64,000 nucleotides of DNA, taken from assembly GCF_964204645.1 (NCBI RefSeq), contig NC_134028.1:9527001-9591000 (forward strand), in the 5' to 3' direction. The notes under the pieces are model-generated. The model searched no databases. It was not told the origin of the DNA and saw only the letters and a program-made list of their open reading frames with translations. Shown here one piece after another: positions 1-64,000 of the stretch. The DNA is from Tubulanus polymorphus (taxonomy: Eukaryota; Nemertea; Palaeonemertea; Tubulaniformes; Tubulanidae). Numbering within the stretch: position 1 is the stretch's first letter; the number at the start of each line of letters is the position of its first letter. The translations under genes and the position numbers were made by a program.

Positions 1-220
1 TTTCTTAGAACGTTGGATTCGTTACCAATTCGTTACCAAGTCATCGGAGCTCAGGGGGATTTGAAAGAAAAAACATTTCTTTACTAAATGGTTTTATTTT
101 GTGGGTCGTTTTTGATAATTGTACCCGAATATTGTCTCTACGTATTTACTAGTAAAAGAAACGGCCTAATGAATTTAAGAAAGAAGCTGTAAATAGAAAA
201 TATTTCCGGTCTTGAATATC

Positions 221-367
221 ATTGAGCGACAACCCACAATATAAATCTAAAACAATTGCTACTGTTTTATTCCTTACGCTTTGGGTGGAATCCTTCCACC
301 CATCTTCAGAGTTAATTGGAAGAAAAAAACAGTTGCGTAGATTTATAATGTGGGTTTTCGCTCAATA
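221..367. repeat. Small foldback element with hairpin core
   Basis: Left end TTGAGCGACAACCCACA and right end TGTGGGTTTTCGCTCAA are near-perfect inverted copies. The similarity continues inward through a TATAAATCTA stretch on each side. Near the centre is a perfect 8-bp hairpin (GGGTGGAA / TTCCACCC). On the minus strand it directly follows CTGAAGAT, the motif seen at Penelope-type tails elsewhere in this window. No coding capacity. Confidence 0.6.
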
Positions 368-1400
368 AAGAAATAAGTTTTCAGTTTCTAGGCGTCATAT
401 TGTGGCGGTCCCTCGACGTCCCAATTTTGTTGCGATCTATCGCATTTCGTTGAATATCAATTAGCTACTCTGTCAGTTAAAGGGAATGAAATGCGGATTA
501 TTGCTAGTGATTTTCTGGTCTTTCGAACGCAATAAGAGCAGCGATGATATCAAACCAAGGACTGCATATTTTACCGCGTGTCAAGAAATTCGCTTATTTA
601 ATTGATCATGAAATATCTTAGTATCCGTAAAACCTACATTCCCCATTTTTCCAGAGATGGTCGCAATTTTTTGGTCTGCATTAGAATTTTTTGAAGACGA
701 CAGGTGGTTAACAGAACCATTCACAATATATTTGCAACTATGTCTGTATAATCTGATGGCTAATAGCTAATCATGACAAAGTTCGCCACTTCTTTAATAC
801 TGGTGTTGAATGAATAGATACGCGCAGTTTGTCAACAACAAAAATTAAGAAGGAACTAATGATAAATCCGGGCAGAAATTGGCAAAATGATAACGAGGTA
901 TCATTTACGCCTAAAAAAACAAAATCATTACTTTTCCTTTCACTTTTTCGCAACTTTTTTTTCCCAAACAAACTTTTTGTTTCGTTTGTACTACTTTTCT
1001 TAACACGCTCGTGGTAAATCCTACTTGTGTTATAACCTTTGCGAATCACGTCAACTTCATATTCATCTGTATGTTCTGGACCAGTTCTATATCCTCTTCC
1101 ACTTCTGTGCGGTAATTCATTTAATTCCCAGTCTAACCGGAGGGGCGACAGACGGCTATTGCCAATGATCGAAAGCATCAGCATCGTTGTAATGATAATC
1201 AGTATCAAAAATCGTATAGCAGACTGCCGAGTAGGATCCATTTCTGTACGTATAACTGTCGAGGTTGGTTATGGACCCGAAGGACAGCAAATCTTTATAG
1301 TACCAAATGGCTGCGCTCGTTGGAATGGAACTTATTGAGTCGATATGGCATTCGATTTGAAACCATTATAGTTCTATAAAATCTAGTCACATTGTCCCGA
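368..1400. other. Non-coding stretch, nothing recognised
   Basis: Only short, mutually overlapping ORFs occur here. The 156-codon minus-strand ORF at 771-1241 has a hydrophobic N-terminal segment (residues about 10-27) but no recognisable family. I do not call it a gene. Confidence 0.4.
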
Positions 1401-1402
1401 AT

Positions 1403-1640
1403 ATATGGTGGCTGATAAGGGCCATAGCGTAAAATTCCTGGTATGTAAATGAGGGCGCCAGAACGCCAGAACGCCAAAACGAAAAAAACGTCCAATTTTC
1501 TCTAAAAGTTCGTTTTGGCGCGGAGAAAATTCCGTTTTGGCGTCCCCGCCAAAACGAACTTTCATTTTGGCGCCCACGCCAAAACAACGAAAAACGTCCA
1601 ATTTTCTCTGAAAGTTCGTTTTTTAAACAAAAAATTCTGT
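1403..1640. repeat. Foldback element FB1 with GGCG palindromes
   Basis: The left end TATGGTGGCTGATAAGGGCC is a variant of the end shared by the other FB elements. Inside are palindromes such as TTTTGGCGTCCCCGCCAAAA (about 1530-1555) and a second at about 1565-1585. A direct repeat of about 33 bp starting AAAAACGTCCAATTTTCTCT occurs twice (about 1485 and 1588). No right end was found. Confidence 0.55.
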
Positions 1641-1681
1641 ATACTTGACCGTCTATCACACAACTCAAAATTTTCAAAACC

Positions 1682-1732
1682 AAACCTTTCGTTTCGCTCC
1701 CGGCAGGTGTGGTGGGTTTGTAAGGGACACTC
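1682..1732 (-). repeat. Dispersed repeat R2, truncated copy
   Basis: Read on the minus strand, this matches the first 50 bp or so of the R2 copies at 14.87 and 59.07 kb: a GTGTCCCTTACAAACCC start, then CACACCTGC and GAGCGAAAC. Only the head is present. Confidence 0.5.
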
Positions 1733-2306
1733 AATCAAAAAAAAAAGATCAAACGATATTTATCAACAAAATAAATAACAGGCTCAATCCCTATTTTTAA
1801 GATGAAAAAAGGTGACGATGTATTGTCCCATTAGGCATGAAAAATAAGCGCCACCAGTACATCATTTCTTGATCCTCATTAGGTTTGGAAAAAGAACTGA
1901 ACAAACGGAATGAAAGTCAAACCAACGACGATTTAAAACAGGCATTTTATTGATAACATAACATATTGTATACAAACATCAAATAGAAAGTATATTGCGA
2001 CCGAAACTGATTTTGGCACCAATTATATCGAAGCGTGTTTATTAGCATCGGCTGTTGTTTTGTGCGCAGATTTCTTATATTCTTACATGAAACGACGAAT
2101 TTATACACAAATTCTGATTATCACATATCCACTCAGGTTCCAGTTCCACAGTTCCGAGTTACATTTCACTCTGAAAATGAATTTTTTTTTTAATTCAATG
2201 TTTACTCTAACTATCACAACTGTGAAACCGGTAACATATGTTTTAACAACAAACTTCAGCACCAACAATGGAAATGTGCAAGTGCGCCAACCCCTATAAT
2301 TTGAAT

Positions 2307-2730
<424 letters not shown>

Positions 2731-3105
2731 TAATTTTTCTTTCTTACTTGCATTTTCTATAAAGTTCGAATTAACTTTTCCCACTTGAAAAAAAGTTTTT
2801 AAAGTGAAATCTAATACCGTATCCTGAGTGGGAAAGTCAATCATCGTATCATTGAATTGTTTGTTAATATTCGGATTTGGAATCCTGCTAAACCAGTTCA
2901 AATTGCATCATGAATAAACTAAGTTTAAATGTATTCAACGGACTGTTTCATTCACAATTCGATCGCGGGAGAGACCAGCTCGTCCTTGGAATGAGTTGTC
3001 AGAGTCAAACTTAAGCCACAAATGTGGAACTGGAAGCAACACCTCGCGGTCACAATAACACAAGACTGAAGACTGATAAAGGGCCTTGAATTGAACAGGC
3101 GCCAT

Positions 3106-3240
3106 ACTGGGCGAACTTCGGTCATCGGGGTTAGTCGACTATCTGCGAACTAAGTGAATAGGTTACGACTGAACTATGTGCGTTCGGTTATCAGCTCCTA
3201 CTACTAGTCGACTAATTACGAAAACCGAAGTTCGTCCTAG
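3106..3240. repeat. MITE-like inverted repeat
   Basis: CTGGGCGAACTTCGGT and its inverted partner ACCGAAGTTCGTCCTAG bound 135 bp. An inner TAGTCGACTA pair (GTTAGTCGACTA / TAGTCGACTAAT) also folds. No coding capacity. Confidence 0.6.
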
Positions 3241-5030
3241 TGTTGAACGAAAGCTGGCAAATCCCTGAATGCAAATCACATTTTGGTGCTTACAATTAAA
3301 AATACAAAAACACATTTCCAGTTTTATAGATATACATTCAGTTCAAACATAATGATATTTAATTGTTATTGCCCACACATCAGTTAATATATTGGCAATG
3401 GCTATTGGCTAATACTGGCTGAATAAAGAAAATAGTTCTTGGCGTTTTGGCCACATTCAGTATTAACATAAAATCACGAAATTAACATATGATAGTCGTC
3501 ATCTAGTGCCACCAAAGTGTGCATTTTCCAATTCTGACATTATACGTTTGTTGACCATTGATAAAACACTATGTGTATATATTCGTGTTGTGACGATTCT
3601 CTACATATTATATATCTGTTATAGGAGGGCAAAATGATATTTTGTTTCTCATCACACTTTTTTGTAAGGAAGGTGGCTTTCATCGATTTATTTGGTAGAA
3701 ATAGAATCGTCTCTTGCGCCTGCATTTATCAGATGCGGGAGAGATCATTTTATCCAAACACAACTGACTTAGATATGGACTGAAATTTACTGCTAGATGA
3801 TTTTGAGATACTTGCGCTCATCGGTGGCAATTTTACTCAAGACTAGTATACTGATTTCATTTCCTCAGTAACTATGACATTATCAAATGATCCATAAAGT
3901 TTTCAAATCGTTCACGCACAGTAGCCCCTTCGATCGCATCGGCCATCGCGTTAGCAGCTTTTTGTGCTTTTTACAACTATATCGACACCTGGACATAAAC
4001 CAACATTTAAAGATGAGAAAACCATATTTCAGAGCCTTGAGAGCATATTCTATTGCTATATTTTGCTAGTATCATTTCCGATGCTGGCGGGATTTGATAG
4101 CGACGAGGAACAAGGTGTCATTGTTTGCTTAAACTGATGATTCTAACTTTTAGTGTAATAAGTTAATCTTTTGCAGTGCCTAATAGATAAGTTAGTATGC
4201 GGTTTCCCTTTCGTAATAGAAACGCAATAGGTATGTTTTTTTTTCAAGTTCACATCTTATACGTGAAAAATACCGAAATAGATATGAGTGCAAATAGAAT
4301 GTCATCAAAACCATCAAAACTAGTATGAAATTAAACCGTTATTTTCTTATCAAGAATAAACGTTGTACACAATACATATACGTAAAAAACGGAGCCATAT
4401 GAATTGACAAGTTACTGGCGCCACTTGATCAGCTCGCAGAAAAGCAATCAGAGGAGCCGTTCCTGACTACATGCTTTGGTTGATGAAATGATCGTATGAT
4501 CAGAGTCAAACTTACATCTGTGAATCTCGATGATACAAATCTATATATTATTGCTTTGAAAATACAACTATTGATACAAATACATTGCACGATGAATTGA
4601 GGACGGGGTGCGCGGCATTTATGCTTGTCACAGTATAGCGTACGAACACAGCGCTAATCTCTAAGTAAAAAGTTATAGCTAATCAGCACATAATCTAACA
4701 AGAACAAATATTTTACACGATGTTGGCTAATACCATTATGAAACAACTAACAAAAATTCAACGATTGATTAATTCAAAAATTCAAAGATTCAGTCTCAAC
4801 CTGGGATTTATCACATGAGTTCGTTAGATTGGCTAGGAATAAAGTAGCTACGCGATTTAAATCGATTAAGCCCCCGATTAAGCGGTAGTTTAGGAGCAGC
4901 TTATAATATTGACCGCATGGTGTCCGTTCCTTGTGTGCTTGGACGGCGCACGGCCCTGCGCAAACCCCCATCAAAATATCAAAATAAGACGAGTGACATC
5001 GATATTCAACCGTTGTCGCTTGCCAGGGTT
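3241..5030. other. Non-coding stretch, nothing recognised
   Basis: No ORF with family similarity and no strong splice-site and ORF combination was seen. Confidence 0.4.
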
Positions 5031-5031
5031 T

Positions 5032-5364
5032 GAAACCAAAAGTTTTGAATTCTCGCGCGAGAAAACCAAACTTTTTGAATTCTCGCGCAAGAAAACCAAA
5101 CTTTTTGAATTCGCGTGCGAGAAAATCAAAACGTTTAGTTTTCTCGCGCGAGAAAACCGAACTTTTTGAATTCTCGCGCGAGAAAACCAAACTTTTTGAA
5201 TTCTCGTGCGAGAAAACCAAAATGTTTTGTTTTCTCGCGCGAGAGAACCAAAAGTTTTGAATTCTCGCGCGAGAAAACCAAAAAGGGCCACTGTGATAAT
5301 TCTTTTATCGTTGCTCTAGCCGTACAGAAAATTTTTTTAGTATGGCCCGAATCAGCCACCATAC
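5032..5364. repeat. Foldback element FB2 with eight-unit palindrome array
   Basis: Eight tandem units of about 30 bp (5032-5283) each contain a palindrome of type TTTTCTCGCGCGAGAAAA or GAATTCTCGCGCGAGAAA, with small variants. The right flank (ATCGTTGCTCTAGC ... TATGGCCCGAATCAGCCACC) is nearly identical to the right flank of FB3 at 11060-11127, so the two are one family differing mainly in unit number. The left terminal repeat is missing. The array is open in several frames on both strands; those ORFs are artefacts. Confidence 0.75.
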
Positions 5365-6340
5365 GTATCGTAGAATGGCAGACAAATATCTCTTATTAGC
5401 CATAGTTGATTTACGATATGAGTTCAACGATGTCAAGTTAATAGCGTCACTAAGAGATTGCTATGTATTTGAAAAATCGTTACTTCATAAATTCCATCGG
5501 CCAGTTTATCTAATCACAATAGTAAATATTCTCAAAGTTATTCGGATACTCTAACATACACTCTCCAGGGCCGTACCTAGCATTTGAATTTTCTTGGAGG
5601 GGGTGGCCGAAAAAGGGCAGTTCAATAGGAAAGCATCATGTCCCCTGCTTAATGAATTGTGGTACCGCCAGTTCTCTAAGAGTGCTGCGAGCAAATCGGG
5701 CGATGCCAGATTTGCAGCTCCCCTAGTATGCTTTGGGCTTTACAGACCTGCTGCCCATTCCAATGTTGCAATATCAAGTTGATCGAAAAGATTTACGTTG
5801 ACAAGACACCTACCGGTGGTCCTAACTAGTCCAACTAACTGAATTAGTAGTCGGTATTTTGCTTCATGTAAGAAGAGATTTGCTGAATCTCTTCTTGCAT
5901 GGTTCGTAGTGTGACGACATTATATTTTCGATATCATCGTAATCGCAGCTCAGAATAGATTGTACAAAGTGTCTCGGTGGTGAAATAGTGGACGATTATC
6001 TCTAATTAGCCATAGTTGATTTATGATATGAGTTTACGATACCGAGCTTAAGTAGCGTCATTAGGAGATTGTTACGTATGATTTATTCCTAAAACCGACG
6101 AACTGCGTATCTTCCACGAGCATTCGTTTTAAACCAATATTGACACACGCACCAGGAAGTGTTGATAAGTCTTTCTTAATTAGTCAATAAGTCCTTCTTA
6201 TACTTAGTTTTATCATAGCATCGAATATATGAAACGACCTGTAACACTGTCGGCTTTGCTCATTTACATCGATGGTCACCTAATCAATCGTTGGTGGCTT
6301 ATTGATATATCGGATAAAGCTTAAAACCAACCAAATTGTT
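5365..6340. other. Non-coding stretch downstream of the opsin
   Basis: No recognisable gene. A short block TCTTATTAGCCATAGTTGAT (about 5391) recurs with changes at about 6000, so a small dispersed duplication is present. Confidence 0.4.
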
Positions 6341-6347
6341 ACTGAAG

Positions 6348-6353
6348 TTTATT
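6348..6353 (-). terminator. Candidate poly(A) signal of the opsin
   Basis: AATAAA on the minus strand, about 295 nt after the opsin stop codon. It is a good position for 3' end processing but not proven. Confidence 0.4.
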
Positions 6354-6647
6354 TCCTTTCAAAATACGCAAGTAGCTGCAATGATAGCCTAGCCCTTTTC
6401 TCAATCAAAAATCATACGAATTTACGTATTTCGATTTATAGTACGCGGACCTTCGTTACATATCAGGGCGTTTAGCAACCACATAGAAATGGCTACACAA
6501 AAGTGTGTGGCCTGACGGTTTGTCAGTAAAATTCAGAAAGACTCTTAACTTGTGGGCACATTCAGATTTCTATCCCCTTTTAAAGAGCTGGTGTGAATGG
6601 ACGAGTAAACCAATATTGTGCGTTAATAGACAAGTTTGCAAACCGAA

Positions 6648-7570
6648 TCACATATGCATCTCAGCTTGTTGGTTCATATCCTGTTGACTAGCAGATGTTG
6701 GAGTGCCGATGTTTTTAAGTTCTGTATTCTGGGTGACAGTTGTAGCGACGGTATTCGTGCTAGGACTTTGAACAATGCCAGGCGAAACGATATCGGTTTC
6801 ACTGGACGCTTGCGAAATGCTCCCTCCCCTGCCGGAGACCCCGCCTGTATCTGTACGGGATAAGCTTTTCTTCGGAACTGAGATGAAGCAGGCCATACAC
6901 GGGAATTCTTTCACCAGGGCGATTTTATATTTAGGATGGCTGATGGCGTACACTATTGGGTTATAAACAGCACTGGTTTTAGCGAATAGAACGGGTATTT
7001 GCGCCACATACGGACCCAGTAGAGCTGAATCACCGATCAAACCCATCAAGGCTACTGTTGCGTATGGACCCCATGATAGGACATAGAGGGCCACGAGTAC
7101 AGCCGAGATTTTAGCTGCTTGGATATCAGATTTTTTATCTTTACCAGAGCGCATATCTTTGGCGTTCATGGCTTTGGCCATTTTAACCATTTCCCTCTCG
7201 TGCTGTCTGACGGCGAGAACGATTTTTACATAGCAGAAAATGATGGTCATCATCGGGAATGCGAAACCGAAAAGATACAATCCTATGTTGAAAATGATAT
7301 TGGAAAGCGAACGGGTCAGGTAGTCGAAGGTACAGCTACTTTGAAAACCTTCCGGGATGTAGGCTCCGAACCCGAACAGTGGTAAACCTGCCCATATTGT
7401 CGACCAAATACACGAGAATACTATCATGATAAACGCTCTTTTCTTCGTCATTCGTTTCAATGCGTCAAAAGGCGTCGCGATTACGAAATATCTGTCTAAA
7501 GCTATGAGCGCCATAGTGTTGATCGATAACAACCCGAATATACCGCCAAACAATCCGTATATCTCGCAAG
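6648..7570 (-). CDS. r-opsin exon 3 (TM3 to C terminus)
   Basis: 923 nt from acceptor AG at 7571-7572 to the TGA at 6648-6650. The first full codons give CEIYGLFGG, supplying the conserved TM3 Cys. All of TM3 to TM7 and the tail are in this one exon, with no frameshift or stop. Confidence 0.95.
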
Positions 7571-10500
7571 CTGGAAATAGACGAAATAGAGCATTTATTA
7601 ACCTGTTCCTCGTAATGTTTCTTGCAAGTTGTTTCTGTGTTCTTGCTTCGTATTCCTATGGTATTTCATCAATTTTATATCTAGCATTAAGGTAACCTCT
7701 TACCTCTTCGCCGTGATTTTATAGTATAGCGTTATATAAAGAAATGGAATATTATCACTATTGTTATTATTATTACTAAAAAAAATGAATTAGTCAAACA
7801 ATGTAAGTCTACCATTTTACAATTGTATACCAATTTTTGTATGCCGATAAACTGTAACAGTAGAAAAACGAGAGTGAGAAAGTATGAATGTGAGTGTGAG
7901 AGTGAAGAGTGTATTTGGGTACCTGTTGCTACAAATAAAAGCTTTTAACAGGTTCACCCAGCTAATATATATGTTAGAAAATTATGTAAGCACTTCTTTA
8001 TTAACCCATGTTTATTAGCTGAATAAAGAACAATAATACAATAATACAATATAATAATAAAGAATATCAAAAATTATTGATAATGTATCAAATTGACACG
8101 ACTCTTTAGACTCGTAACGTGTATATTTTTCTAATCGTTAGCAAAACTGTTTGTTTCCATTCTCTTTAATATCTATTCTATATTTAATGCTTTGTCGCTC
8201 GTTCATACTATTTTTCTCCTGACTTTTCATTTCTTTAATAGACCAATGAAAGACGTGCGGCCAGGGTTTGTGCTGGTGCGAACTTCGGCGGTAGGCAACC
8301 AAGCCCTGGCAAGCAAGTATGGGGTAATATTATGTGAATCGATGAGATCATCGATCTTAGCGTTCCCAAAATAACAATTTCAATTGTTAAAATTGGCGTT
8401 TAATTTGAAATGGATTTATTTTCACGCTTTTTTCCAAGGTGTCAATTAACTTTCGAGATAGTTTTCTTGTTAGATATTTACTTCAGAGGGGATGAAAATC
8501 TTGATGGGTAAACGTTTGAGACATATCGTGACCCAACAGATATTCGTACTTGTAATATGACTGTGTACTTTTACCTTTGCGTGTTACTTGTCAGTCGCAA
8601 AGCCTGATGGCGTGACAAGCGACAATACGTAGTCGAGGACACTATACCGGTCTCTTATATCGTTACTGTGATTACGCGATAAAAAAGCCATGTTACCATG
8701 ACAACAACAAAAATTTTAGGACATATAATATCACCGAACCCCTTGCAGACTGATTGCTTGATTCGATCGATCGATTAGCGGTAAATTGATTTCTATAGAT
8801 TGGAAATAATTTGAAAAATCAAGCAGGCTAGAGGAAACATGGTGAGGTCATTATATGGTAGCAGATAGCGTAGATATCTTGATAGGCAAATTAAGGGCGA
8901 TAAAACGCCTGAACGCCCAAACGAGAAGAAAAAAGAACGCAAAATCGTTTTAAGCAGAATCGGTTTAGTGACCCCCATCAGAAGAAATTTCGGAATTCAG
9001 TTTTGGCGACAACGCTTAAACGATAGGTTAAAGTATAACAAAAGTTCTACACCCGGTAGTTAAGATATAAATCCCACAATCACGAAATCAAAAAGTTATT
9101 TAGAAATATCGAAACTTTAAAATTTATTGAAAACCCGAATTTTCGGTTTTACGCTAATCAAAAACCATTCCTTGATAATGGTTTTTGATTAGCGTAAAAC
9201 CGAAAATTCAGGTTTTCAATAAATTTTAAAGTTTCGATATTTTCAAATAAATTTTTGATCTCGTAACTGTCGGATTTATATTTTAAACGTCTCTCACGAT
9301 TCATTGCGTAGTTTTACCTAGTTTTACACCCGGTTTCACCCCGAAAGGTTCAACTCAGGGCCCAGTTTCACATACGTATTAAGGCCTAAATCGATTTTAA
9401 GATCGCCGGAATTAATGAAGAAATTAAATCGATTTAAGAGTTAAACTTTTTTGTGAAAATGGGTCCTTCAGATCTTTGGTTAAATTGCCATTGGCAACTT
9501 CATGTTTTCATGTTTTCAATGTGGTAACAATTTTAACCTACTGTCTGTCACGCGTCCCCTGCGCGCGACGTTTCGATCCGTAATAATCAGTTGATCTGAC
9601 TTTATTTTCATTATCCATCAGTTGGATTATGCTTTCGGATTTAAACTGTGAATTGGCATAGACTAGTTTCTGGTTTCATCTATCAGCGATTGTATACCTA
9701 CAATATGCTCGCGTAATGCTGAAAAATGGCCCCCACGGTCCGTAATGTGGCACCGCCTCCTGAATTATGTTTTGCAAATTGATATGCGATGACTTCATAG
9801 CATCGTCCCCGAGCGTCCGTGGAGCAGTTTTTTGAGCGTGAGTAAACAATCGGTGATAAATGAAAAAGAAAGCAACTGAAGGAAAAGACGTCTGTTATTT
9901 CTGAATGCAAAATTCTAAAGCCGGGCGTAGGTCGTCCTTGCGACGCGACGCGATCGTCGCTGGCGGTCACAGTGAGTCGCGTCGCAGTGAGTCGCAAGCC
10001 GTCGCAAGGCCGACCTATGCCCGGCTTTACTGTCTGGGGGCGTAAGTCGGTTACGATGCGATTATCGGCGACTGTGTGCGACTAGTTTTTCAGTCGCAAG
10101 AGCGTGTAGGTCGGTTGCGACGGTCGCGTCGCGTAGCAGAAAGTAGAACATGTCCGACTCATTGCGACCGTGTCGTCGCTGGCAGTCCCAACCCGTTGCT
10201 GGCAGTCGCAAGGTGGCGTAGGTCACAAGGCTCACCTTCGCCCGTCTTAAAGCTCGCCGCACACGGTATAACATTTTGTTTTAGCACAAACAGAAAACAC
10301 GTTTTTCACAAAGCGTGAATTATTTTAAAAGCGTGCTCAACGCGCAGAAAACATTTCTTGCACCATGGAATCCATGGAATCCACAATAAACACAGTTATT
10401 CACATCAATTTTTGAATATACGTCATGTGACGCAGCGACTGATTGGTTACTCGGCCGTGTTTTGCAAAACGCAAAACATCCTACGCACACGGGACAAAAA

Positions 10501-13500
10501 ACGTTTTAACTGGACCCAGGACCCGGTGTCACAGTTGTGAGTTATGATCTTGGAGTAGATTGGTTGAAAATTAACTACATTTTCAATCAGTGAGGAACTG
10601 GGTCCTGAAAACTATTCAGGCGAATTTATCGAAACGTACCTAATTCTGGGTACAGTACTTTACGAGTATAGGGTACTCAAGTCTGGGTATCCTTTGGGGA
10701 TGAATGAGTTTTGTTGATTCTCATTGCAACAAATATGGCCGAACTGCAAATGAGTGTGGCCGCAATTTTCTTTTCTCGGGTATGCTCTTGAGCATGGTAA
10801 GGCAAGTGCCTTACCCGAAATTGAGTATACCCTTGGATAAATGTGCCGAGAACCATACTTCAAAACGAGTACATGCGTCGATAAATGCGCACTTACTCAC
10901 ACCTGAGTATGTTTCGATAAATTCGCCATGCTATGGTGGCTGATTCGGGCTTGACTAAAAGAAATTTTCTATACGGCTAGACCAACGATAAAATTGATTT
11001 TCACATCGGCCCGTTTTTTTTGGTTTTCGCGCACGAGAAAACCGAAAAACTGGCCAATGTGAAAATTTTTTAATCGTTGCTCTAGCACTAATCAAATGTT
11101 TTAGTATGGCCCGAATCAGCCACCATACCATGCCGATTCTAAGGTCCACATAATGTGAACGTATGCAACCTGGCGAATACTTACTTTTCATACCGAACGT
11201 CCATCGTCTTTGGAAGGCGGATAAAGTAAACAATGGAAATCCATTAACTGCTGAGAAAGTTGTATCCGATAACGCTAAACATATCACAAACATATTCGGC
11301 GGGGTCCGCAAAGTTTTTGTCCTGACAATAGATAATTCAAACCGATTGTTATAGTAAACCGAACATCAGATATCATTAATATCACACATTTTCTATCACA
11401 TAATACGTACACACTTACACTATGAAACTGACGAATAAACTGATAAAATGTACGTACACGTACGGAAGCGTCCTTGGGACATATCTATCTTGAAACAATT
11501 TTTCGAGGTAAATTCAGAGTTTTTAACTCGGAATAAACTAGTTTCCTTCAATTAAAAGTGATATTTCTAGGTTTCCGAGGTTTTTAGAAATTGCTTATAA
11601 TTTGATTTAAAAAAAAAACTAGTTTATTCGGAGTAACAAACGCGGAATTTACCTCAAAATTATTTTTGAAATTGATACAATGATATACGATATATTTGAC
11701 AAATAACATCATGTACGGGGCTTGAACTTAGTCCCAGGTTTGATCAACCTTATCTATGTAATGAGAATGAAGCTTACATTAAGATATCAATTGCTCGTTC
11801 ATAATGGAATATATATTTTATGCAATGACAAAAGAACATACATTAAACGCTGTTGTTGTTCGTTGAATATTTCAAGTGGCCGATCTAATTGAGAGAGAAA
11901 CTGCAGTTTTCTCTCAAATTCAACACACACTGTCATTTTCTACTTTCAATTATTGAAGTAGGAATTTCTTCAACACGTTAGGACTACTTTTTACGCTTTT
12001 CTTGTTAAAGTTGCTAATTGGGTTAGCTTCGCCGGTATACATGTCTATATAAGAAATGTCTATATAAGAAATTCAGAAAAAAAAATGAATCATCTCGTGG
12101 CAACAAAGACAAATTGTTTATGTAGAGTATCAGATCTTATCGCTTTGGTTTCTATGCTTTGACATTGTTCAATATCGAAGGGGATTTAACATGTGTAGGC
12201 AAGAACTTCATACAACAAAATGGCCTCAATGGTTTCACATCGTCACTGATCTCAGAATATTCAAAACGCGTTCAAAATACTCTAGAATTGCCATCAAAAT
12301 TCTAAATTCTTCTTTAAAATCATGTATGAATTATGATTTTTGATGGAATGTTAATATCTAATCAAAACTTTTGCTGCAAAATAGCGTAAAAGTGACCTAG
12401 AAACTGAAAACATTGAACTGCTAAATGCTGGCAAGAAATTCTAAGATCGAGTACACGATGAACTTCAAGTTATGTTCTCGCTTGCGTTTGTATTTTTCTT
12501 GTCTACTTTTAATTCCTAATGTCTTCCTGTCGTGTTTACGCTGGCGCAGCAAAACTAAACAAACAACGAAATCGGATTTTCCATGGCGGGTAAAATTTGA
12601 TGTTGATTTCAGGAGCGATGTTATATAAAGATCTTCGGTCCTGCTTCCTATAGCATACCAATATACCTTATGATGAGAAATAATTTTTAAAAAGTTTTTA
12701 GATACACTACCAGTACCACCACCACTGCCATCATCCACAATAACAAAAACAACAACCAACTATTTACCACCGACAACAACACTATCACCACCACCAACCA
12801 CCATCACCACGATCATCACCACCTTCTCAAGCATCACCAGCCACGAAGAACATTCGCCGCTTCGCTGGGCATAAATAAGGGTTTTCTAAGTATTGGAAGG
12901 AGCCCGGCCTGTGTTTCTTATTTAGAGCTTGATCACATCAAGATCACAACAAGAAGACTGAAGTCAGTCCATTTTAGGTACCCGGGGATACACAGTGACA
13001 AATCAAACAATTTATTGGTTTCGTCAGAGTAACCAGAGAGCAATTTGCCAAAATTTTCTTTTATATTGGTGCGAGTTTACATTTACCCTAAAACAACGAA
13101 TAGCACGAAGGGAAATTTTTAGAATGGATTTGTATTGCATCTACGCATTGATACGCGAACGTAGAAAATCACCCCATTGAGCGATTCGGTAAACGGATGA
13201 CACTGGCTTGAGTGAACACGCAATTGAGAAAAAAAATCTCGCTAATTCTTGAAGCTTTGCTGTTGGCGAAGCGGATGATAGACAATGTGAACGTGCCTTC
13301 AATGGTATGTCTTTGTGCAAGGCCACTAATCAAACTACACAACTGATAAAAACGATATAGCACTGTAGGCCCTCGCTAAGGTAAGTAACTCGCTATGCGA
13401 TTAACTGTGACAGAGATATAAAATCCGATTAATGAAACCCCAACATATCATCCTTAAAATCGATATCTTAAAAGATCATATCAAGTCAATAGATCATTGG

Positions 13501-14770
13501 CAATATTATGGACGCGCGCGCTGTAAACGGAGTAACGTGGCACAGCGCATGCGTAATACACAACCAATGACGGGATTGCCAGATTTGATCATGATCAGAC
13601 GTTGCCATGCCTGGCAATCCAGATTGCTGTTGGCGAGTAAGTTTAGATTAAAATTACGAAGTCTATGTATAAACCATATACGGTATGGACCTGGCTCCTA
13701 TTTTGCTGAGCCTACAGGCGTGTGGTGGGCTTTGGAAGACGATGTTTCAATCATTTCATACGCATTGAAATCATCAAAACTATGGAATTTTTACTATTCA
13801 ATGTTGCGGTGTTAGGTCTAAGAAAAGAAGATGGAACAAGAAAATCCTCTAACGATTCTAATGATTCTAAAACAGATAAAGATTCTAAAGCGTAACGAAC
13901 TTTCAGCAGGAAAATGGAGAAAGTGACCTAAATTTTAGAACGTAGAATACCCACATTTCATTCACATCTGATGATAATCTCATTAGCGAGTGTCCAGAAT
14001 TTCGTCGTATCACTTTAAATTCATTGGTTTCAATCATTGATACAATTCGGTTCGATAACTATGATTTTTTCTTAGTTCAATGAAGTGGGCTTTTTGAAAT
14101 ATTATTACATTTTGTCTGCGTTTAATAACGAGCGGTAAATTCATTTCAAGCGGTCAATTCATTTCAAGTAGTTTCAGCGGGTATTTCAATTCAATTATAA
14201 TATTTTTCTGTTCATATAAATCGGGCATTTTTTAAACGTTTTACATTTTTTCTTCAAGCAATCAAAGTTTTTTCTCGAATTACGAATTTACTAATTTACT
14301 GCATGCGTAGGTAGTTTCCAGTTTATATTCTACGTAATTCATTGGTATCATTCATTGATAATGTTTGGTTTGATAGTTTTTTTTTCTAATTTCATTAAGT
14401 GGGCATTTTTACATTTTGTGTGCGAGCAATCGATTCTTTTTCTCAACGGATTTGCTAATTTACTGCATAGGAAGTTTCAGTGGATATTCTGTTCTTTTTA
14501 TACTCACTTGCAGAATACAAACACTACGAGCATATTACCAATAACGCCGATGATTCCGATTATACCGATATAAATTCCTACCAGGTAGAAATGTAAATCT
14601 GGAATGCCCGGTATGTCGAATTGTCTCCAATGTGGGTGGATATACATGTCATCGTAAACCCACCATTTAGTCGTGTTATCTTCGGGTGTCGTACAAATTC
14701 CGGAAGTGGTGATCGGGTCTGCCGATGATGTCAAGATCGACGTACTCGGCGGCGGCTCTGAGGTTGACAT
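6648..14770 (-). CDS. Rhabdomeric (Gq-type) opsin, three-exon gene
   Basis: Spliced CDS of 440 codons: exon 1 14508-14770, exon 2 11185-11321, exon 3 6648-7570. All junctions are GT-AG with matching phase (2 and 1). The product is a seven-transmembrane visual-pigment GPCR. It should bind retinal and, by family, signal through Gq/phospholipase C in rhabdomeric photoreceptors. Visible marks: HPHW before TM1, GN at 78-79 (TM1), LALSD at 103-107 (TM2), the Cys pair C135 and C213, Y138, counterion-site E207 in IPEG, DRYF at 159-162, retinal Schiff-base K331 in FAKTS, NPIVY at 337-341, and the HPK triplet at 345-347 typical of Gq opsins. CMAC (358-361) is a likely palmitoylation site. The long Ser/Thr-rich tail suits kinase/arrestin control. 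NTT at 32 is a possible N-glycosylation site. Subfamily (canonical r-opsin or melanopsin-like) is uncertain. Confidence 0.95.
8849..9010. repeat. Degenerate FB-type fragment
   Basis: Begins TATGGTAGCAGATAGCG and carries GGCGATAAAACGCC and TTTTGGCGACAACGC. This resembles the FB1 ends and palindromes in decayed form. It lies in opsin intron 2. Confidence 0.35.
9065..9284. repeat. Near-perfect 220-bp hairpin element
   Basis: Two arms of about 105 bp are almost exact reverse complements around a loop at 9171-9174. The left arm includes CCCGAATTTTCGGTTTTACG and the right arm GTAAAACCGAAAATTCAGG. The outer parts (ATATAAATCC / GGATTTATAT) also pair. It is a foldback element in opsin intron 2. Confidence 0.85.
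9358..9466. repeat. MITE-like inverted repeat
   Basis: GGGCCCAGTTTCACA pairs with TGTGAAAATGGGTCC. Inner AAATCGATTTTAA and TTAAATCGATTTA also pair. About 109 bp, in opsin intron 2. Confidence 0.6.
9916..10260. repeat. GTCGC-rich foldback MITE pair
   Basis: 9916-10029 is bounded by TAAAGCCGGGCGTAGGTCG and its inverted copy CGACCTATGCCCGGCTTTA, with GTCGC-rich arms between. 10030-10260 is a second, more decayed block with the same GTAGGTCG and GTCGC vocabulary. In opsin intron 2. Confidence 0.6.
10517..10606. repeat. Short MITE-like inverted repeat
   Basis: CAGGACCC and GGGTCCTG ends, with an inner TTGAAAAT / ATTTTCAA pair. In opsin intron 2. Confidence 0.45.
10619..10927. repeat. MITE family M1, complete copy
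   Basis: Terminal repeats GGCGAATTTATCGAAACGTA and GTATGTTTCGATAAATTCGCC. The interior shares ATACCCTTGGATAAAT and GGTAAGGCAAGTGCC-type blocks with the copy at 2.3 kb in the opposite orientation. In opsin intron 2. Confidence 0.75.
10932..11127. repeat. Foldback element FB3, single palindrome unit
   Basis: Complete element with both ends: TATGGTGGCTGATTCGGGC at left and its inverted copy at 11105-11127. A single core palindrome TTTTCGCGCACGAGAAAA lies at about 11020-11045. Its flanks are nearly those of FB2, which carries eight units. Confidence 0.8.
11185..11321 (-). CDS. r-opsin exon 2 (TM2)
   Basis: 137 nt; acceptor AG at 11322-11323, donor GTAAGT from 11184. It encodes residues 89-133 including LRTPPNMF and LALSD, which follow TM1 in all opsins. 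It sits only 58 bp from foldback element FB3 in intron 2. Confidence 0.93.
11493..11667. repeat. MITE with about 45-bp inverted ends
   Basis: TTTTTCGAGGTAAATTC and GAATTTACCTCAAAATT are inverted. Inner GGAATAAACTAGTTT and AAACTAGTTTATTCGGAG also pair. It lies in opsin intron 1, 170 bp upstream of exon 2. Confidence 0.7.
12700..12845. repeat. CAC/CAA-rich low-complexity tract
   Basis: Imperfect CAC, CAT and AAC triplets, in opsin intron 1. The Gly/Val-rich minus ORF across it is an artefact. Confidence 0.7.
14508..14770 (-). CDS. r-opsin exon 1 (N terminus and TM1)
   Basis: ATG at 14770, then 87 codons plus 2 nt. It encodes a Ser/Thr/Pro-rich extracellular N terminus, the HPHW motif and TM1 (about residues 61-86). 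Donor GTGAGT begins at 14507. Reading through the donor would give a stop two codons later, so splicing is needed. Confidence 0.93.
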
Positions 14771-14872
14771 GATTTACTAGAAAAGAAAAATGGCTAATTA
14801 GTCAGCAACATTTATCTAAGATATTAAAAAATCGATATCATAGAAGATTTTGTTTGATTTGTTTACATTTGG

Positions 14873-15065
14873 CGTCTCTTACAAACCCACCACACCTGCC
14901 CGGAGCGAAACAGGGAGTTCGATTTTGAAATCAGAAATCGAAGTACAGATATAGTTGTATGATCGGCGGTCAAATTTACATAGTTTTTTGTTTGAACCGA
15001 AGTACATAATTGTAGATTTCGGCTCCGGTTCATTGCGCCGCGACTGATTGAGGTTAATTTTGTTG
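14873..15065 (+). repeat. Dispersed repeat R2, copy 2
   Basis: Shares CTTACAAACCCACCACACC, GCGAAACAGGG, GATCGGCGGTC and GACTGATTGAGGTTAAT-type blocks in the same order as the copy at 59.07 kb. Non-coding. It lies about 100 bp upstream of the opsin start codon, so it may sit in the promoter or 5' UTR region. Confidence 0.65.
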
Positions 15066-15839
15066 GCTGCCTAATTTGTTTTGCGTTTGCTTATCTGTTT
15101 TGGTCTCTATTTATCATAGAAGCGCTCCAAAAGTAAATTAATTAACATCGTCTGACAATTCTAAACCCACTAAGCGAGAAAAAAAACGATGGCATTTACC
15201 AGATGGATCCACCAGGGATAAGATTAAAGCCGATTTAAATTGAGACTGTCTCCTCTGAAATAGGATGTCACCTGCAAATGTCTTTAGCAATCATCCTATG
15301 GCTATCTATTTCCGGAAATGCTGTATACGAATCGGCGATCTGTCGTAATCAGATAGCTCCGCAGTCGCATAGATAACCAACTAGTGCCACGACTAATCAG
15401 CCGGAAAAAACTTCTATAAATGTGAGGTGGCCAAGAAGTTTTCATTTCCACGGATGCAACAAACCGATAGATCTACGTATATATGCTATGATAAGTTGTT
15501 AAAGAAAACCGTTGTGGCGTGAGTACTGAAACCCGTGAACTCGTCGAGTTCGGTTCACTGCTCCTTTCCTGATTAAAATCATTATCACATCGAGCTTACA
15601 TTTCAAACACACACCCATTAATAACTAACTACAAGCAAAATAAGCTAACTAAAATGCATCTTGCATCTTTGATAAGACAACGGTACCACGTGTGCGGATT
15701 ATGTCATCATTTTAGACTGGAGTGTCAATTTTTCAACGATATTAGGAATTCATTAATGAATTATACCTTATACATAAAGAATTGGTAAAAATCGTGGTAA
15801 AATTCAATCAATTGCGTGACAAAACAATGAATACCTTAT

Positions 15840-16075
15840 CCTCATTGCCTCTCTCCACCCAGGAGTAAATGGGTACTTGGCCTGATAGATGACTCCTGAG
15901 CGTTTGTTAGCAGCTCGGTGTTACTTCTCCCCAGGGAGAGATGACTGATACATGTTAGAGTATAAAATTGGCCGGGGTAATAATATCGAAAAATGTAAAG
16001 CGCTCTAAGCAGCCTGGCTGGATTTAGCGCTATATAAGACACATATTATATTATATATTATATTATATACCTACA
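15840..16075 (+). mobile_element. SINE-like fragment with LINE-type 3' tail
   Basis: The central block CCACCCAGGAGTAAATGGGT is followed by AAGCGCTCTAAGCAGCC, the tail TTTAGCGCTATATAAGAC and an ATATT-rich terminus. This 3' order is typical of animal SINEs that share tails with L2/CR1-type LINEs. No tRNA-like head is recognisable, so it is probably 5' truncated. Confidence 0.55.
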
Positions 16076-16627
16076 ATACAGTTCATCAGCTGTTATATGG
16101 CTACGAAATTGCAAGCCTCGATATTTATTGTGATATCATTTCGTAATGTTTGGAAGAATAATTGCATATCTTTTTGCAGCAATTAACCAAACTTGAAACT
16201 CGAAGCTCGGAAGCCCCACTCACAATAAGGGGCGATTTACCTATTGTGTAGTCGTTGCTTTCTTGAATTGATATGTTGTGAAGACTGGACAGTGCAATAA
16301 CGGTCAATTCTAGTAGCGTAATAGCTTTTTTCTGCGGTGTTTCCGGGACGCCTGATTGTCTGTCAAGGAGCGTCGCATTCTAGGTGATACGTGTGTTACC
16401 CTCTTCCTAGACCATATTTTACGCCATATCGCATGATAAGCCGTGTATGATGCGTCGCGTTTTAATCACGCGGCTTGCAGCCACGAGTAATGACATGAGA
16501 GATTGCAGGGACGCAAAAATATTGCCAAAGGGAGAAGATGCATTTGGACATGTTTATTGTATACGAACCATTGCGGGTAGATGTACACGCCTACTTCGAT
16601 GAGATAAGTTTAAAAAAATCCGAAAAA

Positions 16628-16651
16628 CTATCTATCTATCTATCTATCTAT
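16628..16651. repeat. (TATC)n microsatellite
   Basis: Six tandem TATC units. Confidence 0.9.
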
Positions 16652-17084
16652 GACACATGATCTACGATCGTAGGTGCACCATGGCAGCCCGCAGCAGTTA
16701 TGCGTGTCCAAGAACCTGTCAGCCATCCGAATAAGCTGTGATGTTGCGAGACCGGTGCACTCTTTGATGCTGTCCATCCGAAACCTTCCCCGCCTTCTTC
16801 CTCCAGCAACAGTGCCTTATAGGTCTTGGCAAGTGAGTTATGCATGTGAACTACCTATGATATAATACCATCGATAGCTCACAATTATTTAACCAGTGAA
16901 GTCAGTACATTTGCATTGCATCAGTTCTTTTTAGTATTTTTTTACATTTCCCTGAAGCTTACGGACTCACTTCCCGATTTCAATTTTCACTGAATGACAG
17001 CTTCATGATGGGGAAGTAAATTGTATCCGAGAGCTGTAAAGATTTCTGTGACAGTGATGTATATCCTAGAAGATTGGAGCGAGG

Positions 17085-17410
17085 GGTTCGTTTTAACGCC
17101 ACAAAAACTAGATTTTTACGCTACGTTAAAATGAACTGTTCATCTTAACGTAGTCTTTTTGGTATTAACGAGGTTTCGTGCCACGTTGAAACCAGTTTTA
17201 ATGCCGCTTTCAAAAGAGCTCTTCAAGAACTGGTTTTAACGTAGCATCTAAACGAAAAGCTGGTTTTAACGTGGCGTTAAAACGATAAGTTGGTTTCAGC
17301 GTGGCGTTTTAAACAAAAAGTGTAAAACTAGAATAAGAATTGGTGAACATCGAGTGTCATATTTTCTTTTTGTTATTGTGGCCCGAATCACCCATCATCA
17401 TAAGCCAAAA
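17085..17410. repeat. Foldback element FB5 with AACG palindromes
   Basis: Repeated units such as TTTTAACGTGGCGTTAAAA and related AACGTAG / AACGAGG variants (about 17090-17310). The right end GTGGCCCGAATCACCCATCA is a variant of the FB terminal repeat. No left terminal repeat was found. Confidence 0.6.
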
Positions 17411-18018
17411 CGCTGTATGCTGTATTAATTTGGACTGTGAGTGCGTCTCAAAATCTTCTACAATCTGTCAATCATAAAACAAAATGGTGGACGGTTCATT
17501 GCAGCGATAAAGTGTAGTCAATTTCTCAGTGATAGGATGCTTTTCGATCTATGTTACGCTCACTTTCATCTACGAATTATTTGACTAATTGATTAGTTTT
17601 TCAATAGAAATGTTATTCAGATCCTGTCGTTAAAGTCCTTGCTGAAATTCTTATGCAGGACACTTTCGCATTTGATCGATGATGAGCGATCGATACGTTA
17701 CGTCTTGTCGATGAGTATGTTGAATTTTACCTCGATAAAGTTTGAAGTTTGGGGATTTGAATTAAAAATCGAAAAGAAAACATCGTCTTACTTAACATAT
17801 ATTCATATAATGACGATTGCGTGGTTTTACTGTCATTCCTTTTAAGGATAAACGTCCACGCGAAATATAACACCATATACCTTCGGCTTCTTTTCAACTG
17901 AATGGATGATCTGGCAAACTTGAAATTAATTTTTAGGTTTCCGAATCCGAAAATGATCTTTCAATGGTAATAAGATTCGCTTTCTCACTCAGTGTATGGC
18001 AAAGATTTCCGTAAGAAT

Positions 18019-18296
18019 TTATTTGCCTATAAGAAAAGTTGACTCGAATTTGAAATTGAAGTGCGACAACCCAGTGCTAGTAGCGAACCTGGTGGAATCC
18101 TCGTATGCCAAAGTTGCCGGTATAATATAAGGAGTTTCGGCGTTTAGGCCACACCAAAACAAATCTTGGGTATAGTTTTGAAAATTGGGTAGGTCACCGT
18201 AAATACTTTTTACTGGACCAAATCTGTAGTCAGGAATATGATGAACAGCTAGTAGACCACAATCATAAAAGGGAATTGAGGTGTTAGCACAATTAC
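18019..18296 (-). CDS. Unassigned exon-like ORF
   Basis: An open stretch of about 92 codons behind a good acceptor (poly-T then ATAG at 18297-18298), ending in TAA at 18019-18021. An AATAAA overlaps the stop. The product is rich in aromatic residues with an even spread of Cys (NCANTS, FYDCGLL, LFWCGLN) and reads like an extracellular domain, but I do not recognise the family. If real it would be a last exon. The same AGGT could instead be a donor. No partner exon was found. Confidence 0.25.
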
Positions 18297-18552
18297 CTAT
18301 AAAAAAAACTATATTTTGAACATATTTCACGGAATTCCTGGAATTTTACAGTCCAAGGTCGAAATATCGGGTCGGTCGGGCCCGAGAAACAGGTTTTTCT
18401 TTTGGTGTGGCCTTAGCGGTTACCCTCAGAGCAGGGCCACGTTCTGCCCGGCGGATATTGTGATGCCATCGGGAATCAATGACCTAATCCGAAGCAAAAG
18501 CCGCATTATGCACCTCTTACCCATGTCCAGTGGTAGGTTACTCGTTTCATAA

Positions 18553-20081
18553 TCTATGGCTTTATGGATTATGAATTAATTGAAAGTAATGAATGAGATT
18601 ACCGCTTTGTAGCTTCAGGAACTTCTGTCTCTATAATATAAGCCAGGACGTTCTTTGCGCTCAGAAAATAAAGTCACTTGTGTTTTGCCTAAAACAATGT
18701 TTTATGGCGGTAGATCTTTTTCACACGCAGCTCCAATGTTATGAAATAATCGGCTCATCGATCTTCGGAACTGTAATGACATTGATGATTCTAAATCTCA
18801 TCTTCAGCTTTAAAACTGTCCTTATTAAATCAAGAACACTTTTGTTAGCAGTTTGAATTGTGTTTTATAGCCTAATCGTTATATTTGATAAAAAATATTG
18901 CGGTCTATATAAATTGCTATTACCCTATTGAGCAATTATTTCATAATTAGTCCACGACACCATCTTAGTTCTAATGTCTATCTAACCACGACTAAAAAGT
19001 ACTAAAAATCAAGAACTTTTGGGCTTAAGTTGTGATTGCAATTTATCCTGATTGACCGCTTCAATCTCTAAACGATAGTTGTCAATGTGGATGTTATTTC
19101 TTTCCGTAAATCAAAGACTTCGATGTGAAAAATGGATAAGATTATTTGAGAATTGGATGTGTGGGCTTTTTATCTGCGTATTGGTAACGAAATACCACCA
19201 ATTTCAGTTCGGCTATCATAACATAAGTATCCTATATTTTCAAAAACAAGGACTATGGTGTGGGCATTAAATAGCGAATTGTCAATAAGTACATCTAATC
19301 GCTTTTTTTCTGTAGTTTGGATAGAGTGTAACTTGAGGTATATTTATTTAGGCAAAAGGTATATTTCCTGCTATGTGGAAACGCCCTAAGTATTTCCCTG
19401 CTGCGGGCATAAAATACATACAAAATCTGGAAATTACTGTGGTAGCTGGCGGTATATGTGTGTGGGGGCCTCCAGCTAGCAAGTTCCCCCTGAAAATCTT
19501 TTCTTGCAGCCACGTGTCCGGGCCTTTTTTCGGCACCAGCGGAAAAGCTCGGAAACCGCTCGTGAAAACCAGCCTTTATATGTTCAATGTCACCGTAGAA
19601 AACAGGCTACCCCAAGCGCGTGCAAAAAGACTACGCGTATGACTATGCATTTTGAAAATAGAATCCTCAGAGATGTATTCCAAAGACCTCCTATTGGAAG
19701 GGGGAAATAAGTTACTCTTTGAGTTACCCAAAAATGCCGTCAAAAACAAAGCCAGCCTCACTTATGAAATCAGTCATCACAATTATGTTACGAATTATCT
19801 TTCTTGGACAGGTATGTATCATTACTATTCATTATTCATTCTATTTCCCTGATATTCGGTATCCAGACGGTCCGGCGAAGTATTACGGTACCGACGCTAC
19901 CGGATAAGGCGGAGTTTACCGTATCCGTGAATTCAGGTAAAATATTTAAGAGAATATGTATTCATTAAAAAGAACAGTACATTTCTTCAAAATTCATTCA
20001 GCCGATATCAATCTTTTTAAAGTTACTAGCGTAATAATATCGGTGTTTGATTTCATTAGTCAACCCTCGATAGACAGCAAG
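18553..20081. other. Non-coding stretch, nothing recognised
   Basis: Short ORFs only. None has family features. Confidence 0.35.
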
Positions 20082-20100
20082 CCCCCCCCCCCCCCCCCCC
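20082..20100. repeat. Poly-C tract
   Basis: Nineteen C in a row, a likely length-variable site. Confidence 0.9.
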
Positions 20101-21224
20101 GTAACCGTCTTTTCTCCTCTTCCTTGGATCATCAGCATTTTGCCTTGGAACTATTCAAAATTCACCACCGATTTACCGTCAAAATCATAAATCACCCCTA
20201 TGTGACCGGTACAGCGATGGTTGATTGGTGTAGTCAATCTATTTTTACCACAAATTGCAGTGTGAAAAGTAAACTGCGCGAATATGTGGAATCTGACGAC
20301 AACACATGAAAGATTGAGTGGAATGTTTTCGACATTGTCAGTTTTGAAATGGCTTGGTATAGCTGATGAGTGTGTGCATTCGCGACTACGACGTACCGTA
20401 TAATCACTACGTCCTTCGACTAAACTGGTCGGTGTTCCGGCACGGAACGGTTTAGCTGATGATACGTACATTCAGTTTTGAACAGTACGTATAATTTCCA
20501 TCCTATTACATGCGCAATTTACCAGACAATCTGATTTTAAGCGCTTCCGTCGGTAAAAGCTCGCATATTAAGTACCCTCCAAAGATAAATGATAACTATC
20601 TGTGAAAATGAATATTTGACAAAAATTTCTCATTTAGAATGTTTGATGCGATAAACGTAATAGACTCATATAAGCCGTTTAAAATTAAGTAACCGTGTCG
20701 CTGAAAATGCGAATCATTGATATATCGAGTGTGTATATGATTACGTTGAATATACTTTTAGCTGAGAGTAGTCGACTTCCGGCGTAACTTGGCGGTAATA
20801 TTCCTGCGACTGAAGAATATTCGCGACACTGACAGTTTAGCTACATGAGAAAGACGTACGTACTTCTTCCGCAAAGATAAAGGCGTGAGAAACTAATACG
20901 CAACGAATCATAAATCCCCGTTTTGTACGAGGATATGCCCGGTAGCTAGCGACCGTAATTATCCCTAACGATACAAATCAGAAAATACGAAATCAAAAAA
21001 TGGTTATATCGAATTTTCGTTTAAACTTCGTATATATCTGTTAAAAACCTTGGTACGAAAGATCTATACAATCAATTTACCAAATGAAACAGTTTCTTTA
21101 TTCTTGAACCTTTTATTCTTATAAAAATATGATGGTGTCCCTGTCAGGTCTCTGCAAAAGTGAATCATGGTTCTAAAACTGGGAAAAATCCTAGCACAAA
21201 CATGTCTGGTGCATACTTTATAGA

Positions 21225-21570
21225 TGAATAATAATAATTATGATTAATGATAATAATAACAACAATTTAATCCAATTAATATAGCGCCCTTTCCATTGTG
21301 AAACGACGTTCAACGGCGTGTTGATGTAACTTCACACACGCAGCTTTGAGCAGGCAAGTTTTAAAGTTTGCATCTGAATGACAGAACTGATGTCTCTGAA
21401 CGGGGTGATAATTGCAGAGAGTTCAATAGGTGCTATAACTAAAAATGAACGGCCACCGAACAGCTTGAGTCGATAACTATGACGGGATAGAGGTCCTGTG
21501 AACTGGATCGGAGAGCACGACGAGGGACGTAGGGTGTAATGAGGTCACAAAGGCACTGCGGTGCAAGTCC
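21225..21570 (-). mobile_element. Probable non-LTR or SINE 3' fragment
   Basis: On the minus strand the segment ends GGGCGCTATATTAATTGG and runs into a TTATTATTATCATTAATC tail, as animal L2/CR1-type LINEs and their SINEs do. The upstream 270 bp is GC-richer than its surroundings and without a long ORF. Classification is tentative. Confidence 0.35.
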
Positions 21571-24500
21571 CTGCAGAGGAATATGAAAAAAGCGCCAGTC
21601 ATTGATAACAACACCAGTAACGGGACCTTGTAATTGTCAGCGTTATAAAGGAATTCGGTCGCTTAACGAAAGTAAACTTCATAAGGCCGTTATAAATCCT
21701 ATTTCGATTCATATTCAACATAACCGCACCCGGAAATCCATTCTTATTGCTTTCAAAACCCAAATAAAATGAATTTTAAAATGAATTCCTTGCAATTTCA
21801 GTAGGCAAGCATTCCATATGATAGTCTCTGTATTCAGTGGGGATTTCGTTGGCGTATATGAGTGTTGTTTTGGTTGGTTGGGCTAGAGCGCCTTGAACCT
21901 CCTTGGCGTAAAAGCTGATGATCAGAAGCGTTATATATTACATCAGCTCTTCACACGCGATGTGAACCGTCTATACATGCATGCCTACTTGAACAGAAAA
22001 GAGCGAAATGAAATGATTTTTCCTTTAAAGGCAAATATCAATCATTTTTCACTCAAGTACGAAAAAAAATGTTGTTCAAACGGCATTATTTACTATTCAC
22101 ACATAGGGACATGAATTCTTTATCATGGATGTTATTATCAAGGTTAACTTTGACTGCTTATGTATAACTTTCTTAACGCGCGCGCAGATTTTCTATATTT
22201 TTAGCGAGCTGGGGTCTAGTGCTACAATTACGAGGCACAGCTAGTTATCTATTAAAATCGACGAGTTTCTTACGGGTTAACTACCAGTTATATCTTAACC
22301 GGCAAGCGTAACTGGGCCCTGTGGGTATCATCATATTGACCAAGAGACGTTTAGCAACGACGAGTTGTGATATGAAATATCTAATAGACGGTTGAAAAAC
22401 TTACTTGTAAGTAAAACGTTACGTAAATCTATCCGATTAGGTTAAACAGATGTTTGCGAGAGAGAGACGTAAGTCGAGAATCCGTCACTTCACCGACCAG
22501 ATGACTGGAATGCACGTGTCTCAATCTACACCACACACAGGCGCACACTCCCTCCGTCTCGTTCCCTTATTGCCCTTTATATCAATTCGATTTAATCATC
22601 CCCACAGAAAATAGATTAATTATTTTCTCCGCAGAATCCGTGAGCGACCCAACCCATAATAGGATGAGAGACAGTAATCTACAGTGTAGTTTTAATCAAA
22701 CGTGCCAATATTTCCGTTTGATCAATCTTGTTTTAAGACGACCAATCAGCCAGCGTCTTGTGTGGTCGAAAAACTCGCGTAGATCATCGCAATTTGCGTC
22801 TTGTAGCCCACCGTAACTGATCAATCGGTTAGTCTCTTCGATAACGAGTGAACTTATGCAATATTTCGATGTAAACCAGTGAATAAATTATGTTGATAGA
22901 TTTTAATAACGCATTCGTAATCAATTGTGAATTGTTATGCCGTATTAATGGAAAGACAGTACAAAACACATGACCAAATAAGCCCTTGCATGAGAACGTC
23001 GAAGACCCCGTTGTCGATTGATGGCAATCGAGGATTCCGCTAGTGGCAAGCGTGGGCCCACCAGGTGGCAGCAATTGTGTGCATTCCGGCAACATTGTCA
23101 TATTTCTTCGCAAATTCAATTGAAATCTATCCATTATTTCTCAAATTCTATACATGGATGATGAATGAGAATTTGGCTGTAACCCTAACGATCAATCTGA
23201 GTTTGTAATTTATTTAGCAAAATTTCCTTGTGGGATGCTTAAGAGAGTCTAGTTCTCTGAGATCTAGACGAGAATTAACTGAAAATAAACTACATTATGA
23301 TTGAGTTGTCCGATAGCTTGTCGCGCACGTAAACTGGGATAGCTGGGAGTACTGGTCGCATAGGAAATGTTTACGTAATTTTGAGCGAAAGAAATCTCGG
23401 TTAACACATGTCATGAAACGCGTGTGAGTTGAAATTAGAATGATGTCTCATAATGTTAGTTTTTCTTACACAATACCTCGGTGTAGCCTGAAGAAATAGC
23501 ATAATCACCCTTTGATCTACAAATTTGTTTTCAAGATCCAAGAGGGTTAATTTGCAATAAATCATGAGATGAACCGAACTGAAGAGAAAATTACTGACCA
23601 CAGACCAGATGAACCTCGCGCCATGCAATGGGAGGATCGTTTCCATCATGCCGATTCGGAATCAATCATCTGCAATTTGAAGTCACGACGGGCGCATGCG
23701 CAGAAACATTATAATCAAGGTGACGTGACTGGACGTCTTGAATGGAAATCTCGACGCTCTGTTTTGGAATGATGTCCGTTTCGGGTGACAAGTTCCATTA
23801 CGGGAGAGTCTCGGGAGGAAATGCATTGGCAATAGCATTAAACCAGCTTCATTCAACAACCAAACATAACGAGGAAATTTTTTCTTGACAACTTATTGTG
23901 AAATATCACATGGCGTTACGTAGGCGACTATGAATATTTGAATATAAGGAATACAATATCAAGAATCAATAAAATCAATTGAATTTGAATATATCGACAT
24001 TGAATTGATTGACCGGCGACCAGTCTAGCCAAAACATCGATGACGCAGTGCACATCCACTCGAAAATTCTTAGGAAAAGAAGACAATTCATTGATTAGAA
24101 AATAAGAATCATGAAATAATGCCTAGTAGTTATATTTGTATTCTATCGGTTTTTACGGCTTCAAAAATATGTGCGCATGGAAAAACAGGAAAGAACATTC
24201 GACTTTCGTTAGTCGAAACCTCGCATTGCATCTAAAAATCCAAAAGCCATCATCCACTGGATTGAATAACTATTAATCGAATATTTGCAATCTTTTGCAC
24301 CAGTATTTTTAGATGCAGTCTAATTTCAAACAATATTCAATATCACTATTCTCCTAGAAAATAGACACGTATTTGAAAACATGAAATTACCGAATAAAAA
24401 AACGTTACAAACAATATTCGATATATATTTTCCCCCCAGGAAATATATATCTAATTTTCCCAAATGAAAATGTATGCGTAAAAAAGATGTTTGCCTTTTT

Positions 24501-24998
24501 GTCATCGGAATCACTCTATATTTGTATCAAGAGCCCTTAATCATTGACCGGGAACTTGACGTGCCTGCCTATCCTCGACCTTCCGGAACAGTGACCTACG
24601 TTTGGCGTGGTTCGATCAGCTGCCCATAAATTAGTTTCTGACGCAACAGAAAAATCGACCAGTTGACATTCGTAGGCCACTGTGGCCGAGTGCACTGTCT
24701 TAGGTACCGGTTTAAGACATAGGTCCATCAATGGGCATGGCTTCGGCTCCCACTACCATATCGTATCTATTTGACGTGTGAACTTAGAATTTTGTACACT
24801 TCGTTCGAGTTTTTCATTTTCAAATAGTGAAAGCAGATGTTAGTGTCTAACATCACATATTATAACAAATGGGATTAAGCGATTTTTTTGGTAAAAATAC
24901 TTGTAATTCTTGTTGTATTTAGAAAACAACGCAATTTTTATACTAAATGGATCAGCTTTGGAGCGTAGAGAAAGTGATGTTCCATGATGCTATCATTA
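21571..24998. other. Non-coding stretch, nothing recognised
   Basis: The minus ORFs at 22829-23134 and 24537-24731 have no recognisable domains and no clear splice context. Confidence 0.35.
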
Positions 24999-25195
24999 TT
25001 ACTTTCGGTGAGTCATTGATGCTGCCTTCTTGCTTCTTGTGACAGCCCAACCGCCACTTCCGCCTGTACCACGTGCGTCAAAATCGTCACCGGATGTCTC
25101 TGTATCTTGAGAGGAGTCGCCTGACGTCTCGGTATCGATTGGCGGATATTCGCGGACCCTCGATCGTTTAACTGACACCACTTTCATTTCTCCGA
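24999..25195 (-). CDS. Second exon of the candidate secreted protein
   Basis: 197 nt from acceptor to TAA (24999-25001). The ORF frame continues upstream into AT-rich intron sequence, which is why the true exon start is taken at the acceptor and not at an upstream ATG. Confidence 0.5.
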
Positions 25196-26524
25196 CTAGA
25201 TTAAAACGATAACAATATATATTCATAGTAGATATTTTGGTACAAGGAAACGCAAACCAAATCTTGAAAAAAATTATCTCTTTTTGAACTGTTTTGAATA
25301 CGGCTGATCGATAAGGGCCATACAAATATTTCTCAACAAAAAATATAATTTCGTCGTTAAAAATTGAATTTCCATCAAAGTGAAACGTACGTAAATGAAA
25401 ATTAAACGCGTTCAGGACCCTTAGGTAGAGTTTTTGGTTTTGGATCCCAAAACGTCGCAATGGGCCTCTGTGACCTACAGATATAGAGGTGCTGTCATCG
25501 GCAACGTTCATGTAAAAAGTTAGATTAGGGACCAAAATGTTGTACAGACAAAAGTTAGGGATCTTGATTTTGATTCCTTCTCCCTCAGACCTCCATCATC
25601 GTCCTAACCGTGTAGAAATATATACATTTTTGAGTACGACATAGTTTAATAATCAGGCCCTATAAAAGTGAAACCTCCAATATTCTACATACATGGACTA
25701 CCGCAGATCACTAGAAGAGGGACGAAATAACGGATTTTTAAGTTTCTGTAGCTGTAGGATCTAAAAACGAAGAAATCGAGCAGTTCGTATGTCGGTCAAC
25801 GCGCTACAACATTGTTAGGTCAAACACTACTATGCCCTAGTTGTAGCACAGTCAATAAGCATGCGCAAATGGGAAACCCCGAAATGGTTTTTCAGCGATA
25901 TTTCAGACATAGGAAAATATTTCGATAGAGATGGAATTGTTTTACTCACGCGATTCATCTTTCACGTCGGAATTATTTTCACTTGGCGCAAATATATTTT
26001 AATGTAAATTCGAATCTATTTTTTTAAAGACGAAATTACATTTGTCAAGAAATATTTTATGGCCCTTATCAGCCACCATAGATTGAACTTATATAAACAC
26101 AGTGGATACACAGAAGGAAAATCAATAATGGAAAAGAAGAAAGCCATTATCAACAGTTTTGGAAAGACTCATAATATTGAGTCAGAACAGTAAATTTCTC
26201 TCTTGTACTTCTTGTTCTATTAAGATATAAACATTCACTATATACCAACGATGGATTCATTGTTATCCTTTAAAAATGGAAAGCTTTATTTCATTCCAAA
26301 TTATCCAATAACCTTAAAAAGAATAACGTTCGTTCCAAATAGCCCTTGAACCCAACGAACAACAAAACCTTCAAGTTAACAAGATTTTGATGAAAACGGA
26401 TTTCTCGGCAAGATATTGTGAAACGATAATCAGTACGCAGAAATACTTTTTGATACGCTATAGAAAAAAAGCACTTACCAGCAAGAATAAGAAGAATCAA
26501 AACCGCGACAGTTGTAAGCTTCAT
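24999..26524 (-). CDS. Candidate small secreted acidic protein, two exons
   Basis: Exon 1 26479-26524 (ATG, 15 codons plus 1 nt) encodes MKLTTVAVLILLILA, a textbook signal peptide, and ends at donor GTAAGT. Exon 2 24999-25195 follows acceptor TCTAG at 25196-25197 with matching phase 1 and runs 64 codons to TAA. The spliced product is 80 residues: signal peptide (1-15), a basic stretch with KR (24-25), then an acidic Ser/Thr segment with TETSGD twice, a GGSGG turn and a basic C terminus. No Cys is present in the mature part. Family unknown; a secreted peptide precursor or matrix/mucus protein is conceivable. The intron contains foldback element FB6. A possible extra exon at 25951-25990 was rejected. 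Confidence 0.5.
25297..26084. repeat. Foldback element FB6 in intron
   Basis: Left end GGCTGATCGATAAGGGCCAT and right end ATGGCCCTTATCAGCCACC. Inverted similarity continues about 45 bp inward (AAATATTTCT ... AATTTCGTCGTTAAAAA and the matching right arm). It has the same end type as FB1. The interior is not a clear palindrome array. Confidence 0.55.
26479..26524 (-). CDS. Signal-peptide exon of the candidate secreted protein
   Basis: 46 nt; ATG at 26524-26522; donor G|GTAAGT at 26478. Directly upstream is a two-copy tandem repeat (see 26525-26600). Confidence 0.55.
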
Positions 26525-26600
26525 AGCGGAAAGGTCAGTATTTGATTCCGTAAATATATGGCTAGCGGTAAGGTTAGTATCTGATTCCGTAAATAAATGA
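26525..26600. repeat. Two-copy tandem repeat at a putative 5' end
   Basis: AGCGGAAAGGTCAGTATTTG-ATTCCGTAAATA is followed by AGCGGTAAGGTTAGTATCTG-ATTCCGTAAATA, about 39 bp each, immediately upstream of the signal-peptide exon. It could be promoter or 5' UTR. A minus-strand CATATATTT could act as a TATA box. Confidence 0.6.
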
Positions 26601-27034
26601 GTATAGCCGTATCAGACCTCCGCAGGCTTACATAAACAGAATTTAAAAAAACGGCTGAAACGTTAATACTCTATAATTTCATGTCAATTGTCATTGATTG
26701 CGTAACTAATAATTTCCACCCACTAAAAGTACTCGGCAAATTACATTTGATTAGAAGTAATTGCCGAAATGAAGGACGATGTCAATTCAATATTTATCAC
26801 GTCTGTATACAGTATATGTCAGGGCTACTTGTCTTTATACAATTACAATTAGTTTATTGCTCCGCAAAATTTACATTTGCACAGAGCACAAAAAAACAGG
26901 TTCATACATTGTACACATATCCATGCAGTTTATAGAATTCATACAAACACGGTTTAAATGAAAAGAAATACATGAATACTTATCAATCAACAATAGCTTA
27001 AGGCGGGCATTGAACAGTACATATTTAATATGAG

Positions 27035-27328
27035 TTAGAGAAACTTTGATCCTTGCTGTATAAAGCGAGACAGGTTACAGAGCTGTTTGCCCTTAGAATT
27101 TGATAATTGTATCAGTTTGAAGGCACTTGGTCTTATTCTAAAATATGGTTTAATGAACCGGGTGCGAAGATTCTGAAGGAAAGGGCATTCTAGAACAAAG
27201 TGGTACTCATCCCCAATGACTCTCATATTACATAGATTACATATTCGCTCTTCCCTGGGGGTACGGTTATATCTTCCTATTTCGACTGGTAGTTTATGGT
27301 TAGAGCAGCGAAATCGGCAAAGAATCAT
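27035..27328 (-). pseudogene. LINE A C-terminal zinc-finger region
   Basis: LCRFRCSNHKLPVEIGRY, then CNLCNMRVIGDEYHFVLECP: a C-x2-C ... H-x4-C pattern shared with LINEs B and C. Compared with LINE C, about 110 codons between the thumb and this region are missing, and the frame has shifted. Confidence 0.75.
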
Positions 27329-28240
27329 GATTATTCAACAATTTGCTCCAAAATTTAAGCATTCTGGTTTTTACCGTTACTTCCAAGGGGAAACGTCCTA
27401 GTTCTCCATAAACAAAGAAGGTCGGTGTCGACCTCTTTAGTTTTAATAGATATTTGAAAAAGGTCAGTTGAACTTTCTCAAGCAAGTTCAGATTTAGAAA
27501 TCCCCAAATTTCGCAACCGAATGTTAAAACTGGGGTTACCATACTGTCGAAGAGTTGTAAAGCTATGTCAACACTCAAGGAGTATTCTGTTACCTTTTTC
27601 AAAACAAAAAACATAGCTTTATTAGCATGTGAAGCTATAGACTTAATACATGTCGATAGGTTTCCATTATAATAGAAAATGATACCTAAGTATCTGAAAC
27701 TGGAGACTAGTTCTATTTTACTCCCATTTATGAAAAATTCTGGAGGATTTCGACATTTCCTCTTTTGAAAGATTATTGCCTTAGTTTTATCCAAGTTGAT
27801 GTCGAGTTTCCACATCTGACAATACTCAAAGACTTTATCGATTGTATATTGTAGGCTTTGGGCAGATTCTGCTAGTATAACGGCATCATCTGCATATAAC
27901 AATAATAGGAGTCGGAAATAAACATCTAAGCTTTCTTGGTCACGAAAGAACCTAATACCATCACACTGACTTTCAATCAGAAACGGTTCCATATCATTCA
28001 GATATATTGAAAACAGAATAGGGGAGAGGTTCTCACCTTGCCTCAATCCTTTAAAACTCTCAACGTACTCCGAATTGACGCCGTTTACTTGAATACATGA
28101 CTTTGCATCTTGATAAATATTGTAAATTACTCGTAATATTTTTCCAGTTATACCAGTATTTATCATTTTATGCCAGAGTGCTTTACGCCATATTGAATCG
28201 AATGCCTTTCGATAATCGATGAAGATACAAAATAACTTCT
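27300..28240 (-). pseudogene. LINE A RT, catalytic and thumb part
   Basis: Resumes with FCIFIDYRKAFDSIWRKALW, then LRQGENLSPILFSIYLND, the catalytic LYADDAVILAES, LDINLDKTKAIIF and SSFRYLGI. All RT signature blocks are present, including intact ADD. It ends shortly after FWSKLLNN, where a deletion joins it to the finger region out of frame. Confidence 0.85.
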
Positions 28241-28244
28241 TTTT

Positions 28245-28695
28245 GCAACAGAAAATAAGTCGGAACAAATTGTGTTTATCAAAATATCTATAGTTGCTCC
28301 CCCAATACCGATCAAATGAGGTGCCGCAAAGTCTAAACCAGCTAGACCCCAATCGGAATTAACAATAGAGGAAGCAGAACTATTCTCTCTCACAAAATCA
28401 CCCAGGCGCCTTATATAACTATGGCCTACGACTACAATGTTCTTAGACATCCTATCTAAAAATACCGGTATACAAAGTTATCGGATGAGTACGTAAAAAA
28501 AAGGATAATTAACGATTAAAAAAGGAGAAATGAAAATGTTAAACTTTACGCCTGAGTTCCGGAACTGAAAAGGACGTGTTTACTTCGCGTTGATTGGCTG
28601 GTTGGCTAATAGCACGAGGGCGGCGCCACCGGCTGGTGCTATGTTGCCCGCCGGGAGAAGAACTTCATTTTCTGTCGCAAAAATGCTGATGGGCA
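28245..28695 (-). mobile_element. Insertion in LINE A carrying an SGNH/esterase start
   Basis: This segment interrupts the RT between NNKQK and KKLFCIFIDY. Its minus ORF starts at 28450 (MSKNIVVVGHSYIRRLGDFV) and contains GIGGATID; these look like blocks I and II of the SGNH/GDSL hydrolase fold, with GHS holding the nucleophile. Such esterase domains are known in ORF1 of CR1-like LINEs and in some tyrosine-recombinase retroelements. Only the N-terminal part is present before the frame runs back into LINE A. Confidence 0.55.
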
Positions 28696-28700
28696 ACTGG

Positions 28701-30698
28701 TCATTCGCACATCTTTTGTTTATTGTTTGCTATAAATAATTCAATCAGTGAATTCAAAGTGAAGATATGGTCTAGTATAGAATGCTCCTTCCTGAAGCCT
28801 GCCTGGTTTTTCAGTAAAAGATCATTGATTTCTAGGTATTCCGTCAGACGATCATTTATCAGGCTAGTAAAAAGTTTCCCCAGACAGCTAAGGAGGGTGA
28901 TCCCTCGATAGTTGTCTGGGTCTTTGGCATCGCCTTTTCCCTTATAGATTGGCTTGATAGTACCAATAGTCCAACTGTCGGGGATAACACCGGTATCTAA
29001 GACAGTGGTAAAAAGTAAAACAAGTGTTGGTAATATGAACTCTTGTGAGGCTTTTAAAATTTCGTTAGTTATGCGATCTATTCCTGCAGCTTTGTTAGTC
29101 TTAAGTCTTTTCATACATTTAACAACTTCATTTATAGTGAAAAACCTATTTAATACCTCATCGCCGTCAAACGAAAAGTCAAGGGCATTAAAAAAACCGG
29201 GGTAATTCCCCTCATCTGTAGGGGGTTTATTTAAGTCAACATAAAATTTAAAGAGGTCTTCAAGTGTGGTTTCACATTGTGGATTGTTATCCTTTTTGAA
29301 GAATTTCCAATAGTCCCTTGGGTTTAGGCGTTTCATTTGCCGCAAGGTGTTATTCATATTTTTCACTTTTATATTTCTCTGAGTTCGGATAGCTTTTTTA
29401 TATCGCCTAAAAGCTTTGTTCATTTCTGTTCTATTTAGGTTTGTTTTATACCTCCTATATCTCCGTTTCATCTGACGATAGTTTCTCCTCGGCTCTTTTA
29501 ATCTTGGGCTAAACCCCTTATTATTACTGACCGTTTTCTTACTTTTTACATTTTGTAACCCCATTATTGAAACTGCAGTACTGATCATTATGTCAGTTAA
29601 AATATTGCTCGCATCACCAGCATTGATATTATTATCTAATAGTTCTCTATTGAGTTCAATTAATTGGTCCTCATTACGTCGTTTGAGCTCAATTTTATAG
29701 GTTTCAACTCTTTGTTTATTCCACTTAATCCTAGCATTTTGATCTCCAACTGTCGGGTGGTCCCGTTGTTCTGGTTTCGGTAAATTTCCCCTTCTAATTT
29801 GGCAAGATATCGGTGAGTGAACGTCAGAAAAAAGCTTTGCGAATTCGAGTACTTGGAAATCTGTAATGTTTTTGAAAATGCTCGATGAACTGATAAAATA
29901 GTCCACAAGGTGTTTTGTGTTTCCCTTGAAGCACGTGCACTTCCCGATATTTCTGTCAACTCCAACTCGGCCATTCACAATAAAAATATTACACGATTTA
30001 CAAAGTTCAATCAACCTGTACCCATAGTTATTTATCCCGCTATCTTCATTACATCTATTACGGATTCCAAGCCTATCAAGTTCAGCCAAAGCTACCACTG
30101 CGTCATTAAAAATGAAGTCCAGGCCCAATTCATTTGCTATGAATTCATCATGGGTTATAAATTCTGGGAAGGTTTTTGTATATGAATTAAAATCTCCACT
30201 AATGAAGAGATAATTTTCATCTTTTAAAACTTGCGCTATCTCGCTGTTTAAATCGGCTAACAAATGACTTCCACCGTAAACACTAGTTTCGGGTGGCAAG
30301 TATATACCTGCGAATAGAACATGCTTATCGGTGTTCCACAAAACTTTATCAAACTCAACCCACTGCGCAAGATTGCTCAGGTGGAACGATCGAATAACAT
30401 ATTGAGATATGTCATATCTGATGGCAATAGCTATACCCCCTGATTTTCTAACTGACAAACTTCGTCTATTGTTGCACAAAATTCTATAACCCAGATCATT
30501 AAAATAGTTTTCAATCCATAAATCATCGACATCGTCGACCTTGGTTTCAACCAAAGTTATTACCTCGAATTGTTTTAATAGATCACCAAATTCCGGTACA
30601 ATAGTTCTCGATCGCAAACCGCAGACATTAAGATTCAGAATAGAGAACGAAGTGTCATTATCGCCTATGTTTGTATTGTTTTTTGGCTCAGCGGGTTC
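28701..30698 (-). pseudogene. LINE A ORF2, endonuclease and start of RT
   Basis: APE-type endonuclease: LNLNVCGL near the start, VITLVETKVDD, the SGGIAIAIR strand, FAGIYLPPE, and the catalytic ISGDFNS. The RT begins with NPRDYWKFFKK, NKAAGIDRITNE, PDNYRGITLLS and NQAGFRKEHSILDHIF, then stops where foreign sequence enters at about 28700. There is no ATG near the start; the frame is continuous with ORF1 across a single TAG. By family it nicks target DNA and primes reverse transcription. Confidence 0.85.
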
Positions 30699-31530
30699 CT
30701 ATGCCGGTATTTCCAGTAGCAGACGCGCGCTCTCCATCGCTTCGCTAACTGATTTCACAGGGCTTGGCTGCAGCGTCGAGGCAGCCTGCGGGGGGATTGG
30801 AGCGTTGGTAGAGAGTAGGTCAACATTTGCGGGGGTATCTGCGCGCCGATCGTACGGGATTTGTGGCCCGCCGAAAGATAATAGGTTATCGCCAGCTGTC
30901 TTTTCTTTGCCGGCAGTATCATTGCGTAGGTTTATCGGTTGCCACGGTGCTTGTTGTGTGCGCTGATTGTCGTTGCGACCAGACTTGCCTCCGTTGTTCC
31001 GTGGTTTAAACTGTCGTCGGATAGGCGGTTCTCCTTTCCTCAATAATTTAATTTCGCCCGCGATCACTTGAAACACATCGCCATTGTGGATCAGTTTATC
31101 ATACGACACCCGTACGCTGGCGTTCGGGTCGTTGTCTTTTATATTGTTCATTCTCTCAAACAGCTGTTTCCTAATTTTTCGTATTTCGACCGGGTAATCC
31201 TCTGAGATTCGTATTCCACTTTTGTTTTCAGGGTTGAATCTCGACATGTAGAGATCTCGTTATAATCGTGAAATCGCACAGTTATCGTACGTGGGTAGGA
31301 CCGGTTTTGGTTTCTGTGTACCCTTTCGAAAATCATATTATCTAATTTACTCGCGGGTATCCCGAACGCATTTTTTAGAGAGTTTTTAACGGTTTTTTCG
31401 CAATCCTCCGGTCCACTTTCCACTTCTGGCACACCATGGAACACGAGGTTAATGCGGCGTGACCTGGCTTCTTGATCGATGATGCGCCTTTCTAACGTAT
31501 CTAGTTTCAACGGTCGGGGTTGCCGATACG
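30699..31530 (-). pseudogene. LINE A ORF1 (RRM-type RNA-binding protein), frameshifted
   Basis: The upstream frame (ending near 31250) has LERRIIDQEARSRRINLVFH and VPEVESG, the RRM-like core of L1-type ORF1 proteins, which bind element RNA as a chaperone. The downstream frame (31247-30699) continues with ISEDYPVEIRKIRKQLF and a Pro/Gln-rich tail. One frameshift separates them. The N terminus is lost at the Ty3/Gypsy junction. It ends in TAG, in frame with ORF2. Confidence 0.7.
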
Positions 31531-31544
31531 TTGAACCTCCCGTG

Positions 31545-33023
31545 TGGAGTCCACAGCCAGTATACCATTCCCCAAACATATCGGCCGATGTCGAACAGGG
31601 CTCAGCAGCCACAGGTCCTATAAGGCCCTCCTGCGGCCAAGACAATGACCCGCCTCGTGTCATCACACCCGAGTCTGATGTTGATTCAGATATCTCAGAT
31701 TCAGACGATTCGCTTGATTTCAACCAATGGGATGACCACGCCATGATCGCGAATGTAAATCTTACTGAGAAAGAGTCGAATGACGGTCTAGTGGAACATG
31801 AGTTCTTTTACGATAATGGTAAGCAAGTTCTGTCCGTAACAGTTGCCCAACCAGCCAATCGGAATGAAGAGCTGCAGAGATTTCAGGAACGCTGCCCCAA
31901 ATTATCACCCATAAGACGCTTCTTGGAGACGGGTGAATTGCCATCCGATGAGAAAGAAGCTCGGCGCGTAACACACAGCGCCTGGCAGTTTCACCTTAAG
32001 AATGGACTTCTCTACAGAGAGTATCAGAGGCGTGGTCGCAACCTTGACCCTGCGCTTCGCATCATTAACCAAGTCATGGTCCCCAAGGAACTACAACTCG
32101 ATCTTATCATGTCTTACCATGATTCAATTGCCGGAGGGGGCCACTTGGGCGAGGATAAGACCTACGAATCCTTACTTCAAAAATATCACTGGGATACAAT
32201 GAAGCAAGACGTGCACAACTACATCAAAACATGTCAACCATGCCAAGAGAGTAAAACTCCTCCGAAATTAAGTCCGCCAGGCCTGACCAACATGCCAATA
32301 ACCGACACTTTTATAAGATGGCACGTCGACATACTAGGTCCGTTAACACAAACAAAAGAAGGCCATAAATATATTCTCCTCTTTGTGGATAGTTATTCAC
32401 GTTGGGTGGAATGCTTCCCTCTAAAGACACAGGAGGCTTCCGAGATCGCGAGAATATTATTCTCTGAAATCATAGCGCGATATGGCGCGCCTAGATCGCT
32501 AATTAGTGACCGTGGCAAGAATTTTCTATCGAAACTCGTAACGGCCGTCTGTGAGATATTTCAAGTAACCAGACACATGACCAGTAGCTACCACCCACAA
32601 ACCAATGCCACTTGCGAACGTCAAAACCGCACTATTGCCCAAATTATCAAATCATATTGCAATACTGATCAAGATAACTGGCACGAAACACTACCTACAG
32701 TAATGATGGCGCTTCGTTCATCTCCATGCGTCCAAGCCACGGGCTTTTCACCATTCCACATATTGTTTGCAAAGGAAATGGAGTTGCCGATCGACACCTC
32801 ATTGGTCCCGAAGCCTGCCTTACCGAAATCGGTAGCCGACCATATCGACAACTTAAAGCAAAATCTACACATTGTAAAACAAATTGCCAATCGCAACATG
32901 AAGGCGTTACAAGAAAAAAACAAACGCTACTATGATCAAAATCATTTCTTAGCGAAGTTAGTCCAACACCTTGAGCAGTACATCATTTCATCCATTCACC
33001 ATGTTTTGCGCGGACTGTGCTAG
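31545..33023 (+). CDS. Ty3/Gypsy integrase (partial Pol)
   Basis: The ORF is open from 31479, but its first 20 codons or so are antisense LINE A sequence; the gypsy part begins near 31545. It contains the H2C2 zinc-binding domain (GGHLGEDKTY ... TCQPCQESK) and the complete DDE core: first Asp in WHVDILGPL, second in LISDRGKNF, Glu in NATCERQNRTI. It inserts cDNA into host DNA, by family. After KRYYDQN the usual continuation of gypsy integrases is replaced by unrelated residues, so the C-terminal part is truncated or rearranged. A frame on the opposite strand is incidental. Confidence 0.88.
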   Translation, partial: WSPQPVYHSPNISADVEQGSAATGPIRPSCGQDNDPPRVITPESDVDSDISDSDDSLDFNQWDDHAMIANVNLTEKESNDGLVEHEFFYDNGKQVLSVTVAQPANRNEELQRFQERCPKLSPIRRFLETGELPSDEKEARRVTHSAWQFHLKNGLLYREYQRRGRNLDPALRIINQVMVPKELQLDLIMSYHDSIAGGGHLGEDKTYESLLQKYHWDTMKQDVHNYIKTCQPCQESKTPPKLSPPGLTNMPITDTFIRWHVDILGPLTQTKEGHKYILLFVDSYSRWVECFPLKTQEASEIARILFSEIIARYGAPRSLISDRGKNFLSKLVTAVCEIFQVTRHMTSSYHPQTNATCERQNRTIAQIIKSYCNTDQDNWHETLPTVMMALRSSPCVQATGFSPFHILFAKEMELPIDTSLVPKPALPKSVADHIDNLKQNLHIVKQIANRNMKALQEKNKRYYDQNHFLAKLVQHLEQYIISSIHHVLRGLC

Positions 33024-33650
33024 AATTATTGCCGGCTAATTCTAGTTCAATAACTCCGTGTAAACTCATGTCATCATACAGGGTTTTCATAAGTTCATTT
33101 TCACTCCCGAAACTTGCCGCAACACAACACGGGTATTGGCAAGCCAAGGAGTATCGTACACGCTTGACTCAGATAACAGCAAAGTTGCGGGGCCTTATTC
33201 AGATGTGTAGACATATGGGGGCTAATCTAATAAATTCTGAGTGCAAAGCTCTGGTATCACACCTTCTTGTAACAGTGCCCACTGTCAAGACGGTTTCCTT
33301 AAATGTGGAATATCATACGTTGCTGTACGTATATACTTTGCCCCTTTCTGAAATTCGTCTTGAAAATTTGGATACTTAAAATTAAGTCTCCCTGGAGGCA
33401 GGCCCATAAGCCAGTCACGTTTCGTCAGGGACATTGAGGCAGCTCATGGCACATCGATCATGGCCTGGCTCAGTGAATATAATATCATCGTATTGATGAA
33501 TTTAGGTCAGGTTAGTTAACCTTGTAGGTGTAGGTATATATTAATTTTTCTAGTTTATTTTTTTTTTTTTTATTATTTTTTGGTCGCTGGACATGCTCTA
33601 GTTATAATGATTCTGCTCGACTTTTGAACTGCGTACAAAAGTCGAGAGTC
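33024..33650. other. Ty3/Gypsy internal non-coding remainder
   Basis: Follows the integrase stop. The 120-codon plus ORF at 33017-33379 has no recognisable integrase C-terminal features. A T-rich tract lies at about 33560-33572. Confidence 0.4.
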
Positions 33651-33665
33651 GGGCAAGGGGAGGAT

Positions 33666-34265
33666 ATAACAAAGCGACAGTTTATGACATTTTTTCTCAC
33701 ATTGTATCATATTTTATCTATCATATATTCCCATTTATCAGATTTTGTAATCGATTATATAATAATGAAATTGATTTTATAGTGGATGTACCGAGTTTTA
33801 TATCCATCAAAATGTGGATATTCGTTGTCTGGGAACAATAACAGTTCAGTATTTTGATAGTTAAGTATTTCGAAACTTTTCCCGTGGGCAGCAACACAAT
33901 GTTGTTATCTGCTGCTAACGAAATCCAGGAGGTCAGTCATCTGGCCTCCATTAAGCTGCTTTAAGATGTGTGTAAACATCCTCTGCCCTCTCTGCCGAAA
34001 ATAGTCCTCGTACGCAATTTTGTTATAACTGTTTCATATCAAAGCGACAACTTAGAATTTTGACCAGGCAACGAGTATCCACCAATTATCTTTAACCAGT
34101 TTTTGTTTTTGACCAATCAGAAGAATTGGGGTTGGTGGATTGTGGAAGGTGAGATGGGGACCCAAGATCGGTCTTGGGTCACATTTGCCTTCCACGATTC
34201 GAGAAATAAACAGCTTTAGCTTTGGAATTATACACTATCATACTATAACTACGGATATTGTTACA
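33666..34265 (+). repeat. Probable 3' LTR of the Ty3/Gypsy element
   Basis: Starts TATAACA right after the purine tract and ends near TGTTACA; the usual Ty3/Gypsy ends are TGTAACA...TGTTACA, so the first bases appear mutated. AATAAA in GAGAAATAAACAGC at about 34200 could be its poly(A) signal. There is no 5' LTR for comparison. Confidence 0.5.
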
Positions 34266-34738
34266 TTATATATATTTTAAAGGTAAGAAGACTTTGTTTT
34301 TAAATCTATCAATTTTGAAGATAACTGAATTGACATTGATAATTGTGAAGTCATATTATTCATAGTGGATTATGATTGAAATATTAGAGAGAAGAATATA
34401 TCAGTCAGAGTTGAGCACACGCCGCTCTACCTTAAGTTGGCTAAAAGTCTATGATGCTTACTAGCTCACGTCCGCTAGTTGGTCAAGACCGATCTGAATT
34501 AAGATTAACGTATATAACGAATGTTAGTTTCATTACTACGATTATAATAGAAAGAGATAAAATGACTGTAGTGTCGCAAATAGTTGCATGAATATCTATA
34601 TGTATATCAAACAATTACTACTATCATATGAAATATTGTAACACATTTGCCTTCCACGATTCGAGAAATAAACAGCTTTAGCTTTGGAATTATACACTAT
34701 CATACTATAACTACGGATATTGTTACATTATATATTCT
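34179..34738 (+). repeat. 95-110 bp direct repeat pair
   Basis: Copies at 34179-34283 and 34641-34738: both run CACATTTGCCTTCCACGATT through GCTTTAGCTTTGG, ATACACTATCATACTATAAC and GATATTGTTACATTATATA, ending TAAAGGTA. The first is the LTR 3' end. The second abuts LINE B. About 360 bp of other sequence lies between. Confidence 0.85.
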
Positions 34739-34968
34739 AAAGGTACCGAGCTTAGTTCCCCGAGCACCGGCTTTCGTTAGGGTGCTATAATTACTTCGAA
34801 GCGACTTGTATGAGGGGCAGGACATGAGAACGTGATATTCGTCCTCAATTTCGTCAGTGGAGCAAGTTGTACAAGTGCGGTTTTCTCTCGGCGTTAAGGG
34901 CCTGGTCCATCTACCTGTTTCAATCCTAAGATCGTGAATGCCGCATCTAAATTTAGAGATTAGGTTAA

Positions 34969-37720
34969 CTATTTTTGTGTCATTAATGTCAAGGTATCGT
35001 TCGTATACGAAACTTCCTTTGAAATATCTATAAAGATTGCACTTATAGGGCTACATTCTAAAGCCACCCTCCACGACTGAATGTACTGGTCTGTCAACCT
35101 TTGTTCGACGAGTTTTAAAAAGAACAGATCATTTTGAACTTCTTGCGCTAGCCAATAATTGCTGACACCTAGGCCGTTAAGGATGTCACGCATTTTTAAG
35201 GCCCAGTTACAGGTGCGCGGGCTGTTCTGAATATCACCATAAAGCAGATTGAAAGTTTGGCGTAAAAGTGTGTTCTCCTCTGACCGCAGAATTTTTAACC
35301 AAAACTTTGCTGCCGAGATTTGTATATCTATAGACAGAAGGAAACAGCCTAGTTCACCGTAGACCTTTACATTCGGTGTCGTGGCGCGCACATTGAGTAG
35401 GTATTTACAGAATTTGACATGAACGGATTCTATATTTCTAACATTTTCAAATGCCCAGATTGGGCTACCATACATTAATACTGATTTCACTAATGAATCA
35501 AAGATATCAAGCTTGGTTTTAGGTGAAATGAGTCTCGCGTTTAGCAAATACTTCTTGAGTCCAAAGCAAGCTCTTGTACCTTGATCGGCCTGCGACTTGA
35601 TTGCAGCAGACATTTTGCCGTTATTTGACATAGTAATGCCAAGGTACTGAAAGGTTGACACCTCTTCCAGTAGGACATTGTTATAAAAACATAAAAGGGG
35701 GTTACGGTTAATTCTACGGTACCCAATTTTCATTGTCTTTGTCTTATCAGAATTCACAGATAGCTTCATCTTTTTACAATAATCATGCAGAATATCAAGC
35801 GCACCCTGCAATTCTCCGGGCGATTGGGCTAGAATGACGGTATCATCGGCGTAAAGCAAGACATATAGTTTGAATAAATTAAAGTCAATGCCTGGATGGC
35901 CATTGTTTATAAAAAATTCTTCCATGTCATTAATATAGATATTGAAAAGTACAGGCGAGATACAGTCGCCTTGCCTTACGCCAACGGTGCAGTCAAAAAA
36001 GCTAGATATGAACCCGTTGTTTTTGACACATGATTCACTGTTAGCATACATAGATTTAATTATGTTATAAACTTTGCCAGTGATACCAGCTTCCAGGATC
36101 TTTTTCCAGAGAATGTCGTGGTTCAAATAATCGAAGGCCTTAGAAAAATCTACGAATGCCATACACGCATTTTTCATTTTCTTCGTTATACAGTGGTCGA
36201 TGATTGAAGATAATACAAAGGATTGATTTATAGTACCATTATTTGGCCTAAAACCGGCCTGTGCATTATTTAATACTTGGTGTGCCTCTAACCATTGTAT
36301 AATGCGTGTATTCAGAATAATTGAAAATATTTTTCCGAAGCAGCTCAAAACGGTGATACTTCTATAATTGTTTGGGTCGGAAGTCATCCCTTTCTTATGA
36401 ATGGGTGTAATGCAGCCACTGCTCCAATTTTGTGGGTAAATACCTGATTGAAGGATGACATTGAAAAAAATGGTCAGCACAGGTGTTAGGGTTTCAGAGG
36501 CAGTTATAAGCATTTCTGGTAGGATATTATCAAGACCCGGTGATTTGCCTTTTTTTAGATTTCTTATCGCTCTTATAACTTCATCTCTAGTTATGGGGAT
36601 GTCTAGATCGTGAGGCATATTAATAGCTTCCGTATCATTTTCAGTAAGCAAAAGATCAGGATCAATGTCATCGTTTGATTCAGATTGAATTATTCCGCGA
36701 AAAAATGTTTCGAATTCAGCTAAGTTTGGGCAGTTCTCATTTTTATCTGCGTTTCGAGTTTCAAATGACTTTAAAATCTTCCAAAAAGACTTAGTGTCAT
36801 TCTGAGATAAAGCATTTGTAAGTTTTTTAGCTATCTTTTTCTCGTAGCGGAGTTTTGCTTTAGATATTGTCTTTCTATAACGCTTACGTTTGGTTTGTAA
36901 GTCTCGTAGATTGTTTAGATTGGGTTGGTTGTGGTAGAGGCGATTCGCTTTGCTGAATTTATTCCAGGCTATGGAGCAATTTCTATTAAACCAACGACGT
37001 CTTACCCGGCGTCTGATTGGTCCCGCCGCATGGCGAGTATTTCCGTCATACCAGGACAATAAGAGATCGGTTATATTATTAGTAGCTTCGTTGACGTCAT
37101 TTGCATTAGGAGATTCTAAAAAGATTAAATTATCCATGCAGTGGGTTAGTTGATTTATGAAATCATCGTTTTGGACGGTTTCTAAGAATCTGTTCTCTGT
37201 TAGTTTGTTCCAGGTTATACGCTCCGGTAAGGCATTATACTCTGGATTACTATGTAAAGAACCGTGGTCAGTGTGCCGTGGTTCTAAGCTTTTACCGATA
37301 GAAACAAAAACCGTGGCATGATCTGTGAAATGATTTAAATCGGAGATTTCAAAATCTCGTATAATGCGTAGTGCATCTGAGTTTACTAAGCAATAGTCCA
37401 CCGTACTCTTTCCATTCGGTTGAAAACATGTGAATTTACCCAAATCTTTATCATTAAACGCTCTTCCGTTAAGAATGAAAGATTGGGTACTTTTACATAA
37501 TTCTAATAGATCGTTCCCATAATTATTGCAAATTTCATCACACGAGCTTCTTTGTATGCTAAGATTAATATTGTTTTCTAAATATATCAAATTGTTATTA
37601 TTGAATAGATTTTCATTAGCATCTGTTTCATTACCAATTTCATCTACAATGAGACCCGATTTATTTGCCGTTCTGGAATTGAAGTCTCCGAGGACGAGTC
37701 GATTGAGTACGCCAGAATTT
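34969..37720 (-). pseudogene. LINE B ORF2: endonuclease C-half and reverse transcriptase
   Basis: The longest ORF in the window: 873 codons to 37590, and the same frame is open on to GDFNSR at about 37690. Blocks: GDFNSR and VDYCLVNS (endonuclease), KGKSPGLDNILPEML, DPNNYRSITVLSCFGK, NAQAGFRPNNGT, CMAFVDFSKAFDYLNHD, GVRQGDCISPVLFNIYIND, catalytic LYADDTVILAQS, VNSDKTKTMKIGY. The RT core looks intact, so decay is recent compared with LINE C. It ends at TAG (34969) a few codons before the zinc finger, which continues in another frame to about 34790. Confidence 0.85.
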
Positions 37721-38145
37721 CAATTTCTAATATAGTCATTGTATCCGCTTGTGCGCGGCTGATATGAACGGGCGATACATAGGCCAAATATATAAAAGTG
37801 TCCTCGTTCAGGCGTGAAACCGTCTTATCAAGTTTAATCCAGAGATAGTCCGCGTTGTCGGATTTTAAAAGTTTTATCCCGGTTTTCAGTTCATTGCGGT
37901 TAAAGCAGCAGACCACCGGAATTACGTTTCGCGCGCGATTTTTTCTTTCTTGTCTGTTGAAAATATGAGAATCCATCTGGTGTTTGGAACGCTGTTTCCG
38001 CGGAATTCCATGTTTCTGATATCAGCACGATATCATTATTATTGAATAAGTTGAGAACGTCGGATAGCTCAAGTTTGCAAATTCTGACATTGTTATTTCT
38101 GTTGAATAGGCCGTGAATGTTTACGTGGCATATTTTTATCACCGC
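37644..38145 (-). pseudogene. LINE B ORF2 endonuclease N-half, frameshifted
   Basis: The first frame gives ICHVNIHGL, NNDIVLISETWN, and RNSGGLLL (38142-37900), the opening strands of an APE-type endonuclease. The next frame gives DYLWIKLDK and IYLAYVSPV (to about 37710). Two frameshifts break it from the main ORF. Confidence 0.7.
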
Positions 38146-38297
38146 ACTTTTTGGATCCTAACATGGTGTCGGGTTGGTTTGGACTCTTTCTTGCAAATTT
38201 TCCGCAGTGGGGGCATGGGGTGTAGGTTTTTCGCAGGTGAATTCGCTGCCGTTTCCTTTGTACAGTTTACCGTCGATGTAAAGCTTCCCTTCCCAAT

Positions 38298-39128
38298 TTA
38301 TGTAGGCTTTACGTCCAGATGTTGTAGCCTTTCTTTTATTGGGATTAGTTGTTTTATTGTTGCTCTCGTTTCGGGACAGAAATCTTCACCGATTGAGATT
38401 CCAGAGCCTTTCAGCTTGTAGGCATTTCTTCGTACCTTTTCTCGGTCCCGGTAGTTTTGAAACCGAGCAATAATTCCTCTCGCTTTACTGGTTTTTCGAG
38501 ATAGACGGTGGGCGCGTTGTAGGCAAATCTCGTCGGGATTCGTAATCCCTAGTTCGTGGTCTTTGATGATTTTTCTTACGATTTCGTCGCAGTTTTCAGG
38601 TTGATTTTCGTCTGTTGATTCCGGTACACCGTAAATGATGAGATTTTCTCGTCTATTGTAATTCTCGAGAGAATTTAAGCGGGAAGTTAGTTTTTGATTT
38701 TCTTTTAAGATGGATTGAAGTGTGTCTGTATTTTCTCGCATATCTCGACGGATTATATCGTTTTCGACACGGGTATTGATCACAGAGTTTTTTGTCGCCG
38801 TGATTTCATTTTCAACCTTTAACACCCTTTCCGAGAGATTGGCCATCGAACTGGATATATCGTTTATTTTGCTGTGTAGGTTCGGGAGAACGCTCATCTT
38901 GTCTAAGAGAGTTTGGAACATTTGGTCAATTTTGGATTCGAGTTTTTGACAGCTCTTACACGGATCGTTAATTACATGGCGGGTGATTATACTTCCTGTT
39001 TCAATGTCTAGGTAGTCAAGTGACCCACCGTTGCATAATTCGGGACTTCGGTGGAGAAGGCGTCGTTTATCCCCTGGCCTTGGGTCGGTAGCTCTATTGT
39101 CGGGAGTTACGTTCATGTTGTTCGCCAT
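38298..39128 (-). CDS. LINE B ORF1 (coiled coil plus RRM-like domain)
   Basis: 276 codons, intact. The N terminus is followed by a CKSC motif and a long heptad-rich coiled coil (about residues 60-150, with LPNLHSKINDI and VLKVENEI). The RRM-like part is LENYNRRENLIIYGVPES ... RAHRLSRK ... GIIARFQNYRDREKVRR, and the C-terminal domain is GISIGEDFCPETR. This is the L1-type ORF1p plan: trimerising coiled coil, RRM, CTD; it binds element RNA. It ends about 150 bp before the first ORF2 frame. Confidence 0.8.
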   Translation of the reverse strand: MANNMNVTPDNRATDPRPGDKRRLLHRSPELCNGGSLDYLDIETGSIITRHVINDPCKSCQKLESKIDQMFQTLLDKMSVLPNLHSKINDISSSMANLSERVLKVENEITATKNSVINTRVENDIIRRDMRENTDTLQSILKENQKLTSRLNSLENYNRRENLIIYGVPESTDENQPENCDEIVRKIIKDHELGITNPDEICLQRAHRLSRKTSKARGIIARFQNYRDREKVRRNAYKLKGSGISIGEDFCPETRATIKQLIPIKERLQHLDVKPT

Positions 39129-39925
39129 TATGTCGATCGATTATGTTGTTGTTGACGTATTCCATAGTTAGCACATTTTGTCAAATATACTACGTACCAG
39201 CTTTACTAGATTTTGAAATGTTCAAAGTATTCAAACTACTTGTTTTCTGAAGGCGTAGCTCAGCAAAAGTTATCTGAGCTCACTCACTTTTGTGTAGACT
39301 TTTGGTCCGTTATAGTCCAGAAGAGTATGGGTGGTGTAGGAACCACAGAAAATAACTTTTGTAGGAGAGATCTACATCGTACTACCAGCTATCCGCCATC
39401 TTGAATTTATAAATTTGTTTCTTGTTTACGGATAGTCATAATACAGTGCAGAAATTGTTTCCTTTTTTTCTGTAATCAAACCAATGTTGTATAAAAAATT
39501 TTGTGAGCGTTGCAAAATTATTTCGCAGAAATGACGGGCAATTAGGTGAACATACTAATATTGGTCGTTAGATTTCCTTTAATACGGTTTTCCAATTTTA
39601 CAGGTTTTCTAGAAACAAATTGAAACCAATTCCTGCCGAACAAAACTTTGATTTATAAACAAAATTCACGATTAAGATGGAAATTCAGATACTTACCCAA
39701 TTACATTTCATATAACCATCCTGCTGACAAAGAAAATAATAATCTTCACTGCATAGATTTAGAATTTTTTTCTATGAGAAATTATACTCGTTTCTGTTCT
39801 TGGCATCTGTTGCCTAGAAAAAAAGTAATTTCGGATAAGTTTGCAGGAGAATTGTATCGCTACTGGTTTCGAGGCTGGGCTCTCTACGGTACATACTATA
39901 ATTCGGCAGATCTTCAATGACCTTT

Positions 39926-40090
39926 TATTAGGGTTTCTGCTGCTTTCGCAGAAACACTCTTGTAATTCTGTTGATTATTGTTATTGTTTGTTGTTAAATT
40001 TTCCACTTTCCAGCCAAAAAGTTTTCATAAAATGTAACTCCTCTCAGATTCGACTACTAACAGCTTGTAAACGTAATTTTCAATTATGAC
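39926..40090 (+). repeat. Dispersed repeat R1, copy 1
   Basis: Begins with the hairpin AGGGTTTCTGC / GCAGAAAC, then CTCTTGTAATTCTGTTGATT and an ATT/GTT-rich run. It shares this order and later blocks (CAGATTCG, GACAGCTT-like) with the copy inside LINE C. Confidence 0.65.
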
Positions 40091-40170
40091 AAAAATTTAA
40101 CTTAGCACCCGAAAATTTCGAATTTGCGTATAGTAATCTATTATGAATTAATCCTGCGTTATTTCCGGAT

Positions 40171-40545
40171 CTAAACAGCGACAAGAATGTCGCAATGAAT
40201 CGTCAACCATTGATTAATTGAAGTAATATACTTAGAAAGAAGGGAATTATGCGGAGAAAAGCCATTATTTAAATTGGTACTAATATCTGAGTGACGAGTT
40301 ATTAGGGCACACTCAACTATGTGGCGTTTAGTGTAATTGCTGGAAGTATAAATAATTTCGGCTTTATCAAAATTAAAACGATGACCAGTGTTCCAAACGT
40401 GATTGGCTACGCCACTTGCCGGTTTTTGATTTATTATATCCTTTTTGTGTTCCGAAATTCGAGTTTTTAAATCACGACCAGTTTCTCCAAAGTAAATTTT
40501 ATCAAAGCCAAAACAAGGAATTTTGTAAACTCCGCAGTCCAAAGG
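40171..40545 (-). pseudogene. Penelope-like element, GIY-YIG endonuclease (minus copy)
   Basis: 123 codons: VYKIPCFGFDKIYFGETGRD, LKTRISEHKKDI, VANHVWNTGHRFNF, HIVECALITRHSD. This is the C-terminal GIY-YIG nuclease of Penelope-like retroelements; both the (V)Y and YFGETGR halves and the Arg of TRISEHK are visible. The RT upstream is absent, so the copy is 5' truncated. It lies head-to-head with a plus-strand copy beginning at about 40552. Confidence 0.85.
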
Positions 40546-40664
40546 TTAGATTACTCGTCACTCAGATATTAGTACCAATTTAGTTTATTGGTTTATTTAC
40601 TCCACAATTATACAATTGCACAGAGAACAAAATTATTTGACAATATACATTGCAACATATAACA

Positions 40665-41710
40665 TTAGAAATGTATTAAACATTTGCGTATATACAACGC
40701 CAGTTTTTTAAGGGTTTGGCAATTTGAGTTGAACAAATCATACAACTTTACGTTATTGGGGAATCTCCAATAACGCTCCGGGATGTATTTAGCTCTGGAT
40801 TCCTGGAAGTACGGGCAGACGAGTAAAAAGTGATATTCATCCCCCACTGCCTCTAAATCACACTTTTGGCACAGCCTATTGGCACGGGCAATTCCACGCC
40901 ACCGCCCAACTTCCACCGGTAGCCTGTGAGCTGAGCATCTAAATCTACATAAAGTTAACTGGTCCCTAGGAGTTAATTGAGTTAGATACTTTTCCATTTC
41001 GAAACGGCATTTGATTGTTAAATACGTAAGAGCCATAGTGGAATCAGTAAGTTTTGCATGCCACACTTGCATAAACTGATCCTGCAATCTCTGTTTAAGT
41101 ATCAGACTCAAGTAATTCACGTTTGGAATATTTTGATTTTCCCAAATATATCCGAGCCCGTTTCGGAGCAAAATGTTCTTCACAAAATCCATCCAAGAGT
41201 TAGCTTGACCATCAATATAGCTATTATAAACACAACTGTAAACCTTTGACGATAATTTTTCATCAGTTATTAATTTTGCCCAAAAATTGACAATTCTGAG
41301 CTGCACGTAAACTTCGAGAGGAAAACGACCAAGTTCCCCATAGACAAATGAGCTATTAGTAGATTTCTTTAACTTGAGTAAATATTTAAAAAATTTCAGC
41401 TACACGCATTCAAGAACTCGGAGATTTTCGTAACCCCAAATTTCACATCCAAATAATAGAATTGCTAATACCATGCTATCATATAACTTTAAACTAACAT
41501 CAACGTCTAGTGAATATTCGCTAACCTTTCTTTTAAAACAGAGAACATAGCCCGCTGCGCTTGGCTTGCTAACGCTTTTCGGCACTGAACAAAAGACCCG
41601 GTATGGGAGAATAGTATACACAAATACTTATCGTTATATACTAACTCCAACACTCGACCGTTTATGTTAAACTCCGGAGGGTTTCGGAGTCTTCGTTTCG
41701 AGAATATCAT
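40665..41710 (-). pseudogene. LINE C RT thumb and C-terminal finger
   Basis: 41400-41710 holds FSKRRLRNPPEFNINGR and ASQAQRAMFSVLK in two frames. 40665-41306 (213 codons) holds LCRFRCSAHRLPVEVGRW and CQKCDLEAVGDEYHFLLVCP, the same finger as LINE A but with the upstream segment that LINE A has lost. Confidence 0.8.
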
Positions 41711-42230
41711 TAGGGTTTTCTGACTTTCGTCGAAAACCCTCTTGCAATTCTGTTGATTATTATTATTATTTATTTTCCGCCGATTTCGTCAAATAAAATT
41801 CATCTTCATTCAGATTCGGCATCTGACAGCTTCGAAACGAAATGTATAAATTGATACTGTAATAACGGTCTCTCTGAACCAACAGATTGTCTGAATGTAC
41901 TTTCCATCTTATTTGAAACTTAAAATTACTTATTAGGTTACTGTAAATAAAGAATTGAATTGAATTGTTAGACAACAAGCACCGGCGAAATAACAGTTTG
42001 TGACGTCATTTAGTAAGTAAATAAAGGAGGGCTCCGAGAATTTCCAAATCACGGGGACTATACTGGGGTTAGACCATTCAACCAAAAAGAGGATTGCTCC
42101 GATAATATCCAAATCATCTCATTTTATTTTTTCCATCGAATACCCGGTAATTAATTTTTCCTTTCGATCACATGCATCCAGAAAACCCGTTATCGCTGCT
42201 TTGCAGCTGTATTTTTTTCGCAATTTATTA
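41709..42230 (+). repeat. Insertion in LINE C including repeat R1, copy 2
   Basis: Interrupts the RT between WKL and MIFSKRRLRNPPEF. It starts with the hairpin AGGGTTTTC / GAAAACCCT and CTCTTGCAATTCTGTTGATT, matching R1 copy 1. R1 covers about 41709-41970; the rest is unclassified. Confidence 0.7.
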
Positions 42231-42678
42231 GTAACTTCCATTCTTTACAATAAACATGCAGGTTGTCAATCAATTTCTGAAGTCCCTGTGGACTCTCGCT
42301 CATAAGTACTGTATCGTCTAAGTACATAAGGATCATCAATTTGACCCATGCATCATTACGCATGCGCAGATTTAGGGAGGGACAATTTTGGGCATCTTAA
42401 TAGCCTTCCAGATCATTTAAAAATATTGAAAAGAGCACGGGGGACAAGTTTTCTCCCTGTCTGACACCCATAAAACTTTCAAAGGCATCTGTTTTACTAC
42501 CATTATAAAATACACATGACTTGATGCCCTGGTATATGCTATATATTACATTTAGAACTTTGCCCGTAACACCACTATTGATCATCTTATGCCACAAAGC
42601 CTTTCTCCATATGCTTTCAAAAGCACGTTTGTAATCTACAAAAATGCAGTAAAGCTTGCGATTACTATTCAAAAACAT
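42210..42678 (-). pseudogene. LINE C RT catalytic part
   Basis: YCIFVDYKRAFESIWRKALW and MGVRQGENLSPVLFSIFLND, then after a stop the catalytic-site frame MYLDDTVLMSESPQG and WKL, where the R1-bearing insertion begins. Confidence 0.75.
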
Positions 42679-42680
42679 AT

Positions 42681-43578
42681 CTACAAGTATATATGGTCCA
42701 GAATACTGTGTTTTTGTCTGAAACCTGCTTGATTTTCCAGTAGTATATTGTTCGTCTCTAGGTAATTAGTTAGCCGGTTGTTAATGACACTAGTAAAAAG
42801 TTTGCCTACATTGCTCAACAAAGTCACGCCCCTATAGGTACTTGGGTCATCGGCACTACCCTTTTGTTTGTAAATAGGTATAATCATTCCGTTTAACCAT
42901 GGTTCGGGGATATTACCTGTATCAAGGACAATGTTAAAAAGACACATAAGTGTTGGTAATAAACTCTCCTCGGCCGATTTTAAGAAATCGTTAGGGATTT
43001 TGTCCGTACCACATGCCTTAAAGTTTTTTAATTTATTTATACTCTTTAATATTTCATCCCCGTTAATAGGTTGATTTAAAGGGGTTTGGTCATAGTTATT
43101 GCCGTTAAAGTCTTCGACGTTATGAAGCGGTGGTTCACTTCCATCCAGCACGGGACGCTCGTTCATAGATTTGAAGTGTTTTAGGAAATCAGCGCTTGAG
43201 GCATTACACGTGTTATTGTGGTTCTTCTTGAAATAGTTCCAGAAGTTGTGAGGGTCAGATTTTGACAGTGAACGTATTTTCTCGTTGAAAAACCCTTTTC
43301 CTATCACTATTCCATTTGTGAATGGCGTTTTTGTATTTACGGAACGCACGGTTCATTATGGAATAATTATTACGTGAGGGTAAATATGAGTATGTTCTTT
43401 TTGCACGACGATAATCCAACCTGGTGTTTCTAACGACTTCGTTTTGGGTAGCCTTGGCTGGTGGCCGAGGTTTCGATTTACGTTTGACAATTCGTTTCCC
43501 CATTACTTTAACGGCCGATTGTAACATAACAACACAAAGCCGTTCATTGGCTTTGCTGGCGTTCAATGACCCATTCAT
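42681..43578 (-). pseudogene. LINE C linker and RT N-part
   Basis: Two overlapping frames (43255-43578 and 42681-43349) with RRAKRTYSYL, DPHNFWNYFKK, ACGTDKIPNDFL, STYRGVTLLSNVGK, NQAGFRQKHSILDHIYL. A frameshift lies near 43300. Confidence 0.75.
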
Positions 43579-44364
43579 CAGGTTTTTATTTCAATAAGAA
43601 CCGTTGAATTCCTCGAAATGACTTGTGCAAATTGGTCTTTTTTATCTGGGTCCCAGTTCACTACCTCCTCCGGTTCAACATTTTGAGAACCAGTTACAAC
43701 TGGCGCTGATGTCTTAAGTTGTAAATGCGTCACGATGGCACTATGTACGTCGGAAAGTAACCGGTCGAATTCCATTACCTCTAGCCGCTTTACATAGTTT
43801 ATAAGGTACGATGACGAAATCATGTAGTCGACAATATGTTCATTATCTCCTTTATGGCACGTAAAATCACCAAGTGTTAAATCAGGGGCTATACGACCAT
43901 TCAGGATAACGATTGAATGGTTTTTACATAGTTCCACCAACCGTAAACCGTAGTTGTTAATAGAAAGATCTTTTGTTTTACGTCTGGTAATATTAAGGGA
44001 ATTTAATATTTGTACACAAGTATTGGTGTCTGCAAAAACCTCGTTTTCGAATTCTAGCCCTTGTGTTAAAAAGTCGTTTGGGTCACTATAATCAAATAGG
44101 CTTCCAGTGTACGCATTATAATTCTCTATTATTTCGAGATTCAATTTGTCAAAACACTCACTTCCACCGTAACTGCTGGATTCGGGTGGAACGTAAACAC
44201 ATCCAATCTGGATATTTTTTTCAAATCCAGTTAGCTGCTTATGAACGCGCAGCCACAGAATTAATTTACTTTCGCTGTCAATAGGACACGCATGTGGAGC
44301 TAAGTTCAGTCTAACGGCGATCGCTATAGCTCCTGAACGGAACGATGATATTTTTTTCCGGTTC
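43578..44364 (-). pseudogene. LINE C endonuclease domain
   Basis: FRSGAIAIAVR, IQIGCVYVPPESSSYGG, NNYGLRLVELCKN, GDFTCHKGDNEHIVDY parallel LINE A. The segment that holds ISGDFNS in LINE A is missing between IIENY and NAYTG, so the nuclease lacks a catalytic block. Confidence 0.75.
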
Positions 44365-44507
44365 TTAATGGCTTTTCTCCGCATAATTCCCTTCTTTCTA
44401 AGTATATTACTTCATGCCTTGCCAAACACTAATTACTTACTCACTCACCAATTTACTCAATTAACCTGTCCTCCTCTGTATATATACCCCTGTTTTTAGT
44501 CTATATC

Positions 44508-44556
44508 TCATACCTGACGATGATTTCTAAGGGTGAGATCGAAACGTCGTGTCTTT
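44508..44556 (+). ncRNA. Hammerhead-like motif in Penelope 3' region
   Basis: CTGACGA (44514-44520) and GAAACGTC (44541-44548) flank a 6-bp stem GATTTC / GAGATC with a 7-nt loop. ATAC before the first box can pair with GTGT after the second (one wobble). Hammerhead ribozymes with CUGANGA and GAAACGUC are known in Penelope-like elements. One extra unpaired U lies between the first box and the stem, so activity is uncertain. Confidence 0.45.
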
Positions 44557-44600
44557 TATATATTTTAGATTGAATAAATAAATTCTGGTTTTTAAATTCT

Positions 44601-46400
44601 TTTAATCTCTAAATAGTGGGATTTTATCTTATTATCCGTTCACCACGTTTGAGTGTGGTTATCGTTCTATTAAGCGCAACTGTCTCAGATGGTGTAAGTA
44701 CTTGACGTTTTGTTTTTTTTTCTAATGCGGCATGTTTACAATATTTGGATTAGTAATCAGTCGTGCTAACGTATATGCAGAATTGGATTCATTGTTATTA
44801 TGGGGTGATAATTCATGGGCCTCAAGAGTCCTGTTGTGAATACTATAATAGTGAATACTGGAATACTACAATCTGGATTTAACTGATTTCTGTGTACAGC
44901 ATTTCAAGCATGAATTATCCTTTATATGTTAAGCAGTTTGTGATTTACACATCATTGAACACATGTATTTATATTGGTGAGTCCTGTACTGTGGGTGAGA
45001 AATAAACTAGACGTCTTCGAATACAGTCGTTTCGTCGTTCGTTCCGAGTATACCAGGGAAGTCGTTTACACCTGTGACAAACCTTTGATTTGAAGCTCTT
45101 AGAGACTTGTTGTGGAGTAAACTGAATAGCCCTTAAAATACCAATGCCACATAGCTTAATGGTATCTATGCTTGCGAGACAGTAGTAATAGTTTTTTTTC
45201 ACGACAAACGCATGATTTAAATTGGTCTCCTAAGATATCTATCATTAACTAATTTTTACATGTGATCGCTAAATTGCTGGTGGAAAGAGGTCAGATGGCA
45301 TGAAAATCGACTGTGGCTGACTAATTGCTGCGAGTAGATCAGGCGTTGTTGTTTCAAAAGGTGGAGCCAAAATGCTTGTATCATCAGGGGTAGACAAATT
45401 ATCCGAAGATAAACGAAAACTTCACCTCGTTGATCGTCAGTTGATTTTGTTTAAGAGAATTTCTTTCAATAAAATGAAAATTTATTTCATTAATTGTATT
45501 CAAGATTGAATTTGAATTGATCTTAAAACTTAAAACCAGAGAAAGCATTCTTCAGAAATTTAAAAAATCCTAGACTCATAATCAAATTTTGTGAAGTCAG
45601 TTAAGGTCTTTTGCTCGAATCAAGCCGAGGGCTCAGGTGGCTGAAATTCAATTCTTCTATGTCCCATAATGCCGCGTTCGATGGAGTTTACGCACTGAAA
45701 AACAATGACCGCCCTGCCCCGCTGCATCTGAGGCATAAACAATTAGTTAGACAGTATTGCTTCGATGCTTTGACAAACAGACTCTTAAGCAATGACCTAT
45801 GACCTGCCAAATCAAATGTAAATTAAGAAAGAAAACAACAAAATTAATTGATCAATCAATGTCTTGCGTCTTCAAAAAAATTTCCCCGGGAAATATTAAT
45901 TTTTCTAGTCTCCACCTGCCTCGACACAAAACTTTTTCAAGTTGATGCAACTGCCATCAGCGGACCATATCTACGGTATCCCCAATGCCATTTTGACTAG
46001 ACTTGGTACATCAGTACTTTTTACGTGGCAGCCTTTATGGATCCACATATCCAGCATATTGTTGACCCAAGTTGTGCTTCTTGGAAATTGTCATATGTTA
46101 TGGACGGATTAGAATTATTTCGGTGAAATCTTTTTTACGCTTCCCAGTGCGACATATGAATCAGTTAGGCAGAAACCCATTATCGATGCTATGCAGCTAT
46201 ATTTCCTATTTTAGAGCCTCCTTTGTGCCACGTGTGGCACGAGCGTTCACACACCGCCTATTAATTTCCACAGTCGAAACGACTATAAGACTATAGTTGA
46301 ATTTCTAGTTTGTAGGTAAATTGTTTGTAGATTTTTGTTCGATGAATTATTTGTGAAACCCGAGGAAGCGTGTAGAGGAAGAGTGTACCCTAAAACAGCA
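44601..46400. other. Non-coding stretch, nothing recognised
   Basis: Short ORFs only, without family features or convincing splice context. Confidence 0.4.
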
Positions 46401-46408
46401 TAAACCCG

Positions 46409-46530
46409 TCTCGGCAGACGATTCTACTGGACCCCCACAGTTATGAGTTTCGGATCGACTCAGAGTAAACGTATTGAAAATGAGCTGACTGTAACTCAGA
46501 GTTTACTCATACTCACAACTGTGGAACCGG
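46409..46530. repeat. MITE-like inverted repeat
   Basis: CCCCACAGTTATGAGT and ACTCACAACTGTGGAACC are inverted, with inner CTCAGAGTAAAC / CTCAGAGTTTAC blocks. Confidence 0.45.
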
Positions 46531-46720
46531 ATTCTGGTGATAATTGTTGACTCAACGATTATTGTAGCATAGATTCAGTCAGACTAGGCGTACTTAATCG
46601 GCTAATCGATTTTCGCCGAACTTTGCTGGTGGTCCATTCCATGAAAGCAATTCGAATTTTCTAGTCGGCGAATCGATTCGCACGAAACCATTTAATATAT
46701 GTCATATATTATCACCGAAC

Positions 46721-47369
46721 TATGGTGGCTGATTCGGGCCATGTAAAAAAAAATCACAAATGGTGCAAATTTTTTTTTACAGACACCTAAAAGTCGTTTT
46801 ATCGCGCAATAAAACGAAAATTACGACGTTAAAATGAGAAATTAGCGCGATAAAACAAGAGAAAGTCGTTTAATTGCGCAATAAAACGAGAAAAAGTCGT
46901 TTTATCGCGCGATTAAAACGAAAAATAGCGCGATAAAACGAAAGATTAACGCAATGAAATGATTTTTTATTCGTTTTACATCGTGATAAAACGAAAGAAC
47001 AAATTCCGTTTTCTCCATTTTTCGTTTTAACGTGGCAATAAAACGAAAAAGTTCGTTTTATCGCGCAATAAAACGACTTTTTCTCGTTTTATCGCGCAAT
47101 AAAACGATTTTTTCTCGTTCTAACGTGGTAATTTTCGTTTTATCGCGCTATTTTTCGTTTTTACGTGGCAATAAAACGAAAACGTTCGTTTTATCGCGCA
47201 ATAAAACGACTTTTTCTTGTTTTATCGCGGTAATTTTCGTTTTAACGTGGTAATTTTCGTTTTATTGCGCAATAAAACGACTTTTAAGTGTCTGCAAAAA
47301 AAATTTGTAACGTTTGTGATTTTTTTATTACATGGCCCGAATCAGCCACCGTACGAATCAGCCACCATA
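46721..47369. repeat. Foldback element FB4 with long ATCGCGCAAT palindrome array
   Basis: The ends TATGGTGGCTGATTCGGGCC and its inverted copy (47332-47352, with the last 17 bp repeated once to 47369) bound about 650 bp. The core is filled with palindromes of type GTTTTATCGCGCAATAAAAC and shortened variants. Both subterminal regions (GACACCTAAAAGTCG / CGACTTTTAAGTGTC) also pair, so the whole unit can fold on itself. Confidence 0.8.
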
Positions 47370-48252
47370 CCGAACTCTTAACCGTCGATTGCTAATTTTT
47401 CAATTATTTTTATGTCACTATATCAAATAGGGAAAACAATTACACACTGGATCATTTGATCAGTCCTTGCACCGAATTCGCCTAAACTTGTCAAACTTCC
47501 CAAGTATCTTATCGCAGACGAATGATAGTGCGAAAAATTTGCCAAGACAGTCACCATCTCTACAAAGATTATGTAGTTGTTCTGATGTTTGCTCAGAGTT
47601 CGTTCAAACACCACACACACATTCTAAATCAAGTTGAAATTACTTCCGAAAAAACCCGGAGACAAATTACCTCTTCATTCGGGTGATTGATGTAATTGAT
47701 CTCACTTACCCGGCACGGAAACAAATCGGAAATGTCATGTTTCCGGTGAGTATTTTTGATCAGCATTGCAGTAAATCTTTCCGTATTTTAAGCCGTTAAA
47801 GATCAAATCCTAAAATAGCAGTGTTTAAGCAAAATGTTACAGTGATCATTTTTGAGAAATGTTAGCTGTTATAAGTGATGTGGTGTGGGACTACAATCTC
47901 CACCAGTTATGTCACTGCGTTTCTCTCTAATAGTTGGTGTGTGATTACTTTCACCGATGTTGTTGACCGGCTTGTCTGTTGTCCTCAGCTTTCTGACTTA
48001 TATATTAATTTGTACATTCTTTACGTGCATTCCTATACATCACCTCACCCGCTTCTATCCTTACCCTGGTATGATCCATCCCTGCTACTTCCATTCTACT
48101 CCCTCCTGTACTACACTAACCATCTAAGTCCTTACATTTTAAATATAGTAACTGAATGCTGTTCTTATTTCTCATACTCCCTCCTTGTAATTCAAGCCAT
48201 TTGCATTCGGTGTGCGCACCAGCACACATGTAGTGTGCGCTATCGTGCGCAC

Positions 48253-48274
48253 TGCACACACACACACACACACT
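48253..48274. repeat. (CA)n microsatellite
   Basis: About ten CA units following GTGCGCACTG. Confidence 0.8.
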
Positions 48275-48377
48275 GTCTACTCACATACAATATTGAATTG
48301 GATTGAAAATATACTCATATATCTCTATAACTATTTGCTCTATTAGGTGTGGATTACTGAAATATGAATGATTAAAT

Positions 48378-48836
48378 CAGGTCTCGCATTGTTGGACAGA
48401 TTTTAACATTTTTTAAACTAAAACTTTGAGCGCGATTAATTGTCGTCCTCTTTTGGCACAAAATTTAAACGTATGACTCGTTAGAAAGGTGACGATTTCT
48501 ATTATCTGATGGTGTTTATTCCATTTTTCTCGGCTGAAACAATCGAACACAGTTACAGTTTAAAGAAGATACGTCAATTTTTTCACGAAGTTATCAGTTA
48601 TCAGTTATCCAGTTAAAAACGCGCGTGGCCATCGGTTGAGTCAAGCGCAAAGCGGCGAGTGGTTGACCGTCAATTTTCTGCATACACAGATTGCGCTATT
48701 TTCATGGAAATTTTCAAAATCTTAAAGATGTGTTTGGATCAAAATCATAGTTTCCATGTTGAATGGACGACAACTAATCGCGCTAGAGGGTTTTAGTTTA
48801 GAAAATGTTAAAATCTGTCCAACAATGCGGGACCTG
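48378..48836. repeat. MITE with about 70-bp inverted ends
   Basis: CAGGTCTCGCATTGTTGGAC and its inverted copy GTCCAACAATGCGGGACCTG. The pairing continues through TTTAACATTTT and GCGCGATTA to GTCGTC. Element length 459 bp, no coding capacity. Confidence 0.8.
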
Positions 48837-48893
48837 TGGGATCGCCTCAAAATGGCGCCTGATAACTGGGATAACTGATAACTGATAACTTCG
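48586..48893. repeat. 25-bp perfect inverted repeat pair
   Basis: CGAAGTTATCAGTTATCAG-TTATCC at 48586-48610 and its exact inverse at 48869-48893. One arm is inside the 48378-48836 element and the other outside. Confidence 0.8.
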
Positions 48894-49195
48894 TTAGCCG
48901 ATATTTGCTGGGTGTTGACTCATCATTCAGCATGTTTTTAACTTGATCCCTATTGGATTGAACACTGTGGAAATTTGAGAATCTCTGCGCGATTTTACAC
49001 GAGATGTCCTTATCCGATCCTTATCCGATCCTGCAGTACTTGTCCGTATCTGTTTTCCTAGTAGTATTTTTTTCGTGTGTGAAATCGAGTCTGCGACTGG
49101 AGATCGACGGATGGCCCGTTAAGTTAACGTTTTTTCTTCTTCTGATTCTTCGAGTCTGGTTTGTTCTTAAGCGGGACAGAGTTAGTGATATTGGA

Positions 49196-49633
49196 TTTTT
49201 TGCCGATCGAAAAATCATAAAATCAAATTAATATTCGATTCTTTATTTGATTTTATCTTTTTTCGACCGGCTGACGGAATTAAATCATTTTTTATTTAAT
49301 TCTATCTTTCTTTGACCGGAAGCGTTTTAATTCCAACTTTTTCCGTCGAATTGAACCATTTTTTATTTTATCTTTTTTTCGACCGGTGGTGATTTAATTT
49401 CGACTTTTTTCAAGGAATTAAATCAATTTCTATTTAATTCTATGTTTTTGTTCTACCGGTGGTGATAAATTGCCACCGGTCGAATTTTCACATCTCGTCA
49501 GTTCAGATTTAAATTGTTCATGGTAAATCGTGAAAAAAGTCGGAATTAAATCGGTTCCAGTCGAAAGAAATTATAGAATTAGATAAAAAATCGAATTTAC
49601 ATTTGATTTTATGATTTTTCAACCGGCAAAAAA
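49196..49633. repeat. Foldback element FB7 with GACCGG units
   Basis: Ends TTTTTGCCGATCGAAAAATC and the inverted GATTTTTCAACCGGCAAAA. Inside are repeated AATTAAATCATTTTTTATTT and TTTCGACCGG blocks in both orientations. It has the same build as the other FB elements but no shared terminal repeat. Confidence 0.65.
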
Positions 49634-51010
49634 TGGAGAAAAAAGATTATGTCCGCAGGACGTTTCCGTAGTTGACAGAAAATAACTCATGAAATATCAA
49701 TAATTCCGCATGGTTAATGTATAGAGGGACAATTTCCAATAATTCCTAATTTTTTCCGATGTTTCGTCTCCGATGATCTCCTTGAAATTCGTTGATAAGT
49801 ATGTCGTATTTCTATTGTTCGTCGAGTTTTTCTATCGACTTTCGATAAAAATGTCGAATATCTGATGTTTCCAGTCTCTACTTGTTACTACAGTTTCGAT
49901 TGAAACGTTCGTCGAGTGTGAAAGACGCCGGCTACACACAGCTGATAACAGTGAACAATGCTGTTTCCGAGCGTTACTATGACCGCAATTCGATGAATAC
50001 CGCTTGAAGCGCGTCTAGTCTTTGGAACATCGATGAAAAAGCTTAGTTAAATCTGAGGGGGCTACTTACCGCGTTAGTCGATACTTGTCAATAATCATCT
50101 CTTTGCTATTGATTTAACCTTACGTCATGTTCGCAAAAATTTTCTCTTAAAGGTATATATTGAAGTTGTGTACGTAAAATACATCAGGGGTGTTTAACGT
50201 TTGATAATAAATGTAAATGACATACTGAGAGATATATCTGGTCGAAGTGTACTCATTGTGCCTCGCTCTAAAACCTAACCGAGGGTTTCGTACAACTTGC
50301 AGTTTACATGTCTAGCACTGGTAGGACTGACAGCCTCGAGTTTGCTGCTGCAGCTCAAGCGACGCTCTTTGGTAAGAATTGCTCCACCTCTTAAAATACG
50401 CGACCGTTGATTATATTTCACCCGGTTATATTTGATGTTTTAAAGTCAAATAGACCGGCAAATATATAGAAATTCTGAGCTTTCATTTCTTCAGCCTGGA
50501 TCAAGGCATGGCTAGTTCCCATGTATTCACTAGGCCCTATATGCCATGCGCATGACGTCACATCCGTCAAACTACCAGCTACAGCATAAACTTTCAGAGG
50601 TTTTGAATGGAAGATTGGACACGCCCTGTTACTTACGTAGTATATATAGAAAAAGAAACCAACGTCCATCCAGGTTGACACGAAACTTTCGGGTCATGCA
50701 GATGTATATCACTGGTTCTCCAGTGGCCTCCTTCGTTAAGAAATCTCTCTCCGGACTTTTAGGTATACATTCAATAATTGCCTGAATCAAAAAGAAAAAC
50801 AAATGTCGGGATTCGTTAGGTCCATAAGGGATCAGGGTGCATACAGGCGAATTAACTTTAATCCATATACAAGTACCCGAATCTCTTTGGTCACCCCCAA
50901 GATCAACAGGCTATATAGTGAGACTCTAGGAAACTGCCTTTGAAATCGACGTGAACGAAGTTTTTGCTTCGTCCGCTACAGTGTCACGTGACGTACCCGA
51001 GAAGTTCGCC
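49634..51010. other. Non-coding stretch, nothing recognised
   Basis: Only short ORFs. The minus ORF at 50418-50681 shows no domain. Confidence 0.4.
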
Positions 51011-51013
51011 GTG

Positions 51014-52190
51014 GATTCATTGAAATTGAAATTGAAATTTATTTTCATTACAATGTTACATTATTGAACGATATAGTATGTATGATTAAACGAAGAAAAA
51101 TGTAACAGGATAATGGGGCTACACGGAGAGACTGAAACAGTCTATCTATAAGCCGTATCACCCGGAGGCATCCACACCAGATTCATCACACTCACACATC
51201 ATGCACACAAGTAATTAACAGGCGAAAAGAAACAAAAAAAATGTTTCACATATTACACATTAACATAGGTTTGTATAGAATGGAAATTTATAAAGTGTTG
51301 AATAATGATTTAATGTAGGTACGCTTAAAGGCAGGTTCGCTTTGAATAGTTCGAATTGATTCAGATAGAGTATTCCATAATAGGGGACCGGATATTTTGA
51401 CAGAAGATTTTCTAGTTACAGTTCTAAAATAAGGCAATCTTATTCTAAATCTATTACGCGTAGGTTTATTATGAATTTGATAATTGAAGTTCCAATAGTT
51501 GTTAAAGGTCCTAGGCAATTTTGAATTGACGAATTTATGTACAAAAATAGCTAGTTGGAGTGTGTTAATATTCTTAATTTCTAGTATATTTAACCGAGCA
51601 AAAATTGGATCAGTGTGTTCTAAATAATGGGATTTGCTGACCAAACGGACAGCACGTTTTTGTAGAATTGTTAATGGATGAAGTTTATAATCAGAAGTTC
51701 TTCCCCAAACAATGTTACAATATTGAAGATATGGGTCTATTAAGGATAAATACAAGGTACGTAAAGAATTGGAAGACAACTTGTGTTTAACACGATGAAG
51801 AACCCCAACACAACGTGACACTTTTTTACATATAGATTTTATGTGATCATCCCATGACAGTTTTTCATCTATTAAAACCCCCAAAAAATTGGTAGTGTGG
51901 ACACGTTTAATTTCACGATCATCGATATAAATCTTTGTATTACCACCAAAAGTTTTACTAAATATAATATAATAAGTTTTACTAATATTAATTGATAACT
52001 TGTCGGCACAAAACCGAACAACAAGTTCAGTATTGATCGTATTTATCAGGCGGTCAACGAGATGATCACTATAGAAAGCATTCGTGTCATCAGCAAATAA
52101 AATTAGCTTTAGGATATCAGATGCACGAATACAGTCGTTTATTAGCAGTACAGTCATCCGCACGTTCATTGAAAATAATTTTTAATGAAA
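51014..52190 (-). mobile_element. LINE D: 5'-truncated CR1/L2-type element
   Basis: RT 3' part plus a 3' UTR that ends in a repeated TTTCAA tail (AATTTCAATTTCAATTTCAA on minus), the short-repeat terminus expected of the CR1/L2 group. 5' truncation is the usual outcome of target-primed reverse transcription. Confidence 0.8.
51288..52169 (-). pseudogene. LINE D reverse transcriptase C-part
   Basis: 293 codons, open: catalytic LFADDTNAFYS, INISKTYYIIFSK, TTNFLGVLIDEKLSWDDHI, YLSLIDPYLQYCNIVWG, LTILQKRAVRLVSKS, GPLLWNTLSE. The upstream RT and endonuclease are missing and the first residues before LILFADD are not RT-like. The frame is intact, so insertion may be fairly recent. Confidence 0.85.
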
Positions 52191-53640
52191 CTTATAATTG
52201 ATATGTGTTGTAATGGCTCTATAAATCTGATATTTTATCTGATTAGCCTTAGCGAATTCTGCGTGAGTTTGAAAAAATTCGGTTTTAAGATTGAGCTACG
52301 TATGGTAAAAACATTATCATCATTGTTTAGTCTTCGAACCGCTGCCGTTTAAGTTGCCATACGCGAAGAGGATGCCATCTATATGTAACCGAGGATAGAT
52401 TGCATCCAACCGTAAACCAAATCATATATTGATCAAATGGGAAGAAAATTGGGGCAAAATATCAGGTAGCTTGCTTTTTCTCAGACCATGTAGCTAAAAA
52501 TTCCGGCCTACGAAAATCGTCAGGTGTACGTTCACCATCGTTTTAGCTTTTTATTAACCCGTAGTTGACAAAACGGGTTTAATTAGTAAGGCCCATTAAC
52601 ACCTGCCCATTAAAGGTGTGCACGTGACGTCACTTAGTGTAATTAGCCTTGTACGCGTTAAAACTTCATTAATATCAATTTAAACACCATTTTGTATCGA
52701 AATCTTAGAAATTGCTAGATTACCATGACAACGGCAACAGAATGAAACGTAATGATTTCCAACCGTATGTGTACCAATACAATTAGACAGACAGTATAAA
52801 TTCAACTACATTGACACAAAATTACACTATATTAATGTTATCTTCGTTGGTTGCTATGTTGTCATGTCGTCACTACTCATAATGTAACTGAGATTCTTGC
52901 GATGGAAATTGACCCATTTCTCTTTTTGAATAGGATAAAATTTAGAATTTAGTTGTTGAAGTGAAAACCCAGAATAAAATGAAAAAAAAAACTAGCAGAG
53001 AATCCGACATTTTGACTCAATTCTCTGAGCCATATCCAAAATCTAATTCAGGCAGTGGTTGTCTCCATAGAGACACCAGACACTAACATCAGACACTAAG
53101 GTTCTTGGTGTGAATAACAATGCAGAGTCAGAGGGAAGTGACAAGGTTAAGGCTAAGTGATGCCTATATTTATAGCTGCCAAGATGTAGTGACTGAAGTA
53201 AATGCAAATAAGAATCACGAAAGACACAGTGATTAACATCTTTGTGAGGAGTTGATTTTGGGGAGAGAAATGAAAATTGGAATTAACCGCGAAATCAGAG
53301 TTTTTAAAATCCGACTCAAAGATGCGGCGTTTATACAAATCAGAACAAGAGAGATCATTTGGCAAGAGGAGGACACAAATATGGCCAAAATATACCAACT
53401 ATTAGATAGAATGGGGTGTACTCGCAGTGCTACTGTGGCAATCGAGGGTTCCACGTACGGCAGACGAGGATCCGCCAGGTTCGCGAGTTGGTCGTCCGCG
53501 ATCGATTTCTTCTACATTTCAATTGAATCTGAATAAACTTTTCTCTTAATGATTCGATTATTTTTGAAAACTTCACCGATATCTGAGGGGAAATATGGAA
53601 GTATTGTATATTTGGTGGGTGTTATGGAGATGTATGGATT
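52191..53640. other. Non-coding stretch, nothing recognised
   Basis: Short ORFs on both strands (53153-53536) overlap each other and show no domain. Confidence 0.4.
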
Positions 53641-53774
53641 CTGGGCCCGGTTCCATAGTCAAGACTTAAGACCGAAAGTGGTCTCAAATCTTAAGTGGTC
53701 CTAGATTGGCTATAGAACAAAATTGGTCATAGAACGGTCTTAAGTCTAAGCCCTGACTATGGAACCGGCCCCAG
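53641..53774. repeat. MITE with CTGGGCCCGG ends
   Basis: CTGGGCCCGGTTCCATAGTC and GACTATGGAACCGGCCCCAG bound 134 bp. Inner GACTTAAGACCG / CGGTCTTAAGTC pair. Confidence 0.8.
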
Positions 53775-55330
53775 GAGTCTAAAAATCCAGTTCAAAGTTC
53801 ATTGAAATATAAACTAATTTTGACATCGGACGATCTACTGCTCGTCACGCCATCTGGTGGGATAGCTGGTGTCAAAACGTCAGATTCTCTTCTAGCTTTA
53901 TTTTTCATTTATTTCACATCATCAGACAATTGCTTGTGTATGGAAACCAATTGTTTCTGAATATTCTCATGAATCTCTTTCATTTAGATTCGTGACATTG
54001 TCTACTGCTTATTCGGTCTACGACACAATTGTAAACACCTAAATATACGGGTTGATTTCGATGCACAATACAACCATTTCTGTACGCCAAGATTTCGCAA
54101 ATCGCATTTATCACTGAAAAAGACATTTTGCTTGCCAATAACTTTCTTCGAAAAATCGAATTACGGTTCGGTAATTTGAATGATGGCAGAATGCGATGGT
54201 ATCTCGGCAAGCATGCGCAGTGTGGTACGGCACTTGGACGCGTAGGAATACAGCGTGTGTCGTCGTTTGAAGGCCGCAACTATTCCGCGTACAGCGTTGT
54301 ATCGTCGGGTCGTATATGAACAGCGTTTTGACGGTGTTAGGTTGTTACAGTATATTACACCGGGTGAGTTGTCACTAAAGCTACTGTAACAGGCAACATC
54401 AGTATTGATCGATGCTTCATCTTCCCGGACCGCACGGCAGTTCCAGCATCACCGTCCCCACTACGACTACACAGTTAACGCAGTGAATACGCCTAATGCG
54501 GAGGAGGTTTTGAAATTGAGTAAGATCATCATGTTTCCACAGTTTTTCTACTCGCAGTTCGCAGACCGTTTCGTACCAGCTACAGCGGTGATTGACAACA
54601 TGGCGACTTCATAGTTCCTCGAAGGCCATGGAAGATTTGGATTTCGGTTAGAACTAAAGCGAGTGAGTGATTGGGTTGCATCGGCGACGGATTAACGGTG
54701 GATTGGATCGGATATTAGTTCAGGGGGTTTGGCGTTTTCGGAATCTGCATTTTCATAAAAACTTTGACCCATTTTTTCCGTTTTTCATTTTCTTTATCGC
54801 CATTAATCGTCAATAGAAAGATAGAGGATTTCGTTGAGAAAAGTTGATTTCGGAGCGAGTCGGACGATTTGGTGTTGTCTGGTCCGTTTAGAGGTACGAT
54901 TTTAGAGCATACAACGAATAATACATTTGCCAGGTGCTCAAACAATTCCCAAAACAATGTTCGAATGAGTTCTAGCTCGAAGACTGGTTTCGATAATTAT
55001 TTCTGAATCGACCTGGGAATATATCAGCTAGTTCTTTTGTATCGGATGCTGTTGTCGTGTCTACGATTCTGGTTGTTTCTGGAACTATCCGAGCTCTTTA
55101 AGTGTGAACCATTGTGCCTGGGCGAAAATATATTCATGGGCCATATCGTGAGTGATACGTCGATGCGAATGCTAATCATTCTAATTTGGTAGTAGAGAAA
55201 ACTATCATATAACCTAATAGATATCAGAACTTCCTGAGAAAGTAAATTCCCATGAGGAGTTAATAGAGTGCTGGGGTAACTATATAGTGACTAATCCAAG
55301 ATTGTTGAGATTAGTGGTAAATTTATTCCA
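53775..55330. other. Upstream region of the TARP-like exon
   Basis: No other exon recognised. It may hold promoter and 5' UTR of the gene starting at 55331, but no specific signal can be defended. Confidence 0.35.
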
Positions 55331-55556
55331 ATGTTTTATACAATGGGCTGTTGCGGCAAAAAGAAACTTCAGACAATTATGACAAGTTTTTGTGCAAGTG
55401 CTGCATTTGTTCTTCTGTGTATTGGAGTGGCTACTGACCATTGGTTGTACACGGTGGAAATACCTGAACAAGAAGAGATCAAGAATAAGTCTGTGCCGGA
55501 GATCGATAAAACTAAATACACAAATTCTGGATTGTGGAGAAAATGCGTAATAACAG
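55331..55556 (+). CDS. TARP/CACNG-like (stargazin family) first exon
   Basis: 75 codons plus 1 nt, ending at donor AG|GTTAGT (phase 1). A short N terminus (MFYTMGCCGKKK; the second Met at 55343 is an alternative start) is followed by TM1 (about residues 15-34, TSFCASAAFVLLCIGVAT) and TDHWLYTVE. After a charged loop comes GLWRKC. These TD-x-WLY and GLW-x-x-C motifs belong to the first extracellular loop of claudin-fold calcium-channel gamma subunits / AMPA-receptor regulatory proteins. The exon break after GLW..C with phase 1 fits the family as I recall it. The loop lacks the second Cys, which must come from the next exon. Later exons with TM2-TM4 are not seen in the window. Confidence 0.8.
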
Positions 55557-58500
55557 GTTAGTAATGAAACTATAATAGATTCAGGTTTTTTTTCGAAGAA
55601 GGATCTAATTAAGGACTTCATGAAAAAATAAGGGACACATTCGGATTAATTTCAATCCTGAAAATTGTAGTTGAAAGCTGACGTTCATTTTCGTGCAAGT
55701 CGAAAATTTAAATTCAGCATTCGGCGCATGATTTAGAACTTCGCAAGAAACCGATCAATTAGATATCATCAGCAGAACCATCTCTTCCACGCGAATGGGT
55801 CTTTATTACTAGTTCCGTATCCTATATACGTCTGAGAACTTAAATATTACTCGTGCACGTAGTTTGTGTATCGTATTCCAAGCGATCGCACTCATAATAC
55901 ACACGTATCTACATTGAATATTCATGAAGTAACGACACTTCTCTGCGATATAAATCTCCTCTTGTCTTTACTGCTGTGATCATCTGTAACTTTATCTCCA
56001 TTCATATGTAATACCGTCACCGACGATATGGATGGCGTGGGCGTAGTTTCAGCTAATATACCCATGTATAGCGCGAAACGGTATGTGTAACAAGAATGAA
56101 AATGAGAATGAAACGTCAAACAAAATGTCCGATCTAACATACCTATTTTTTGGCATAGAGGGTTCAGTCTATACCCTATATTCAAATTTAGTATTTTTCG
56201 CTCACGGTTTCTCATTGTTACTATAATTTGCTCCTACGCTAGATAATCAATGACTCGCACGGTATCTACGTATTTCGGACGCAATTGCCTGTAGTCAATT
56301 GACGTACGATTTTTTGCTACATACATTATAATTGGCTTAGTTTTAGTAACTAGTGGAATGGTCAGAGAATGTTCGAACTACTTGTAGTGGAACGAAGCGA
56401 TGTCCAATCGGCGATTTAAAAAATTCAAAGGCACGTGGTGGACATCAGAATGGTATCATAAATGCAACTGGTTTTCCCTATGAAATTCGGGTTAGGAGTT
56501 AAGTCTATAGTTCATTTGGAGTTATTTAAATGTTGGACGCCGAGACGATGTTGTCTTGGAGACCTAGATGAACTGTATCCAGCATCATCATCTATCCCAG
56601 ACGTCATTATACGACTCGATTGATGTCGTGTTCGTATGCAATAAATTATCAGACTCCGTCTACTCTTATACAGCGACACATACCGCGCCTGTAGTAAAAT
56701 TAACAGTTATCCATCCATGCGTCAATTAGTCATTGAACTAAGTGAAATACAGCACGGCTCCGGCCATTTCAACATTAGTAGACATATACGTGTAATACAG
56801 TTAAACACACATCTGTCGCCGAGGTGAAGTTCCCAGGTGGTTAACGGGAACTTGCATTTGGACAATGAATTTTCTCTTCGGCCAGAAAGCTGCAAGTCTT
56901 TACTTACTCAATGCTGTACGTTTATGGAATGAATATTGAATTCCCAATTTTCTTTGCTACCATTGCACTACAATTTCCCTCGACGATGCTGATAAGAATG
57001 TCCATGTGAAAAATTAGTGCTAGGTATAATTCCGGGCTTTCCTCTTTTACTTTTGAGTTTCGTCAGACGTGTAAAAGCACGAATATTCGACATGTAATAC
57101 ATTCAATTCCAGTCATTTTGGGATGTGTAGAAAACTGTCACAGCGCGGAACCTCGTGTTTTATGAAGATTGTAAATTTCTCATTTGGATCAAAATCTTTC
57201 GCTCTCACTTTTTCGAGAATCAGTTCATTTTCGGCCGATGATCACATAGTTCGTTTCATAACGATGGTGTTCCAAGAATTCGTCTACGTGTACAAACGCC
57301 TATCTGTAAAAACGGCTATACCTACAATCATAGGGTGGGTTCGGTGTTATGCGATTGTTAGACACTGATTTATCACCTCCGTTACTGCACACAGCCCACC
57401 GGGAATGTCAATATTTGTTGAATAGTCTATTCCCATGGACAGGACAGTCTGGATTCATATTGTCAATAGCCTCCTCATCCCGATGATGGCACTCGCGTTT
57501 AATATTCACTGCATTTTTATCCGGTAAATATATATTCATTACATCCAGTTGTGGACTCCCGATAGACTGTCAGATTCGATGTGTTTCATTATCGTCCACA
57601 CTCAACCGAAGGTCAATGCAAGTCCTATTTCTAACACGAATGGATATTACGTTTCCTGATCGGTGCCCAGGGTGCCCGCGAATTCCCTGCCAGTAAGTTG
57701 TTACTGATGATTTATCGGCCGGGTTTGCTCATACGATTCACGCTGTTTTCCACCTTTATTCCAAATGTAAATCGTTCCCGCGATCGTTTCGGTGTCAAAA
57801 GCCTCCGGGTATCGATAAATCCATGTACACGGATTGACTGTAATGTCGGGCGGTAGTTCATAGGTCTCGGATTTTATTACCCGATAATGTTGTCTGAGAT
57901 GAATTCTAGAAGCGGTGAAGTAATGTTATATATATATGTTTCGAGATTTCACATGTAAATTATTCATAATATATGAATAATCACTAAAATAAGACACTGT
58001 CCACCCGTCTTTTACTCGACTTCGACTCATGACCTATACAAAGTATAATGTAGTTCCTTAGCTTTTATTCGGTATTTACATCAACGCTTTGTTCAGGTGC
58101 ACGTATTTGGATCTGACACTTTTCGGTGACCAAAGCCCATAGGTGACAAAGAAACACGCGAAACAAGAAACGAAAACGTTATTTCCCTTAATATTTTGTA
58201 AGTGTTTGCGTTGCTCAGAAGCAAGAAACATCTTTTGGCTAAACGTGGTTTCCAGACACAAAGACTATTCGTTTTATAGTCAATGACCTCAGCAATAAAA
58301 TCCCACAAAACCAATCAGCGACCACGAGCGAAACACGTGACTACCTTTCGTATCGCTAGTGCGGGTGATGCAGGTTCGGTACTTTTCTTGTATGGCTGAA
58401 AATAATATCGAAACGCATAAACACAAAATCTGTTTCCTGTTTCGACATTTTTTACTCGTACTCGTATTTTCCAAGCGTGGAACCGCTGATTTCGTTTCGA

Positions 58501-58900
58501 GTGATTTCTCGCCGTTTCCATGCATTCTACCGAAAACCGAATTCCGAGGATTAAACACGAATAACCAGTTCATCATCGCGCCGAACGAGCTGTTACTGCC
58601 AGAACTCAATTAATTAAAACTACCCGTAATGGTTGTTTCAAATTTACAAAATGACGTCTTCACACAAAATTAATTACCGATGGAATATTGAGACGTAATA
58701 AGCACACGGCTCGGTTGAAAAATATTGATTCGCAAGCATGTAAATTGATGACTTAATTCCAGGAAAAGCGTCCAGTAAATATAAGGATACCCTGTATACC
58801 ATTGTACATCGCACAAGTACATGGTGTCTCTAAAGCCAAAAAATAAACGTATACCTACTACACATATTGTTATAAATTGTTGTTAAAGATTAAAAGCAAA
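55557..58900. other. Probable intron of the TARP-like gene
   Basis: Nothing coding can be supported. ORFs here are short, overlap on opposite strands and lack domains. Confidence 0.4.
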
Positions 58901-58929
58901 TTAAATTCATCAAAAATTAAAATCATTTA

Positions 58930-58985
58930 AGACATGACGTTTCGAACTGTCAACAGAGATCATCTTCAGGTGGGAGGATAATTCT
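58930..58985 (-). ncRNA. Penelope-type tail with hammerhead-like boxes
   Basis: On the minus strand CTGAAGA (58969-58963) and GAAACGTC (58943-58936) flank a partly paired 19-nt segment, followed by TGTCTTAAATG. The boxes and the trailing TGTCTT match the Penelope 3' region at 44.51 kb. No Penelope coding sequence is adjacent. Confidence 0.45.
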
Positions 58986-59065
58986 ATACAGTTGTTTAAT
59001 CTAAAATAGGGATCGACTCTGTCATTCATTTCATGTAGATTTCGGTTGATTCTGGTTTCGAGTTG

Positions 59066-59310
59066 GTGTCCCTTACGAACCCCCCACACCTGCTGACAGC
59101 GAAACAGGGGGTATGATCCTTAAATGGGAAATCGAAGTACCGGTACAGCATATAGTCGCGTGATCGGCGGTCGAATTTACAGAGTTTTTGTATCAAAGTA
59201 CTTACTGTAATGGAAATTTCGGTCCCGGTTTATTCAAACAATCTTCTAACCAGTCTGAACCGGCAAGCGACTGATCGGGGTTAATCTTGTTGTTACTAAT
59301 GAGGCCCACG
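59066..59310 (+). repeat. Dispersed repeat R2, copy 3
   Basis: Begins GTGTCCCTTACGAACCCCCC, then GCGAAACAGGGGG, GATCGGCGGTCGAATTTACA, TTTCGGTCCCGGTT and GACTGATCGGGGTTAATCTT. This is the same order as at 14.87 kb. Length about 200-245 bp; class unknown. Confidence 0.65.
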
Positions 59311-60289
59311 GTAAAAGTGATTCTGAGCAAGGAAAAATATCTATACATGGAAGGTCAACCAATAATCGTCAAACAATTATTGAAATTCTTGCCATTCCGA
59401 ATTACATCTGATTGTCACAGCTGTAATACAAGTTAAACAGAGTTCACAGTTCAAAATTATTCCAGTGCGAATTCTAAGATATAACTAATAAAAAGTTTAT
59501 TATTCTTATTATTTCTAACAATGTATTTTATTCTAAGAGTTTACTTAAGAATTTATCCCAACGAAACGTTCCATTGCGCAGTTCAAACATATTTCAGTCT
59601 TATTGCAAATAAATGAAATTCGAGAAACATTTTGCTATGAAATGTTCTTGAATACTTTGAATATTTGTGGATTTTTACCAAGGGGATTTTTACCCAGAGG
59701 ATCTTTACCTACAACTGTTGATACACCCCGAGTCTGTTCGCCAGCTTGAATGTAAATAGAGCTCATATAACTGATTAGATATGCTTAGTCTGAAAATACG
59801 AAAGAATAAAAGGGTTCGATCTGCTGCACAAACTCATTTGGTGTTGTATTCGGAGTTCATATCGTATAGCAGAGCACGATGAATTCATAAGATTCTCGTT
59901 GCATCCCCGTTCCATATGATATAATACACGTGTATACTGATTGGAAATAACCAGCATATGGTTCATTAACCGAAGCCTGACATTGTAAGTGATTGATACG
60001 ACTCGGGTCGTTAACCAAATCGGTATCTTAGACCTATCCATTTCCCGTCGCATCTTACTCATAATTCCTATATAAGTGCATAACGTATAGTTACATGTCA
60101 TACACATTTTCTTCGTTCTGCAAATTGCTCCATTCGTTAATTCCCTTCCAAAACGACCCGTGCGACGAATTAGGCCAATATATTACAGATCTCGGGATGG
60201 AATAACCCTCGCGTTGTCTGAATTACCCGATGATGTGGCGTCGTTCTCGTGAGTTCGGTGAAAGTTAACCTCATGCGAAGGAATGTTCC

Positions 60290-60830
60290 GAGTTGATCAA
60301 TACAACATCATGTCGACGTTCATTAGGGCTTTTCGAAAGTGGAATACAGTGCGTATTCGTTGCGTCGATTTTCTGATTAAACCTTCATCCAGTCCTGGAA
60401 GTGGTCGCATCCACAGTGATCTCCGTCGCTCTATACGATCCATGTGTACCCAACCGGTATACGGCCACGGTAAAAAAGACACCGGAAAATAATGTACCCA
60501 ACCACCCAGACACGTCGTTCATCCGGGATGTTCTAGGTGAATTTAAACCATGTTTTAAGTTAAGAATGGAGAAATTAATTCGATGAAAGATTAAACGCTT
60601 TGTATAAAATAGTATGTAATTTAAACTGGAAGTCGTTTTTGCGATAGGTGAAGTAAGCCAAAATCCTCTCAAATTAGGATTACCAGGTTCATTCGAAAAT
60701 CGAAATTACAGAACTTTTAAGGTATATCTGACGGTGTTGAAGTTGATTAACACAATGCCGACTCTCTTTAGGGCTTTTCGAAACTGGAGCTGTGCATACG
60801 TATTTATTGTTTTAATTTTCGGATTAATTC
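60290..60830 (+). repeat. Duplicated about 90-bp block (A and A')
   Basis: A (60290-60380) and A' (60737-60830) share GTTGAT..A.ACAACAT, TTAGGGCTTTTCGAAA-x-TGG, GTATT, and TTTTC-x-GATTAA. Both read in one frame as M-x-T-x-x-RAFR-x-W. A' continues 47 codons with a hydrophobic stretch (YVFIVLIFGLIL) to a stop. A runs into the acceptor of the candidate exon at 60393. Confidence 0.6.
60393..60536 (+). CDS. Candidate internal exon, possibly TARP-like exon 2
   Basis: 144 nt, symmetric phase 1-1, open throughout. Acceptor: TTTTCTGATTAAACC (branch-like) then TTCATCCAG at 60384-60392. Donor: AG|GTGAAT at 60537. It encodes 47 full codons including VALYDPCVPNRYTATVKK and PNHPDTSFIRDVL. Phase allows direct joining to the exon at 55331-55556. 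It would supply a loop Cys after GLWRKC, and DTSFIRDVL sits where TARPs have their pre-TM2 segment. Similarity to known TARPs is weak, so it could belong to another gene or be chance. Confidence 0.35.
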
Positions 60831-61367
60831 TTGACTTGGGATCGATGTTTCAAAGCGGCTTGAAATGTTTGGATTTTTTAGAAAATAATTTCTGAAAATA
60901 ATGAACTTCAAACTTCAGTACCCTGGATTTTTATGCGCGCGGCAAAAACTGACCACCGATTTTTATATCGCTCTCATGTCGCATTGTTGCAAATTTGAAA
61001 AATGATCTTTGCATAAATAAAAACTAGAGATTCACACGGTTTAAATGTTGCTAAAACTGTCAAAATCCATCCAAGGACAGATGAGATATGATAAAACACG
61101 CATCACAAATAGTTTCTAAAAAGGAGAAAATAATGACCCAACAATACAGGACAAAAGTACCCTAACAAAATGGCGGCTAGCATTTGTAAAATGGTTTTAT
61201 TAACTCGACGAAAAGATAAACCATTATCTATATAATATTATCTATATTATCTATTTTCCTTAAACACGAAGTCGTTATTGAGATTGATACGCCAAAATCC
61301 GGTCAAATAAGGATTACAAGGTTCATTCGAAACATTGGAATTACAGAACTTTAAGGTATATCTGATA
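60629..61367 (+). repeat. Duplicated about 100-bp block (B and B')
   Basis: B (60629-60735) and B' (61266-61367) share GAAGTCGTT, GCCAAAATCC, AGGATTAC, AGGTTCATTCGAAA, GAATTACAGAACTTT and AAGGTATATCTGA in order. Confidence 0.7.
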
Positions 61368-63230
61368 TTGGATTAATTGCATATGTACTGCAATGCGTAC
61401 TAATTGGCTTAGTTGTCTAGTTGTAAAATACATTAACTAATCCATCAGACGTGTTTCATACAGTTGAGCTGCGTCTCAGTTGGCTCAGCAGACTTTTAAT
61501 TAGCCTCTCCGCGACGAGTTGCTAATCGTTGTTTCTATCCTCTGAAATCGCTACAACGTTAATTGTCAATTTTGTAAAACGGTGTCGGAATATGACACGA
61601 CGTGCATGTAGATTATGCAAACAGAACTTTAATTAATTCTAACCTCTTGTGGAAAACTTTAATATGCACCTCCGCTATAATTACCCCTCTCGCCGGACCG
61701 ATGAATCACGCATGAATACAAAGATGAAGCCTATATTATTAGCCGCGACCACACGGAGACGATTTGGCCCGGATCAGGCCCGAGTCATATTATTGGCCCG
61801 TACCTCAGATTCAGATTCAGATCTAATTCATTGCACCAGAAATTATACAATTTTTGCGAGCACAGGATACAAAAAAATAAATACTTTACAGTTATACAAA
61901 TACAGTTACTCCAAACTCCAGTTACACTTACAATATACAGTACCGGTAACAGCTTTTTCTTCTATAAAGTTCGTACATATCATTATACACGCAATTAAGA
62001 CGTGTGTGCACAGCGATGGCTAGATGAGGCTATGTACCTTTTTTATAAATACTGCACGCTTCCTATTGGGTCTTGTGATGTAAAAAGATTCATAATTTTC
62101 TTAAGTGAGTGCGCTCACACGCAAACCACTCACTCGATACTAAATAATGCTCAAACAATGCGAAGTGAGTCATTTCTGGAACCATTTGCAATTCAAACGC
62201 AATCATTTGTCCCGTGTTAAATTTGGCTCGGGCCTGATCCGACCTTTTTGGTCGGGCCAAATTTTGCAATTCAAGCACGCACAATGATTTGACCCGTGCT
62301 AAAATTTGGCTCGTGTGTGAAAAGTTGTCCCGGCTCGATCAGACACTGACATGACTGGATAACCAAAATTATGATAACATAACCTGCTGCAAGAGGATAA
62401 GTAGAATCCAACATCATCTGACTTCATTTTGTACTTTGGCAGGAAAAAAACATGGGATTGAAATACCATGAATCTCATAGAATCCACACAGGCGATCTAA
62501 TCGATTAGTTGCTGTTACGATGGCTGTCAAGTTTTTTTTTATGAAAACGCGTGATAAACTTTTGACAAAGTGATAACATCTTTCGCAAGTTATAGACACC
62601 AATTACTTAATGCAAGTGGATGCATGGGACGAGAATGACGAAAAGTAAATATGTCTATGCCATTCACGGAACTGTAATAATTATCTCGCTTATACATATT
62701 TCGTACATACGGGAAAGGGATGATATCGCAAAATCATTGGACTCGAGCCCACTTGAGTTGACGTCAAAGAACATGAATCAATCTCATAGCGGTTTTAGAC
62801 CGGTTCCGTGGCGCACTGCACGCCATTCAAACTTTCATCATGCATTCTACCCTATTTATTTTATCAGTTTTAGAAATGAATAGATACGCGATTTCAATGC
62901 GAACAGTGAACATCGACTGTTGGTGATAGGTTATTCAATCAAAAGCATACGTAGTCAACCTACGATATACCACCCACATCTGTGCGGAACGATTTTTTGC
63001 GGTATTGAGAGTATGGCGGTACATCGGGGATGTTTTACTATGTATTTGTATATAATAATAGAGATGTACATTGCGAAAATCTGGCGGTAGGCGGGGGTGG
63101 TGTATATGGGAGGGCGGTATATCGGGGTTCACTGAAATATGAAATTCAAGGTTCCCTGTCTACTACTCCACATGTTGTCGTGACCGCTCAATGCTTGTGT
63201 TGTTCTGTGCATCTGGACGTGCTACTTCAG
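61368..63230. other. Non-coding stretch with a local duplication
   Basis: A unit starting TTGCAATTCAA and ending AAATTTGGCTCG occurs at 62186-62232 and 62263-62313. CGGATCAGGCCCGAG (about 61770) is exactly inverted at about 62226-62240. No gene supported. Confidence 0.45.
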
Positions 63231-63239
63231 GATTCTGAA

Positions 63240-63286
63240 ATTAGCATTGGCCTAAAGCATTGGCCTAATAGCATTGGCCTAAATAT
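63240..63286 (+). repeat. Short tandem repeat AGCATTGGCCTAA
   Basis: Three near-identical 13-15 bp units. Confidence 0.8.
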
Positions 63287-63944
63287 AATGTATCCTTATC
63301 GGATCTAGGAAAAAACGGAAGGCCGAGGTGCAGAAAGGAACAAAGTATTTTCATCGTCTACTGTTAAGGTCCGACCATCGGTGTTAGATATTTTTGAGGA
63401 AATACATCTGAAAATATGCAATTTTCGAAATGACGGGTGTGAAATTTGCAGGTTTATTTTACATCCATATCTTGGCGAAGTGGGCAGCCTCAAAGGCAAG
63501 GCAGGGTTCCGGACCCCCGAGACCACCCCTGCTATCCCGTTTATACTAGAATTCTTGATTTTGGTCTTTCGAAAATAAAATTCTCCTCTTGGAACTGACG
63601 AATTAGATTACCAATCCCTCCACATCCGTGGTACAAAAACCACAAATGTTCTTCCAGTCTGTATCGATCTTGCTCCTTAGGAATCTAATTACTATCTAAC
63701 GTTGCTTCGTGTTCTATTGAATTACTGAGTTAAGACAAGACTCATCATTTTTACTATTAACCTCCCCACACTTACAACTGATTTGTTTCTCATTTTTTAC
63801 TTGGCGTTCTCATATCGACTTACCCAGTAGTTTTCTCCCCGCAGTTTAGCCCAGACCCCAAAGCAATAAATCGACTTACTTAATGCGGTTGAACATGTAC
63901 GGATCCATTGCAAACAGGCTTAACAAATAAAAACTCACAGTAGA

Positions 63945-64000
63945 TATGTAGATACTTTATTTTCTAACAATTTCGGGGTTACTTCTAAACCCCATCATCA
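63945..64000 (-). repeat. Penelope-type tail, cut by window end
   Basis: Minus strand: TGATGATGGGG, loop, CCCCGAAATTGTTAG, then AATAAAG. It has the same box-stem-GAAA plan as the tails at 0.3, 44.5 and 58.9 kb, with a perfect 4-bp GGGG/CCCC stem. The upstream part lies outside the window. Confidence 0.45.

Follow-up and report, generated by a model that had tools for sequence, protein, structure and literature searches.

Foldback elements of Tubulanus polymorphus carry lineage-coded half-site arrays, putative transposase-binding sites of IS3EU-like transposons

Foldback elements in a 64-kb window and across the genome

The window, a stretch of 64,000 nucleotides from Tubulanus polymorphus, contains five foldback (FB) elements and a solitary end. 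The arrays inside the elements repeat a 10-bp half-site, GCG-nn-AAAAC, which occurs either singly or as inverted pairs that form palindromes. Two elements are complete and have no assigned strand. FB3 (10932–11127, 196 bp, A-lineage) lies between copies of the target duplication CCATGC (10926–10931 and 11128–11133), holds a single decayed core, TTTTCGCGCACGAGAAAA, with CG instead of AG in its sole exact half-site, and is predicted to fold into one hairpin (z −12.8). FB4 (46721–47369, B-lineage) lies between copies of CCGAAC (46715–46720 and 47370–47375) and contains an array with units of the GTTTTATCGCGCAATAAAAC type and nine half-sites, all reading AT; its hairpin has a z of −27 (20 shuffles). 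The right side of FB4 carries the end twice with a 16-bp shift (47334–47353 and 47350–47369), and the outer one (47369) was used when counting duplications. The remaining elements are one-ended. FB1 (1404–1640, plus strand, C-lineage) has the end ...GATAAGGGCC at 1404–1423, followed by the cores TTTTGGCG..CGCCAAAA with one exact half-site (CC, at 1512), and lacks a right end. FB2 (5033–5363, minus strand, A-lineage) has its end at 5344–5363, no left end, and an array of about eight 30-bp units (5033–5283) with seven half-sites, AG in all seven. FB5 (17085–17399, minus strand, F-lineage) has cores of the form TTTTAACGTGGCGTTAAAA, an end at 17380–17399 with three mismatches, and two half-sites, TT in both. 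The solitary end, of the GATAAGGGCC type, is found at 26061–26080 on the minus strand, with zero half-sites across the 400 bp inside it.

The first-pass annotation had described the five FB elements as one foldback, MITE-like family that shares a 20-bp end on one or both sides, and this description holds up: ends, core design, and variable unit number are common to the set, and every element bears an end, with both ends present in FB3 and FB4 only. The number of units does vary as claimed (one in FB3, about eight in FB2, many in FB4), and the similar flanks reported for FB2 and FB3 agree with their common A-lineage. The 20-bp end TATGGTGGCTGATTCGGGCC has nine matches in the window at up to three mismatches, where 0.00 are expected; in the 268-Mb genome it occurs 314 times without a mismatch, and the reversed control not at all; the sister end ...GATAAGGGCC has 443 exact genomic copies. 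The palindrome GTTTTnnCGCGnnAAAAC occurs at 519 genomic places and its reversed pattern at two, which rules out the alternative that the cores are random low-complexity sequence. A 100-bp C-lineage end is identical at 59 places, two of them in elements of 536 bp (C1:3101910) and 9.9 kb (C1:4406522). The loci analyzed below were the first places listed, on contigs 1 and 2, together with two from contig 4, the locus L099 and the window itself, and are consequently no random sample of the genome.

Among these loci are 35 paired elements of 148–1398 bp, which terminate in TATGG..CCATA. Target duplications, proposed in the first-pass annotation as a check, are present: an exact 6-bp duplication flanks 17 of the 35, perfect at FB3 and FB4, and one element has a 7-bp duplication, compared to 0.5 at 6 bp for shuffled pairings. 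The other 18 have no exact 6-bp duplication, and 20 of the 35 match if one mismatch is allowed. Being non-coding and present in many copies, with inverted ends, duplications, and ends in common with a coding element, the short paired elements are MITEs. The foldback arms are long, inverted, and internally repetitive, as judged from hairpin folds, tandem repeats, and arm alignments, and half-site arms reach a kilobase or more.

A half-site with a two-letter lineage code

Half-sites are concentrated in the elements, with 510 inside 127 ends (50,185 bp, short paired elements being entered from both ends) versus 16 outside (49,619 bp). The lineage of an end was called from the 45 bp adjoining it, and the two variable letters follow this call. 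The dinucleotide is AG in 66 of 71 half-sites of lineage A, AT in 37 of 44 in B (with TT as a second code in 4 of 44), CC in 73 of 77 in C, TT in all seven in F, and CA in 37 of 37 in G, although the G assignment is not fully independent because the 45-bp reference of that lineage itself contains one half-site. Lineage E is mixed (AC 25 and AT 18 of 46), as is lineage D (CT 6 of 12). These majorities leave out the 15 of 127 ends that were unclassified, and they again enter short paired elements from both ends. With the same exclusion, and using 200 bp per end without trimming at the opposite end, the mutual information between dinucleotide and lineage is 2.12 bits, versus a maximum of 0.56 in 1000 permutations, although permuting over copies overstates independence because there are only about seven lineages. 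The ends, the target duplications, and the lineage code are all direct observations.

The frame around the two letters is not rigid: near-sites with a single substitution occur frequently, among them 109 with A for the first G, 88 with A for the third G, and 44 with T for C. Half-sites are spaced by about 30–31 bp in several lineages, but by 15/23/71 bp in G and 32/45/67 bp in C; B has a mode of 31 and a median of 41, and the value for F is based on four intervals. Unpaired half-sites near the end also differ between lineages C and E (GCCAAAACG vs. GACAAAACG). The first-pass annotation had proposed a constant core design of TTTT, a CG-containing center, and AAAA. CpG palindromic cores are indeed present, but this rule is only approximate, since the AAAA side often reads AATTC in lineages A and E, and GCG-nn-AAAAC describes the cores more sharply. 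A strict TTTT..AAAA definition of the unit undercounted those of lineage A for the same reason, and was dropped for a palindrome scan and then for the half-site.

Candidate coding partners and related transposons

A helix-turn-helix (HTH) fragment taken from a G element has matches at 17 loci. In nine of these, the match lies 0.7–1.6 kb inward of a C or G end and the gene points away from that end; eight of the nine, six of lineage C and two of lineage G, sit between two inverted ends 7–14 kb apart. At the other eight loci, the search settings revealed neither type of end. All nine end-adjoining loci have three exon matches to the integrase-like model PF24764 downstream, in order and on the same strand. 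Two-ended elements of 7–14 kb in two lineages with different codes contain HTH and integrase-core exon matches. Individually these exon matches are weak (E 0.002–0.6), and none of the 40 PF24764 matches at E ≤0.001 falls inside the eight bracketed elements. One stretch, in one C copy, reads KRIERWWRSLRNEVVQFW (the RIERWW stretch). Over 1,220 bp, the arms of a long C element share 98.8% identity (duplication AATATG), and those of a long G element are 87% alike over 663 bp (duplication GGATTG). The nine loci are likely autonomous partners, with predicted collinear exons for an HTH and integrase-core (PF24764) gene. Coding copies are tied to lineages C and G only.

Fragments of the second G gene gave no Pfam match, and for one of them there was no PDB match either. 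Near another HTH gene, at C4:12847393, lies an end without the A-lineage start ATACT. A 3.2-kb pair of ends at C4:21229595–21232827 (L099) was considered as a coding element and rejected, being three neighbors side by side: an A-lineage fragment, a 328-residue open reading frame, and a C-lineage element.

The PF24764 model presumably covers IS3EU. A Pfam scan of three short gene pieces found no THAP domain. Target duplications in the P superfamily are about 7–8 bp, and the 6-bp duplications and PF24764 matches, the latter seen exon by exon rather than across a whole gene, speak against that superfamily here. IS3EU elements, in the available text of PMC10045372 and PMC12730594, have TA..TA termini, usually 6-bp duplications, and, in rust fungi, the ends TAYGG..CCRTA. 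The elements described here resemble IS3EU/GingerRoot in having TATGG..CCATA ends that fit the rust-fungus form, 6-bp target duplications, seen at short paired as well as long C and G elements, and a putative integrase-like domain, each exon of which matches weakly. The lineage-coded half-site arrays, in contrast, do not appear in those parts of the IS3EU descriptions.

Comparable arms are found in other transposons. Galileo, a P-superfamily element of Drosophila, combines a short end conserved between subfamilies with long subfamily-specific arms, whose tandem repeats hold sites for the DNA-binding domain that are bound in a partly subfamily-specific manner (PMC3688188, available sections). 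The conserved short end and long, repetitive, lineage-specific arms recur here, where binding would be the corresponding role; Galileo differs in its THAP transposase, and the same sections map three sites only and describe no fixed 10-bp frame with a two-letter code. CACTA elements (En/Spm, Tgm) share with ours conserved ends and arrays of a short subterminal motif, which is bound by an element-encoded protein and differs between subfamilies of one genome, but they are plant elements with CACTA ends and 3-bp duplications, and the part of PMC2613891 available does not present their motifs as a variable dinucleotide set in a constant frame. Long and short Tetris/DAIBAM elements of Drosophila virilis likewise share outer ends and have tandem repeats in their arms; those repeats are 220 bp, however, and the accessible part of PMC4079207 mentions no palindromic CpG half-site.

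Origin and possible role of the arrays

The first-pass annotation held that each element is filled with its own palindrome through local amplification and homogenization. The cores do differ by subfamily (A in FB2 and FB3, B in FB4, C in FB1, F in FB5), but not by copy, as each window core recurs in other copies of its lineage among the fetched loci. Unit identity within a copy (0.683) does not exceed that between copies of the same subfamily (0.738), and units of different subfamilies are far less alike (0.404); leaving out lineage E gives 0.487, 0.505, and 0.361, in that order. This set comprises 552 palindrome-centered units in 53 elements, with both arms of an element merged (an earlier comparison counted the arms of long C and G elements separately) and six unclassified paired elements assigned by hand (L017, L036, and FB3 to A, L035 to C, L038 to B, and L051 to F). 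In lineages A, B, C, and G there is no copy effect, permuted copy labels matching the real ones in 128–328 of 500 trials, and copy-specific cores were rejected for these four. In lineage E, identity within a copy slightly exceeds that between copies (0.817 vs. 0.782, reached in 0 of 500 permutations), and a corresponding effect in F, based on ten units, is weak (38 of 500). Units do multiply in tandem within single copies, with a 144-bp unit repeated 8.0 times at 97% and a second arm repeat of 154 bp repeated 3.8 times at 98%. The difference between cores thus follows lineage, with E excepted in part, and private homogenization is a very improbable general account.

The arrays might instead have no recognition role, having grown in tandem within foldback arms through slippage, unequal exchange, or hairpin-templated copying, with lineages that reflect different founders. 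The near-identical higher-order arm repeats, the very stable hairpins of FB3 and FB4, the within-copy excess in E, and the small number of lineages all fit such a by-product, and the code could possibly have been inherited without function. However, the GCG..AAAAC frame persists across lineages with differing subterminal sequence, whereas the two letters it encloses vary, and do so symmetrically in palindromes; the difference between C and E extends to unpaired half-sites, which hairpin copying does not require; and the cores of A, B, C, and G are not copy-specific. We regard this reading as unlikely. Another possibility is that half-sites serve host proteins, such as E2F-like cell-cycle factors or CpG-binding or methylation factors, and couple transposition to the state of the host. 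The C-lineage core TTTTGGCGC appears to fit the E2F consensus, and a review describes how MITEs have multiplied E2F sites in Brassicaceae. One host factor would nevertheless call for one site, whereas the discriminating letters vary by lineage. Among the lineages, only C and partly D appear to fit the E2F consensus, and E2F or any other single host factor was set aside as improbable.

We consider it reasonably probable that the elements are IS3EU-like transposons with long arms built as arrays of putative transposase-binding sites specific to each lineage. They would comprise IS3EU-type cut-and-paste elements and their short non-autonomous derivatives, with a transposase that cuts and joins at the 20-bp terminal repeat TATGG..CCATA and thereby generates the 6-bp duplication. 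The most likely role of the half-sites would be to hold a DNA-binding domain of the integrase-like transposase that the element itself encodes, thereby making a short end common to all lineages both specific and cooperative. We infer that the encoded protein is an intact transposase, that it binds half-sites and mobilizes the elements, and that it co-evolves with the code. The dinucleotide would then differ because the transposase of each lineage has diverged in recognition, short derivatives would retain the code of the lineage that mobilizes them, and unit number would shift by ordinary tandem expansion and contraction. More tentatively, an IS3EU-type transposon may have split, within this one genome, into at least seven lineages with the same cleavage end but different two-letter codes, in which the co-evolution of code and DNA-binding domain has made mobilization mutually exclusive.

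The recognition of ends by transposases is usually studied by mutation. The elements of T. polymorphus offer a natural set, in which the ends and the 10-bp frame stay the same, the two letters differ, and at least two of the lineages (CC and CA) include coding elements, so that cross-mobilization can be addressed with a few proteins and oligonucleotides. This makes testable how transposons escape cross-mobilization by their relatives and how MITEs follow their helper. If true, the proposed recognition would explain why foldback elements retain long, costly, repetitive arms.

A shared terminus and its target duplications

The five foldback elements FB1 to FB5 were proposed in the first-pass annotation to share a 20-bp end, and this is borne out: the window contains nine matches to TATGGTGGCTGATTCGGGCC at up to three mismatches, where none is expected, and the 268-Mb genome holds 314 exact copies, together with 443 copies of a sister form finishing GATAAGGGCC. 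Both ends are found in FB3 and FB4, and a single end in FB1, FB2 and FB5. In the fetched loci and the window combined, 35 pairs of inverted ends lie 148–1398 bp apart. Flanking target duplications, which the annotation had suggested looking for, are exact over 6 bp in 17 of these 35 paired elements, compared with 0.5 for shuffled end pairs, and over 7 bp in one; tolerating one mismatch raises the 6-bp figure to 20/35.

At the right end of FB4 (window 47334–47369), the terminal sequence occurs twice with a 16-bp offset, and the target duplication lies beyond the outer copy, perhaps reflecting a slipped or repaired end. Three exact ends at 2.65-kb spacing on one strand (G000:C5:4904087, 4906733 and 4909382; G000 is the genome and C5 a contig) form a possible tandem array containing the element.

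Another foldback element in the window (49195–49634) contains palindromic units of its own, AATTAAATC...GATTTAATT and TTTTCGACCGG, and no 20-bp end in the window scan. The window also holds a near-perfect palindrome at 9060–9286 (110-bp arms at 92%, 7-nt loop), a 47-bp inverted repeat at 48378–48836 (96% complementary, 365 bp apart) and, near the latter, a perfect 26-bp pair at 48585–48894. An opsin-like receptor exon occupies 6860–7650 on the minus strand; its best PDB matches are named 'Rhodopsin' (4ww3, E 1.7e-70; 2ziy, 2e-70; 2z73, 3.4e-70), 4ww3 and 2z73 presumably being squid rhodopsin.

Lineage-specific cores and the half-site rule

By subterminal sequence and array cores, the sequence directly inside the end sorts into lineages A to G, with FB2 and FB3 in A, FB4 in B, FB1 in C and FB5 in F. 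The first-pass annotation had assigned each copy a private core. Core differences follow the lineage, not the individual copy: units taken from one copy show an identity of 0.683, those from different copies of one subfamily 0.738 and those from different subfamilies 0.404 (552 palindrome-centred units from 53 elements, the arms of long elements merged). The corresponding values are 0.725, 0.732 and 0.404 when the arms of two long elements are counted apart, and 0.487, 0.505 and 0.361 without lineage E. What survives of the private-core proposal is a small within-copy excess in E, the exception (0.817 versus 0.782), and a weak one in F.

The array unit is GCGnnAAAAC, where nn denotes two variable letters, occurring singly or in inverted pairs. 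Over the 400 bp inward of 127 ends, it is found 510 times in 50,185 bp, as opposed to 16 times in 49,619 bp outside. With lineage taken from the first 45 bp (15/127 ends being unclassified), nn is AG in 66/71 half-sites of lineage A, AT in 37/44 of B, CC in 73/77 of C, TT in 7/7 of F and CA in 37/37 of G, whose 45-bp reference itself holds one half-site. Lineages E (AC 25, AT 18; n = 46) and D (CT 6, CC 4, CA 2; n = 12) are mixed. Because copies within a lineage are not independent, the independent sample for this code is approximately the seven lineages. Sites often depart from the frame by one letter, many of these changes being C-to-T or G-to-A. Unpaired half-sites near the end consistently read GCCAAAACG in lineage C versus GACAAAACG in lineage E, paralleling the difference between their cores.

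The full palindrome GTTTTnnCGCGnnAAAAC occurs at 519 places in the genome, compared with 2 for the reversed control; by hand count, 49 of the first 50 distinct places, all on contig 1, have an exact GATAAGGGCC end within 1.6 kb. Palindrome centres are most commonly spaced 30–31 bp apart in lineages A (19/29), B (7/19, median 41), E (175/259) and F (3/4); spacings of 32, 45 and 67 occur in C and of 15, 23 and 71 in G. For the 35 paired elements the observed/expected CpG ratio is 2.15, versus 1.18 for the window.

Thirteen of the fetched loci carry an exact E-lineage end (L074, L075, L082–L091 and L094, around position 1500), and in all of them the array is nested in a larger dispersed repeat. 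Their common outer flank reads ...GACCTTAAGGCTTTAG and close variants, and flank sharing extends over 0.2–1.5 kb depending on the pair, at 86–99% among the matches listed. The L085 array comprises 36 copies of 31 bp.

Long bracketed elements as candidate autonomous partners

The long element of lineage G (C2:6483115–6490467, 7,353 bp) is flanked by the duplication GGATTG, and its arms, which contain 154-bp repeats, are 87% alike over 663 bp. An exon pair adjoining the left arm encodes an HTH-like stretch, which resembles Pfam HTH_33 weakly (E 0.0008, under the model's cut-off) and has 17 matching loci (19 rows). Six of these loci are bracketed by inverted C ends 8.6–9.9 kb apart, a seventh is next to a single C end, and two sit between inverted G ends at distances of 7.4 and 14 kb; for the remaining eight, the settings used gave neither a C nor a G end. 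The 100-bp C end has 91 copies at up to two mismatches, 59 of them exact.

In all nine loci the gene starts 0.7–1.6 kb from the C or G end and reads inwards, and three exon matches to the integrase-core model PF24764 come next, collinear and on the same strand, covering positions 5–40, 103–142 and 142–173 of 194 in the C element (C1:4406522–4416409) and 2–33, 100–147 and 143–173 in the G element. Each single match is weak (E 0.002–0.6); the weight of the argument lies in order, strand and repetition, although copies within one lineage repeat the same evidence. The eight bracketed elements contain none of the 40 PF24764 matches with E ≤0.001; ten of those 40 go below 1e-50 and may represent other families. 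The C element has 98.8% arm identity over 1,220 bp and the duplication AATATG. A stretch read from it contains RIERWW, presumably the part around the catalytic glutamate. By eye, the first coding stretch of the C element is similar to its counterpart in the G element as far as a common exon boundary. Fragments of a second G gene gave no match in Pfam, and one of them none in the PDB; this last fragment recurs in a further lineage.

Copies of a further lineage lie at G000:C2:9567707–9573196, C8:2437523–2449517, C6:17984091–17989561 and C12:9298445, with HTH and integrase-core exon matches and, in 3/4, the second gene; the ends listed include no exact copy of either 20-bp form closer than 35 kb to the C2 copy. 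The HTH stretch and the PF24764 exons also have matches at G000:C4:12847393–12858441, about 11 kb from an exact end that is without the A-lineage start. At G000:C12:6502745, 6525778 and 6548875, about 23 kb apart, PF24764 exon matches recur with C-like spacing, as if a transposon copy had been caught in a tandem duplication.

Relation to known transposons

IS3EU elements are described as having TA..TA ends and usually 6-bp duplications (PMC10045372), with TAYGG..CCRTA ends in rust fungi (PMC12730594); the present elements fit in both their ends and their duplication length. Among the titles and abstracts listed in searches of the open literature, none dealt with arrays of lineage-coded half-sites in IS3EU, and the nn code is the part that looks new. 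A similar division of labour, with subfamily-specific subterminal motifs, is described for CACTA elements (PMC2613891). Extending it from such known systems to the present elements, we infer that labour is probably divided here as well: the outer 20 bp would serve cutting and joining, and the arrays would serve the predicted recognition.
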